A DNA stretch of 64,000 nucleotides, taken from positions 17,498,294 to 17,562,293 of the forward strand of contig CM026400.1 in NCBI GenBank assembly GCA_014843695.1. Direction: 5' to 3'. The number at the start of each line of letters is the position of its first letter. Position 1 is the stretch's first letter. This stretch comes from Archivesica marissinica (taxonomy: Eukaryota; Mollusca; Bivalvia; Venerida; Vesicomyidae). The notes beneath the pieces are model-generated. The model was not told the origin of the DNA, did no database searches, and saw only the letters and a list, made by a program, of their open reading frames with translations. Positions 1 to 64,000 of this stretch are shown here, one piece after another. The position numbers were made by a program, and so were the translations under genes.

Positions 1-834
1 TTATATAGGGTTGCATAGGGTTATATAGGGTTGCATAGGGTTGCATAGGGTTATATAGGGTTGCATAGGGTTGCATAGGGTTATATAGGGTTGCATAGGG
101 TTGCATAGGATTGCATAGGGTTACATAGGGTTATATAGGGTTGCATATCATAGGGTTATATAGGGTTGCATAGGGTTATACAGGGTTATATAGGGTTGCA
201 TAGGGTTGTATAGGGTTGCATAGGGTTGCATATGGTTGCATAGGGTTACATAGGATTGCATAGGGTTACATAGGGTTATATAGGGTTGCATAGGGTTATA
301 TAGGGTTGCATAGGGTTATATAGGGTTATATAGGGTTGCATAGGGTTATATAGGGTTGCATAGGGTTATATATGGTTACATAGGGTTATATAGGGTTGTA
401 TAGGGTTATATAGGGTTGCATAGGGTTATATAGGGTTGCATAGGGTTACATAGGGTTGCATAGGGTTACATAGGGTTGCATAGGGCTATATTGGGTTGCA
501 TAGGGTTATATTGGGTTGCATAGGGTTGCATAGGGTTATATAGGGTTGCATAGGGTTATATAGGGTTATATAGGGTTGCATAGGGTTATATAGGGTTGCA
601 TAGGATTGCATAGGGTTATATAGGGTTGCATAGGGTTATATGGGTTTTTGGGTTGCATAGGGTTATATAGGGTTGTATAGGGTTGTATAGGGTTGTATAG
701 GGTTGCATAGGGTTGCATAGGGTTGCATTGGATTGCATAGGGTTGCATTGGGTTGCATTGGGTTGCATTGGGTTGCATAGGGTTGCATAGGGTTGCATAG
801 GGTTGCATAGGGTTGCATACGGTTGAGGTTTGTA
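1..834. repeat. Minisatellite, 10-bp unit
   Basis: About 80 copies of a 10-bp unit alternating TAGGGTTGCA and TAGGGTTATA, cut by the left window edge. The right part (720-830) is richer in the GCA form, and a few units read TTGGGTTGCA. It ends about 35 bp before a SINE1 copy. Reading frames across it are open only because the unit lacks stops in some frames; no gene is implied. It lies in intron 3 of the DDR gene. Confidence 0.97.
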
Positions 835-870
835 CAACTACAAGAGGTTCATGCCTTAATGGCTCAAAAA

Positions 871-1104
871 GGAAGTTGTGATAGCGCAGTGGTAACGAGT
901 TCGCATCAGGTGCGAAAGCCCAAAGTTTGCACCCAGCTGTAGCCGCCATTACGATGATGCCCTTTGGCAAGGCATTTAAATTCCACGTTGCCTCTTCTCT
1001 CTCTCTCGTGGCGATGGATTCATCAGGAATGAGGTCTCGAGAGTGACTAATAGAAGTTGTAAGAACTTGTTTTGCAATCGAGCTAAAATAACTTTGTATG
1101 AACA
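871..1104 (+). mobile_element. SINE1 copy with target-site duplication
   Basis: tRNA-like head with an A box (TAGCGCAGTGG near 884-894), then a B-box-like region, a conserved body (ATTTAAATTCCACGTTGCC) and a 3' tail (CGAGCTAAAATA). The 12-bp direct repeat AATGGCTCAAAA occurs at 858-869 and again at 1105-1116, framing the element. This is the hallmark of LINE-driven insertion. The head has lost several bases compared with the copy at 61921. Confidence 0.9.
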
Positions 1105-1116
1105 AATGGCTCAAAA

Positions 1117-1784
1117 CATAACTGATGACGCACGTTGGGACAATGAAAGACTAAAATAATCAGATTTTAACAACTATAAAATACACCACTGATTGGTCGG
1201 TGACTCACTTATAAAGCACTCGGTCATGTCTATATATAATTTCTATGAATTTTACAGGGAAAGAAAATTAAGTCTGATCCAATCTCATTTGTGATTTTTT
1301 TTCTCACTTCCTACAAGTAATGGTCAGTGGTGACACAATATAAGGAATGAATCATAGCCGTCCCAAGCAGCTGAACAGTTTGTGAAGAAACACATTAACA
1401 AGACATGAATCATAATGGCACTGCTAGCGAGCAGAGAACCGATCCATGTAGAGATATCTGATTATAACACATATAACACCGAGCAGGGAACCGAGCAGGG
1501 AACGAGCAGGGAACCGATCCATGTAGATATCGGATTATAACACATACAACACTTGGCTTTTATTACACCATTATCATCATTGCAATTAATTTTTTCAATC
1601 CTGGCCCGCACATGTAGTTCAGTATCTCCTAACTGACTACTGGCAAACACACATGCAATCGGTATCTCATAACCGACTACTGGCAAACACACATGCAATC
1701 GGTATCTCATAACCAATTAGCGGGTGAAGTCTTGTCAGCAGATTGTGTTTCCTCTGTCTTTGTTTCAGTGTTGGTTACGAGGAT
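1117..1784. other. Intronic sequence with small local duplications
   Basis: No gene recognised. Two local duplications are visible: a block containing GAACCGATCCATGTAGA at about 1437-1475 and 1511-1550, and a 41-bp block containing GCAATCGGTATCTCATAACC at about 1640-1715. Otherwise AT-rich and unresolved. Confidence 0.6.
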
Positions 1785-3065
1785 GCATGACCTATGTATA
1801 CTTGGTCAGATTATTAACCCATTAAACACCAAGTAACTCACATGGACTGGTCCATGATATTCATAAACCAATAAATGAATCAGAAAATCACATTTGGACA
1901 AGTTCATTTATCAAAATGGGTAATTATGTCTAAAAAATAGTCATATCACTGGCAAAAAGTGCAGATCCTGATGAGACGGCTCGTCACGAGCCGGCTCATC
2001 TGGATCTACACTTTTTGTAAGCCTATTTAGAGGTATGTGGTGTTGAAAGGGTTAACAATGAAAAGGGCTGGCCATAGTGGCCCCGAGTGACCTATGTATA
2101 CTTGGTTAGATTATTAACAATGAAAAGGGCTGACCGTAGTGGCCCTGAGTAACCTATGTATACTTGGTCAGATTATTAACAATGAAAAGGGCTGTTAACA
2201 ATGAAAAGGGCTGGCCGTAGTGGCCATGAGTGACCTATGTATACTTGGTCAGATTATTAACAATGAAAAGGGCTGGCTGTAGTGGCCCTGAGTGACCTAT
2301 ATATACTTGGTCAGATTATTAACAATGAAAAGGGCTGCCCGTAGTGACCCTGAGTGACCTATGTATACTGGGTCAGATTATTAACCATGAAAAGGACTGC
2401 CCGTAGTGGCCCTGAGTAACCTATGTATTACTTGGTCAGATTATTAACCATGAAAAGGGCTGCCCGTAGTGGCCCTGGGTGACATGTATACTTGGTCAGA
2501 TTATTAACAATGAAAAGGGCTGTTAACAATGAAAAGGGCTGGCCGTAGTGGCCCTGAGTGACTTATGTATATTTGGGTCAGATTATTAACAATGAAAAGG
2601 GCTGGCCATAGTGGCCCTGAGTGACCTATATATACTTGGTCAGATTATTAACAATGAAAAGGGCTGACCGTAGTGGCCCTGAGTGACCTATGTATACTTG
2701 GTCAGATTAATGAAAAGGGCTGCCCGTAGTGACCCTGAGTGACCTATGTATACTTGGTCAGATTATTAACCATGAAAGGGCTGGCCGTAGTGGCCCTGAG
2801 TGACCTATATATACTTGGTCAGATTATTAACCATGAAAAGGGCTGACCGTAGTGGCCCTGAGTGACCTATGTATACTTGGTCAGATCATTAACAATGAAA
2901 AGGGCTGCCCGTAGTGGCCCCGAGTGACCTATGTATACTTGGTTAGATTATTAACAATGAAAAGGGCTGACCGTAGTGACCCCCCCCCCCCCCCGAGTGA
3001 CCTATGTATGCTTGGTCAGATTATTAAAAATGAAAAGGGCTGGCTGTAGTGCCTCCCCCCCCCCA
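1785..3065. repeat. Minisatellite, 62-63-bp unit (interrupted)
   Basis: About 16 imperfect units. Each runs through TAACAATGAAAAGGGCTG, a short inverted repeat around GGCCGTAGTGGCC, and CCTATGTATACTTGGTCAG. The first unit is split at its TTAA by a family A element (1814-2055). The last two units carry poly-C expansions (2980-2995 and 3056-3063). Confidence 0.95.
1814..2055 (-). mobile_element. Family A TTAA element, inserted in a minisatellite unit
   Basis: Begins TTAACCCATTAAACACC and ends GTTGAAAGGGTTAA; the near-inverted termini and TTAA on both sides fit a piggyBac-like non-autonomous element. The centre (about 1949-2015) is a hairpin with arms AGATCCTGATGAG and CTCATCTGGATCT. Flanks GATTATTAA and TTAACAATG rejoin exactly into the 62-bp repeat unit, so the original target site is known. 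Confidence 0.9.
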
Positions 3066-3286
3066 AGTGACTCGCCTGAAAGTACCTCCTTTCAGGTGTG
3101 GAGAATGGAGAACTCTCCCCATTCAGGGTCCAAATTTCTTTATAATAAACTACGTTTAATCGAATTCACAAAAAGTAACCATTGAGAGAACTTTGACTTC
3201 TTTCATTGTTGTTCCCTATAAATATTTTAAATGTCGCTTTGTAAGAATGATAGATGTCGCCTTGGGCTCTAGAAAACAACTACAGG

Positions 3287-3570
3287 CGGATCTGTTGTCC
3301 AGTGGTTAAGACGCTGGACTGGTAATCCAGGGATCGCAGGTTCGATCCCCCGTCTGACCCTAATAAAATTAACAGTCTTTCAGATGGGACTTTATACCGA
3401 GGTCGGTGCTTTACACCGTGCACGTAAAAGAACCAGAGGAGACTCTGGAATGGGTCTCTGTCTGTATCATTGCACTATCCTCCAAAAATCTAAAATGACT
3501 AATCTCTTCAGGAGGCGTCGCTCATATGGGCAACCAGTAGCGACGATAAATAAACGTAAAACACCACACC
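3287..3570 (+). mobile_element. SINE2 copy, tRNA-Thr-like head
   Basis: The head contains CTGGACTGGTAATCCAG, a 5-bp anticodon-like stem around loop CTGGTAA, which would read anticodon GGT (threonine). The B-box-like GGTTCGATCCC follows. The body has GGGACTTTATACCGAGG and GTGCACGTAAAAGAACCAG, which recalls the conserved central domains shared by many invertebrate SINEs. The tail is GCAACCAGTAGCGACGATAA. A full-length-looking member; nine or more relatives occur in this window. Confidence 0.88.
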
Positions 3571-3639
3571 CCTCGTACCCCCAAACAACACACCCTTTCT
3601 TAATCAATAGCATCATTACCATCATCAATTCATGTACCA

Positions 3640-3666
3640 AACCCCCCCCCCCCCCCCCCCCCCCCC
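3640..3666. repeat. Poly-C tract
   Basis: About 24 consecutive C bases just right of the SINE2 copy. Such tracts recur in the window (2980, 22320, 36039 as G, 39916, 50268, 61081) and are prone to length error in assembly. Confidence 0.95.
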
Positions 3667-3699
3667 GTGATGACAATGTTGACCGATATTATCGACATT

Positions 3700-4671
3700 A
3701 TCTGTAATTCCGGATATTATCTGTCCTCTCACTGATTAAACCATTTTCATCCTTATCACTCCTAATTTCCTCTTGACATGCTAAAATGCCGAACCAATCT
3801 ATTCCTGCAATATTCCTCCTCAACTGCATAATTCATTCAGAGTGAGAGATAGCTGCTGCTACTCCTGACTGTTTGCCCCTATCATACAAACCCACCACCA
3901 CTGCAAAAACATGATAGACCAAACTCCAGATAACCTGTCTGCCCTGTCAAACGCTGTCTGATAAAGAACACTACCTCCTGGAACTATTTTTGTCTATAAA
4001 TCAAATTAGTGGCCAATTAGTTACTTTTGGTTGTCTTTAGTAAATAAGATACCGAGTATTATATGCCCCATTATTTTAGATTTGCAGGCAAATTTCAGAA
4101 TTTTCCGATCATAAACAATTGTTCTGACTTATCCAAATGTTCCTAGCCAGTCATTATCCAGGTTTCTTTATCACATATGTATAGATCATTAACTGCAAAA
4201 CACTGCTGCTTACAAGACATATGGTGGCCATCTTTTCTGACAGGAGTCTGACAACATAATTTGATATTGGAGCCCTTAACAATTTCCTAACCAAATAAAT
4301 GACAGACTAAACAGTAACAAGCAACAACCGGCTTAATCCTCGAGGACTAGCAAAAAAAAAAATATTCCGGTCAATCACAATATCTTTTCACACAAACTCT
4401 TCCTTCCCTATCCTATATCCAATCTGCTACAATGCTTTTTGCCACTAAAATTGTACATTTTATGAAGTGATAAGTCCTGGAGATATCACCGATAATACCC
4501 ACAAGATGCTGATAATACCCACAAGATGCAGATAATACCAAAAAGATGCTCCTTGTCAAAACATTCGACCTAATGATCTTCTTTTGACATTCCAAAACCT
4601 ATTCATAGAAACCACCTGTTCTCATTTCTGTGGGTTTTTTCCTTGGCTTTTAGAATCCATGTAGATAAACA
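3700..4671. other. Unresolved intronic sequence
   Basis: No gene or repeat family recognised. A short 20-bp unit (GATAATACCCACAAGATGC) occurs about three times at 4490-4550. I looked here on the minus strand for the next discoidin-domain exon and did not see one. Confidence 0.5.
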
Positions 4672-4917
4672 TTAACTCTTTGCACGCTAGCGGCAGATAA
4701 AATCACCTTTGCAAACAGCATAGAGCCAGATCAGATGGCACAGAACGTGCCATCTGATCAGGCTCTATGCTGTTTGCTATTCGGATAGTGGAGCTAAAAC
4801 ACTTGGCTGAATAGCAAACAACATGGATCCTGATCAGACGCGGCGTTACGCCGCGGCTGATCTGGATCTATGTTGTTTGCAAATGTGATTTTATTTACTC
4901 AGCAGGCAAAGGGTTAA
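4672..4917 (+). mobile_element. Family C TTAA element, twin hairpins
   Basis: Bounded by TTAACTCTTTGCACGCT and the inverted GGCAAAGGGTTAA. Contains two long hairpins. The first has arms AGAGCCAGATCAGATGGC and GCCATCTGATCAGGCTCT. The second has arms AGATCCTGATCAGACGC and GCGGCTGATCTGGATCT. Each stem is flanked by CAAACARCATAG and its inverse. The best-preserved member of family C here. TTAA ends suggest piggyBac-type mobilisation (inference). Confidence 0.9.
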
Positions 4918-4998
4918 TGTTGTGAAACTATAAATTTTGGGAAATACCTTTAACATTGGGAAAACATGCCAGAACGAACCAAAGAAACCACCAAGTGT

Positions 4999-5243
4999 TT
5001 AACCCATTCAACACCAAGTAACTGACATGGACTGGTCCATGATATTTTTGAGACCAATAAATGAATAAGAAAATTACATTTGGATCAGTTTATTTATCAA
5101 AATGGGTAATTTTTCCCCTAAAAATAGTAATATTACTTGCAAAAAGTGCAGATCCTGATGAGATGGCTCATCACGAGCTGGCTCATCTGGATCAACACTT
5201 TTTTGTAAGACGATTTAGAGGCCTGTAGTGTTGAAAGGGTTAA
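4999..5243 (-). mobile_element. Family A TTAA element
   Basis: Starts TTAACCCATTCAACACC and ends GTTGAAAGGGTTAA. The hairpin at about 5148-5205 has arms GATCCTGATGAGATGGCTC and GAGCTGGCTCATCTGGATC. Same orientation as the copy at 1814. Confidence 0.92.
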
Positions 5244-6094
5244 ATGAGTGTTTACTGGTATCTGGCCTCGAAGACTATGCACTATAATTATGAACATATG
5301 AAACTCTCTTCTTTTTTTTTCAAACCAAAAATGTGAATTGCATATCAGTATAACATGACAAATAAACAAAGAAGAAACATTCCTAACCCTTCCAACTCCT
5401 CAATTCCAATCAAGTTTTAGTTTTTAGCATTCAATCTAGTTTTAGTCGTTAAGAGCTTGTAGCAACAACGAAATTTTGCAAAGACGAAAGTTATCAAACA
5501 CTGCCCCAGGAGTGGGAATTTCTTCAAGACTTCATACATATAGCGATTGTGTTGGCAAGTTCGCTCTTCAAAATATATTTTCTGGCACAATACTGGTACA
5601 AACATTATCATGAAGAAATTCACACATTTTTAAACATTTCAAGGACATTGTGTGTATTACAAAACATTTGTCTGAGAATGCAAACTTCAGAACCTGGCTG
5701 ATTTTTCTCTTTTCAGATTCAGTTTCCTCAGCATCAGCTTCAAACTCGATATCCTCTTTCAAGGTTAACTGACCATTTCAGCCCTGATCTGTGTAGTCTC
5801 CTTCACAAGGTGGGGCGGGGCGCCCAGGGAGCGAAGGCAAGGTCCCTAGGACGATTATTTCGCCAAAGTCGCCCTCTAGAATGAGCCCTGCTAATAATAT
5901 ATCCACCGAGTGCCTATGGTGGCGACTACCTGCTTGGGCACTGGCAGTGCATCATTAGTCTTATTACAAATATGTTCTCTGGAAAAGTCTTGAATAAGCC
6001 GTTGGTTTCCAGTCCTACATTTGAATATGTTGTAAGTAAACTAAACAACATTTGCCTGCTCACTTCATTAATTAAAGCAGAAACTTTATTTAAT
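5244..6094. other. Unresolved intronic sequence
   Basis: No gene recognised. A GC-richer patch occurs at 5800-5900. Short open frames on the minus strand do not resemble the remainder of a discoidin domain. Confidence 0.45.
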
Positions 6095-6324
6095 TTAACC
6101 CTTTCCTTCATAGAGATTTCGGTTAATATACTTTTATATCTCCATACAAGCGACAGCCATTTAGCAATCATGCAGTGGATAAGTAGTCGCCATATCTATC
6201 CCATTTCCATAGATAATACTGGGACTACATGAGATTCTGGCCTTTATTATGAACATTGGTTTGGCTACTACATTGTCAATGTATTAGTAATGGCGCCAGG
6301 TGCTTCTATGAGGGAAAAGGTTAA
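6095..6324 (+). mobile_element. Family D TTAA element
   Basis: Starts TTAACCCTTTCCTTCATAGA and ends TCTATGAGGGAAAAGGTTAA, so the inverted ends are about 20 bp and sit in TTAA. No long central hairpin like A-C. Relatives are at 51775-52184 (inverted), 60570-60698, 33464-33512 and 63488-63535. Confidence 0.88.
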
Positions 6325-6403
6325 AAATGAACCAAACTATGCCAACTTATATTAATCACTACCGTTGATGCGAATGTGGTCATTCGTGTGATAAGAAAAC
6401 ATG

Positions 6404-6632
6404 ACTGTACATGTCATACTTTCAAGTCTCAGATTGCACCAAGCCTTGACTTGCAAAAGAAGACCTGGTCTTGGAGCACACAATTGATTATCCAAACTGT
6501 CCAAATCTCGAACAGATCAGCATACTCGGTCATTGTTGGGAGTGGAAACCTCGACTGTATATGTGATACTTTGAAACCTTGACTAGCAAAAGTCGTGGAG
6601 CACACAATTGACTATCCAAACTGTCCGACCCC
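6404..6632. repeat. Tandem duplication, about 150-bp spacing
   Basis: A block containing TTGGAGCACACAATTGATTATCC (read in two parts: TTGGAGCACACAATTG and ATTATCC) recurs in degraded form, with GTGGAGCACACAATTGACTA at about 6594. No coding signal. Confidence 0.6.
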
Positions 6633-6675
6633 ATACTGACCATTCTTATACAAATCAGTAAACATTTATACAGAC

Positions 6676-6765
6676 CTCTTCTCCACGTTTATTCCGGAAC
6701 CTCATCCATTCTCCACCATCTTCACGCTGATACTCCAGCAAGAATTCCTCAGTAAATTCTTGTCC
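6676..6765 (-). CDS. Ddr: DDR exon 3 (discoidin domain, middle)
   Basis: Thirty codons on the minus strand beginning GQEFTEEFLLEYQREDGG and ending RFRNKRGEE. The acceptor reads TATTTTCAG|GGA and the donor GAG|GTCTGT. The donor is weaker than that of exon 2, but the frame hits a stop six codons later (VCINVY then TGA), so an exon end here is required. The segment continues from exon 2 in phase 0, restoring the DDR-type stretch QGRFGNGQ-GQEF. In known DDRs this part forms core beta-strands of the extracellular collagen-binding discoidin domain. The next exon should start with the residues before the conserved GN; it was not found in 1-6675. Confidence 0.88.
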
Positions 6766-6954
6766 CTGAAAATATACAGAATACAATGTCACCCAAAATG
6801 ATATACATGTATCCTGCACTTATTCAATCCTCGCTATCTTCACACATATAGTCAAACAAAGATGTACAGCCTATAAACACATATCTTTAACTGTATTTTT
6901 ACAGATACCCAATTTATCAACCCTTTCCCCCTGATAGAGATATCGAGATATTCC

Positions 6955-9285
6955 AGGGCGGATCATAGAGGAAGACATGGGCAACTTGTAGAGAAAAGTC
7001 CAATCAACAGAGCCGGGGGCCAAGTGTACTGTACAGGGGGAAACTTGTAGAGAAAAGTCCATTCAACAGAGCCGGGGGCCAAGTGTACTGTGCAGGGGGA
7101 AACTTGTAGAGAAAAGTCCAATCAACAGAGCCGGGGGCCAAGTGTACTGTGCAGGCGGCAACTTGTAGGGAAAGTCCAAACACCATAGCCCGGAGGCCCA
7201 GTGGATGTCCAGGGGGCAACTTGTAAGGAACTGTCCAATCAACATAGACTGGAGGCCCAGTGGATGTCCAGGGGGCAACTTGTAAGGAACTGTCCAATCA
7301 ACATAGACTGGAGGACCAGTGGATGTAAAGGGGGCAACTTGTAAGGAACTGTCCAATCAACATAGACTGGAGGACCAGTGGATGTCCAGGGGGGCAACTT
7401 GTAAGGAACTGTCCAATCAACATAGACTGGAGGACCAGTGGATGTAAAGGGGGCAACTTGTAAGGAACTGTCCAATCAACATAGACTGGAGGCCCAGTGG
7501 ATGTCCAGGGGGCAACTTGTAAGGAACTGTCCAATCAACATAGACCGGAGGCCCAGTGGATGTCCAGGGGGCAACTTGTAAGGAACTGTCCAATCAGCAT
7601 AGACTGGAGGCCCAGTGGATGTCCAGGGGGCAACTTGTAAGGAACTGTCCAATCAACATAGACCGGAGGCCCAGTGGATGTCCAGGGGGTAACTTGTAAG
7701 GAACTGTCCAATCAGCATAGACTGGAGGCCCAGTGGATGTCCAGGGGCAACTTGTAAGGAACTGTCCAATCAACATAGACCGGAGGCCCAGTGGATGTCC
7801 AGGGGGTAACTTGTAAGGAACTGTCCAATCAGCATAGACTGGAGGCCCAGTGGATGTCCAGGGGGCAACTTGTAAGGAACTGTCCAATCAGCATAGACTG
7901 GAGGCCCAGTGGATGTCCAGGGGGCAACTTGTAAGGAACTGTCCAATCAACATAGATCGGAGGCCCAGTGGATGTCCAGGGGGTAACTTGTAAGGAACTG
8001 TCCAATCAGCATAGCCCGGAGGCCCAGTGGATGTCCAGGGGGCAACTTGTAAGGAACTGTCCAATCAGCATAGCCCGGAGGCCCAGTGGATGTCCAGGGG
8101 GCAACTTGTAAGGAACTGTCCAATCAGCATAGACCGGAGACCCAGTGGATGTCCAGGGGGCAACTTGTAAGGAACTGTCCAATCAGCATAGAACGGAGGC
8201 CCTGTGGATGTCCAGGGGGCAACTTGTAAGGAACTGTCCAATTAGCATAGACCGGAGGCCCTGTGGATGTCCAGGGGGCAACTTGTAAGGAACTGTCCAA
8301 TCAGCATATACCGAAGGCCCAGTGGATGTCCAGGGGGCAACTTGTGGTGTCCAATCGACATAGACCGGAGGCCCAGTGGATGTCCAGGGGGCAACTTGTA
8401 GGAATGTCCAATCAGCATAGACTGGAGGCCCAGTGGATGTCCAGGGGGCAACTTGTAAGGAACTGTCCAATCAACATAGACCGGAGGCCCAGTGGATGTC
8501 CAGGGGGTAACTTGTAAGGAACTGTCCAATCAGCATAGACTGGAGGCCCAGTGGATGTCCAGGGGGCAACTTGTAAGGAACTGTCCAATCAACATAGACC
8601 GGAGGCTCAGTGGATGTCCAGGGGGTAACTTGTAAGGAACTGTCCAATCAGCATAGACTGGAGGCCCAGTGGATGTCCAGGGGGCAACTTGTAAGGAACT
8701 GTCCAATCAACATAGACCGGAGGCCCAGTGGATGTCCTGGGGGCAACTTGTAAGGAACTGTCCAATCAACATAGATCGGAGGCCCAGTGGATGTCCAGGG
8801 GGTAACTTGTAAGGAACTGTCCAATCAGCATAGCCCGGAGGCCCAGTGGATGTCCAGGGGGCAACTTGTAAGGAACTGTCCAATCAGCATAGCCCGGAGG
8901 CCCAGTGGATGTCCAGGGGGCAACTTGTAAGGAACTGTCCAATCAGCATAGACCGGAGACCCAGTGGATGTCCAGGGGGCAACTTGTAAGGAACTGTCCA
9001 ATCAGCATAGACCGGAGGCCCTGTGGATGTCCAGGGGGCAACTTGTAAGGAACTGTCCAATTAGCATAGACCGGAGGCCCTGTGGATGTCCAGGGGGCAA
9101 CTTGTAAGGAACTGTCCAATCAGCATATACCGAAGGCCCAGTGGATGTCCAGGGGGCAACTTGTCCAATCGACATAGACCAGAGGCCCAGTGGATGTCCA
9201 GGGGGCAACTTGTCCAATCAGCATAGACTGGAGGCCCTGTGGATGTCCAGGGGGCAACTTGTCCAATCGACATAGCCATTTCAAT
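6955..9285. repeat. Minisatellite, 59-bp unit, about 39 copies
   Basis: Unit includes GGGGGCAACTTGTAAGGAAC, TGTCCAATCAACATAGAC and GGAGGCCCAGTGGATGTCC. The first four units are diverged (AGAGAAAAGTCC form). Single-base variants such as CATAGATCGG and CATATACCGAAGG recur in the same order about 819 bp apart (7950 versus 8770), showing a higher-order duplication. Units near 8340, 8400, 9165 and 9215 carry internal deletions. Open frames across it are repeat artefacts. Confidence 0.97.
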
Positions 9286-9289
9286 AAAA

Positions 9290-9945
9290 ACGATTTCAAA
9301 TGCCGGTAAATAAAACAAAACTTACTTCTCCAATTTCAGAAATCTTGGATTATTTTATTACATGTACGATTTATAAAAGCTGAAGTGAAACAAAGTGAAC
9401 GGGAAGACAAATGATTCTGCACGCAGTTGGCAAGGTCACAGTGAACGATGTATCAATTGAAGTGCTTTTGGCAAATTTCAAGACTTTGTGAACATTTGGC
9501 AGCTTGGATTGATAAATTTCAAAGCACAGACAGTTTCACTGGAAACAATGAATTCATGGAATTGATCAATCCCTCCCACATGCATATCTAAGAAATTCAA
9601 GGGCATTAATTGTGAACTAACTAGATAAGGAAGGGTGTTGGCCTCGAGAGGGGGAAAAACCCCAAATAATATCAATATTCATATCATCTTATTGGCTATC
9701 TTTTAATACAGATCGTTATGCATGATTTTCCTACATAATCAGTTCGGATAAACTGCATTATAAATGACAATAAGAAAATTAACTTTCCAATCATCAGAGA
9801 TATTTGGCCCAGATGAAGAGTTCTTAGCAATTTAAGGACAATCATTCTGGAGCTACTACAGGTTCACACAACATATTTAGCCCAAACAGACAGTTCTTAG
9901 TATAAACTTTACGTAATACTTACAATAATTGCAAACCAAGCATTT
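9290..9945. other. Unresolved intronic sequence
   Basis: AT-rich, no gene, RNA gene or known repeat recognised. Ends at the 19-bp array. Confidence 0.5.
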
Positions 9946-9949
9946 GTTA

Positions 9950-10079
9950 ACGTATGCATGCATTGTTAATGTATGCATGCATTGTTAACGTATGCATGCA
10001 TTGTTAACGTATGCATGCATTGTTAACGTATGCATGCATTGTTAACGTATGCATGCATTGTTAACGTATGCATGCATTG
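9950..10079. repeat. Minisatellite, 19-bp unit, 7 copies
   Basis: Near-perfect units of TGTTAACGTATGCATGCAT. Each unit contains an alternating purine-pyrimidine run (GTATGCATGCAT) that is also palindromic around ATGCAT. Confidence 0.95.
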
Positions 10080-10084
10080 CTACT

Positions 10085-11270
10085 ACAAATTCTTCTGAAT
10101 ATATTCGAACACTTAACATTGAATCAATAAACAGTGTTTTTGTGGTCTATAAACGTTCAAAAGTGAAAGTAGAATTTCATATAACTGTCATCCATCCACC
10201 TAAATTGACGTTTGTTTATTATTGGAGTCAATAATTGACGCGTGATACTGTCATCCAGAGATAATTCAACTAAGATTAGTTTAAGACTAGTCTACAAATA
10301 AATATGCATAGGCACAAATGTGAGACAAGCGGTAAATATGTACTATAAATCGAGTTATTCAAGATACATGCATTGTATTCCGCATGGATGTCGATACTAT
10401 TTACATTATTTTGTTATGTCAACAAATCGCATATACGATGTTTCTTTATTAGTTGAAATGCTCAGTTTTTGAGGCAAATATGTGGGGGGGGAATATACAC
10501 TATATATTACATTCTGTAGAAATTTGCGTTTTCACTGATGTAGTGTCGCTTTAATGTATAAAGAAAAGTCTCAATCTAATTGTAATTCCAAATTATTGCA
10601 ACAACAACATTTTTGTCTTTCTAGGCAGGCAGTTTCATAAAGGCTCTTCCAGAATGAAGGTAATAAAAGACTGCTTGCAGAGAACAATTATTATCATAAA
10701 GTGAATAGTTTCTCTTCTTTAATAAAAGTTACACCCAGACAAGAAAACAATAAGACTCGAAGGCATAATAAGAACTGATGCCAAATTAACAAGAACTAGT
10801 GTTGGTTAACAAGAACTGGTGCCAGGCAACAAAAAACATCTAGTGCGGAATTCATGATCACTAATAATCAGGCAATGACAAAAATGCCTTAAAAATAACA
10901 ATTATCAAGCATCTCATCACATCAGGGTGAATCAAAAGCTTGTATATACTCCCCACATGTACAGGTCAAAGATGGAATCTATTCATTACTATAAAAAATA
11001 TATTCATTTTACCAAAACTTCATGGAACTTCTTTGATAACAATGTATCAAATGTTCACCTATATTTCTCAGTATATGAAATTCCAGATAAAACACATTCA
11101 TTGTGACTTTGATAGTACATAATACTAATAAACAGTGTCAGTTTACACTTATGAATTTCACGAACATTTGGACATTTTGTGGGCTTTCATGAAAACGGAG
11201 ACCATGTTGGCGCAATTAGATTGTGGCATTCATTTATGTCAATTTCCCACCAGCTTCCAAGGTGTCTGGA
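10085..11270. other. Unresolved intronic sequence
   Basis: AT-rich unique-looking sequence with a G run at 10484-10491. A degenerate small repeat around AACAAGAACTRGTG sits at about 10788-10830. No coding or RNA gene signal seen. Confidence 0.45.
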
Positions 11271-11274
11271 ACAA

Positions 11275-11424
11275 GTTTGGAATGCAGGTGCCATTGTCAG
11301 GGAAGTTTGGAATGCAGGTGCCATTGTCAGGGAAGTTTGGAATGCAGGTGCCATTGTCAGGGAAGTTTGGAATGCAGGTGCCATTGTCAGGGAAGTTTGG
11401 AATGCAGGTGCCATTGTCAGGGAG
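11275..11424. repeat. Minisatellite, 30-bp unit, 5 copies
   Basis: Five identical copies of a unit containing GGAATGCAGGTGCCATTGTC and AGGGAAGTTT. Because 30 is divisible by three, several frames stay open across it. Sequence identity suggests recent expansion. Confidence 0.96.
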
Positions 11425-11884
11425 GGGGTATACAGAGCTGGGGAGAGTCTCTGTACTGGAAACATCAACTGCTATGGTGAAGCTGGCAACCATTAGATAA
11501 AATATTTTATATACAAAACAAATCCTGGTTACTGTGAACAGTTGATACAAAACTGAACAATGGAAATAATAATAAAGACTTTGTTTAACGAGAGAACTCA
11601 TTTGAGCAATTAAGTCAATCTACCATGAGGCCCTCAACAAATTAAAACATGAAATAGCATAATGAAACATGTAAACAGTAACCAGTAAAACCAGCTGCAA
11701 GAACTAATACTTATGTTCATGTATAACTGTAAATCAGTTTATTAGGTTATTGGTCTGTTCTTTGCACCACCTGATATATAAAGCTTTGAAGTGTGGAACA
11801 GAATGTGCTGTTTTGATGTGATACAGGAGGGAATTCCACAAGTGTGACCCTGAATATAAGAAAGATTTTCTAAAAACTTCAGTA

Positions 11885-12112
11885 GTCGCTCAACAAGTTT
11901 GTTTTTTTTACACCGATTGCAAAGCGAGCATTAACAACTGACATTAATCACTCTCGATGACGCGACGCGGCTGAAAGCGTGTATGTGTCAATAGCGCGGG
12001 AGGAAACGAGAATACCCAGATATAACCCACATGTCCGATTTGGTGACAACCATAGCGTCTCACACACCTCCCCGGATTGCATTGGTGAGAAGCGAGCGCG
12101 TTACCCACTGCA
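11885..12112 (-). mobile_element. SINE4 copy with SINE1-type tail
   Basis: Reading on the minus strand, a tRNA-like head (GGTAACGCGCTCGCTTCTCACC, in parts GGTAACGCGCTCGC and TTCTCACC) is followed by a body ending near CGCTTTCAGCCGCG. It then joins GAGAGTGATTAATGTCAG and a CGCTTTGCAATCGGTG end. That tail resembles the 3' end of SINE1, so this copy is a head-tail hybrid. Confidence 0.7.
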
Positions 12113-12159
12113 CTTATATAAAAAGTTACTTGAGCAAACATTTAATTTTATCAATCAGG

Positions 12160-12275
12160 GTTCTTGTTATGTTATATGTTATATTTCGGGTTTTACGCCT
12201 GCATCAGCACCATTTCGGTCTATATCGCCGGTGGGCAGTTTACTTAACAACACCTTTCCTGGGCAGGCTCAGGGT
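12160..12275 (-). mobile_element. SINE3 fragment
   Basis: Shares ATATTTCGGGTTTTACGCC, CATCAGCACCATTTCGG and CCTTTCCTGGGCAGGCTC with the fuller copy at 48750-49016. The tRNA-like head is missing, with unrelated sequence from about 12276. Confidence 0.82.
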
Positions 12276-12471
12276 TCTTGTACTGGCACAGCAGGGTCAC
12301 ATTTTTTATTGCTAGATGACATTACCGTAGTGGTGCGGGTTCGGGTTCGAAACCTAGTATATGCATATATAATTGTATTGGGTGAAAACTAAGAACAGAA
12401 TGCTCGAATGATTTCATAGATGGTTTATATGCAATTTTTGATATAGTATGAGTAAACTCCAGAAACTAAAA

Positions 12472-12694
12472 GATTAAATCTACATTATCATGTGTTAAAT
12501 CTACATTATCATGTGTTAAATCTACATTATCATGTGTTAAATCTACATTATCATGTGTTAAATCTACATTATCATGTGTTAAATCTACATTATCATGTGT
12601 TAAATCTACATTATCATGTGTTAAATCTACATTATCATGTGTTAAATCTACATTATCATGTGTTAAATCTACATTATCATGTGTTAAATCTACA
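12472..12694. repeat. Minisatellite, 21-bp unit, 10 copies
   Basis: Ten essentially identical copies of TAAATCTACATTATCATGTGT (written here as TAAATCTACATTATC plus ATGTGT). Open frames on both strands follow from the period of 21 and are not genes. Confidence 0.97.
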
Positions 12695-12783
12695 ATCCAG
12701 ATGTTTACTCGGGCCAAAGCTAAACATATATATTTAATGCTACCAGTTTCATTAGCCGCAGTTAAGGTTGCAAGAAATATAGT

Positions 12784-13046
12784 AAAGTAAAGTGTTTGTT
12801 TATTATAGTGTCAGCCCTATTGAAAGGGCCAGCCATTTCTGACTTATGAGACACCTCATATGGACAGCTGCAGTACTTCCCGAATCCTACCTATCCTTGA
12901 AGGCCAGGCGTCTGGCAATTGGTAACCGTTATTTAATTACCTGGCGGCTCACCAACCGGCCGTATCAGAATGAACCCCTGACAAGGTTCGAACCTTCGAC
13001 CTCCCGCTCCGTAGGCAGACACTGTAACCACTAAGCTATGGAGACG
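12784..13046 (-). mobile_element. SINE6 copy
   Basis: On the minus strand the head carries an A-box-like TAGCTTAGTGG and a B-box-like GGTTCGAACC. The body (GAAAGGGCCAGCCATTTC on plus) ends in a TTTATT-rich tail near 12785. Only one copy is seen in this window, so boundaries are approximate. Confidence 0.65.
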
Positions 13047-13214
13047 TGAATATATTTGATCAGTTTTCTGTTACATTTTTTAAAACTACAGTCTACATCT
13101 GTTATGTCCAGCGAACAAAATACTACGACATAATCAAAGTTTGAGGTACGAAATTATATATAAACAGAGTCTGTTATATGTAAAGTGATAGTGTCTGAAC
13201 CGGGGAAACTATGA

Positions 13215-14140
13215 TATGTAACCTGCAACCAATTAATTCTATGATATTTATCGTTAAAACCAATTAATTATATGATATTTATTGTTAAAACCAATTAATT
13301 CTATGATATGTATCGTTAAAACCAATTATTATCGTTAAAAACCAATTAATTCTAGGATATTTATTGTACAACCAATTAATTATATGATATGTATCATGCA
13401 ACCAATTAATTATATGATATTTATCATCCAACCAATTAATTATATGATATTTATCGTACAACCAATTAATTATATGACATTTATCGTTAAAACCAATTAA
13501 TTATATGGTATGTATTGTACAACCAATTAATTCTATGATATGTATCGTGCAACCAATTAATTATATGATATTTATAGTGCAACCAATTAATTCTATGATA
13601 TTTATCGTGCAACCAATTAATTCTATGATATTTATTGTGCAACCAATTAATTCTATATGTATCGTGCAACCAATTAATTCTATGATATTTATCGTGCAAC
13701 CAATTAATTCTATATGTATCGTGCAACCAATTAATTATGATATTTATTGTACAACCAATTAATTATATGATATGTATCGTGCAACCAATTAATTATATGA
13801 TATTTATTGTGCAACCAATTAATTATATGATATTTATCGTACAACCAATTAATTATATGATATTTATTGTGAAACCAATTAATTATATGATATTTATCGT
13901 GCAACCAATTAATTATATGATATGTATCGTGCAACCAATTAATTATATGATATTTATCGTGTGTCCAATTAATTCTATATGTATCGTGCAACCAATTAAT
14001 TATATGATATTTATTGTGCAACCAATTAATTATATGATATTTATCATACAACCAATTAATTATATGATATTTATTGTGCAACCAATTAATTCTATGATAA
14101 ATATCATGCAACCAATTAATTTTATGATATTTATCGTAAG
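13215..14140. repeat. Minisatellite, 30-bp unit, about 30 copies
   Basis: Unit ACCAATTAATTATATGATAT plus TTATCGTGCA, with variants of 25-30 bp. The left part (13225-13330) has GTTAAAACC in place of GTGCAACC. AT-rich, strongly self-similar, with open frames on both strands as an artefact. Confidence 0.96.
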
Positions 14141-14269
14141 TTTGATAGAATTCCACACATTTGTTACCAAGAACTGGCTCCGGATGGATGCAAATGCAGC
14201 CAACACAATATCCCTCGCAGAAATTGAGGGGAGATAACAAACAAATCTGAACATTTGAATTTGAGTTTA

Positions 14270-14655
14270 TACAAAATGGTACCTTGATTGCAAAACAAGT
14301 TATTACAATATTAGTTTAATCTCTCTCTCTCTCACTCGAGATCTCATTCCTGATGGAATCCATCGCCATGAGGGAGAGAAGAGGCAATGTAAATGTCTTG
14401 CCCAAGGGTACAATCCTAACGGCTACAGCTGGGTACAAACTCTTTGCCCAAGGGTACAATCCTAACGGCTACAGCTGGGTACAATCCTAACAGCTACAGC
14501 TGGGTACAATCCTATCGGCTACAGCTGGGTACAATCCTAACGGCTACAGCTGGGTACAAACTCTTTGTCCAAGGACACCACCACTGGTGGCTCAAACTCA
14601 CAACCTCTCAATTACGAGGCGGTGTCGCTGCATCCATTTCACCACAGAGACTCAA
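14270..14655 (-). mobile_element. SINE1-related copy expanded by an internal 25-bp array
   Basis: The body (TCATTCCTGATGGAATCCAT, then AGAGGCAATG) is SINE1-like. The junction to the head is expanded at about 14440-14565 by five copies of AATCCTAACGGCTACAGC-TGGGTAC. The head region (ACAACCTCTCAATTACGAGG) matches that of the variant at 46147-46370 rather than SINE1. Confidence 0.75.
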
Positions 14656-14869
14656 TATTTACAAGCATAATCTTTCAGATTGACTGCATTGTATGTGTTT
14701 CTTGGTAGTATTCTAGACAATTTACCCCCCCTCCCACCCCCCTCCCCGAGTTATATACATATAACATTATATAACCAAGTCTAATATTCCATCATTACCA
14801 CTTCACAAGTTATGTCATTTTCTAATTCCAATGTGTTGGCTTTCACACAGTTTGACTCATTTCTCGGAA

Positions 14870-15013
14870 TGCTGATATAAAGCCTACAAGCTGCATATAT
14901 CGAGATACAGGCCCCCTCCTAGCTATAACTGTCAGGACAGGAACATAATGCCTACAAGCTGCATATATCAAGATACAGGCCCCTCCTAGCTATAACTGTC
15001 AGGACAGGAACAT
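14870..15013. repeat. Two-copy tandem duplication, about 68 bp
   Basis: A block containing CAAGCTGCATATATC, GATACAGGCCCC and CTAGCTATAACTGTCAGGAC occurs twice with one or two differences. Confidence 0.9.
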
Positions 15014-15194
15014 AACATCATGGAAGAAATATGAACAGCATGGGACAACTGCCAGAAATGTTATATAAACAAACACAACGTTTGTAACAATGCATGATGT
15101 GTTAGAACCCCAGGAACATTGTTGTATAGATCAGCTGGTTCATCAATCTTATGAAACCTCACAGTTGGTTCGAAAACTTCACTTAGCACTACAA

Positions 15195-15400
15195 AACCAC
15201 ATGGTTCAATGCTATCGGATGATGGTCACGGGTTCGAGCCCCACTCAGCCGGTGTCTCATTTATATGAAAAAGTTGGCAGTTTCTTACGGAGGTTGGTGC
15301 ATCAAGTACTGGTTAACCGCTGGAGCCTGCCCGGGAAAGGTGTTGTTAGGTAAACTGCCCGTCGCTCAAATGGGCAACCGGTAGCGACATTAAATAAACT
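15195..15400 (+). mobile_element. Chimeric SINE: SINE3 head/body with SINE2 tail
   Basis: The left part (GGTCACGGGTTCGAGCCCC, then AAAAAGTTGGCAGTTTC and GGTAAACTGCCCG) is SINE3 in head-first orientation. At 15358 it passes directly into TCGCTCAAATGGGCAACCGG and TAGCGACATTAAATAAAC, the SINE2 3' tail. Confidence 0.8.
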
Positions 15401-15453
15401 TAAAAAATACATATATATTATCAGAGTGGACTAAATGACCAGAGTGGACTAGA

Positions 15454-15746
15454 GTGTGTGTTTTACGTTTATTTATCGTCGCTACCGGTTACCCATATGA
15501 GCAACGTCTCCTGAAGAGATTAGTCATTTTAGATTTTGGAGGATAGTGCAATGATACAGACAGAGACCCATTCCAGAGTCTCCTCTGGTTCTTTTACGTG
15601 CACGGTGTAAAGCACCGACACGAGACCTCGGCTTAACGTCCCATCTGAAAGACTTAATTTTATTAGGGTCAAACGGGGGATCGAACCTGCGATCCCTGGA
15701 TTTCCAGTCCAGCGTGTTACCACTGGACTACAGATCCGTCTACTAA
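15454..15746 (-). mobile_element. SINE2 copy with target-site duplication
   Basis: A complete SINE2 in reverse, from TTTTACGTTTATTTATCGTC to the head TGGACTACAGATCCGTC. The 9-bp direct repeat TGGACTAGA lies on both sides (15445-15453 and 15747-15755). Confidence 0.88.
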
Positions 15747-15912
15747 TGGACTAGACGACCGGTTACCAGCTTAATGTAGGTCTTAAATCATCATTTTTGA
15801 AGAGTTTATTTATTTTATGAATTATTAATGTAATGTAGGTTGATATACAGTGAAACCTGTCGCAGCCAGCCAAGGGAATCACAGAAAGTGGCTGCTTAGC
15901 ACAGGTGGCTGC

Positions 15913-16158
15913 TTAACCCTTTCAACCCCACAGGCCTCTAAATAGGCTTATGAAAAGTGTAGATCCAGATGAGCCGGCTCGTAACGAGACGTCTCATCAG
16001 GATCTGCACTTTTTTGCCAGTAATAATTATTACTATTTTTAGATAAAATTACCCATTTTGATAAATGAACTGGTCCAAAGGTAATTTTCTTATTAATTTA
16101 TTGGTCTAAAAATAGCATGCACCAGTCCATGTCAGTTACTTGGGGTTGAAAGAGTTAA
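15913..16158 (+). mobile_element. Family A TTAA element inside family E
   Basis: TTAACCCTTTCAACCCC to GTTGAAAGAGTTAA. Hairpin arms AGATCCAGATGAGCCGG and CGTCTCATCAGGATCT. The flanks GGCTGCTTAA and TTAATAGAGGTC rejoin to the uninterrupted family E order. Confidence 0.93.
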
Positions 16159-16229
16159 TAGAGGTCAAATATATAATAAAACAACATATTGGGAATCTGT
16201 CAAATGGCTGCTTAATACAGGCTAGTTGC

Positions 16230-16460
16230 TTAACCCATTTCATTCTGGATACATTTAATGGTTTTTGCAAACAGCATAGATCCAGATCAACTGCAGCGTG
16301 ACGCTGCGTGCTGATCAGAATCTATGTTGTTTGCTACATAGCCAAGTGTCTTAGCAAACAGCATAGAGCCTGATCAGACAGCATGTTCCATTGTGGTTAA
16401 TCTGGCTCTATGTTCTTTGCAAATACTGTTTGAACGGTATCCAGAATCAAATAGGGTTAA
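16230..16460 (+). mobile_element. Family B TTAA element inside family E
   Basis: TTAACCCATTTCATTCTGG to CCAGAATCAAATAGGGTTAA. Two hairpins: arms AGATCCAGATCAA / CTGATCAGAATCT, then AGAGCCTGATCAG / AATCTGGCTCT. The flanks GTTGCTTAA and TTAATAGAGGT match the continuous family E copy at 51605 (reverse strand). Confidence 0.92.
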
Positions 16461-16659
16461 TAGAGGTAATTGTCCAGAAATGACTTGTTTGCAAACTTTA
16501 TTTACATCTACATTGCACTATATTGTCCCCTTTTCTGCTACATTGCCAAGTTTGGTGTATCAGTAGATTAGACTATAACTAACTGTATACAAAAATTGAG
16601 CTTTTCAGCATATTGCAAACATCTGGAACAGAAAATGGAAGGCACCGGTGGATTTTAGG

Positions 16660-16830
16660 TAGATGTTTGTTTGTTTATTGGGTTTATTGGGTTTATTGGG
16701 TTTAAAGTTTCACCGACAGATTAGGTTGACTCTCCAGCTGTTATTGGTGGAGGAAGACAGCGGACTCTCCGAGCAGTAACCGAGGCGAGGATTGGCACCC
16801 TGATAGAGCAAATCACAATAACACAAGCTA
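16660..16830 (-). mobile_element. SINE5 fragment
   Basis: Plus-strand text TTTAAAGTTTCACCGACAG, TTATTGGTGGAGGAAGACAG and CCGAGCAGTAACC matches the non-head end of SINE5 (fuller copy at 57005). It begins with a small GGGTTTATT tandem and lacks the tRNA-like head. Confidence 0.7.
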
Positions 16831-16904
16831 GATAGCTTCCTAGCTATTCTTCCTAATTATAGACACCTACATTGGAAGCGAACCTACAGTTGGACGAAGG
16901 CTGT

Positions 16905-17070
16905 CCGATTAGCGCAGTGGTTAGTTAGCGCGCTCGCTTCTCACAAATGCAACCCGGGTTTGATCCTCGGACCGGGAAGTATGCGAGATGGAACGATGGT
17001 CGCCAGATGCGTTTTCTCCGGTTTCCTCCCACACGAATGACCACATTTACGCTTTCATTCACGCATTTAT
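16905..17070 (+). mobile_element. SINE4 copy
   Basis: Head GTCCGATTAGCGCAGTGG with A box TAGCGCAGTGG. A good T-arm follows (CCGGG-TTTGATC-CTCGG), and GTCCGA pairs with TCGGAC as an acceptor-like stem. The body has TTCTCCGGTTTCCTCCCACA. It is followed at once by the 83-bp array. Confidence 0.83.
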
Positions 17071-17083
17071 TACTATAACAATT

Positions 17084-17482
17084 ATATTTCTATACACTTA
17101 ATTTGTGGCTTACAATCCAAGCTTCTCAATTCTTGGAAATCCTTATGACTGTACGATATAACAATTATATTTCTATACACCTAATTTGTGGCTTACGATC
17201 CAAGCTTCTCAATTCTTGGAAAGGATCTTATTACTGTAAGATATAACAATTATATCTCTATACACTTAATTTGTGGCTTACAATGCAAGCTTCTAAATTC
17301 TTGGAAATCCTTATTACTGTACGATATAACAATTATATTTCTATACACCTAATTTGTGGCTTACGATCCAAGCTTCTAAATTCTTGGAAATCTTTATTAC
17401 TGTAAGATATAACAATTATATCTCTATACACTTAATTTGTGGCTTACGATCCAAGCTTCTAAATTCTTGGAAATCATTATTT
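17084..17482. repeat. Minisatellite, about 83-bp unit, nearly 5 copies
   Basis: Unit includes ACAATTATATTTCTATACAC, TAATTTGTGGCTTAC and CCAAGCTTCTCAATTCTTGG. It starts where the SINE4 tail would be expected. Confidence 0.93.
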
Positions 17483-17904
17483 CTCTAACATAATTATAAC
17501 ATGTTCTTGCCGGTTTTGATTTATTTAGAATGCTGTGGTATTCTGACAAATGACAAACATAATATTTCTACATGCGCTCTAAATAGTGGGAATAGTGTAA
17601 AATCTCTAGAATAGCACACATGGTTGACATACTCCCAGCCATGAAGGACAGGGAGTATGCACCATTACAAGATATAGATGTTACGCCTATACGATTCCAA
17701 AAAGCACAAACGCGACTTGATAAAATGTGCTGCAAACTGTTATACCATTAGTAGTTGGAGGCGGGAAACCTCAAATACATTCTTCATATGTTTGTATTTT
17801 GTATTTTTGCTAGAAACGACCCCTTGAAACAATTAATGACCATGCATTTATCATTCTGCTTAAATCATGTCAATTTTGGTTGCATTACGGTGTTGAGTTC
17901 GTTT

Positions 17905-18160
17905 AGAATCACTTTTGCAAACAGCATAGAGCCAGATCAGACGGCACAGAACATGCCAGCATAGAGACAGATCAGACGGCACAGAACATGCCATTTTGAT
18001 CAGGCTCTATGCTGTTTGCAATTCGAATAGTGGAGCTAAAGTACTTGGCTGAATAGCAAACAACATAGATCCTGATCAGACGTGGCGTTATGCCGTGGCT
18101 GATCTGGATCTATGTTGTTTGCCAATGTGATTTTATTTATGTCAGCAGGTAACTGGTTAA
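17905..18160 (+). mobile_element. Family C element, left end lost, internal duplication
   Basis: Two hairpins as in the 4672 copy, the second with arms AGATCCTGATCAGACG and GGCTGATCTGGATCT. The first hairpin's 5' arm is duplicated (ATAGAGCCAGATCAGACGG and ATAGAGACAGATCAGACGG). Right end GTAACTGGTTAA; no left TTAA. Confidence 0.85.
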
Positions 18161-19210
18161 TTGAGCCTCAGGTGGAGTGGTTCTTTTAATTCAGTATAAA
18201 TCTTAGTTGCCAAATTTCTCCAAAATGCCATTATAAATCTCAAATGCCAATTCCTTCCAAAAATAGAAGCATGGGCTGACAGTATTTTAATGATTGTGCT
18301 AAAAAATGAGTATCTAACAATTAATGTTTAATGCCTGGCATGTCATTTTAAGGATTTTAATAGTTAATTTTAAAGGATTTTAATAGTTAATTTGATTAAA
18401 AATTATACTAATATCCCTCAATTAATATCAAAACAAATTTGCAAACAGAAAAATAGCGTTGATTTACGATATATTTAACCCCCATAATGTATGTGTTACT
18501 TTTTTTCTCCATAGAACAAATTTAGTTACTCACATAAAAATGATGACGTAATTGTATCATTTTTAACGATAAATTAACTTCAAATTTTATTAATAATTAT
18601 AACAATTTCACTGAATTCATAACCACTATCACATTTATATATTGCAAACAGCATATTTTCACTATCATAAAAGTCGGGTTCTCTCTTTGATCATCCCTGA
18701 TAAAATTCTCAAAAATATCCCCTAAAAGATATGCATTCTCTACTACAATGAATAAGATAAACATATTTCAAAAAAACACCTTATCTCAAAGAAATATCTC
18801 TCCAGATTCACTCTAGTGTCACAACCTGCCTGTTACCTATGACAGAAAAAAATCATTTTTATTGCACAACATATTAGTGAAATATATGTAAATTGATTTA
18901 ATCAGCACACACACAAAAAAATCAATAAATATGCTAGACAAGATAAATCTACAGTGTTCCTTTAATAATGTTTCCGTTTCATGGCTACCAATGAGTGTAT
19001 ATAAAGTACATAACTTTATGTATTGCTATGAAATGAACATTAATATTTTATGAGTGAACAAGATTTAGAATATCTACTTCTTCATTATCAATGAGAAGGT
19101 TATAAATGTAAAACACTTTGTACGAAACGTTATAAGACCATTATAAATGGATTGCTCTATAATCATAAAAGGTATGTGCAAAATCATAGGGCGGCGTTAC
19201 ATTATAATTT
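18161..19210. other. Unresolved AT-rich intronic sequence
   Basis: Strongly AT-rich. A small duplication of TTTTAATAGTTAATTT occurs at about 18354-18392. No gene, RNA or known element recognised. Confidence 0.5.
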
Positions 19211-19219
19211 TTATATTAC

Positions 19220-19665
19220 TAATACTTGTTAATTTGTTGGGGTTTTTTTCACCCAAGAGGTAACAAATTCTGAGGTGAGGGATTGGTTTAGGTGTATTGA
19301 ATTCATAGTAGTTTTGGTTGGGGTTTTTTTCACCCAAGAGGTAACAAATTCTGAGGTGAGGGGATGGTTTAGGTGTATTGAATTCATAGTAATGTTTCGG
19401 TTGGGGTTTTTTTTTCACCCAAGAGGTAACAAATTCTGAGGTGACGGGATGGATGGTTTAGGTGTATTGAATTCATAGTAATGTTTCGGTTGGGGTTTTT
19501 TTTTCACCCAAGAGGTAACAAATTCTGAGGTGAGGGGATGGTTTAGGTGTATTGAATTCATAGTAATGTTTTGGTTGGGGTTTTTTTTTCACCCAAGAGG
19601 TAACAAATTCTGAGGTGAGGGGATGGTTTAGGTGTATTGAATTCATAGTAATGTTTTGGTTGGTT
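19220..19665. repeat. Minisatellite, about 85-bp unit, 5 copies
   Basis: Unit includes a poly-T run, CACCCAAGAGGTAACAAATT, CTGAGGTGAGGGGATGG and GTGTATTGAATTCATAG. Differences are mostly in T-run length. Confidence 0.95.
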
Positions 19666-20014
19666 TTTTACATTTAACATCGCACCAACAGCTTAGGTTC
19701 TATGGCAACTGTCCTTAGGAAAGAGGTAACCATATAAGCAAGTTGCTTTCTCCTCAATCCTACATGTATTTTCTTATTGTGATCATTATATTATGTATAT
19801 TCATTGAAATAAAATATTGTTTAAACTATGGCAACTATCCAACTCGGAAAGGGCCGTAACTATTGTTGCTAGAACTTGACCCAACTCGTTTAGGTTTCTT
19901 GGAAATTGTCACGTCTTGTAATATATATATGTAACATGAATCGAGCAATAAAATATTATTAATCTAAACTCTCCAACTAGTATTGGTGGAGGAAGACCCC
20001 CAGACAGGTGTCCC

Positions 20015-20275
20015 TCCAAGCAGTATTTCAAGCACAGACCAAGCAGTATTTCAAGCACAGACCAAGCAGTATTTCAAGCACAGACCAAGCATTATTTCAA
20101 GCACAGACCAAGCAGTATTTCAAGCACAGACCAAGCAGTATTTCAAGCACAGACCAAGCAGTATTTCAAGCACAGACCAAGCAGTATTTCAAGCACAGAC
20201 CAAGCAGTATTTCAAGCACAGACCAAGCAGTATTTCAAGCACAGACCAAGCAGTATTTCAAGCACAGACCAGCAT
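20015..20275. repeat. Minisatellite, 23-bp unit, 11 copies
   Basis: Near-identical copies of GCAGTATTTCAAGCACAGAC plus CAA. The unit is a piece of SINE5. Confidence 0.96.
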
Positions 20276-20279
20276 CTGG

Positions 20280-20550
20280 GTAGAACCACCAGGCTAGGTG
20301 TCCGTCCCTCTGAGCAGTATTTCAGGCACAGACCAGCATCTGGGTAGAACCACCAGGCTAGGTGTCCGTCCCTCTGAGCAGTATTTCAGGCACAGACCGG
20401 CATCTGGGTAGAACCACCAGGCTAGGTGTCCGTCCCTCTGAGCAGTATTTCAGGCACAGACCAGCATCTGGGTAGAACCACCAGGCTAGGTGTCCGTCCC
20501 TCTGAGCAGTATTTCAAGCACAGACCGAGCAGTATTTCAGGCACAGACCG
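20280..20550. repeat. Minisatellite, 64-bp unit, about 4 copies
   Basis: Unit includes AGGCTAGGTGTCCGTCCC, GAGCAGTATTTCAGGCACAG and CATCTGGGTAGAACCACC. It contains the 23-bp unit within a longer SINE5 segment. Confidence 0.95.
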
Positions 20551-20639
20551 GCATCTGGGTAGAACCAGCTGGTTAGATTCTTCACATGAAACAATTTGAC
20601 ACCCCCCAGTGGGATTCCATGTACCCTGCATCATTCCAC

Positions 20640-21300
20640 TGCTTCAAACTTGGGAAATAACACATTGTACCACATAACTTTCAGTTTCAGTTTCATACAA
20701 CCATCACATATGTTCTCGTATGTACACACGTGTAATATCACCTGTAAGGATTCTGATTGGTTAATAGAATAATCCTTATAATTTGTAAATTATACATATT
20801 TCTATTTTAATTGGTACAAAACGTTAATGGTAAGACAAACTACGATTTGAAGTCTCCACGCATTTATAATGCTGTTTAAAACATAAATATAACGAGTGAG
20901 TGAGTGAGTGAGTGAGTGAAATAACACATTTTATCTCACTATTAAATATCCATATTTCATTGGAAAACAAAAAAATTAGATGGCATATTTGCCTAGTTGT
21001 AAATCTACGAGGAGTGTTTTGAAGTGGCAGAGACCCACATAGATTGTTGTAAATTAGGCATTTAACAGTTGGAAAGTAGGCATACAAATCATTTTATTTA
21101 AGCATGAAATGAACAACAGATTTTAACAACAAATCATGTTCTGGAAAATCGTTTGGAAACCCGACTGCAATGTAAACATGCCCCATGACAACATGTTTAT
21201 TTGTTAGGCATCAGACGAACACAGTAAGACACACAAGAAATTGCTCCTTGAAAATCTCCCAAGTTATTCTGAAACCAATGGAACATAAAAACGACATAGG
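20640..21300. other. Unresolved sequence with a GAGT microsatellite
   Basis: No gene recognised. A (GAGT)n tract of about six repeats lies at 20893-20918. Confidence 0.6.
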
Positions 21301-21307
21301 CAAGAAT

Positions 21308-21538
21308 ACGCCGCGAAAATTTCCAAGAATACTCGGTGAAAATTTCCAAGAATACTCGGTGAAAATTTCCAAGAATACGCGATGAACATTTCCAAGAATA
21401 CGCGATGAACATTTCCAAAAATACGTGGTGAAAATATCCATGAATATGTGGCGAAAATTTCCAAGAATACGCGATGAACATTTCCAAGAATACTCGGTGA
21501 AAATTTCCAAGAATATGCCGTGAAAATTTCTAACAAAT
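21308..21538. repeat. Minisatellite, 23-bp unit, about 10 copies
   Basis: Variants of TTTCCAAGAATACTCGGTGA and TTTCCAAGAATACGCGATGA. Open minus-strand frames here are artefacts. Confidence 0.95.
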
Positions 21539-21962
21539 TATTCTTAAAACACTGTAGTGACGTCACACCTTTCTACTTGCAGTCCATTATTATTAGTATT
21601 GGACTGGTGTCAAAAAGCCAGAGTATTATATTAAATAATATGCATACATGTACGAAATTATCAATTTCAATTAGTAGGATCTTGTTATATAAGTGTGTTT
21701 TAAGTAAGATATAAGCCTCAAACGGATCCAATATGTAAAATACTGTCCCAATATTTTACATAATCATTTTCGGCTTATATCCTATACTTATATATATTAA
21801 TTATAATAATTTAGAACATAAAAGCGACATATATGCTATGTGGAAATCTCCAACTTAATTCTTAGCCAATTAACATTTTGAACATAAAAGACACATACCA
21901 CAAAACTGCTCCATCTAAAGTCAGCTAACATGACAAAATTATTTTTAAAAAAATTATTTTTG

Positions 21963-22235
21963 TAGTTCTATTGCGAAACAAGTTCTTACAACTTCACAAA
22001 TCACTCTTGTGACCTTCTGATTCCTGATGGAATCCATCGCCACGAGAGAGAGAAGAGGCAATGTGGAATTTAAATGCCTTGCCTAAGGACACAATCGTAA
22101 CCGCTCCAGTGAGGTTCGAACTCGGGACAAAAGAATTTGACACCCTCAGTTGGATTCGAACCAGCAGCGGTGAGCAGCAAGGGGATTTGATATCAACGAC
22201 CGCAACCACTCAGCCGCAGAGGTGGAGCCCCCAGT
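21963..22235 (-). mobile_element. Chimeric SINE: SINE1 body/tail with SINE5/3-type head
   Basis: The left part (TTGCGAAACAAGTTCTTACAAC, in parts TTGCGAAACAAG and TTCTTACAAC) through GGAATTTAAATGCCTTGCC is SINE1. After GGTTCGAACTCGGGAC it changes to GAATTTGACACCCTCAG and GCAACCACTCAGCCGCAGAG, a different tRNA-like head. Confidence 0.75.
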
Positions 22236-22309
22236 TTTTTTTCGCAGTAAAGATAAATTGTTGTATCGAATTGCATAGGGCTATAAGGTGAATCAGAGAT
22301 GATACAAAC

Positions 22310-23250
22310 ACAGACTGGGCCCCCCCCCGGCAGGTGATAATCATTGAAAAGATGAGAAATAGATCAAATCCATCAGTCATTTTTCAAATGTTTTTAAGGC
22401 TGAAAGGAATGACAACGAAAACTTCTATGAATTTTCGTGGAATGAGGCAGAAATTGTTTCCAAGAATTATCGTACGAAATACATGGCTAAAAGATCTTTA
22501 AAAACAGACAAGCTAACGCACAGAATACTGCTTCATATCTTTTTAATATGCTCCAACGATGTCAAAACTGTCCGGAACTACTCCGGAATGATAGAACTGT
22601 GTATATACATTAATCATGAACATGAATGAAGTGGTGATATACATCAACACCCAGCCCCCATTAGGTGTAACATCCACAGTACATCATACCGCACCAGTGC
22701 AAAACAGCCCTCAACTCAATACCCAATCAGAAGCCAGTTACATCATTCTTGCTATTAGCCAATCAAACAGGGTCACTCTAAACAAATATCTCTCTCTATA
22801 TCTACAATCATACATATCAAAATAATCATAGGGATGATTCAAATCTTAGAAAAATAAATCCACAGATACATGAAACACACATCCAGATATTCTTATCTCA
22901 CATTGGAGCTCATTATAGGTTGGTTCATGATGTATTATTGAAAATGAAACTAATGAGGTCTCCCTCTTTTCGTTATGCAATTTATAATTGGCTAAGCTGG
23001 GTCTTAGGGAGAAGTCAGTAGATGTAGTTGGCTATCCGCTAATTAGGGGAATGTTTGATGTGTCAGCAAGGGTCTGGAACTAGTTGATTCTGACAATGAG
23101 TTCTTGGATAGTGAGTTCTTGGATTTCATGTTTGTTTACTGGACTTTCATCAATAAACTGGAACACAGATAAATGATTTTGGTTTCCACCAAGCCAGATG
23201 CATATTCTAAACTCTGGTGTTGTTGCAATCAGATTTAACTTTGGACTGAA
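22310..23250. other. Unresolved intronic sequence
   Basis: No gene recognised. A C run occurs at 22320-22328. A small duplication of GAGTTCTTGGAT lies at about 23098-23125. Confidence 0.5.
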
Positions 23251-23254
23251 GATT

Positions 23255-24690
23255 CACAGCCCTGTAAAATGAGGAAGATTCACAGCCCTGTAAAAGGAGG
23301 AAGATTCACAGCCCTGTAAAAGGAGGAAGATTCACAGCCCTGTAAAAGGAGGAAGATTCACAGCCCTGTAAAATGAGGAAGATTCACAGCCCTGTAAAAT
23401 GAGGAAGATTCACAGCCCTGTAAAATGAGGGAGATTCACAGCCCTGTAAAATGAGGAAGATTCAGCCATATAAAAGGAGGAAGATTCACAGCCCTGTAAA
23501 AGGAGGAAGATTCACAGCCCTGTAAAATGAGGAAGATTCACAGCCCTGTAAAAGGAGGAAGATTCACAGCCCTGTAAAAGGAGGAAGATTCACAGCCCTG
23601 TAAAAGGAGGAAGATTCACAGCCCTGTAAAATGAGGAAGATTCACAGCCCTGTAAAATGAGGAAGATTCACAGCCCTGTAAAATGAGGGAGATTCACAGC
23701 CCTGTAAAATGAGGAAGATTCAGCCATATAAAAGGAGGAAGATTCACAGCCCTGTAAAAGGAGGAAGATTCACAGCCCTGTAAAATGAGGAAGATTCACA
23801 GCCCTGTAAAAGGAGGAAGATTCACAGCCCTGTAAAAGGAGGAAGATTCACAGCCCTGTAAAAGGAGGAAGATTCACAGCCCTGTAAAATGAGGAAGATT
23901 CACAGCCCTGTAAAATGAAGAAGATTCACAGCCCTGTAAAATTAGGAAGATTCAGCCATATAAAAGGAGGGAGATTCACAGTCCTGTAAAAGGAAGAAGA
24001 TTCACAGCCATGTAAAATGAGGAAGATTCACAGCCCTGTAAAATGAGGAAGATTCAGCCATATAAAAGGAGGGAGATTCACAGTCCTGTAAAATGAGGAA
24101 GATTCACAGCCCTGTAAAAGGAGGAAGATTCACAGCCCTGTACAATGAGGAAGATTCACAGCCCTGTAAAAGGAGGAAGATTCACAGCCCTGTAAAAGGA
24201 GGAAGATTCACAGCCCTGTAAAATGAGGAAGATTCACAGCCCTGTAAAATGAGGAAGATTCAGCCATATAAAAGGAGGGATATTCACAGTCCTGTAAAAG
24301 GAGGGAGATTCACAGCCCTGTAAAATTAGGAAGATTCACAGCCCTGTAAAAGGAGGAAGATTCACAGCCATGTAAAAGGAGGAAGATTCACAGCCCTGTA
24401 AAAGGAGGAAGATTCACATCCCTGTAAAAGGAGGAAGATTCACAGCCCTGTAAAAGGAGGAAGATTCACAGCCCTGTAAAAGGAGGAAGATTCACAGCCC
24501 TGTAAAAGGAGGGAGATTCACAGCCCTGTAAAAGGAGTGAGATTCACATCCCTGTAAAAGGAGGGAGATTCACAGCCCTGTAAAATGAGGGCAATTCACA
24601 GCCCTGTAAAAGGAGGGAGATTCACAGCCCTGTAAAAGGAGGGAGATTCACAGCCCTGTAAAAGACGGAAGATTCACAGCCCTGTGGATA
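23255..24690. repeat. Minisatellite, 26-bp unit, about 55 copies
   Basis: Unit GAAGATTCACAGCCCTGTAA plus AAGGAG or AATGAG. A 23-24-bp variant with CAGCCATATAAAAGG marks positions near 23463, 23713, 23953, 24056 and 24262. The first two marks are 250 bp apart in matching context, so a roughly 250-bp block was duplicated. Confidence 0.97.
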
Positions 24691-25054
24691 CTGTCCACAT
24701 CCATGACTTTAAGCTACCAAATCGTGCGAAACTTGAAAATAGTGTATGAAAAATGTTATATCCCTTGAAGTGACTATGAAGATGCAACGTGGAAACTGCA
24801 GATCTCTAGCAGACGCGATTAAAGTGGAGATGGAGACTCTGACTTCTTGACGGTGTTGCCCATGGCAACAAACTTGCAAAACTTCTTAAGACAATTATTG
24901 CTAAACTTTGTCTCACAACATTTTTGGATGCCAAAACAACATTAAAATTAACATCACAAGTTATCGAGTTCTCAGACATCATGTTAAATGCCAAATTCAC
25001 CCTTGATCAAGATAAGACATATATATATATTAACAGATTTATACAAATTCGTTT

Positions 25055-25150
25055 CAGCGAAATTGCGAAATTTACAGGTTATAACAAAATTAATTTAATC
25101 GCTCTCGAGACCACATTCCTGTTATAATCCATCAACATGATGGAGAGGTG
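25055..25150 (-). mobile_element. SINE1 fragment
   Basis: Shares TTTAATCGCTCTCGAGACC and ACATTCCTG with the SINE1 3' half; diverged, head absent. Confidence 0.6.
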
Positions 25151-25172
25151 ATTGTTAGCTATCATCCATACT

Positions 25173-25376
25173 CGACGTTTATTTATCATCTTGACTGGTA
25201 CCGGTTGCCCATATGAGCGACGCGTCCTGAAGAGATTAGTCATTTTAGATTTTTGGAGGATAGTGCATTGATACAGACAGAGACCCATTCCAGAATCTCC
25301 TTTGGTTCATTTACATGCACGGTGTACAGCACCAATACGAGACCTCGGTTTAAAGTCCCATCTGGAAGACTGAAAT
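25173..25376 (-). mobile_element. SINE2, head-truncated
   Basis: From CGACGTTTATTTATCATC through CATTCCAGAATCTCC to GTCCCATCTGGAAGACTG. The tRNA-Thr-like head is missing. Confidence 0.83.
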
Positions 25377-25597
25377 ACTCGACTATAAGACAATCTCACC
25401 AATAAGACGACCGACCCACCCTACTTTGGTCATGAAATCTGTGGGATTTGGCATGCTCTCGCATATAAGACGGGGTTGATCAAATGGACACCAGACACAA
25501 AGTATTAATTGCATGTTAAAACCAGTGAAAGAAGACATTGAAAATGTCAGGGTGCTTGCTTTCTTTTCTAACATAATAGCGGATACCATTTAATATA

Positions 25598-26030
25598 TAC
25601 AGTCAAACTTAAGCAGCCAGCCAAGGGAGCCATAGAAAGTGGCTGCTTAGCACAGGTGGCTGCTTAACCCTTTCAACCCCACAGGCCTCTAAATAGGCTT
25701 ATGAAAAGTGTAGATCCAGATGAGCCGGCTCGTTTCCGTCTCATCAGGATCTGCACTTTTTTGCCAGTAATAATTATTACTATTTTTAGATAAAATTACC
25801 CATTTTGATAAATGAACTGGTCCAAATGTAATTTTCTTATTAATTTATTGGTCTAAATATAGCATGCACCAGTCCATGTCAGTTACTTGGGGTTGAATGG
25901 GTTAAGCAGCCAGTTTCCATATTCCCACTATGTTTTACTATACATTTGACCTCTATTAAGCAGCAACCTGTGCTAAGCAGCCACTTTCTGTGATTCCCTT
26001 GACTGGCTGCTTAAAACAGGTTTGACTGTA
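25598..26030 (+). mobile_element. Family E element carrying a family A insertion
   Basis: Both termini are present: TACAGTCAAACTTAAGCAG at left and CAGGTTTGACTGTA at right. Long inverted arms rich in AAGCAGCCACTTTCTGTG make the whole element foldback-like. Confidence 0.82.
25664..25905 (+). mobile_element. Family A TTAA element inside family E
   Basis: TTAACCCTTTCAACCCC to GTTGAATGGGTTAA. Hairpin arms AGATCCAGATGAGCCGG / CGTCTCATCAGGATCT with a shortened loop. Flanks GGCTGCTTAA and TTAAGCAGCC. Confidence 0.93.
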
Positions 26031-26102
26031 TACTAAATACAGCTAGACAATCTGGATCACAATCACACATTTGACTGTAGTGTTAATTCCCGTTAATAAC
26101 AG

Positions 26103-26870
26103 TCAATTATGTCACGGAATTTCATTAGAATTGTGTGTCAATCAAATATGTCACGGAATTTCATTAGAATTGTGTGTCAGTCAAATATGTCACGGAATTT
26201 CATTAGAATTGTGTGTCAATCAAATATGTCATGGAATTTCATTAGAATTGTGTGTCAGTCAAATATGTCACGGAATTTCATTAGAATTGTGTGTCAATCA
26301 AATATGTCATGGAATTTCATTAGAATTGTGTGTCAGTCAAATATGTCACGGAATTTCATTAGAATTGTGTGTCAATCAAATATGTCATGGAATTTCATTA
26401 GAATTGTGTGTCAATCAAATATGTCATGGAATTTCATTAGAATTGTGTGTCAGTCAAATATGTCACGGAATTTCATTAGAATTGTGTGTCAATCAAATAT
26501 GTCATGGAATTTCATTAGAATTGTGTGTCAGTCAAATATGTCACGGAATTTCATTAGAATTGTGTGTCAATCAAATATGTCATGGAATTTCATTAGAATT
26601 GTGTGTCAGTCAAATATGTCACGGAATTTCATTAGAATTGTGTGTCAGTCAAATATGTCATGGAATTTCATTAGAATTGTGTGTCAATCAAATATGTCAT
26701 GGAATTTCATTAGAATTGTGTGTCAGTCAAATATGTCATGGAATTTCATTAAAATTGTGTGCCAGTCAAATATGTCATGGAATTTCATTAGAATTGTGCG
26801 TAAGTCAAATATGTTTTTGTTGTGGTGTAATATGCCGTGGAATTTCATTAGAATTGTGCATCATGATTGT
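26103..26870. repeat. Minisatellite, 39-bp unit, about 19 copies, dimeric order
   Basis: Unit AATATGTCACGGAATTTCAT plus TAGAATTGTGTGTCAGTCA. CACGG/CATGG and CAATCA/CAGTCA variants alternate over most of the array, giving a 78-bp higher-order dimer. The last two units are diverged. Period 39 leaves two overlapping plus-strand frames open (282 and 259 residues); these are repeat artefacts. Confidence 0.97.
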
Positions 26871-26875
26871 AACGA

Positions 26876-26998
26876 CACAAAATTCTAATGAAATTCCACG
26901 ACTAATTCCAGATTTGTAATCCACTGTCAAAAGCACACTAATGTCGGCTGAACTATTTAAAGCCTTTATTTATTTTACCCAGCATGCATAGAGTTAAT
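26876..26998 (-). mobile_element. Family G element end (TTAA)
   Basis: On the minus strand it starts TTAACTCTATGCATGCTGGG and runs through CAGCCGACATTAG to GTCGTGGAATTTCATTAG. Relatives are at 32934-33103 and 56455-56600. Its inner end (TTCTAATGAAATTCC on plus) is the inverse of the adjacent 39-bp repeat unit. Confidence 0.72.
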
Positions 26999-27057
26999 CA
27001 AAGCTGTCAATAAATGCTATTTTACTGCTTCACACATTTATTCCATCCAGTACTCAC

Positions 27058-27199
27058 CTGACCATTTCCAAATCTGCCCTGTATTTCCACCATGGTGATG
27101 ACAGTGAGCCGCCCAAGGTCAATCTGCAGGTACTCGTATGTGTCACGGTCGATGACACTCTTCGGACACCACGCCCCGCCATTGGTCTCTGTACGGATT
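27058..27199 (-). CDS. Ddr: DDR exon 2 (discoidin domain core)
   Basis: Minus strand, 142 nt: one base completing the arginine codon begun in exon 1, then 47 codons. The acceptor is ATTTCCAG|A and the donor CAG|GTGAGT, a consensus site. The protein contains GGAWCPKSVIDRDTYEY, LQIDLGRLTVITMVEIQ and GRFGNGQ. GAWCPKS and QGRFGxGQ are the pattern of invertebrate discoidin domain receptors. The cysteine of GAWC and the LQIDL strand are standard discoidin core features. Flanked by introns of about 17.7 and 20.3 kb. Other F5/8C proteins share GAWC but not the downstream GxGQEF run completed by exon 3, so DDR is the best call. Confidence 0.93.
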
Positions 27200-27654
27200 C
27201 TGGAAATATAATCATTTTCAAAATATTTAACATTCTCCAAAATGATAAATTAACACCTGTGTGTGCAAATTATATGCATCAATTAAAGTCCATATTTTAT
27301 TCTTTTACTTGGAATGTTCTGCACACCGAGATATTATAATAAGAGGATAAATAATTATTGTGATTATTGGCTTCAATTTTCACGGTAAAATTACCATTAG
27401 TAAATTACCTCCCTTTATGATTACGTTTTAACAAAATCACCATACATCCGTAAATGGTGGCCTACTAAAGTTAACACTAGGATAAATTTGCATATAAATT
27501 ATAATATTATTTGCCCAACTGAAGAACAAAAAATGCAAAAAAAAGACTTTAAAGAAACCATTAAAATAGACAAACTAACTTCATTAATTTTAACCCTCAG
27601 GATTATGGTAAATCAAATGCATTATACGATTAGTAATTTGAGCTTGAAAACACA

Positions 27655-27945
27655 AGAAGATCTATAGGACAGTGGTTAACACGCTGGACTTGGTAATCCA
27701 GGGATCACAGGTTTGATCCTCCGTCTGACACTAATAAAATTAACAGTCTTTCAGATGGGACTTTAAACCGAGATCTCGTGTCGGTGATTTACACTGTGCA
27801 CATAAAAGAACCAGAGGAGACGCTGGAATGGGTTTCTGTCCATATCATTGCACTATCCTCCAAAAATCTAAAATGACTAATCTCTTCAGGAGGCGTCGCT
27901 CATATGGGCAACCGGTAGCGACGATAAATAAGCGTAAAACACACA
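27655..27945 (+). mobile_element. SINE2 copy
   Basis: Head with CTGGACTTGGTAATCCAGGG and GGTTTGATCC, body with ATGGGACTTTAAACCGAG, tail GGCAACCGGTAGCGACGA. Close to full length and similar to the copy at 3287. Confidence 0.88.
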
Positions 27946-28044
27946 AAATGTCTCTGTACAAATGCATTACACTACAATCCTAGAAGTGCCTCTCGATGTA
28001 ATTTAAGTGCCTCCCGATGTAATTTATACGAGAGACAATGCTGT

Positions 28045-28400
28045 TTTTTTTTATTACCTCCCTTGACAGATAAAGTCCCATTTATCCCAAAATGTATATT
28101 GGTCCTTTTAGTTGGAATCCTTTGTTTTTACTGTTATTGTCTAACTAGATGTTGTGGCAACATAAATGTAATTTTACCAAAATGATGTTAATTAATTGAT
28201 ATCCATTTTTTACAATAAAGTATCCATGCTGTAGGATATCTTATAGAGATTTAATAATTTAATAATTCTAAGATGATAAAACGGATGAATATAGATAACA
28301 TATCTGGTGCAAAGTAAACATCTATATTCAACGATAAAAACAGAGGAATCCAATTAAGAAGACCAATCTATATTTAGGAGTAACTGAATGTTTCTCACTA
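28045..28400 (+). repeat. Dispersed repeat H, copy 1
   Basis: Matches 61670-62250 through CCTCCCTTGACAGATAAAGT, GGTCCTTTTAGTTGGAATCC, TTTTACCAAAATGATG and AACGATAAAAACAGAGGAA. The class of this dispersed element is unknown. The second copy holds a SINE1 insertion. Confidence 0.75.
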
Positions 28401-28473
28401 AGCAGAAAACCACAACATAAAGGTCAAGATAAAATAGGTGGATTGGATATGCTGAGTGCCTATTCATTGATTT

Positions 28474-30499
28474 GGATATGCTAAATTGATGCCAACATCT
28501 CTACGAGGGGTGTAGGGTTAATCAAGTAGAACACCCATTATGCATTTTCTTGTAGCATGTTCCCAGTAGGGTTGTGCTCCTAGTAGGGCCCGTGTCCCAA
28601 GAAATGGCTAGTGCTCCTAGTAGGGCCCGTGTCCCATGAAATGGCTAGTGCTCCTAGTAGGGCCCGTGTCCCAAGAAATGGCTAGTGCTCCTAGTAGGGC
28701 CCGTGTCCCAAGAAATGGCTAGTGCTCCTAGTAGGGCCCGTGTCCCAAGAAATGGCTAGTGCTCGTAGTAGGGCCCGTGTCCCAAGAAATGGCTAGTGCT
28801 CCTAGTAGGGCCCGTGTCCCAAGAAATGGCTAGTGCTCCTAGTAGGGCCCGTGTCCCAAGAAATGGCTAGTGCTCCTAGTAGGGCCCGTGTCCCAAGAAA
28901 TGGCTAGTGCTCCTAGTAGGGCCCTGTGTCCCAAGAAATGGCTAGTGCTCCTAGTAGGGCCTGTGCTCCTAGTAGGGCTTGTGCTCCTAGTAGGGCCCGT
29001 GTCCCAAGAAATGGCTAGTGCTCCTAGTAGGGCCCGTGTCCCAAGAAATGGCTAGTGCTCCTAGTAGGGCCTGTGCTCCTAGTAGGGCTTGTGCTCCTAG
29101 TAGGGCCTGTGTCCCAAGAAATGGCTAGTGCTCCTAGTACGACGTGTGCTCCTAGTAGGACGTGTGCTCCTAGTAGGGCCTGTGCTCCTAGTAGGGCTTG
29201 TGCTCCTAGTAGGGCCTGTGTCCCAAGAAATGGCTAGTGCTCCTAGTAGGGCCCTGTGTCCCAAGAAATGGCTAGTGCTCCTAGTAGGACGTGTGTCCCA
29301 AGAAATGGCTAGTGCTCCTAGTAGGGCTTGTGCTCCAAGAAATGGCTAGTGCTCCTAGTAGGACGTGTGCTCATAGTAGGGCCCGTGTCCCAAGAAATGG
29401 CTAGTGCTCCTAGTAGGGCATGTGTCCCAAGAAATGGCTAGTGCTCCTAGTAGGACGTGTGCTCCTAGTTGGGCTTGTGCTCCTAGTAGGGCCCGTGTCC
29501 CAAGAAATGGCTAGTGCTCCTAGTAGGACGTGTGCTCCTAGTAGGGCTTGTGCTCCTAGTAGGACGTGTGCTCCTAGTAGGGCTTGTGCTCCTAGTAGGG
29601 CCCGTGTCCCAAGAAATGGCTAGTGCTCCTAGTAGGACGTGTGCTCCTAGTAGGACGTGTGCTCCTAGTAGGACGTGTGCTCCTAGTAGGGCTAGTGCTC
29701 CTAGTAGGGCCCTGTGTCCCAAGAAATGGCTAGTGCTCCTAGTAGGGCCCGTGTCCCAAGAAATGGCTAGTGCTCCTAGTAGGGCCCGTGTCCCAAGAAA
29801 TGGCTAGTGCTCCTAGTAGGACGTGTGTCCCAAGAAATGGCTAGTGCTCCTAGTACGTGTGTCCCAAGAAATGGCTAGTGCTCCTAGTATGACGTGTGTC
29901 CCAAGAAATGGCTAGTGCTCCTAGTAGGATGTGTGTCCCAAGAAATGGCTAGTGCTCCTAGTAGGGCCCTGTGTCCCAAGAAATGGCTAGTGCTCCTAGT
30001 AGGACGTGTGTCCCAAGAAATGGCTAGTGCTCCTAGTAGGGCCCGTGTCCCAAGAAATGGCTAGTGCTCCTAGTAGGACGTGTGTCCCAAGAAATGGCTA
30101 GTGCTCCTAGTAGGACGTGTGTCCCAAGAAATGGCTAGTGCTCCTAGTAGGGCCCTGTGTCCCAAGAAATGGCTAGTGCTCCTAGTAGGGCTTGTGTCCC
30201 AAGAAATGGCTAGTGCTCCTAGTAGGGCCCTGTGTCCCAAGAAATGGCGAGTGCTCCTAGTAGGGCCCTGTGTCCCAAGAAATGGCTAGTGCTCCTAGTA
30301 GGGCCCTGTGTCCCAAGAAATGGCTAGTGCTCCTAGTAGGGCCTGTGTCCCATAAAATGCTTGTGCCCCAAGAACGACCAGTGTTCCAAGAAGGGTGTGT
30401 GCCATATTGGATATGCTAAATGGATGCCTGCCGACATCTCTACGAGGGGTGTAGGGTTAATCAAGTAGAGCACCTATTATGCATTTTCTTGTAGCATGC
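28474..30499. repeat. Minisatellite of 37-bp and 18-bp units, with duplicated flanks
   Basis: Main unit GCTCCTAGTAGGGCCCGTGT plus CCCAAGAAATGGCTAGT, interspersed with 18-bp short units GCTCCTAGTAGGACGTGT. About 50 long units. A block of about 85 bp (ATCTCTACGAGGGGTGTAGG to TTTTCTTGTAGCATG) sits on both sides, at 28474-28561 and 30411-30499. Confidence 0.95.
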
Positions 30500-30755
30500 A
30501 TGTCAATACATCATTTTTCACACAGATCTGTCTCTACAATGAGTACTAGTGCTGCCCATAAGCAATCTGTATTTTTTTGTCAAGTTTTTCCATTAAAGGA
30601 CTATATATTTCATTTCTTCAGGCAGATAATGGCCCACTGGAATCAGATAGCTGCAATAAGTATTGATCACTATAGCTACTAAATAACCACAATGCTACAA
30701 AAACTGATTGTAACAATATACATGTTGTGTATCATACGCTGACGATTTTATCCGG
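30500..30755. other. Spacer between two related arrays
   Basis: Unique-looking sequence ending in a G run (30754-30763). No gene seen. Confidence 0.5.
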
Positions 30756-30759
30756 GGGG

Positions 30760-31290
30760 GGGGACAACTCCCAAGAAATGGCAAAGTGCCGCAAGATGTG
30801 CTCGTGTCCCAAGAAATTGCTAGTGCTCCAAGTAGGGCCCGTGCCCCAAGAAATTGGTAGTGCTCCTAGTAGGCCCGTGTCCCAAGAAATTGCTAGTGCT
30901 CCAAGTAGGGCCCGTGTCCCAAGAAATTAGTAGTGCTCCTAGTAGGGCATGTGTCCCAAGAAATGGCTAGTGCTCCTAGTAGGGCCCGTGCCCCAAGAAA
31001 TTGGTAGTGCTCCTAGTAGGGCCCGTGCCCCAAGAAATTGGTAGTGCTCCTAGTAGGGCATGTGTCCCAAGAAATGGCTAGTGCTCCTAGTAGGGCTTGT
31101 GCTCCTAGTAGGGCTCATGTCCCAAGAAATGGCTAGTGCTCCTAGTAGGGCCCTGTGTCCCAAGAAATGGCTAGTGCTCCTAGTAGGGCCCTGTGTCCCA
31201 AGAAATGGCTAGTGCTCCTAGTAGGACGTGTGCTCCTAATAGGGCCTGTGTCCCATATATTGCTTGTGCCCCAAGAAGGGTTTGTGACAT
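30760..31290. repeat. Second block of the 37-bp minisatellite
   Basis: Same unit family as 28570-30390 but with more AAATTGGTAGTGCTCC and AAATTGCTAGTGCTCC variants. It looks like an independently diverged outlier of the larger array. Confidence 0.93.
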
Positions 31291-31451
31291 TAGAATGGGC
31301 TAAGCCCTGCTAGAAGGGCTGCGTCACAGAGAAGGTGAATTATCTACATGAATAAAGATAGGCATACTGGGAACATTTCAAGATCATTGTATCATCAACC
31401 CCACACAACATCTCTAGCTAGATAGCTATTTGTGCAATGTGGCAATAGGGT

Positions 31452-31678
31452 TTAACCCTTTCAAAACTACAGGCCTCTAAATAGACTTACAAAAAGTGTA
31501 GATCCAGATGAACCGGCTCATCAGGATCTGCACTTTTTGCCAGTAATAATAATTACTATTTTTAGATAAAATTACCCATTTTGATAAATGAACTGGTCCA
31601 AAGGTAATTTTCTTATTAATTTATTGGTCTAAAAATATGCACCAGTCCATGTCAGTTACTTGGGGTTGAATGGGTTAA
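31452..31678 (+). mobile_element. Family A TTAA element
   Basis: TTAACCCTTTCAAAACTAC to GTTGAATGGGTTAA. The hairpin is shortened: arms AGATCCAGATGAACCGG and CTCATCAGGATCT with little loop. Confidence 0.92.
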
Positions 31679-31812
31679 ACATACAATGTGCTTATAGACA
31701 GTGTCGTAATCATATAACATAGTGGAGTCATCATGCACAACTTTGAATAGCCGATACACCGAAAAGTAAATTGCATTTACAACAACAGCAGACGTCTTTT
31801 CTTAAAATGTGC

Positions 31813-31990
31813 TACAGACGGGTCTGTAGTCCAGTGGTAACACGCTGGACTGGTAATCCAGGGATCGCAGATTCGATGCCCCATCTGATCCTAATAAAAT
31901 TAACAGTCTTTGAGATGAGATGTTAAACCGAGGTCTCGTGTCGGTGCTGTACACCGCACAAGGTAAAAGATCCAGAGGAGACTCATAAAA
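31813..31990 (+). mobile_element. SINE2, 3' truncated
   Basis: Head CGGGTCTGTAGTCCAGTGG and CTGGACTGGTAATCCAGGG are intact. The body ends at CCAGAGGAGACTC and loses the tail. Confidence 0.85.
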
Positions 31991-32023
31991 CATAAAAAAC
32001 AGCATCAAATGTTTTGGTATTCT

Positions 32024-32253
32024 TTAACTCTTTCAGCGCCGAATAAATTCAGAGCATGTGCAAACAACATAGATCCAGATCAGCCACGGCGTAACACCGC
32101 GGCTGATCTGGATCTATGTTGCTTGCTATTCGGACAGGTGCTTCAGCTCCACTGTCTGAAGAGCAATCAGCATATAGCCTGATCAGACGGCATGTTCTGT
32201 TCTGTCCGATCGGGTTCTATGCTTTTATGCGACATTGGCGGTGAAAGAGTTAA
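32024..32253 (-). mobile_element. Family C TTAA element, reverse
   Basis: TTAACTCTTTCAGCGCC to GGTGAAAGAGTTAA. The GATC hairpin (32067-32112) is perfectly paired (AGATCCAGATCAGCC / GGCTGATCTGGATCT), unlike most relatives. The second hairpin is degraded. Confidence 0.85.
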
Positions 32254-32696
32254 AAACAAATCATGCATTCAAATTCAGAAAGAACCCAAAGAGAAGAATG
32301 TTGTTACAAGTTATGTACAGTTAGTTGTATATTGATTATTGAAAATTGTGTCATTTAGAAAAGCAAGCTCGCTCTTCAAATAGGAGATAATAATTTCTGA
32401 CAAAAGAAAACAAAGGAAAAACCAGCTTTGTCACTGCGCTCTCTAGACCAGATATGCGGTTAAATCAATACCCAGACTCAACGAAATAGAGGGGGGAAGC
32501 CAATAAACCGTTTCATATTCAATTAATTGGCTGAAGATTTGCTTCCAGCTGTATCTGAGAATCTTAATATTTCATTAGCTATTATATAAATCTCGTGAGA
32601 AAACAATTTCTGAAACCGATTTCGTTTGTCAAGCAGAGTTTAGCTGGAAGGAACTTTGGGTGGGATTGTCAATTTAAGCACAGAATAAATCTCCAG

Positions 32697-32893
32697 TTAT
32701 GTTATATTTCGGGTTTCACGCCTGCATCAGCACCATTTTGGGCTATATCGCCGGCGGGCAGTTTACCTAACAACACCGTTCCTGGGCAGGCTCCAGCAGT
32801 TAACCAGTACTTGGGTGCACCAACCTCCGTAAGAAACTGCCAACTTTTTCATATAAATGAGACACGGTCTGAGCGGGGCTCAAATCTCCAGTA
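32697..32893 (-). mobile_element. SINE3 copy, head-truncated
   Basis: Runs from ATGTTATATTTCGGGTTTC to GACACGGTCTGAGCGGGGC and stops at the B-box region. Confidence 0.87.
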
Positions 32894-32933
32894 AATAGTT
32901 TCTTTGTAAATGCCTCCATTGTCCTTGGTCTTT

Positions 32934-33103
32934 TTAACTCTTTGCATGCTGGGTAAAATACAGACTATAAATAGTTCAAATAATTGTAGTAATAGACAAT
33001 AATCATTGTGTTTGTCTTATTTTGTAAGCTCTGGAATTATGGAATTTCATATTTACTGTTATTTTCGCAGCTCTGTGAACGCAAGTGACAATGCAAAGAG
33101 ATA
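32934..33103 (+). mobile_element. Family G element
   Basis: Starts TTAACTCTTTGCATGCTGGG and ends near TGACAATGCAAAGAGATAG, an inverted match to the start but without the second TTAA. Internal GGAATTTCATATTTAC corresponds to the seed of the 39-bp array at 26103. Confidence 0.65.
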
Positions 33104-33463
33104 GGGAGAAGAATTATATTACGTTTTCTTTCGTTTTAATCCCTTTTAGTCTACTGCTGTTAATTTATATGTAAAATGTTGTTAATTCTATTATTTGTAC
33201 AGGTAAAATACTGAAATAAATCATGTTTCAACTAAATAGTTGAAGCATTATTCAAAAATAAATAAACATCTTCAGAAGATTATAAAGCACAATTAATTAC
33301 TTAGAATGTTCTGCACATCCATTTAATATACGGGTTCATGGCTATATATAGATCACCGTCTTCCCATTTTTCAATAATAATTTTTATATTCTGATTTTCA
33401 GTTAAAATTTTGACCTGTCCATAAAATGGACTGATTCATGTGAAAGTAAAAAGACACTTTTTT

Positions 33464-33716
33464 TACCCCTGTCCTTCATAGAAATTTAGGTTAATATACT
33501 GTTATATCTATATCTGTCGCTTTTGCAAATAGCATAGAGCCAGATCAGATGGCACAGAACGTGCCGTCTGATCAGGCTCTATGCTGTTTGCTATTCAGAT
33601 AGTGGAGCTAAGACAATTGTCTGATTAGCAAACAACATAGATCCTGATCAGACGCAGAATTACTGATCCATGTTGTTTGCACATTCCGTCCAATTATTCG
33701 GCAGGTTACAGGTTAA
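33464..33716 (+). mobile_element. Composite of family D and family C fragments
   Basis: 33464-33512 resembles a family D end (TGTCCTTCATAGAAATTTAG). It passes into a family C body with the GAGC hairpin (AGAGCCAGATCAGATGG / CCGTCTGATCAGGCTCT); the second hairpin is cut short after GATCAGACGCAG. The right end GGTTACAGGTTAAAGGG is repeated in two degraded forms up to 33775. Confidence 0.7.
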
Positions 33717-33775
33717 AGGGGGTTCGGCAGGTTACGAGTTAAAGGGTGTTCCGACAGGTTACGGGATAAAGGGGG

Positions 33776-34550
33776 CATAACTCACGAAACAGTTCTAGTT
33801 GTTGAAGATGTATACAAAGTTTTATTTGAATTGGAGGAGATCTGAAGGAAGAAGCGACGCCGCAGAACAAACACTGTCATGACGCTAAGTGTTCTCAGAA
33901 TCAAAGACAATGGGTGGGTATGGGCAGTAAAATGTAAACCTCTCTAATACCACACAAATAATACGGCAAATTAATTAAAATCATCCATCACTTTCAAAGG
34001 CCAGAACAAAAATAAAATGTAAGGCATAGTCTAAACATTGTCTGAATACCTGTGCAAACTCTTATCACCATCATCTCACACATATAAGCCAACAGTTGGA
34101 TTGAAAATGGTTACTAATTATATTTTATTGCAAAAACATAAACACTATCAGAAGATTCTTCGGATATTTAATGGTTAGTCAAAACAGTCTGGTTCTATTC
34201 TAGGCAGTAAGTAAAACAAACATGATCAAGGACTGGGCGACTAGGGGGAGCCAGATGGTGATTAACATGTTAAGTCTGGTCAGTGGTATCTGTCAGCACT
34301 CTAAGTGTGGAAGTAATCAACAGTAAGCCATTACCCCAGTACTTTGATACAGGTCATTTCTATTCTGACCAATTAATCTCGAATGTGGGAAAAGTTTTAC
34401 ATAGAACTTTTATTATAGGTGAATGTGAGAACAGAATATTTAACCTGTTTACCATACCTACTTTGCAGGGGTATTTACACTTTAATGCAGTGGGAACTTG
34501 ACATGTGAAATGATTAATATACATGTACACGAATACAATCCGAAAATAAT
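33776..34550. other. Unresolved intronic sequence
   Basis: No gene or known repeat recognised. Confidence 0.45.
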
Positions 34551-34556
34551 AAATTA

Positions 34557-34559
34557 TCC

Positions 34560-34634
<75 letters not shown>
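34557..34634. repeat. (CTGT)n microsatellite
   Basis: About 19 tetranucleotide repeats of CTGT. The open frame across it is an artefact. Confidence 0.97.
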
Positions 34635-34635
<1 letters not shown>

Positions 34636-34639
34636 CGGG

Positions 34640-35235
34640 TTTTGAATCTCGGCTGTGTTTGTAGCCGTTTTTCTGTCAATTTATAAATTGCCAACAGCGC
34701 ATAATTCTCACTTCCCTCAATTTCAATGTATAAATTCCATAAAATATTGGCACAAATAGATGCTAGATTTACTTACAGCCAAGCCAGTTAACTAAGCTAA
34801 TTTAGCCCATTTAACTTGCAGCATTTAAATAAAAATGACTGTGTATACCAGAGAATCATAGATATTACCAGAAGATTTATAGATATTACCTAAGAATTAT
34901 AGATATTATGGAGAATTATAAAATATCACAGCCTGATAACACCAAGATCAGATCAATCTGTGCGACTCGGTGCCTTTATATCCGTCAATATTGCATACAG
35001 AAATATACAATTCTAGGCAATCTGATGAACACAGATCACATGGGAAATAACTGGCATTGTCCAGCACTATGTGTTACTTGTAATAGCCACGGAATGTTGG
35101 CACAGATTGGTCGACAATAGACTAAATGACCGCTGGGAAATAACTCAAATCATCACCTTGTCGTGTTTCACCCCCTCCCCTCTCATTTTGATATCTCCAT
35201 TGAAATACCCAAGCAAATTGGAGTTCAAGAAAAAG
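34640..35235. other. Unresolved intronic sequence
   Basis: AT-rich. A 20-bp motif around AGAATTATAGATATTA is repeated about four times at 34850-34920. No gene seen. Confidence 0.5.
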
Positions 35236-35237
35236 GA

Positions 35238-35394
35238 AGTCGTGATAGCGCAGTGGATGCGCATTCGCTTCAGGTGCGAACGGTCCGGAGTTCCAGCCCC
35301 GATGGAGCCATTACGATCATGTCTTTAGGCCAAGGCATTTAAATTCCACGTTGCCTCTTATTTCTCCCTCGTGGTGATGGATTCCATCAGTATA
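35238..35394 (+). mobile_element. SINE1, 3' truncated
   Basis: Head AAGTCGTGATAGCGCAGTGG, then CGCTTCAGGTGCGAACGG and TTTAAATTCCACGTTGCC. It ends at GATGGATTCCATCAG, immediately before the 61-bp array. Confidence 0.87.
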
Positions 35395-35399
35395 TAAAT

Positions 35400-35975
35400 T
35401 TAATAAATTCTTCATTTTCCAATCCGTGTGCATATCTGTAAAGCTTCATTAAAATCGATCAACTACTTGAATTACCCAATCCGCAGACCTTCATATCTAC
35501 AAAGTTTCATTAAAATCGATCAACTAATCATATCTGCAAAGTTTCATTAAAATCTATCAACTACTTGAATTACCCAATCCGCAGACCATCATATCTGCAA
35601 AGTTTCATTAAAATCTATCAACTACTTGAATTACCCATCCGCAGACCATCATATCTGCAGTTTCATTAAAATCGATCAACTACTTGAATTACCCAATCCG
35701 CAGACCATCATATCTGCAAAGTTTCATTAAAATCTATCAACTACTTGAATTACCCAATCCGCAGACCGTCATATCTACAAAGTTTCATTAAAATCGATCA
35801 ACTACTTGAATTACCCAATCCGCAGACCATCATATCTGCAAAGTTTCATTAAAATCTATCAACTACTTGAATTACCCAATCCGCAGACCATCATATCTGC
35901 AAAGTTTCATTAAAATCTATCAACTACTTGAATTACCCAATCCGCAGACCGTCATATCTGCAAAGTTTCATTAAA
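35400..35975. repeat. Minisatellite, about 61-bp unit, 9-10 copies
   Basis: Unit includes CATATCTGCAAAGTTTCATT, AAAATCTATCAACTACTTG and AATTACCCAATCCGCAGACC. Minor deletions shorten some units. Ends near a G run (36039-36052). Confidence 0.95.
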
Positions 35976-36119
35976 AATCCATTGACTAATTCAAAATTCA
36001 ATCAACTAATTAAAAATTCCCTACCGACCGACCTTTTGGGGGGGGGGGGGGGGACTTGAAACAGCAAAAACAGGTTGGTTTATTTTGGCCTAGTCATAAT
36101 GTGAGTTGACAATTCAAAG

Positions 36120-36203
36120 ACAAAATGGAAATAGGAAAAATTGAAGTACTCAGCCATGCTGAAAATGGAAATAGGAAAAATTGAAGTACTCAGCCATGCT
36201 GTT
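36120..36203. repeat. Two-copy 42-bp duplication
   Basis: A block with AAAATGGAAATAGGAAAAAT and TGAAGTACTCAGCCATGCTG occurs twice in tandem. Confidence 0.92.
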
Positions 36204-36225
36204 ATTTGTTAGACTTCCTATTTCT

Positions 36226-36383
36226 TAGGTTATACAAATTTATTTTAGCTCGATTGCGAAACAAGTTCCTACAACTTATATTAGTCACTCTCGAGACCTC
36301 ATTCCTGATGGAATCCATCGCCATGAAGGAGAGACAAGAGGCAACGTGGAATTTAAATGCCTTGCCTAAGGGCACAATCGTAG
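36226..36383 (-). mobile_element. SINE1 body interrupted by a minisatellite
   Basis: Reads ATACAAATTTATTTTAGCTC through TGGAATTTAAATGCCTTGCC to GGGCACAATCGTA. The expected CGGCTCC and tRNA-like head are replaced by the G-rich 20-bp array. Confidence 0.87.
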
Positions 36384-38545
36384 TGGTCAGAGGGGGCACC
36401 TGTAGTGGTCAGGGGGGACATCTGTAGTGGTCAGATAGGGCATCTATAGTGGTCAGAGGGGGCACCTGTAGTGGTCAGATAGGGCATCTGTAGTGGTCAG
36501 AGGGGGTATCTGTAGTGGTCAGAGGGGGCATCTGTAGTGGTCAGAGGGCACACTCATAGTGGTCAGAGGGGGCACCTGTAGTGGTCAGATAGGGCATCTG
36601 TAGTGGTCAGAGGGGGCATCTGTAGTGGTCAGAGGGCACACTCGTAGTGGTCAGAGACCTGTAGTGGTCAGGGGGGGCATCTGTAGTGGTCAGGGGGGGG
36701 CATCTGTAGTGGTCAGGGGGGGCATCTGTAGTGGTCAGGGGGCACGTGTAGTGGTCAGAGGGGGCATCTGTAGTGGTCAGAGGGGGCATCTGTAGTGGTC
36801 AGAGGGGGCACGTGTAGTGGTCAGAGGGGGCACCTGTAGTGGTCAGGGGGGGCACCTGTAGTGGTCAGGGGGCACCTGTAGTGGTCAGGGGGGCACCTGT
36901 AGTGGTCAGGGGGGCACCTGTAGTGGTCAGGGGGGCACCTGTAGTGGTCAGGGGGGACACATGTAGTGGACAGAGGGGGCATCTGTAGTGGTCAGGGGGC
37001 ATCTGTAGTGGTCAGGGGGGCACCTGTAGTGGTCAGGGGCATCTGTAGTGGTCAGAGGGGGCACCTGTAGTGGTCAGGGGGGACATCTGTAGTGGTCAGA
37101 GGGGGCATCTGTAGTTGTCAGAGGGGGCATCTGTAGTGGTCAGGGGGGCATCTGTAGTGGTCAGGGGGGCACCTGTAGTGGTCAGAGGGGGCATGTGTAG
37201 TGGTCAGAGGGGGCATCTGTAGTGGTCAGAGGGGGCACCTGTAGTGGTCAGGGGGCACCTGTAGTGGTCAGGGGGCACCTGTAGTGGTCAGGGGGCACCT
37301 GTAGTGGACAGAGGGGGCATCTGTAGTGGTCAGGGGGCATCTGTAGTGGTCAGGGGAGGCACCTGTAGTGGTCAGGGGGCATCTGTAGTGGTCAGGGGGG
37401 CATCTGTAGTGGTCAGAGGGGGCACCTGTAGTGGTCAGGGGGGACATCTGTAGTGGTCAGGGGGGGCATCTGTAGTGGTCAGGGGGGGCATCTGTAGTGG
37501 TCAGAGGGGGCATCTGTAGTGATCAGGGGGGACATCTGTAGTGGTCAGAGGGGCATCTGTAGTGGTCAGGGGGCACCTGTAGTGGTCAGAGGGGGCACCT
37601 GTAGTGGTCAGGGGGGCATCTGTTGTGGTCAGGGGGCATCTGTAGTGGTCAGGGAGACACCTGTAGTGGTCAGGGGGGCATCTGTAGTGGTCAGGGGGCA
37701 CCTGTAGTGGTCAGGGGGGGCACCTGTAGTGGTCAGGGGGGCACCTGTAGTGGTCAGGGGGGCATCTGTAGTGGTCAGGGGAGGCACCTGTAGTGGTCAG
37801 GGGGCATCTGTAGTGGTCAGGGGGGCACCTGTAGTGGTCAGGGGGCACCTGTAGTGGTCAGGGGGGCATCTGTAGTGGTCAGGGGGGCATCTGTAGTGGT
37901 CAGGGGGCATCTGTAGTGGTCAGGGGGCATCTGTAGTGGTCAGGGGGCACCTGTAGTGGTCAGGGGGGCATCTGTAGTGGTCAGGGGGGGCATCTGTAGT
38001 GGTCAGGGGGCATCTGTAGTGGTCAGAGGGGGGACCTGTAGTGGTCAGGGGGGACATCTGTAGTGGTCAGGGGGCGGGGCATCTGTAGTGGTCAGGGGGG
38101 GCATCTGTAGTGGTCAGAGGGGGCATCTGTAGTGGTCAGGGGGGACATATGTAGTGGTCAGAGGGGGCATCTGTAGTGGTCAGGGGGGCATCTGTAGTGG
38201 TCAGAGGGGGCACCTGTAGTGGTCAGGGGGGGCACCTGTAGTGGTCAGGGGGGCACCTGTAGTGGTCAGAGGGGGCACCTGTAGTGGTCAGAGGGGGCAC
38301 CTGTAGTGGTCAGGGGGCACCTGTAGTGGTCAGAGGGGGGGAATCTGTAGTGGTCAGGGGGGACACCTGTAGTGGTCAGATAGGGCACCTGTAGTGGTCA
38401 GAGGGGGCATCTGTAGTGGTCAGAGGGGGCACCTGTAGTGGTCAGAGGGGGCATCTGTAGTGGTCAGGGGGGACACCTGTAGTGGTCAGATAGGGCACCT
38501 GTAGTGGTCAGAGGGGGCACGTGTAGTGGTCAGAGGGGGCAGTGG
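36384..38545. repeat. G-rich minisatellite, 20-21-bp unit, about 105 copies
   Basis: Unit TGTAGTGGTCAGGGGGCACC with G runs of four to eight and ACC/ATC variants. Nearly every unit has a plus-strand G run of at least four, so quadruplex potential is dense over 2.1 kb. It starts inside a SINE1 copy and ends about 25 bp before a SINE2 copy. Confidence 0.97.
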
Positions 38546-38569
38546 ACAATTCACTGACTCAACGCTCTT

Positions 38570-38845
38570 GTGTGTGTTTTATGTTTATTTATCGTCGCTA
38601 CCGGTTGCCCATAGAGACGACGCCTGAAGAGATTAGTCATTTTAGATTTTGGAGGACAGTGCATTATACAAGACAGAGACCCATTCCAGAGTCTCCTCTG
38701 GTTCTTTTACGTGCACAGTGTAAAGCACCGACACTAGACCCATCTGAAAGACTGTTAATTTTATTAGGGTCAGATGGGGGATCGAACCTGCGATCCCTGG
38801 ATTACCAGTTCAGTGTGTTACCACTGGACTACAGATCCGTCTGTA
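38570..38845 (-). mobile_element. SINE2 copy
   Basis: Tail-first from TTTTATGTTTATTTATCGTC to the head ACTGGACTACAGATCCGTC. The anticodon-like stem is GATTACCAGTTCAG. One body segment is missing (GACACTAGACCCATCTG junction). Confidence 0.87.
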
Positions 38846-38910
38846 GAGGGGGGCATCCATTGTTTCTATAATAGATTGGACACTGTAGAAACACAATGAT
38901 GACATTTAAC

Positions 38911-39158
38911 TTAACCCATTTCATTCTGGATATATTTAAAGGCTTTTGCAAACAACATAGATCCAGATCAGCTGCAGCGTCGACGCTGCGTGCTGATCAG
39001 GATCTATGTTGTTTGCTACATAGCCAAGTGTCTTAGCAAGATCATCTGAATAGCATGCAGCATAGAGCCTGATAAGATGGCATGTTCCATGGCGGCTGAT
39101 CTAGCTCTATGTTCTTTGCAAATACTATTTGAACGGTATCCAGAATCAAATGGGTTAA
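38911..39158 (+). mobile_element. Family B TTAA element
   Basis: TTAACCCATTTCATTCTGG to CCAGAATCAAATGGGTTAA. First hairpin AGATCCAGATCAGCTGCAG / GTGCTGATCAGGATCT. Second hairpin AGAGCCTGATAAGATGG / GGCTGATCTAGCTCT. Best-preserved family B copy. Confidence 0.93.
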
Positions 39159-39284
39159 GCCAGGTATTGAACCCAGACAACTACGGTTATGTTGCAGAAT
39201 TGGACGCCTAATGAGAAAGAGCACAATTGCGTCACCTAATGGCATTATTTAAGAAATTTCAACAACAAAAATAGGGTTATATTA

Positions 39285-39506
39285 TACAAATTTATTTTAG
39301 CTCGATTGCGAAACAAGTTCTTTCAACTTATATTAATCACTCTCGAGACCTCATTCCTGATGGAATCCATCGCCATGAAGGAGAGAGAAGAGGCAATGTG
39401 GAATTTAAATGCCTTGCCTAAGGACACAATCGTAACGGCTCCAGCGGGGCTCGAACGTCAGACCTTTCGCACCTGAAGCGAACACGCATCCACTGCGCTA
39501 TCACGC
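39285..39506 (-). mobile_element. SINE1 copy with probable target duplication
   Basis: Complete from ACAAATTTATTTTAGCTCG to the head CACTGCGCTATCACG. The 9-bp ATAGGGTTA is found at 39271-39279 and 39507-39515. Confidence 0.9.
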
Positions 39507-39519
39507 ATAGGGTTAAAAC

Positions 39520-40430
39520 ACACAATATGACTGACCATTAAATACAATATTTCAATAGGAGTGCTTTACAATGGCCAGCAGTGTATCTTACTGGACAATA
39601 TTTTGTCTGAAAATTGTTTTTAAAAAAATAAAAAATTAGGGAGAAGTGTATCCCCCAGGGGGAGAACGTCAGTGTCCCTAGGGAAACTATTTTACCCATG
39701 CCACCCTTTTGGATAGAGAGAGCCCTGCAGATAAGAGATTTCATATTTTGAGAATTGTTTCACATCTGCAATGCCACACATTAAGTCTAGCTGTGCTATG
39801 CGGAATGGTTAAATTCCTTGCCATATAAACAGATCTGCTGTCAATTGACAGGAATTCCTGTTATTGGCAATTACATGAGATTTGGTCAATGTCTCCGTTT
39901 CATTTATCTCTCAGCCCCCCCCCCCACCACACCACCCCCTTCGCTATTCTTATTAATAGCCTAAATGATATTTTGGTGGACTGTGTTTCCTAACCTCACT
40001 CGGCAAATCGATTGTCTCACAGTTCAATAATATCTCGAGACATTGGGACGCCACTGTACGTCTGTTCTGAATACAGAAGAGAAGAACTTCGCCGAAATTT
40101 ACAGTTGACTTTACTCGGACGGGACGAAGTAGTGTTTAGTTGGAATCTAAACCTGTCTGTCGAGGCAGATCTATAAATAATCATTATAAACAATAACTGC
40201 CGGGGCTGCATATGAATCCCAGGAGATGTGGAAGCTATTTTCCGATGATTTGCAGTCTGCCTTAAAAACAATCAATTGTCTCTTTTTACGATAAATTATG
40301 GTCTTTGTAATGGTTCAACTTAACAATGCCATGGTAATCAGCTGATTTACATATAGTGACATTTGGAAGCACAATTTAACAGTTTGCCACGCAGTTATCA
40401 GGGCTTGAACAAGAAACCTTTAAAATAGGG
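39520..40430. other. Unresolved intronic sequence
   Basis: No gene assigned. The segment 40010-40180 is GC-richer and CpG-containing (TTACTCGGACGGGACGAAGT) but reads into stops quickly. A C-rich tract lies at 39914-39938. Confidence 0.45.
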
Positions 40431-40431
40431 A

Positions 40432-40835
40432 GAGGTTTAAGGTATACAAGGGAGAAGCTTATGGTATACATGGGAGAAGGTTAAGGTATACAAGGGAGAA
40501 GCTTATGGTATACATGGGAGAAGCTTAAGGTATACATGGGAGAAGGTTATGGTATACATGGGAGAAGGTTATGGTATACAAGGGAGAAGCTTAAGGTATA
40601 CATGGGAGAAGGTTATGGTATACATGGGAGAAGGTTATGGTATACAAGGGAGAAGCTTAAGGTATACATGGGAGAAGGTTATGGTATACATGGGAGAAGC
40701 TTATGGTATACATGGGAGAAGCTTAAGGTATACATGGGAGAAGGTTATGGTATACATGGGAGAAGGTTATGGTATACAAGGGAGAAGCTTATGGTATACA
40801 TGGGAGAAGCTTAAGGTATACATGGGAGAAGCTTG
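40432..40835. repeat. Minisatellite, 22-bp unit, about 18 copies
   Basis: Unit GGTATACATGGGAGAAGGTT plus AT, with TACAAGG, GCTTAAGG and GCTTATGG variants. Followed by a C/T-rich tract (40856-40886). Confidence 0.96.
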
Positions 40836-41269
40836 CTTGGGCCCCTGACTGATTGCACCCCCCCTCCCCCTCCCCCTTCCCCCTCCCACCATTATGTTAT
40901 AGTATGCTTACTACTCGTATTGATGGTGAATTAGATCAGTCCTCATTGATTTTACTCGGCTGACAATACAGATCAATTTACTATTGTCTCTGTGTCATTT
41001 CTGTATTTATTTATTATCACAGAACAAAGATGGAATACCAGGGCATTGTCCTTGTAGTCATGGACTTCACACACATGGGAACCATACAGTAAGACTGTAT
41101 CAATATTTACATGTGGGGCAAGAAGGGGGTGGTTGCTTTGGTTGAGCCTTTATTAATTATTGATTCATTGGTACGAAAGATCTACTTGGTAGAGTTTGTG
41201 TATTGACCTGTCCCTCATTTAAGATGGAATATCAGGGTATTGTACTTGTAAATGTAATGGCACAATTAC

Positions 41270-42775
41270 TGTTACCTTTTGATTATTCTGCAGAATTACT
41301 GCTACCATTTGAATATCCTTAATATTCTGCTGAATTACTGTTACCTTTTGAATATCATTAATATTCTGCAGTATGACCATTACCTTTTGAATATCCTTAA
41401 CATTCTGCAGAATTACTGTTACCTTTTGAATATCCTTAACATTCTGCAGTATTACTGTTACCACCTTTTGAATATCCTTAATATTCTGCAGAATTACTCT
41501 TACCTTTTGAATATCCCTAATATTCTGCAGTATTACTGTTACCTTTTGAATATCCTTAATATTCTGCAGAATTACTGTTACCTTTTGAATATCCTTAATA
41601 TTCTGCAGAATTACTGTTACCTTTTGAATATCCTTAATATTCTGCAGTATTACTCTTACCTTTTGAATATCCTTAATATTCTGCAGTATTACTGTTACCT
41701 TTTGAATATCCTTAATATTTTGCAGAATTACTGTTACCTTTTGAATATCCTTAATATTCTGCAGAATTACTCTTACCTTTTGAATATCCTTAATATTCTG
41801 CAGTATTACTGTTACCTTTTGAATATCCTTAATATTTTGCAGAATTACTGTTACCTTTTGAATATCCTTAATATTCTGCAGAATTACTGTTACCTTTTGA
41901 ATATCCTTAATATTCTGCAGAATTACTGTTACCTTTTGAATATCCTTAATATTCTGCAGAATTATTGTTACCTTTTGAATATCCTTAATATTCTGCAGTA
42001 TTACTGTTACCTTTTGAATATCCTTAATATTCTGCAGTATTACTGTTACCTTTTGAATATCCTTAATATTTTGCAGAATTACTGTTACCTTTTGAATATC
42101 CTTAATATTCTGCAGTATTACTGTTACCTTTTGAATATCCTTAATATTCTGCAGTATTACTGTTACCACCTTTTGAATATCCTTAATATTCTGCAGAATT
42201 ACTGTTACCTTTTGAATATCCTTAACATTCTGCAGTATTACTGTTACCACCTTTTGAATATCCTTAATATTCTGCAGAATTACTCTTACCTTTTGAATAT
42301 CCTTAATATTCTGCAGTATTACTGTTACCTTTTGAATATCCCTAATATTCTGCAGTATTACTTTTCCCTATTTGAATATCCTTAATATTTTGCAGAATTA
42401 CTGTTACCTTTTGAATATCCTTAATATTCTGCAGAATTACTGTTACCTTTTGAATATCCTTAATATTTTGCAGAATTACTGTTACCCTTTGAATATTCTT
42501 AATATTTTGCAGAATTACTGTTACCTTTTGAATATTCTTAATATTTTGCAGAATTACTCTTACCTTTTGAATATCCTTAATATTCTGCAGAATTATTGTT
42601 ACCTTTTGAATATCCTTAATATTCTGCAGAATTACTGTTACCTTTTGAATATCCTTAATATTCTGCAGAATTACTGTTACCTTTTGAATATCCTTAATAT
42701 TCTGCAGAATTACTGTTACCGTTTGAATATTCTGCAGAATTACTGTTCCCTTTTGAATATTCTGCAGAATTACAT
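41270..42775. repeat. Minisatellite, 39-bp unit, about 38 copies
   Basis: Unit TTAATATTCTGCAGAATTAC plus TGTTACCTTTTGAATATCC, very homogeneous. Both strands have long open frames (343 residues minus; 368 and 163 plus) because 39 is divisible by three and the unit lacks stops in those frames. Isoleucine/leucine/tyrosine-only content argues against protein coding. Confidence 0.97.
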
Positions 42776-42779
42776 CACA

Positions 42780-43215
42780 CATCCCAGTAGTAGAATTACA
42801 GTGATGATTGACATAATTTTATGTAAACTGCAGAGGTTTGAGAAATTGGAAATAAATGTCTAGACATGGATACATTTGCATGACGAAAAAAAAAAATTCC
42901 GACAATAGAAATAAGCCCATTGTACAACAATTTGAATTCTCTAGGCATCAGAATGATAGATGAAATTGTTGATTACATTATATGTCCCTGCACTATTGGT
43001 AGATTATTATTATTACTAACCTTGCCTGACATTAAATTTTCTCAGACTATGGTTGGAATGAGCCGATACGCCTTAGAAAAATAAGATTCCCACTTTAAAA
43101 TTCCAGTTTTTCACTCTTTGCGGCAATCAATGTATAAAAATGCGCCTTTTTGAATGAGTGGTGTCCCCTTTGTGCTTTAGAACTGGTTCGCATGTATTGG
43201 TCTGAATTGAGGGAA
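42780..43215. other. Unresolved intronic sequence
   Basis: No gene or known element recognised; an A run occurs at 42885-42894. Confidence 0.45.
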
Positions 43216-43216
43216 C

Positions 43217-43377
43217 ATATGGCCCCGAGGTTATAAAACTATTCTCAGATCTCAAACTCAAAGCTCAAATGATCTGATTGGTTGATTCTGAGTGTAACTG
43301 TCAGCTGAACCAATCGGACGGACGCTTGAGACTTGAGTTTTGAGATTGGAGAAAAGCTCTATAACCTTGGGGGCCTG
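43217..43377. mobile_element. Foldback element, about 160 bp
   Basis: Imperfect palindrome: GGCCCCGAGGTTATAAAACT, TCTCAGATCTCAAACTCAA and GATCTGATTGGTTGATTC on one arm. The other arm carries inverted counterparts CCAATCGGACGG, GAGTTTTGAGATTGGAG and CTATAACCTTGGGGGCC. A half copy is at 61091-61165. Looks like a miniature inverted-repeat element of unknown class. Confidence 0.8.
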
Positions 43378-43604
43378 GTTATATGAGTGAGTATGGACCT
43401 GCATATTCATACCAAATGTGATTAAATTCCGTGACGGCCTGATATCGACACAGACGGACGGCCGGACAGACGGAAGGACATCTTTGAGCAATTTAGACAA
43501 ATAACTCGGGAGCTACTGAGTGTTAAGAACACGAATAAAATATCTGGTTAAATATGTGCCAATATGGGGGGGTATACTTTTTAGGGTTTATTCTAGAGTG
43601 GAAA

Positions 43605-43712
43605 AAAGGGGCAGGGTGGGTCAGAAAAAGGGCAGGGTGGGTCAGAAAAAGGACAGGGTGGGTCAGAAAAAGGACAGGGTGGGTCAGAAAAGGGACAGGG
43701 TGGGCCACGATG
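43605..43712. repeat. Minisatellite, 22-bp unit, 5 copies
   Basis: Unit GGCAGGGTGGGTCAGAAAAA plus AG with G/A variation. Confidence 0.95.
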
Positions 43713-43809
43713 AGGTGCGGGAGGGAGTATTTTGGGGTTAAACTAGAAAATTCTGCTAAATTACGGTGATTGATCAAAGCGGCAGGCAGTACATGTTGGT
43801 GAAAAGGGC

Positions 43810-44290
43810 GGGGAAGTTCTAGGTTGTATAGATTGTGCATGTGTGAAGGCACCTGGGCAGGGAAGTTCTAGGTTGTATAGATTGTGCATGTGTGAAGGCA
43901 CCTGGGCAGGGAAGTTCTAGGTTGTATATGTGTGCATGTGTGAAGGCACCTGGGCAGGGAAGTTCTAGGTTGTATAGATGTGCATGTGTGAAGGCACCTG
44001 GGCAGGGAAGTTCTAGGTTGTATAGATTGTGCATGTGTGAAGGCACCTGGGCAGGGAAGTTCTAGGTTGTATAGGTGTGCATGTGTGAAGGCACCTGGGC
44101 AGGGAAGTTCTAGGTTGTATAGATGTGCATGTGTGAAGGCACCTGGGCAGGGAAGTTCTAGGTTGTATAGGTGTGCATGTGTGAAGGCACCTGGGCAGGG
44201 AAGTTCTAGGTTGTATAGATGTGCATGTGTGAAGGCACCTGGGCAGGGAAGTTCTAGGTTGTATAGATGTGCATGTGTGAAGGCATCTGT
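43810..44290. repeat. Minisatellite, 48-50-bp unit, about 10 copies
   Basis: Unit GTGAAGGCACCTGGGCAGGG, AAGTTCTAGGTTGTATAGAT and GTGCATGT. It stops about 30 bp before a SINE1 copy. Confidence 0.96.
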
Positions 44291-44317
44291 TGAGGCTTAT
44301 ATATAAACAAAAATTTA

Positions 44318-44556
44318 AAAGGCAAATTTATGTTAGCTCGATTGCGAAACAAGTTATTACAACTTACATGTATATTAATCACTCTCGAGACCTCATTCCT
44401 GATGGAATCCATCGCCACGAGGGAGAGAGAGAAGAGGCAACGTGGAATTTAAATGCCTTGCCTAAGGGCACAATCGTAACGGCTCCAGTGGGGCTCGAAC
44501 TCCAGACCTTTCGCACCTGAAGCGAACGCGCATCCACTGCGCTATCACGACTTCCA
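44318..44556 (-). mobile_element. SINE1 copy
   Basis: Complete, with head CTATCACGACTTCC at right, CGCACCTGAAGCGAACGCG and GGGGCTCGAACTCCAG. The anticodon-like stem TTCGC/GCGAA encloses TTCAGGT (triplet CAG on the head strand). GGCAAAT on both sides may be a short target duplication. Confidence 0.88.
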
Positions 44557-44874
44557 CGATAGGCAAATGGGCGGGGCTAAAGGTGCAGGAAGTCGCGCCC
44601 TGCCGTTCCGCTCTAGACAAAAACTCTATATTTACCTATACCAATTACAAGTAAAGCACATTCATCTATTTTCAAGATATTGCTACATGAAGATGACGAA
44701 CAACTACAAAACAATATTCCTCTACCGTAGGTACAGGTAGGTAATAAATAGAATTAACCAATTCACTACCAATTAATAAGAGAAAGTTCTCAAAGGCACC
44801 AAATTAATATCGCGGTACACCTAGCCAGCTGGCCACAAGCCCATCCGTGGCATTCAAAACGTTAACAAAATTAC
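44557..44874. other. Intron 1 sequence next to exon 1
   Basis: No feature other than the donor at its right end. A CpG-containing patch AAGTCGCGCCCTGCCGTTCC lies at about 44591-44610. Confidence 0.5.
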
Positions 44875-45029
44875 CTTGCACTTCGTGGTCCGACACTATC
44901 ATCGTTGAAGGATGAACTGGCTGTGATGGCCCCATCTGGGATTTCCCCCGACTTCATTCCCTGGGAATTCCGACATTGTGCTATAAATAGAAGAAATGTG
45001 AAATATAGAAGAACATCTAAGAATTTCAT
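44875..45029 (-). CDS. Ddr: DDR exon 1: signal peptide and start of discoidin domain
   Basis: Minus strand, 155 nt, 51 codons plus two bases. It begins MKFLDVLLYFTFLLFIAQC, a convincing secretory signal peptide, then RNSQGMKSGEIPDGAITA and SSSFNDDSVGPRSA. The CxxxxGM...IPDxxITASSS run is the start of a discoidin/F5-8C domain, and GPRSAR-IRTE resembles insect DDR most. The donor is AAG|GTAATT; the split AGA codon is completed by exon 2. The ATG at 45029 has A at -3. An in-frame ATG at 45101 would add 24 residues before the signal peptide and is less likely. A good acceptor (CTATTTATAG|CACAATG) lies inside the signal-peptide codons, so an alternative model has upstream coding exons. Confidence 0.85.
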
Positions 45030-45500
45030 GCTTGCTCGATGCGAACGCGGAGGATTTCTGATTTGGAGCACATCATAGCAGATCTTGAGCAAATTTTGCA
45101 TGCGGTATTTTCATGTACACGTCATACAGCTGACAAAATGTCGGTGCGTGCTATACATGATAGCGTGTCGTACAAATGTATATTAATAAATAAGGTACCA
45201 CGAAATTAACACTCGACCCAAAAGAGATGGTGATTTACAGTAAATCTGGGGCTCAGTGCAAAACTATTGTAACTACATATATTTAGGGAAGGAGTGAAAA
45301 TTGTTTTGCACCGAGATCGTGGAGGAATACTCTGCACAAATCTGAAGTAACTTGCAAATACTTGCAAGATGAAAAAGATAATTCTAAATGCTTCCTTCTT
45401 TTTTATGGTTGCAGGATAATATACGAGTGTTTTGTACCAACATGGGTGCTGCCATTTGCTACACTTGTTGCGCAATTTCCATTACCGTAAAGCACTAGTT
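45030..45500. other. Region 5' of the DDR start codon
   Basis: Should contain 5' untranslated sequence and possibly an upstream splice acceptor. I see no clear promoter. On the minus strand an in-frame upstream ATG is at 45101. No other gene recognised. Confidence 0.4.
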
Positions 45501-45501
45501 A

Positions 45502-45680
45502 GCTTATACAAATTTATTTTAGCTTGATTGCAAATAAGTTCTTACAACTTATATTAATCGCTATCGAAACCTCATTCCTGATAGAATCCAATGCAAATGA
45601 TGGAGAGTGAAGAGTCAATATGGAATGTAAATGCCTTGCCCAAGGGCACAATCGTAATGCCTCAAGTGGGGCTCCAGGCC
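45502..45680 (-). mobile_element. SINE1, head-truncated
   Basis: TACAAATTTATTTTAGCTTG through GCCCAAGGGCACAATCGTAA to AGTGGGGCTCCAGG; diverged and without the A box. Confidence 0.8.
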
Positions 45681-45807
45681 ATCGCCTCTTGGGACCCCAT
45701 TTCTCCCTAGAAATTTTTATTTTTACAATTGTCATACAAGATTTTGTCCAGAAAGATATATGTACACTGGTCCATTATAAAGCACTCCTTCAATTCAAAT
45801 GTTGTAT

Positions 45808-46030
45808 TTAACCCATTTCATTCTGGATACCATTCAAACAGTATTTGCAAAGAACATAGAGCCAGATCAGCAGCCGTCTGATCAGGCTCTATGCTGTTTG
45901 CTATTCAGATGATCTTGCTGAGACACTTGGCTATGTAGCAAACAACATAGATCCTGATCAGCACGCAGCGTCATCTGGATCTATGTTGTTTGCAAAATCC
46001 TTTAAATGTATCCAGAATGAAATGGGTTAA
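45808..46030 (-). mobile_element. Family B TTAA element, reverse
   Basis: TTAACCCATTTCATTCTGG at both ends in inverted orientation (right end CCAGAATGAAATGGGTTAA). Hairpins AGAGCCAGATCAG / CTGATCAGGCTCT and AGATCCTGATCAG / CATCTGGATCT, each with a shortened loop. Confidence 0.92.
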
Positions 46031-46146
46031 TGGTCATACTATGCATTTTAACCCTATTTTGTTGAAACTTATTAAATAACACCATTTAAGGATGCGATCG
46101 CATGCTTTCTCACTTCTCCCAAACAGTCTGACCTAGAATGAGCCCT

Positions 46147-46370
46147 GTTCACACCCATCTATCTCAGCTCAAGTGCGAAACAAGTTCATACAACATTAGT
46201 TTAATCTCTCGAGAGCTCCACTCCCATCGCCATGAGGCAAGGCACAGAGAAAAGGTAATGTGGAACTAAGAGTTTTGCCCAAGGACATCACCAGCGTGGT
46301 TCTGGCTGGGTTCAAACTCACAACCTCTCCATTACGAGGCTGACACCTCAGCCACTTATCCGGATTGTGA
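46147..46370 (-). mobile_element. SINE1-related variant with another head
   Basis: The tail GTGCGAAACAAGTTCATAC and body with GGCAAGGCACAGAG resemble SINE1. The head region CAACCTCTCCATTACGAGGC and CACCTCAGCCACTTATCC differ and match the copy at 14270. Confidence 0.68.
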
Positions 46371-46499
46371 GTGTGGGTGTACAAGCATGATGACAGGCTT
46401 GGTGGAAGCCGACCCCCGTTATAACCATAGAGCATATGGAATCTGAAGTCTGGTGTAATTGAGGAAATTTTGGATGTATTTTGAAGCTTCTGTACGGGT

Positions 46500-46685
46500 T
46501 CTATAATGTTCTAATTTGAGATGGTACGGTGGTCACCAGAACGGACAGGTGGGTTTTCTCCGGGTACTCCGGTTTCCTCCAACACGAATGACCACATATA
46601 CGCTTTCATCCGCGCCAACGTGAGTGATTAATATAAGTTGTTACAACTTGCTTCGCAATCGTTGTAAAATAAATAAATTTTAAAC
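46500..46685 (+). mobile_element. SINE4 body with SINE1 tail
   Basis: GTGGGTTTTCTCCGGGTACT and CCGGTTTCCTCCAACACG (SINE4 body), then GAGTGATTAATATAAGTTG and ACTTGCTTCGCAATCG (SINE1 tail). The head is degraded. Confidence 0.77.
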
Positions 46686-46801
46686 TTTAATGTTCTAATA
46701 AAATCACTTATGTCAAAACAAATCCAGTCCACTTAGTAGAACCATCCCCTTATTTGCACCATGCAAGTGTACTATGAAACAAAGTTGATTAGTCTTGTAT
46801 C

Positions 46802-47089
46802 GTGTGTGTTTTACGTTTATTTATGGTCGCTACCGGTTGCCCATATGAGCGATGCCTCCTGAAGATATTAGTTATTTTAGATTTTGGAGGATAGTGCATG
46901 ATACAGACAGAGACCCATTCCAGAATCTCCTCTGGTTCTTTTACGTGCAAGGTGTAAAGCACCGACACGAGACCTCGGTTTAACGTCCCATCTGAAAGAC
47001 TTAATTTTATTAGGGTCAGACGGGGGATTGAACCTGTGATCCGTGGATTACAAGTCCAGCGTGTTACCACTGGACTACATATCCGTCTG
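46802..47089 (-). mobile_element. SINE2 copy with 13-bp target duplication
   Basis: Complete reverse SINE2. TTAGTCTTGTATC occurs directly on both sides (46789-46801 and 47090-47102), setting the element ends to the base. Confidence 0.93.
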
Positions 47090-47102
47090 TTAGTCTTGTA
47101 TC

Positions 47103-47731
47103 AATTACTTTATCCCAATAAAAATAATCAGCAATTCTATCCAGTCCATTTCACAACAACCAACCCAGAGTTTGTAATATGCACCAATATGTGAAGGTGG
47201 CAAATGACAAATATGTTCCCATGTTAACATTTCTGATGTGGGTGCACACAGGTTAAGACATAATGAAGCATGGGTCACACATTATGTGACAGGCTGCATA
47301 AGCATGTGTTCTACACTAGTCATAATCATCCATCAACCCACCGTCAGTAATAATTGGACTGACCCAACGTATTATTCATTCAGTCAATGAACTACTTTCT
47401 TGTTAGTAGTTTTACTACCATGACTGTGAATTAATTGTCCATCAACCAAAATCATTACAAAGTAGACCGACTTAATTGTTCAAATAAGTTCTCTTGTTAA
47501 TAAGGTCCAAGTGTGTGGTGGCTACAGTCGTTCACTTCAAAATCACAAAATCATTTAGCTTTCATTGAAATCCTCTTGTATTTATACATATTTATTTGTT
47601 GTAAATTATTAGTTATATAATGTCGAATAAATAGGTTTACACCTCCGTACCACAGTAGGGTTCGAATTCAACTCAGGGTGTTAAACTCTTTCGTCATCCA
47701 GGTGGTTTTACAGAAGGACGGTGGTTCTACC
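47103..47731. other. Unresolved upstream sequence
   Basis: No gene recognised. Confidence 0.45.
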
Positions 47732-47857
47732 ATTTAAAGGCTTTTGCAAACAACATAGATCCAGATCAGTCACAGCGTGAGGCTGCATGCTGATCTGGAT
47801 CTATGTTGTTTGCTACATAGCCAAGTGTCTTAGCAAGATCATCTGAATAGCAAATAG
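47732..47857 (+). mobile_element. Family B fragment
   Basis: The GATC hairpin only (AGATCCAGATCAGTCAC / GCATGCTGATCTGGATCT), fully paired at the usual mismatch position. Both TTAA ends are missing. Confidence 0.8.
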
Positions 47858-48057
47858 GGACAAGATTTTGTAATCATTAACGCGTTTAATTACCCCCTAT
47901 CCCTACCTACCCCACCACCACAAAGTTTGATTCAGATCATCATGTCACCAAGCCATAATAAATGTACCCCACAATTTCATGTCCTTTTCGTAGTCTAGTA
48001 TAACAAGTTGGTGCAAAATTCAATCATTGCGTATTATTTTCATACAATTATGTAAAA

Positions 48058-48158
48058 ATGTCGACAATACCATCTCACATACTTCCCGGTCCAAGGATCA
48101 AAACTGGGTTGCATTGGTGATAAGTGAGCGCGCTAACCACTGCGCTAATCGGACATAA
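48058..48158 (-). mobile_element. SINE4 head fragment
   Basis: Minus-strand head GTCCGATTAGCGCAGTGG, GCGCGCTCACTTATCACC and CCAGTTTTGATCCTTGGACC. The body is missing. Confidence 0.78.
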
Positions 48159-48539
48159 AATTATATGCAGCCTAACATGTGTTGTACTTTATTAATGAAC
48201 AATTGTACCAGAAACGAAGTGGAAGAAATTGTTACTAATTAACTTGAAGAATATGCATATGACCCCTAAAATGGATAGGTCAATCTGCATTATCTATATC
48301 TATGGATACTAATGTGATTATTCTGTAAATTATCCCAAACCCTCATTAATGAATGTCCATTGATTTTGTTTAATTCTCAGCAAATTATTCGCCTACTTAG
48401 CATCAGATACCAGAGTTCATGAGATAAGTAGAACAACTTATGTTAAAGGCCCATACTATCCAGGAATCAAGTAGAACAGTTGTTGCTTTAAAGGCCCATT
48501 CTTCCAGCATTCATGAGAAAAAGAAATGTTATTTCAAAG

Positions 48540-48712
48540 GCCTGATTAGAGCTGTGGTTAGCACGCTCGCCTCTCACCGATGCAACCAGCGTTCAATCCT
48601 CAGTCCAGGAAGTATGCGAGACAATATGGTGGTTGCAAGATCGGACAGGTGGGTTATTTCCGGGTACTCGGATTTTGTCTAGTATGAATGACCACATATA
48701 CGCCTTCGTTTC
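48540..48712 (+). mobile_element. SINE4 copy
   Basis: Head TTAGAGCTGTGGTTAGCACG and CTCGCCTCTCACCGATGC, body GACAGGTGGGTTATTTCCGG and TGAATGACCACATATACGCC. Confidence 0.78.
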
Positions 48713-48749
48713 ACAATTATTGAACTTAACACATTCATTATTTATTATT

Positions 48750-49016
48750 ATGTTATGTTATATTTCGGGTTTTACGCCTGCATCAGCACCATTTTGGGCT
48801 ATATCGCCGGCGGGCAGTTTACCTAACAACACCTTTCCTGGGCAGGCTCCAGCGGTTAACCAGTACTTGGGTGCACCAACCTCCGTAAGAAACTGCCAAC
48901 TTTTTCATATAAATGAGACACGGTCTGAGCGGGGCTCGAACACGTGACCATCAGTGATGATAGGTTACAGTGGTATACAAGTCAGCGACCGTAACCACTC
49001 GACCACGGAGGCGGAC
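48750..49016 (-). mobile_element. SINE3 copy, most complete
   Basis: Head on the minus strand: GTCCGCCTCCGTGGTCGAGT, GGTTACGGTCGCTGACTTG and GGTCACGTGTTCGAGCCCC. Tail at left with GGCGTAAAACCCGAAATATA. The head has extra bases between anticodon-like and B-box parts, like a long-variable-arm (Ser/Leu-type) tRNA; assignment uncertain. Confidence 0.87.
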
Positions 49017-49029
49017 TACTTAACACATT

Positions 49030-49859
49030 CATAATACAAGATTTCCAGCAAAATATAATGCATAAGTTCACAATTAAATTCTGTGGCAATCAATTAATTA
49101 ATTTTACTAAATTCAGACCACTCATTAATTTAGACCACTCGTTAATTCAAAGTGTGTACTCAAGTACCTCTTTTGTTTCCTAACAAAACACTAACTAATC
49201 TATAATGTACAGTTAAGTATCTGTTTTCCTTCATCTATACAATACGCTGCTAATTTTCCTGTCTTTAAAAGAACAAAAAAGGAGTGATCAAGTGCTAGAA
49301 ATTGAAACACAAGAGGTAAGAAAACCCCAAAGTTGCACTTGAAGCACAAAGAAACACAAAGACAAGCGTCTCAAAGTGCAGATTGCACATTATATAAATG
49401 CGGATCATTAGTCCCCTGTATAAATGTTCTAATGGAGTATTACATTACCGTATGCCTATAAATCATTCTTAGAAGCCGGGCGTTCTCCGTCATCGAGCAC
49501 TGTCACACAACTCTGTGCAGCTTAATGTCCCGAAGGACGAAATATGGAATAATGGAAGAACAATGTAGCATCGTTTATCAGACTGGAGAAAGCAGGTCCA
49601 TCGCATATCTGCTATATGAGAAATGATGAGATTCTTTAGCTGCCATCTAAGATCTTCTATTATGGCGGCCAATGAGTATCAAGTGATACGATACCACTCT
49701 ACTTTCTGTATCAAATCATAATGTTCGAATCTTGCATGACCTCCTCCACTATATTCCGAGGCAAACATTGGGAGAAGTGAGTAAGAGCGGGATCGTGTCC
49801 TTAACTGGTGTTATTTAATACATTTCAAAGAAATATGCTTAAAATACACAGTATGACCA
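49030..49859. other. Unresolved upstream sequence
   Basis: No gene assigned. Around 49470-49680 the sequence is GC-richer (AGAAGCCGGGCGTTCTCC; ATTATGGCGGCCAATG). A short open minus-strand frame there starts at a non-ATG codon and is not called. Confidence 0.45.
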
Positions 49860-50100
49860 TTAACCCATTCAATACCAAGTAACTCACATGGACTGGTCCA
49901 TGTTATTCATAAACCAATAAATGAATCAAAAAATCACATTTGGACAAGTTCATTTATCAAAATGGGTAATTATGTCTAAAAATAGTCATATCATTGGCAA
50001 AAAGTGCAGATCCTGATGAGACGGCTCGTCACGAGCCGGCTCATCTGGATCTACACTTTTTGTAAGCCTATTTAGAGGTCTGTGGTGTTGAAAGGGTTAA
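49860..50100 (-). mobile_element. Family A TTAA element
   Basis: TTAACCCATTCAATACC to GTTGAAAGGGTTAA. Hairpin arms AGATCCTGATGAGACGGC and GCCGGCTCATCTGGATCT. Confidence 0.93.
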
Positions 50101-50550
50101 ATACAACATACAAACGTGCCACCATTATGGGAGTGATTTTGTCACATTTGTAATTTGCAGAATTTCATAAAATTTGGCAGACTACTGACTACTGCTCATG
50201 ACGTCTGTCTCTATACAGTTTAATGGTAGTCATGCTTGAAAACAGTTCTTATGCCAAAAATATACACCCCCCCCCCCCCTCACCCCGACAAAAGTGGTGC
50301 TTTTTTAAGGTCAGTCAGTGTATTAAGTTAAAATAATCCATCCTGAAATTTCAGAAACGCAGACGGACATCCATCATCAAAATCATACCGATGGCTTGTC
50401 CAATATAACTGTACTCTATCGCCAAATTAACTTGCGGCGATAATACCTCACCCCACAACAACAACCACACACATCTTAGTCTAGGATATTTGCCGACCAT
50501 CTATTACAATAAAAAAACCACCATTAATTTGATTTAGTTTTACTGCTAAG

Positions 50551-51009
50551 CAACCCAGCAAACAATCCATATTTGATGAACCTAATGACATCCTGATCTC
50601 TGAAGAAGACATTTACAAATGGACTGCATCACTGAATTACTGTAAAAGATGCATACTGCAGCAGTAATAAATGAGGACCAGTCAAACTGTCACACAAAAA
50701 CAATGGAGCCTGAATTATCAGATTCTCAAAGGTATTTATTTAAGCTGCATTTTGACCTTCATAGAGTTCCAGGAAATCGATGTGAGGTCAAACATGGAAG
50801 ATGTATCTTCCAGCTCCTTAGAGTTAATTAGTGCTCAAATCAGAAAAGCCTTGATAGAGATAGATGGTGATTCGGTTTACATCAATAAACCACAAACTAA
50901 ACCTCTGAATATAACTGTTGAGTTTGTTCCCAACTCCAATACAGTGATCATGCGATTTCATTGGATTAATGTCAGATCTGGACAGAGGTCAACCAATAAG
51001 AAAGCTTGA
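50551..51009 (+). other. Possible coding remnant or unrecognised exon pair
   Basis: Two adjoining open stretches with ordinary amino-acid composition. At about 50551-50664 one frame reads SKQSIFDEPNDILISEEDIY and KWTASLNYCKRCILQQ; another, to 51008, includes LISAQIRKALIEIDGDSVY and KPLNITVEFVPNSNTVIMRF. Possible splice signals exist (CCCAG before the first, TTACT|GTAAAA after it, TTCATAG or TTCCAG before the second). No junction I tried gives a continuous frame. I do not recognise the family. It may be a pseudogene, a transposon relic or chance. Confidence 0.25.
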
Positions 51010-51119
51010 AACTGCATTTGAAAAATGGACAATGGTCTAGTTGGTGGAGACTATTCTAAACTGTTCTTGACTATCAAATTCAAGTATAGATTTCGACTGA
51101 TTACAGCCATGAGCAAATC

Positions 51120-51222
51120 TCGGATTCAACCAAACTGTTTATTAGGATCAGATGGGGGATCGAACCTGTGATCCCTGGATTACCAGTCCAGCGTGTTAAC
51201 CACTGGACTACACATCCATTGT
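51120..51222 (-). mobile_element. SINE2 head fragment
   Basis: GGATCAGATGGGGGATCGAAC, in parts GGATCAGATGGGG and GATCGAAC, then CTGGATTACCAGTCCAGCG and CACTGGACTACACATCC: only the tRNA-Thr-like head and first body bases. Confidence 0.85.
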
Positions 51223-51377
51223 GCGAGACTTCCAGTGTAGAATGCCAGATGGACATGGCAATTCCAGTGCGAACATGGTATTGTAGAATGCCAGATGGAC
51301 ATGGCACCTCCAGTTTGAATATAACTGTCAACAATATTAATAATTCAGATGTTATCAGTGTCTGTCTGAACACCTCA

Positions 51378-51540
51378 AGATAATAATCTTGACCATAACT
51401 GACCACACTCTGCATTAAGATAAGTGAGGACTTGTACACCTCAGATAATAATCTTGACCATAACTGACCACACTCTGCATTAAGATAAGTGAAGACTTGT
51501 ACACCTCAGATAATAATCTTGACCATAACTGACCACACAC
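51378..51540. repeat. Tandem repeat, about 65-bp unit, 2.5 copies
   Basis: Unit with ACCTCAGATAATAATCTTG, CCATAACTGACCACACTC and TGCATTAAGATAAGTGA. Confidence 0.92.
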
Positions 51541-51604
51541 ATAGATCCATGACAAACTGCACAATGTATTGACCATCTGACCCAGCTAGCTGCATGTCTC
51601 CATG

Positions 51605-51762
51605 TACAGTCAAACCTGTGTTAGTGGTCACCTCTATTAAGCAGTCAACCTGTATTAAGCAGCCACCCATTTCAGATTCCCAATATATTGTTCTATTATA
51701 CATATTAAGCAGCCACTTTCTGTGATTCCTTTGGCTGGCTGCTTATTACAGGTTTGACTGTA
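51605..51762 (-). mobile_element. Family E element, uninterrupted copy
   Basis: 158 bp between TACAGTCAAACCTG and CAGGTTTGACTGTA. Contains CTATTAAGCAG and TATTAAGCAGCCAC, the intact counterparts of sites occupied by A and B at 15.9-16.5 kb. TA-flanked CAGT ends suggest a Tc1/mariner-like miniature element (inference). Confidence 0.85.
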
Positions 51763-51774
51763 CTTACAATTGGT

Positions 51775-52184
51775 TTAACCCTGTCCCTCATAGAAGCACC
51801 TCTTGACGCCATTACCAATACGACATACATTGACAATGTAGTAGCCAAACCAATGCTCATAAACCCTTTCCCTCATAGAAGCATCTCTTGATGCCATTAC
51901 CAATACGACATACATTGACAATGTAGTAGCCAAACCAATGCTCATAAACCCTTTCCCTCATAGAAGCATCTCTTGATGCCATTACCAATACGACATACAT
52001 TGACAATGTAGTAGCCAAACCAATGCTCATAATAAATGCCAGAATCGCATGTAATCCCAGTATAATCTAAGGAGGTGGGATAAATATTGCAACTACTTAT
52101 CCACTGCATGATAGCTAAATGGCTGTCGTTTATATGGAAATATAATAGTATATTGATCTAAATCTATATGAAGGAAAGTGTTAA
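51775..52184 (-). mobile_element. Family D element with internal triplication
   Basis: TTAACCCTGTCCCTCATAG at left and TATGAAGGAAAGTGTTAA at right. An 85-bp segment starting AACCCTGTCCCTCATAGAAG and ending GCCAAACCAATGCTCAT is repeated three times (51777-52030), which multiplies one terminus. Confidence 0.88.
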
Positions 52185-52294
52185 CTAAAATTAAATGTTT
52201 TCAAAGTAAAATCCCAAAATATAGTTTGAGCACATCCACAAGAATATAATTATATTTGGATAGTGTTCTTGAATTGACTATGAATTAGTTTACA

Positions 52295-52500
52295 CAAATT
52301 ACTTTTAGCTGGATTGTGAAACAAGTTCCAACAATATTAGTTTTATCGCTCTTGAGACCTCATTCCTAATGAAATTCATCACCATGAGGAAGAGGCATTG
52401 TGGATTGAAGTGTCCTGCCCGTGGTGTCCACAAAACTTATTCCAACAGTGTTCGAACAAACTATGTCTCACTCAACGAAGCGGACACCGTATCCAGTACC
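52295..52500 (-). mobile_element. SINE1-related, strongly diverged
   Basis: ACAAATTACTTTTAGCTGG, GTGAAACAAGTTCCAACAA and GAGACCTCATTCCTAATG match the SINE1 tail and body; the head region is not recognisable. Confidence 0.65.
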
Positions 52501-52577
52501 CACAAGGCTCCTGTGACTATATATGAATATTTGTACGATGTCTAACATTTTGGACAGGACAATCTCTAACTAACTAG

Positions 52578-52658
52578 GGCACTATCCTCCAAATCTTAAA
52601 TAACTAATCCCTTCAGGAGGCGTCGCTCATACGGGCAACCGGTAGTGACGATAAATAA
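52578..52658 (+). mobile_element. SINE2 tail fragment
   Basis: GCACTATCCTCCAAATC, CTTCAGGAGGCGTCGCTC and GGCAACCGGTAGTGACG only. Confidence 0.83.
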
Positions 52659-52659
52659 A

Positions 52660-54398
52660 CCAAACACAAACACAAGAGCGTTGAGTAAGTGAATTGTCAG
52701 TGATTGTCTACACCAAAGTAGCAATTGAAACACTAATAATGTCAATGATGGTATATACCAATCATCTTTCCGGATGACTAACCGGTACAGCTGCTCCAAC
52801 CTTGATATCCTCTCAATTCAATGACATAAAGTGACCCTGGGGTGTCAAAATCTACACTTCTCCAACCCTGGGGTGTCGCAAACTACACCTCAGCCTCTGT
52901 AATAACTGATTCCATCATTGTTTGTGGTGACATAAATGTATTGCCTGCAGGGGTTCAACACAGTGAATGTAGAGAGTAGATGATTACTAATGAGTTATGG
53001 TAATTAGAGGACGGTCCAGGTAATAGAAAAGGTCATTGGTTGTCAGTTTGTAATAGGAATAAACTTCTAGTTTTCATAGTAGCTTGTATTTGTAAAGCTG
53101 GTTCCTGGCCAAGGATACAATAACTCGGGTAACAGTGATGGATGACAAACTCTAATGGAACCTGTTAATGTATTTGTACTTCCCCAGATGACAATTATTA
53201 CTGGCATAAATACAAGAGATATCATCGAAAATAACAATAAAACTATTTCAAACTTTCCACTATCAATTAATCACATTTCATTGGTCAATCAATTTGCAGT
53301 AAATCAATTCATGTAATCCGATTGGTCAATGGGAGGTAAACTTAACACCTGCCCTGGTGTCACATGGTACAATCATCATTTTGTCATTAATGGTGTTCGT
53401 TTTATTAACATTTCTCACATTTTATATGATAACAATTTAAAACATTCTCCATATACCAGAACTGGTATAAAGTATACATTTGAACAATGCTAACCACAAA
53501 CAGTCGAAAACCTTTGTGTGTACATTTAAGAATATCCCATTTCTAAATAAATTTGTCTGATGTCATAAAATGGAACCAAACGAATGGGCCGGGCATAATA
53601 GCAGTAGTATTAAATTGGATAAATTTTGTTAACCTTCTTTTCTTTCTATACTCTTCTGCTAATCATTGTCTCCCTATTATACAGGACAATCGCACAGAAG
53701 TAACAAATGACTGTGTTTGAAGTCTCGCCTTGGAGTGGTGCCCTCCCATTATTTGCTCATTGGAGAGCCAGTCTGTCTGACAAAGGCGTTAAACCAGTCC
53801 GCCTTAGGTGCAATACACAATTAAAACAAAAATTACGACTTTATTAAGCTATGCGTCTTAACTCGAGTTTGCACACAATAAATTCAATCTCCCCGCATCT
53901 TTACGACGCCTGAAACAGAGATTAAACTGGGATTTTTTGCACAGTGTAAATTTTACCAAAACTGGATTTAAAATTTTCCTGCAGAAACTTGATTTCTCAC
54001 TGGTTTTGTTAGATTTTTCAACAGAAGCTTCACTGATTTTGTTAGATTTTTCAACAGAAACTTCACTGATTTTGCTCAATTTTTCAACAAGATTAAAACA
54101 TAAAACCAACTTTGACAGCTGCCAATTCTTTCCTTTATTTCAGTTTGAAGCCCTGATATGGGTAAGCCTATTTATTTATTATACAGTCATGTACAATCAT
54201 TTTAATTAACATAATTATATTATAGAGAAGTGTTTCTAAAATAGGATTGAAAACAACTTACTTTGTTTGGATTATATAATATAAATTATGCATAAGAAAA
54301 TTTGTTTCTATTTATTTTTAATTATTGTTTCACGATAATGTATCCCTTGACGACACCCACATTTATGACAGCTGCTGTAAATCTATAACTAGCCTTAA
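52660..54398. other. Unresolved upstream sequence
   Basis: No gene recognised. A 35-bp unit with TTAGATTTTTCAACAGAA occurs three times at 53995-54092. Confidence 0.5.
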
Positions 54399-54619
54399 AT
54401 TATGTTATATTTCGGGTTTTACGCCTGCATCAGCACCATTTTGGGCTATATCGTCGGCGGGCAGTTTACCTAACAACACCTTTCCTGGGCAGGCTCCAGC
54501 TGTTAACCAGTACCTGGTGTACCAACCTCCGTAAGAAATTGCCAACTTTTTCATATAAATGAGACACGGCCTGAGCTGGGCTCGAACCCGTGACCTTAAC
54601 CACTCGACCACGGAGGCGG
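54399..54619 (-). mobile_element. SINE3 copy
   Basis: ATGTTATATTTCGGGTTTTA to CACTCGACCACGGAGGCGG. The segment between B box and anticodon-like part is deleted (CCGTGACC directly to TTAACCACTCG). Confidence 0.87.
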
Positions 54620-54624
54620 ACACA

Positions 54625-54810
54625 ATTTATATTAATTAATTAATCTCTTTGGCGCGGGTGAAAAGCGTACATGCATCATTCGTGTGGGAGGACAACCGAC
54701 AAGAGTATCCCAAGAAAACCCCACCTGTCCTGGCGAATCTAGCACCACCACCGTATTATCTCACAAACCGCCTGGACAGAGGATCGAACCATAGTTGTAT
54801 TGGTGAGAAG
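54625..54810 (-). mobile_element. SINE4 copy, head replaced by an array
   Basis: Body ATTCGTGTGGGAGGACAACC, AAAACCCCACCTGTCC, CGCCTGGACAGAGGATCG. The head stops at TTGGTGAGAAG, and the 33-bp array starts within it. Confidence 0.78.
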
Positions 54811-54811
54811 T

Positions 54812-54998
54812 GCCGACTACTGTTATAATTCTGAGGTGGGAAGTGCCGACTACTGTTATAATTCTGAGTTGGGAAGTGCCGACTACTGTTATAATTCTGA
54901 GTTGGGAAGTGCCGACTACTGTTATAATTCTGAGTTGGGAAGTGCCGACTACTGTTATAATTCTGAGTTGGGAAGTGCCGACTACTGTTATAATTCCG
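54812..54998. repeat. Minisatellite, 33-bp unit, 6 copies
   Basis: Unit AGTGCCGACTACTGTTATAA plus TTCTGAGTTGGGA, nearly identical. It grows out of the SINE4 head sequence GAGAAGTG. Confidence 0.96.
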
Positions 54999-55004
54999 AG
55001 TTAA

Positions 55005-56450
55005 CACTAGCATCTCACAACCAATCGTTCCTTCTGTACTAACCTAATGCTAACGCAACCCAATACCACAAATTCTCGTTTCTGTGAAAAATTGCTATAA
55101 TTTATGTAACACACAGATTAAATGACATATTTCCAGGAAGAGTAGCAGTTTTTTGTTCAATCAATTTCTGTGCTTCACTGGGTTAAATTTTCCCAGTAAT
55201 TACTGTTTGCTATTTGGGACTATTTTAACATAGGGTGGCACTTAGGACTCACAGAATGTGTTCCATGTAAAATACCTAAAGAGCAATATCACATTACAGA
55301 TGACGAAATAAGTGGACAAGTTTGAGCTTAATTATGAAATTTTAGGTTTTCCAGACAATTGCAAAGCATTTCTACCTACATGCTGAAGTAACAAGAAAAA
55401 CTATAAATATGTAATAGAAGGACGATTGAAAACTCCCTCTGCATAATAGATACAAATACAAATACATAGCATTTATATAGCGCAAAAATTAAATATTATT
55501 CTATTGCGCTTCACAATTACAGATGCAATTTTAAACATTTACCCATGACAATAATATATGGAAATATAAATAAAAATGTATACATATATAGATATAACTA
55601 GGATTCTAGTAATTGGATAAGAACATATTTTATCATGATATCTACACCATTACAGTATATAAGTGAGTGATTGGATTAGCGATAAAAGTGGCAATATGAA
55701 CTATAGACTCAAACACCGCTGTAAGAATGACAATACTCAGATAGTATATAAATTATAAAGTGCAATAATTTAGTAATTAAATGCAAACATGTTGACAATA
55801 ACATGAAACCCTGTCCAGCATAATAGTATATACCACATCCCTGCTGGAACATCCCTGAATCATATGGGAACCAATTATTGTTGCAGAACTTTCACCTAGT
55901 AATAATGAATGAATGAATGGTGTTTTACGGCGCATCGACATCTAAGGTCATGTAGCGCGCATTAAAGTTATGTTTATTGTCGAGTGTATGAAATAAAATT
56001 CTATATAAGTATATGCATTACATAAAAATTAATACTAAGAAGTTATAAAGACGTAAGATTAATTACAGGTAATATATGACTGAATGATTACTACAAAGGC
56101 ATGATTAACAATTGATATCACAGCTTATTATAAATTCCTATTGCCTTGATAAATGATATGATGGACTCTACTCTGATAGAGTCGAAGAGTTTTTTAATGT
56201 TGTCCAACTAGTAAATAGATTGACCTGGCCATTTCTGGATTCCAGGTCAAACCTGTATGTATATGGGCACACCAGTGAAAGCTTGGAACTAGTTCCCTGA
56301 AAAAAGATGGGACTCTTTTAATAACTACCATACAAATACATGAGAGTAATTCTTGGCACATAAATTCCCATTCGTCCAGAAAAACCACCACATTACAAAA
56401 ATAAAAATTTATGTCAAAGTAATTTTCTTTGTTGATATGTTTGTTTATTG
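55005..56450. other. Unresolved AT-rich upstream sequence
   Basis: No gene recognised. Two stretches look like pieces of dispersed repeats (CATTTATATAGCGCAAAAAT near 55468 and GTGTTTTACGGCGCATCGAC near 55919), but I cannot place them in a family. Confidence 0.5.
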
Positions 56451-56454
56451 TTGA

Positions 56455-56600
56455 CATGCTGGGCATGCTGGGTAAAATAAAGGCTATTAATAATTCAAAA
56501 TAACTGTAGCAGCCGACAATTCATTAATGTGTTTTTTTTCTTATTAGGAACTGAAAACTGCGGAAGGATGTCCTGGAATTTCATTAGAAGAATTGTGTCA
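56455..56600 (+). mobile_element. Family G element, diverged
   Basis: CATGCTGGGTAAAATAAAGG, CAGCCGACAATTCATTAATG and TGGAATTTCATTAGAAG match the copies at 26876 and 32934. Confidence 0.65.
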
Positions 56601-56700
56601 CCACACATACGTGGCCTGGCCGAGTATCGAACCCGGGACTGTTCGATTCCAAATCCGACGCTCTACGACTGCACGACGGACACCACACAAGTAAAACACA
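56589..56700 (-). mobile_element. tRNA-like SINE head, singleton
   Basis: Minus strand: GTGTCCGTCGTGCAGTCGTA, GAGCGTCGGATTTGGAATCG and CCGGGTTCGATACTCGG with a clear B box. The downstream body is not recognisable. Only copy seen. Confidence 0.6.
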
Positions 56701-57004
56701 GCATAAAAAAGACATTAACATATGGCCCCTAAATCTAGAGAGAGCTACAAGGACCCTCAAATTAAAATGATAAGCTGTCACCTAATCTTGTTGGGCCCTT
56801 GAATGTTGTTAAACTGGGCAGTATGACATTGTTTGTCCATGTGATTGCCAATGTTTACCCAGACCATCAAATCCTTCAAGTAGCATATTTACAATGATTT
56901 ATCAAAGTTATGAAAACTTTAAAGATCTGAACAAGGATTGTCACCTAATTGCATTAAAGTTTGACATTCATGTCACAAAATTAAAGAGTCTTGACAATGA
57001 CATT

Positions 57005-57268
57005 ATGTTTGTTTTTGGGGTTTATAAGCCAATAGCTTAGGTACATTTTGTTATTATGGCGACTCTGTTATTGGTAGATGAAGGATCAGTATTTCAGGCA
57101 CCGATAGGCACCCGAGATAAACAACAGATGTTCCGAAGCCAGCTGGATAGTTTTCTCGCATATGAAAGAATTTGACACCACACAACCAATGAGATTCAAA
57201 CCTACAGTGGTGGGGGACAATTCAAGTGATTCAAAGTCAACGACTTAACCGCAAGGCCATGGAAGCCC
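57005..57268 (-). mobile_element. SINE5 copy, most complete
   Basis: Plus text GGGGTTTATAAGCCAATAGC, CAGTATTTCAGGCACCG, CCAGCTGGATAGTTTTCTCG, then a reversed tRNA-like head (GAGATTCAAACC as B box; CTTAACCGCAAGGCCATGG). The single CAGTATTTCAGGCACCG here is the unexpanded form of the arrays at 20.0-20.6 kb. Confidence 0.8.
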
Positions 57269-57522
57269 CTTTTGGATTTTTTGTGTCCTTAATTAGTTAG
57301 TAACTCGCTCCACATTATGACATAACTGACATAACTGTATGGGAAGGTCTCCCCTAATTCAGCCCAGTAGAAACATGGATGACTAGGATTGGCAATATTT
57401 CATTGCATATGTCACTTCTTTCAATTTCCCCCCATCCGTCAACATGTTTGTGGGATGACTGTCAAATGATGACCAATACAGGAAACCGCTACCGGTATAT
57501 GTTGAAATATGTCATCAGTATT

Positions 57523-57763
57523 TTAACCCATTCAACACCACAGGCCTCTAAATAGGCTTACAAAAAGTGTAGATACAGATGAGCCGGCTCATCATGAGCC
57601 TTCTCATCAGGATCTGCACTTTTGCCAGTAATATTACTATTTTTAGACAAAAATTACCCATTTTGATAAATGAACTGGTCCAAATGTAATTTTCTTATTA
57701 ATTTATTGGTCTAAAATTATCATGCACAAGTCCATGTCAGGTACTTGGGGTTGAATGGGTTAA
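57523..57763 (+). mobile_element. Family A TTAA element
   Basis: TTAACCCATTCAACACC to GTTGAATGGGTTAA. Hairpin AGATACAGATGAGCCGGC / CTTCTCATCAGGATCT. Confidence 0.93.
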
Positions 57764-57879
57764 ACAGTTATCTGTCAATAAGAGGATATTGACACTGGTC
57801 TACCCATTGGTCGGATTTTTGCATCATGTTCTCTGTGAAAAGCTTATTGTTTAGTTCCACCTTCCGAGACACGGGTACA

Positions 57880-57909
57880 TGTGTATATATATATATATAT
57901 ATATATATT
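57880..57909. repeat. (TA)n microsatellite
   Basis: About 13 TA dinucleotides following GTGTATATA. Confidence 0.95.
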
Positions 57910-58039
57910 TGTCAGTTCGGTTTCAAGGCACAATATCCTCCAATCGTGTGGCAACTTGTTCTTCCTTGTTCCCGGTCATCCACCACCCGGTACCATTCCC
58001 AGCATATCTGTCCAGTCATCATGGCAAACAGTATGCTAC

Positions 58040-59998
58040 AAATTTACCCCCTTATCTGCCAGACACCCAATCCACATGGATTATTCCCCCTTATCTGCCA
58101 GACACACACTCCACATGGATTATTTCCCCTTATCTGCCAGACACCCAATCCACATGAATTAGTTCCCCCTTATCTGCCAGACACACACTCCACATGGATT
58201 ATTTCCCCTTATCTGCCAGACACACACTCCACATGGATTATTTCCCCTTATCTGCCAGACACACTCCACATGAATTAGTTCCCCCTTATCTGCCAGACAC
58301 ACACTCCACATGGATTATTTCCCCTTATCTGCCAGACACACACTCCACATGGATTATTTCCCCCTATCTGCCAGACACACACTCCACATGGATTATTTCC
58401 CCCTATCTGCCAGACACACACTCCACATGGATTATTTCCCCTTATCTGCCAGACACACACTCCACATGGATTATTTCCCCTTATCTGCCAGACACCCACT
58501 CCACATGGATTATTTCCCCTTATCTGCCAGACACACTCCACATGGATTATTTCCCCTTATCTGCCAGACACCCACTCCACATGGATTATTTCCCCTTATC
58601 TGCCAGACACACTCCACATGGATTATTTCCCCTTATCTGCCAGACACACTCCACATGGATTATTTCCCCTTATCTGCCTGACACACTCCACATGAATTAT
58701 TTCCCCTTATCTGCAAGACACCCACTCCACATGGATTACTTCCCCCTATCTGCCACACACCCACACCACATGGATTATTTCCCCTTATCTGCCAGACACA
58801 CACACTCCACATGGATTATTTCCCTCTATCTGCCATACACCCAATCCACATGGATTATTTCCCCTTATCTGCCAGACACACACTCCACATGGATTATTTC
58901 CCCTTATCTGCCAGACACCCAATCCACATGAATTAGTTCCCCCTTATCTGCCAGACACACACTCCACATGGATTATTTCCCCCTATCTGCCAGACACCCA
59001 CTCCACATGGATTATTTCCCCCTATCTGCCAGACACACACTCCACATGGATTATTTCCCCTTATCTGCCAGACACACTCCACATGAATTATTTCACCTTA
59101 TCTGCCAGACACACTCCACATGAATTAGTTCCCCCTTATCTGCCAGACACACACTCCACATGGATTATTTCCCCTTATCTGCCAGACACACACTCCACAT
59201 GGATTATTTCCCCCTATCTGCCAGACACCCACTCCACATGGATTATTTCCCCTTATCTGCCAGACACACACTCCACATGGATTATTTCCCCTTATCTGCC
59301 AGACACCCACTCCACATGGATTATTTCCCCTTATCTGCCAGACACACTCCACATGGATTATTTCCCCTTATCTGCCAGACACACTCCACATGGATTATTT
59401 CCCCTTATCTGCCTGACACACTCCACATGAATTATTTCTCCTTATCTGCAAGACACCCACTCCACATGGATTACTTCCCCCTATCTGCCACACACCCACA
59501 CCACATGGATTATTTCCCCTTATCTGCCAGACACACACACTCCACATGGATTATTTCCCTCTATCTGCCATACACACTCCACATGGATTATTTCCCCTTA
59601 TCTGCCAGACACACACTCCACATGGATTATTTCCCCTTATCTGCCAGACACCCAATCCACATGAATTAGTTCCCCCTTATCTGCCAGACACACACTCCAC
59701 ATGGATTATTTCCCCCTATCTGCCAGACACCCACTCCACATGGATTATTTCCCCCTATCTGCCAGACACACACTCCACATGGATTATTTCCCCTTATCTG
59801 CCAGACACACTCCACATGAATTATTTCACCTTATCTGCAAGACACCCACTCCACATGGATTACTTCCCCCTATCTGCCACACACCCACACCACATGGATT
59901 ATTTCCCCTTATCTGCCAGACACCCAATCCACATGGATTATTTCCCCCTATCTGCCAGACACCCACTCCACATGGATTATTTCCCCCTATCTGCCAGG
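58040..59998. repeat. Minisatellite, 39-bp (36-bp) unit, about 52 copies
   Basis: Unit CACATGGATTATTTCCCCTT plus ATCTGCCAGACACACACTC; ACACACTC and ACACTC forms give 39 and 36 bp. A run of unusual variants (CTGCAAGACACCC, GATTACTTCCCCC, CACACCCACACC) recurs in the same order at about 58712, 59442 and 59837, showing block duplication of about 730 and 400 bp. Long open frames are artefacts. Confidence 0.97.
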
Positions 59999-59999
59999 T

Positions 60000-60328
60000 G
60001 GCACTCTCATGTTACTTCCTGTGTTATTGACACCACTACCAGACATTGGTCAATATTTTGTTGGCATTTAGCTCTTCACAAATCTCTACTTAGATAAGAC
60101 CAATCAGTTGAGCCTTCATCAACTTTCTATTCAGATAAGACATGTTGACTTTGTCAATCTACAACACTGCTGTCTACATGCATAATTCTGCTATACAGAA
60201 ACTATTGTAGCTCATTTGCTACTATTTCGTGTTCGTTCATTTTGTTGTTTTACGGCACTTCAACACTATTATTATCATTATTTTTCCATTGCATAACATC
60301 TAATACAACCTAATAACATTTTTTTTAT
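60000..60328. other. Unresolved upstream sequence
   Basis: No gene recognised. Confidence 0.45.
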
Positions 60329-60569
60329 TTAACCCTTTCAACACCACAGACCTCTAAATAGGCTTACAAAAAGTGTAGATCCAGATGAGCCGGCTCGTGA
60401 CGAGCCGTCTCATCAGGATCTGCACTTTTTGCCAGTGATATGACTATTTTTAGACATAATTACCCATTTTGATAAATGAACTTGTCCAAATGTGATTTTT
60501 TGATTCATTTATTGGTTTATGAATAACATGGACCAGTCCATGTGAGTTACTTGGTGTTGAATGGATTAA
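60329..60569 (+). mobile_element. Family A TTAA element
   Basis: TTAACCCTTTCAACACC to GTTGAATGGATTAA. Hairpin AGATCCAGATGAGCCGGC / GCCGTCTCATCAGGATCT. Directly joined at right to a family D part. Confidence 0.92.
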
Positions 60570-60698
60570 TAGATATGGCGACTACTTATCCACTGCATGA
60601 TAGCTAAATGGCTGTCGTTTATATGGAGATATAATAGTATATATTTATATGGAGATATAATAGTATATTAACCTAAATCTCCATGATGGAAAGGGTTA
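60570..60698 (-). mobile_element. Family D fragment
   Basis: GATATGGCGACTACTTATCC, GCTAAATGGCTGTCG and CCATGATGGAAAGGGTTA; an internal piece (TATATGGAGATATAATAGT) is doubled. Confidence 0.8.
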
Positions 60699-60699
60699 G

Positions 60700-61080
60700 A
60701 AAGCCCTTTTTAAGGAAAACCATAATTTTCCCTGAAAAGGGCTTTTTAAGCCATAATATATATAGATATAAACTTATAAAGAAAAAATTAAAAGCCAACA
60801 CTTGCGTAAGTTCTGTTTATACCCGACTAAAGCATCTAATGAGATGTAACAGGAAGTCATACAAGGCAATCAATGCCTAGATGCCAGGTAATTATTGGAA
60901 GCTAATTAGTTCATGACACAGAAAAACATGCTTATTTCATTAAGGGGAGGTAAATATTGATTTATTTACCACACTTGTCAGGGCAGCCAGCTGAGCTTAA
61001 TCAGCTACCCATCCAAACACAACAACACTGCAAATAACAACAGGTGGAATTTATCATCACAGTATTCCCAGAAACCTGGG
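60700..61080. other. Unresolved upstream sequence
   Basis: A small inverted repeat, AAAGCCCTTTTTAAGG and CCTGAAAAGGGCTTTTT, sits at 60700-60750. No gene seen. Confidence 0.5.
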
Positions 61081-61083
61081 CCC

Positions 61084-61165
61084 CCCCCCCCCGAGGTTAT
61101 AAAACGTTTCTCAGATCTCAAACTCAAATGATCTGATTGGCTGATTCTGAGTGTTACTGTATATT
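61084..61165. mobile_element. Half copy of the foldback element
   Basis: CCCCGAGGTTATAAAACG, TTCTCAGATCTCAAACTC and GATCTGATTGGCTGATTC match the left arm of 43217-43377. Confidence 0.75.
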
Positions 61166-61222
61166 GGTTCGTTTAGTTGGAATTCTTTATTCTTATTGTT
61201 GCTAGGGCCCCACTATCCGAAT

Positions 61223-61301
61223 AGCAAACAGCATAGAGCCTGATCAGCCGGCATATTCTGTGCCATGACATCTGATCTGGCTCTAGCTATGCTGTTTGCA
61301 A
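61223..61301 (-). mobile_element. Family B/C hairpin fragment
   Basis: A single GAGC hairpin (AGAGCCTGATCAGCCGGC / GACATCTGATCTGGCTCT) framed by AGCAAACAGCATAG and TATGCTGTTTGC, without TTAA ends. Confidence 0.8.
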
Positions 61302-61379
61302 AGGCAACTAAAAGCAACTTCAGTACTGTTGCGATTAGCATTTTACGAGTTATTTCAACAGCACATACAGACAGTTAGT

Positions 61380-61612
61380 TTATACAAATTTAGTTTACCT
61401 CGATTGCGAAACAAATTCCTACAACTTATATTAATCACCGTCGAGACCTCATTCATGATGGAGAATCCACTAGGGAGAGAGACGAGGCAATGGGGAATTT
61501 AAATGCCTTGCTTAATGGCACAATCGTAACGGCTACAGCTGGGCGCAAACCCTGGACCTTTCGCACCTGAAGCGAACGCTCTACAACTGCGCTATCACGA
61601 CTTCCACAGAAA
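61380..61612 (-). mobile_element. SINE1 copy
   Basis: TATACAAATTTAGTTTACC through TGGGGAATTTAAATGCC to the head GCGCTATCACGACTTCC. Confidence 0.87.
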
Positions 61613-61669
61613 GTTGGTCCGAATTCTGCCTGTGCAGTATTACTGTTTCTTAATGAGAGACATCTCTAA

Positions 61670-62250
61670 TTTTCTATTACCTCCCTTGGCAGATAAAGTC
61701 TTATTTATCCAAAAATGTAAATAGGTCCTTTTAGTTGAAATCCTTTGTTGTTACTGTTTTTACTGTTCCCTAACCAGATGTTGCGGTATGATAAACGTTA
61801 TTTTACCAAAATCGTGTTAATTAACTGATAACATTGTTTTACAAATAAGTACCCATTGCATATACTGTATGAGATCTGTCGAGATATAGTAATTTAATAA
61901 TCATAAGAAGCGATAGTGGAAGTCGTGATAGCGCAGTGGATGCGCGTTCGCTTCAGGTGAGAAAGGTCCGTAATTCGAGCTCTGCTCTTACATTTGTGCC
62001 CTTTGGCAAGCCATTTAAATTCCACGTTGCCTCTTTTCTCTCCCTCGTGGCGCTGGATTCCATCAGGAATGAGGTCTCGAGAGTGATTAATATAAGTTGT
62101 AAGAACTTGTTTCGCAATCGAGCTAAAATAAATTTGTATAAACTAAGCGATAGTGGAATAAAATTGCTAGCATATTGTGCAAAGGAAACAACGATAAAAA
62201 CAGAGGAAAACATTTAATAGGACCTATCTACTTTTATAGAGTATTCAGGG
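61670..62250 (+). repeat. Dispersed repeat H, copy 2, hosting a SINE1
   Basis: Same order of segments as 28045-28400 (CCTCCCTTGGCAGATAAAGT, GGTCCTTTTAGTTGAAATCC, then AACGATAAAAACAGAGGAA), interrupted by SINE1 at 61921-62144. Element class unknown. Confidence 0.75.
61921..62144 (+). mobile_element. SINE1 reference copy with 13-bp target duplication
   Basis: AAGCGATAGTGGA stands on both sides (61908-61920 and 62145-62157), so the element is 224 bp from AGTCGTGATAGCGCAGTGG to AATTTGTATAAACT. Head: A box TAGCGCAGTGG, anticodon-like stem TTCGC with loop TTCAGGT, and B-box-like sequence. Body TTTAAATTCCACGTTGCC, tail TTCGCAATCGAGC. Confidence 0.94.
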
Positions 62251-62259
62251 GCTCTCATT

Positions 62260-62890
62260 CACATGCAATAATGCCAGTTCCGGTTGATATATAGGCCTGA
62301 CAAGGAGTGAGCATTGCTTCAACTGCGCTTCTACTGCGCAGGATTAAAATGAATAAACCACCGCACTGCAGTCTGCTTTCAAGGTTGTCGATATCGCTAT
62401 CTTACGATATTCTACACTGTTAGGGTATTAGTTGGAATTTAGAATTTGTTTTAAGATACGATTTACATTGTGTAGCACAGACCAGGAAAATTCATCTGGA
62501 GCTAGTTTCCTTCAGACTGGCGTCAATAATTGACGGGCTGAAATACCACCGGCATATTGGGTGTTTTCGATGAAACTCGGTAAATTGGTTCAATGCGGTC
62601 ACATTTGGTACATCGTAGTGAAATCTCGTGTAAGGTAGCAAATTCAATTCATATGATACTTCAATGCAATATCCTGTTTTTTCACTAATAACAACTCTTC
62701 AGCTGGGCGTATGATAAAGGGATTGGTTTGTCATGCAAGTGCAAATCTGTTACTTAATCCATAAGAGTAATTCAGGCTCTTGCACCCAAATGACATGCTA
62801 CAGTGACATTGGCAAATTGGTCCCCGCTAATCTATAGATACATAAAAATTCTTTCTCCATATAGATATTAACACAAATTTAGTTGTTTTT
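62260..62890. other. Unique GC-richer block; possible regulatory or noncoding exon
   Basis: Less repetitive and more CpG-rich than its surroundings, with a GCGCAGTAGAAGCGCAG-type inverted motif (minus strand, about 62325-62341). No open frame of note. It could be a distal promoter or 5' noncoding exon of the DDR gene; this is speculation. Confidence 0.25.
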
Positions 62891-62892
62891 TA

Positions 62893-63098
62893 TAACGTTT
62901 ATTTATCGTCGCTACCGGCTGCCCATATTGAGGGAAGCCTCCTGAAGAGATTAGTCAATTTAGATTATTGGAGGATAGTACAGCAGAGACCCATTCCAGT
63001 GTCTCCTCTGGTTCTTTTACGTGCACGGTGTAAAGCACTGACACAAGACATCGGTTTAAAGTCCCATTGAATGACTTAATTTTATTAGGGTCAGATAT
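62893..63098 (-). mobile_element. SINE2, head-truncated
   Basis: ATAACGTTTATTTATCGTCG, CTCCTGAAGAGATTAGTC, GTGTCTCCTCTGGTTC to TTTTATTAGGGTCAGAT, then no head. Confidence 0.85.
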
Positions 63099-63164
63099 GT
63101 TACAGCGACATTGGCAAATTGGTCCATACTTAAATTCTTTTTCCGTACTGATGTTAACACAAAT

Positions 63165-63322
63165 TTAGTATCTTAGTTCGTACAAAATACATTTTAGCTT
63201 GACTGCGTAACAAGTGATTTCAACATAACACTTTTAAATCACTCTCGATACCTCACTTCTGATGGATTCAATCTCCTAGAGGATCAAAAGAGAGACAGGG
63301 GGGGGGGGGGGGCAATGTGGAT
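63165..63322 (-). mobile_element. SINE1 copy split by a family A element
   Basis: GTACAAAATACATTTTAGC, CTCTCGATACCTCACTTC and GGCAATGTGGA, cut exactly where SINE1 consensus has TTTAAATG. A G run of 14 is at 63299-63312. Confidence 0.8.
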
Positions 63323-63487
63323 TTAACCCATTCAATACAAAGTAACTGACATGGACTGGTGCATGATAAAATGACCAATAAATTAATCAGTAAATTACAT
63401 TTGGACCAGTTCATTTATCAAAATGGGTAATTTTGTCTGAAAGAGTTATATTATTGGCAAAAAGTGCAGATCCTGATGAGATCTCAT
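63323..63487 (-). mobile_element. Family A element, right half missing
   Basis: TTAACCCATTCAATACAAAG through the first hairpin arm (AGATCCTGATGAG), then joined to TCTCATTTAG and a family D piece (CCCAGTAATATCTATGG, to about 63535). Confidence 0.85.
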
Positions 63488-63549
63488 TTAGTCCCAGTAA
63501 TATCTATGGAGGTGGGGTAGATATGCTGACTGCATATATTATCCAAAAT

Positions 63550-64000
63550 ATACGGGGGGATTCTGTCCCGGAGGATTATGTCCAGGGGGGATTATGTCCA
63601 GGGGGGATTATGTCCTGAGGGATTATGTCCAGGGGGGATTATGTCCAGGGGGGATTATGTCCTGAGGGGATTATGTCCAGGGGGATTATGCCCAGGGGGG
63701 ATTATGTCCAGAGGGGATTATGTTCAGGAAGATTATGTTTGGGGGTTATGACCAGCGGGATTATGTCCATGGGAGATTATGTCCTGAGGGATTATGTCCA
63801 GGGGGGATTATGTCCAGGGGGGATTATGTCCATGGGAGATTATGTCCTGAGGGATTATGTCCAGGGGGGATTGTGTCCAGGGGGGATTATGTCCAGGGGG
63901 GATTATGTCCAGGGGGATTATGTCCAGGGGGGATTATGTCCAGGGGGGATTATGTCCATGGGAGATTATGTCCTGAGGGATTATGTCCAGGGGGGATTGT
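63550..64000. repeat. Minisatellite, about 18-20-bp unit, to window edge
   Basis: Unit GGATTATGTCCAGGGG with variants CCTGAGG and CCATGGGA. At least 22 copies, cut by the right edge. G-rich on the plus strand. Confidence 0.96.

Follow-up and report, generated by a model that had tools for sequence, protein, structure and literature searches.

Short transposons flanked by TTAA are present in many copies in the window (the whole 64-kb, repeat-rich stretch of DNA analysed here), and their hairpins have one unpaired position in common, column 18 of the stem. In our view, this mismatch probably goes back to one founder hairpin with unlike arms, which was spread by TTAA MITEs, decayed and was subject to arm-to-arm copying, the mismatch persisting by descent. 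The counts are explained by a founder with ordinary decay and, occasionally, copying between arms, and no function is needed; selection of the mismatch in active copies is possible.

The elements are grouped into families A and B, which have a common core with two mirrored hairpins (H1 and H2), and family C, which has a single hairpin and shares only this hairpin with A and B. Thirteen of the 18 element copies examined extend from TTAA to TTAA; these complete copies are 223-248 bp long and have no coding capacity. Many element ends have CCCT, others CCCA or CTCT, and the inverted termini of ~12-19 bp, judged by eye, are good in B and C and imperfect in A. TTAA target site duplications, inverted termini of this length and short, non-coding sequences are all features of piggyBac/TTAA-type MITEs, and the elements are probably short non-autonomous DNA transposons of this type. 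The available part of one description gives CC[C/T]T as the terminal motif of piggyBac TIRs, and a known piggyBac-like element, AmiPB4, starts with CCCATT and hence contains CCCA (PMC2872659). Kolobok elements also have TTAA target duplications; their ends are described, in the portion of the source consulted, as 5'-RR...YY-3', whereas the elements found here start with 5'-CC or 5'-CT, which does not fit Kolobok (PMC9587614). No transposase domain was detected in the 28 window ORFs scanned, which are part of the ORFs listed. The transposase gene of an autonomous partner would be expected to have CCCTTTCAAC- or CCCATTTCATT-like ends on its flanks.

All 25 hairpins were compared by their separate arms, the arm nearer the TTAA end being termed outer and the other inner; in the partial copies at 17850, 33485, 47680 and 61150 this assignment was made by homology. 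The copies are listed below with the outer/inner bases at column 18.

4672-4917, + strand: family A element, TTAA to TTAA; H1 4711-4777 and H2 4814-4880, both A/T
17917-18122, + strand: family A core, left end unclear; H1 17917-18019 and H2 18056-18122, both A/T
32024-32253, - strand: family A element; H2 32060-32126, A/A, with C/C at column 25; H1 32163-32229, C/T
33525-33680, + strand: family A core; H1 33525-33591, A/T; H2 33628-33680, outer arm deleted from column 17
61224-61299, - strand: single A-type H1 hairpin, A/T; outer arm with a 4-nt insertion
16230-16460, + strand: family B element; H2 16267-16334 and H1 16354-16420, both A/T
38911-39158, + strand: family B element; H2 38948-39016 and H1 39053-39119, both A/T
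45808-46030, - strand: family B element; H1 45847-45901 and H2 45938-45993, both A/T, shortened tips
47746-47813, + strand: single B-type H2 hairpin, A/A (paired)
1814-2055, - strand: family C element in a 62-bp minisatellite; hairpin 1952-2018, A/T; the other minisatellite units represent the empty site
4999-5243, - strand: family C element; hairpin 5139-5205, A/T
15913-16158, + strand: family C element; hairpin 15950-16016, A/T; matching empty site, 25931-26010
25931-26010, - strand: empty site matching the insertion at 15913, with one TTAA and 95% identity across 80 bp
25664-25905, + strand: family C element; hairpin 25701-25763, A/T
31452-31678, + strand: family C element; hairpin 31489-31540, tip deleted, A/T
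49860-50100, - strand: family C element; hairpin 49997-50063, A/T
57523-57763, + strand: family C element; hairpin 57560-57626, A/T
60329-60569, + strand: family C element; hairpin 60366-60432, A/T
63323-63486, - strand: truncated family C copy that has lost its outer arm; T in the inner arm, 63457-63480

The H1 hairpin at 17917-18019 contains a 35-nt tandem duplication. An empty counterpart with a single TTAA was found for two of the 12 insertions tested by joined flanks, both of them family C copies; for element 16230 this test was weak, with the right end taken one base short. The two empty sites show that these copies moved by TTAA insertion, which presumably applies to the other copies as well.

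The motif AGAKCCWGAT, which spans the mismatch, occurs 41 times on both strands of the window, against 0.57 occurrences expected from shuffles. Column 18 is scorable in 23 of the 25 hairpins; 33628-33680 and the copy with the inner arm 63457-63480 were excluded, as their outer arms lack this part through deletion or loss. The bases are outer A and inner T in 20 of the 23, that is, A opposite A, or T opposite T on the other strand, as had been noticed in the original prediction for about this number of hairpins. The same three exceptions as named there were found: 32060-32126 and 47746-47813, in which an inner T-to-A change has given both arms an A so that column 18 is paired, and 32163-32229, with C/T. 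The description of 32060-32126 as fully paired does not hold in full, since columns 18 and 25 are both paired and small mismatches are present at other columns. Outer A and inner T is also the state in the consensus of all five hairpin classes, which were built from few copies each (A-H1 5, A-H2 4, B-H1 3, B-H2 4 and C 9). Independent decay had been said to be incapable of placing the same mismatch in every copy, and the numbers agree: starting from a perfect stem and taking the deviation rate measured here, the probability of 20 or more such hairpins among 23 is ~2e-29.

The hairpins are real units, because the covariation score of the structure is 0.307, compared with at most 0.071 when the structure is slid. 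Of the measures computed against shuffles, three are above every shuffle, and two do not favour structure: 13 of the 31 pairs are changed on both sides, a number reached by 28 of 500 shuffles, and 21 further pair types were counted against a shuffled mean of 23.6. A foldback of the whole core, which would put outer opposite outer and inner opposite inner arm and so pair column 18, was rejected as the main structure, with the two local hairpins more stable in six of seven cores; the exception is the family B core at 45808 (-38.6 versus -40.2 kcal/mol), and for B 16230 two hairpins are favoured by a small margin, the best fold without constraints being a foldback form. Each hairpin has a stem of ~31 pairs with a short loop, the column 18 mismatch dividing the stem into runs of ~17 and ~13 pairs. 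As published work deals with how unstable long inverted repeats are, it is conceivable that such a mid-stem break makes an otherwise unstable long palindrome tolerable during replication. We regard this as very unlikely: the two copies paired at column 18 persist, one of them with over 20 pairs in a row, and a mismatch anywhere would serve stability, so that one fixed column with fixed bases is left unexplained. A stem of this size with a short loop might also be transcribed and processed into small RNAs, with the mismatch as the processing bulge, by analogy with the zebrafish Angel elements, which fold within lncRNAs according to the accessible part of PMC3636048; a search of the whole window with Rfam at gathering thresholds gave five tRNA matches only, a search that an undescribed RNA could escape, and we consider such an origin highly improbable.

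A second kept mismatch, outer C and inner A, is found seven columns further in, at column 25, in the A-H2, B-H1 and C consensuses, and this column is unlike in 15 of 23 hairpins. Further unlike columns are 1 and 11 in the family C consensus and 6 and 8 in that of B-H1. A founder is favoured because homologous hairpins have the same arm-specific state and three classes have the same second mismatch. The original prediction had left the choice between a founder stem and a selected bulge; the former is thus preferred, and selection of the bulge is met by an absence of extra conservation in the comparison of the mismatch column with its flanking columns within this window, in which deviations amount to 3 of 48 arm sites at column 18 (6.3%) and to 3.8% of those at the other columns. 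Likewise, 15 of the other 24 columns show no variation among the five class consensuses in either arm. With decay at the measured rate, a founder predicts the mismatch in 21.3 of 23 hairpins (sd 1.3), and the probability of 20 or fewer is 0.24.

Some observations are less readily accommodated by a founder. Between classes, both arms have changed at columns 6, 8, 9, 10, 15 and 22, while no class consensus is paired at column 18; this is only suggestive of selection, because the classes share ancestry. If arm copying was the source of the changes at the six columns, erasure of the mismatch at column 18 would be expected at times, column 15 being three bases away. In family C, informative columns are fewer in the arms (2 of 62) than in the rest of the element (20 of 174; p = 0.073), which hints that the hairpin is constrained. 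A selected mismatch would make sense if the outer and inner arms were two transposase half-sites, with A or T telling the transposase which arm faces the end and copies without this difference transposing poorly. Retention of outer A and inner T in all five consensuses despite the two-armed change at six columns fits this idea, as does the A-B core, which is better conserved than most of the element ends: 77-91% identity over 12 cross pairs, compared with 0.62-0.79 for right ends and 0.63-0.90 for left ends, some of the latter from alignments as short as 10 bases. By analogy, piggyBac and piggyBat transposases contact an imperfect palindrome beside the transposon end, as described in the part of PMC11707139 available to us. 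However, those palindromes are short contact sites of 12-19 bp, in contrast to the long stems found here, for which no binder is known, and column 18 is no more conserved than its neighbours; a half-site function is therefore unlikely. The broader proposal that outer A/inner T is a selected polarity mark, with putative transposase contacts in every arm of a shared cassette mobilised with different ends, seems to us quite unlikely; in it, the mismatch would be retained despite covariation in the remaining stem and exchange of the element ends, and would allow the enzyme to distinguish end-facing from inward-facing arms.

Returning to the founder, the ancestor would have been one imperfect palindrome whose outer arm already had A, against T in the inner arm, at column 18, and probably C against A at column 25. 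Family C has one hairpin near one end. Inverted duplication of a hairpin was probably the origin of the A/B core, although no intermediate of such an event was seen in the window; the duplication would have given two mirrored hairpins with outer arms toward the TTAA ends, and therefore a mirrored mismatch. Pairing in active lineages may have been renewed by changes in both arms, through either selection for pairing or short template switches by which one arm is rewritten from the other, and arm-to-arm copying in inverted repeats is described in the consulted parts of PMC8604942 and PMC8794818. Such copying appears to have removed the mismatch from one copy at least, 32060-32126, judging by the joint pairing of its columns 18 and 25, and elsewhere the mismatch would persist by descent. 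Among the mismatched columns, 8 single-arm changes were counted in 59 cells, 4 of which restore pairing, too few to judge an excess of repair. Compensation after insertion was left as a weak candidate: both arms deviate in only 2 of 45 changed cells, at column 2 of two related family C copies, where the changes do not lead to the same base.

The closest precedents, likened by description, are the CMITEs of Acropora corals and the zebrafish Angel elements. In the available part of their description, CMITEs are small TTAA-flanked piggyBac-type MITEs of several families with a shared internal region and differing TIRs (PMC2872659). The better conservation of the internal region than of the TIRs between families is also seen for A versus B, whereas C shares only the hairpin. 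CMITEs are ~100 bp with a 75-base internal region, compared with 223-248 bp here, and the same part of the source describes neither mirrored hairpins, two of which are found in A and B, nor a kept mismatch. Angel elements are, in the portion of PMC3636048 consulted, high-copy DNA elements with long inverted repeats, stem-loops and two-sided changes, the last being unique to single copies there and found between classes here; the imperfect palindrome, two-sided changes and covariation found here indicate a likeness of working and not membership by sequence. Pattern scans gave no match in bacterial and archaeal genomes and no convincing relative in viral contigs, where the second arm was present in none of 58 pattern loci at up to 5 mismatches and was absent, by eye, from further single matches. 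Literature searches with six arm sequences returned only papers unrelated by title, and a 'conserved mismatch' in MITEs was not found, which is weak evidence of absence with most subscription journals outside coverage.

Taken together, the window contains TTAA MITE families with a common mirrored-hairpin core and differing ends, and provides a clear case in which a kept mismatch looks selected, yet a founder plus decay fits the counts. With one copy in which two mismatches are repaired together, it also offers a natural system for the study of arm-to-arm copying in DNA palindromes. If it is true genome-wide that column 18 resists turnover across many subfamilies, this would provide a test of the reading of subterminal palindromes by transposases.

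The short TTAA-flanked elements in the window belong to three families, A and B, which carry two hairpins each (H1 and H2), and C, which carries one, and the arms of these hairpins differ at a fixed position according to a single rule. Counting AGAKCCWGAT over the window gave 41 occurrences, compared with 0.57 expected, and a search with full-length arms (23-24 nt), after which each hairpin was laid out from outer to inner, gave 25 hairpins (nine in A, seven in B and nine in C). The outer arm is the one closer to the TTAA end and, in partial copies, was set by homology. Column 18 along the arm can be scored in 23 hairpins, the other two having no outer arm there, and 20 of these carry A in the outer and T in the inner arm, in agreement with the original prediction of a mismatch in about 20 of 23, which also named the three exceptions correctly:

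32060-32126, A/A at column 18
47746-47813, A/A at column 18
32163-32229, C/T at column 18

Since all five hairpin classes have ...CC-A-GAT in the outer and ...CC-T-GAT in the inner arm (A-H1, A-H2, B-H1, B-H2 and C), the two mismatch orientations originally described are one rule. Three class consensuses (A-H2, B-H1 and C) have outer C and inner A at column 25, where 15 of 23 hairpins have unlike arms, and further unlike columns are found in family C (1 and 11) and B-H1 (6 and 8).

The hairpins are real units. Covariation was counted in 14 hairpins, 12 of them distinct, whose length is exactly 67 nt, excluding the 11 of 25 that were of other length or lacked an arm; pairing cells amounted to 83.6%, and covariation was 0.307, versus at most 0.071 with the partner shifted by 1-3 columns. 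Two of five shuffle measures were unremarkable, namely the two-sided changes at 13 of 31 pairs, matched by 28 of 500 shuffles, and the further pair types, which were fewer than the shuffled mean. The pairs at columns 18 and 25 were unpaired in 11 and 8 of the 12 rows, respectively. Folded as single-stranded DNA, one element per family gave z-scores of -17.8, -11.5 and -10.2, and in six of seven cores two local hairpins outdo foldback of the whole core.

Families A and B share this core, in which a spacer separates H1, whose arms carry AGAGCC, from a mirrored H2, whose arms carry AGATCC; identity between the cores of the two families is 0.77-0.91 (12 pairs), versus 0.62-0.79 at the right ends and 0.63-0.90, partly from very short alignments, at the left ends. 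In family C, the hairpin lies close to one end, and eight complete copies are 0.89-0.99 identical. H1 of the A copy at 17917-18019 contains a 35-nt tandem duplication within the stem. Thirteen of 18 examined copies run from TTAA to TTAA (223-248 bp). When the flanks of 12 insertions were joined and a counterpart sought, empty sites with a single TTAA were found for two, both of family C: copy 1814-2055, inside a 62-bp minisatellite whose remaining units are uninterrupted, and copy 15913-16158, with its counterpart at 25931-26010. The element ends start with CCCT, CCCA or CTCT, of which CTCT differs from the CC[C/T]T motif given in PMC2872659, and Kolobok ends are described as 5'-RR...YY-3' in PMC9587614; judged by these ends, a piggyBac-type MITE fits better than Kolobok. 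No transposase Pfam domain was detected in 28 scanned ORFs, a subset of those listed for the window.

The window (1-64000) also contains other repeats, being rich in minisatellites (78 rows of tandem repeats), and five tRNA-like Rfam matches, which may be genes or tRNA-derived repeats, two of them called by ARAGORN as tRNA-Thr and tRNA-Ser:

6095-6324, fourth TTAA-bounded element, with CCCTTTCCTTCATAG ends and without the hairpin motif
51777-52032, 85-bp tandem array that looks built from the right end of the CCCTTTCCTTCATAG element
60566-60670, CCCTTTCCTTCATAG-element fragment adjoining the C copy at 60329
33470-33520, left terminus of the family A copy at 33485, by eye similar to the left end of the CCCTTTCCTTCATAG element
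32934, additional TTAA start, TTAACTCTTTGCATGC, lacking the hairpin motif
6979-9262, 23248-24685, 28574-30392, 36380-38541 and 58048-59997, example minisatellites
3288-3361, 15665-15737, 31820-31892, 47012-47084 and 51144-51217, tRNA-like
41219-42250, minus strand, ORF with a Pfam RelA_SpoT match (E 9.2e-09)

The last is probably a repeat artefact, because the ORF lies within a 39-bp tandem array and no individual stretch passes alone.

Independent decay from a perfect stem, which the original prediction had already rejected, is ruled out as the source of the mismatch (probability ~2e-29). The prediction had left a choice between a founder stem and a selected bulge, and the counts favour the former: under the measured decay rate, a mismatch-bearing founder is expected to leave the mismatch in 21.3 of 23 hairpins (sd 1.3), with a probability of 0.24 for 20 or fewer, and column 18 needs no explanation beyond common descent. 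Selection on the bulge was expected to leave column 18 more conserved than its flanks; in the window it departs from the class consensus at 3 of 48 arm sites (6.3%), versus 3.8% at the remaining 24 columns, a weak test against selection given classes of common ancestry and one window. Column 18 is one of 16 of 25 columns that do not vary between the class consensuses in either arm. The strongest remaining case for selection is that both arms changed between classes at columns 6, 8, 9, 10, 15 and 22, while column 18 is paired in no class consensus. Within the eight complete C copies, informative columns number 2 of 62 in the arms versus 20 of 174 in the rest of the element (p = 0.073), which is suggestive only.

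One of the paired exceptions points to copying from arm to arm. The inner arm of 32060-32126 has become outer-like at two positions, column 18 (T to A) and column 25 (A to C); if such changes were independent, about 0.002 copies of this kind would be expected in about 13 hairpins. A single tract copied across the stem explains this most simply, of the kind described for template switching in inverted repeats in PMC8604942 and PMC8794818. In the second paired copy, 47746-47813, column 18 changed without a copying tract.

In design, the elements are close to the CMITEs of Acropora corals, with a conserved interior and varied ends, and to the Angel elements of zebrafish, with stem-loops and two-sided changes, as described in PMC2872659 and PMC3636048, respectively. 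A bolder reading, in which the transposase would use the A/T difference as a mark of polarity, is improbable. The mismatch was probably inherited from a founder, within a hairpin shared by these TTAA MITEs, and would represent an ordinary mechanism in a tidy form.
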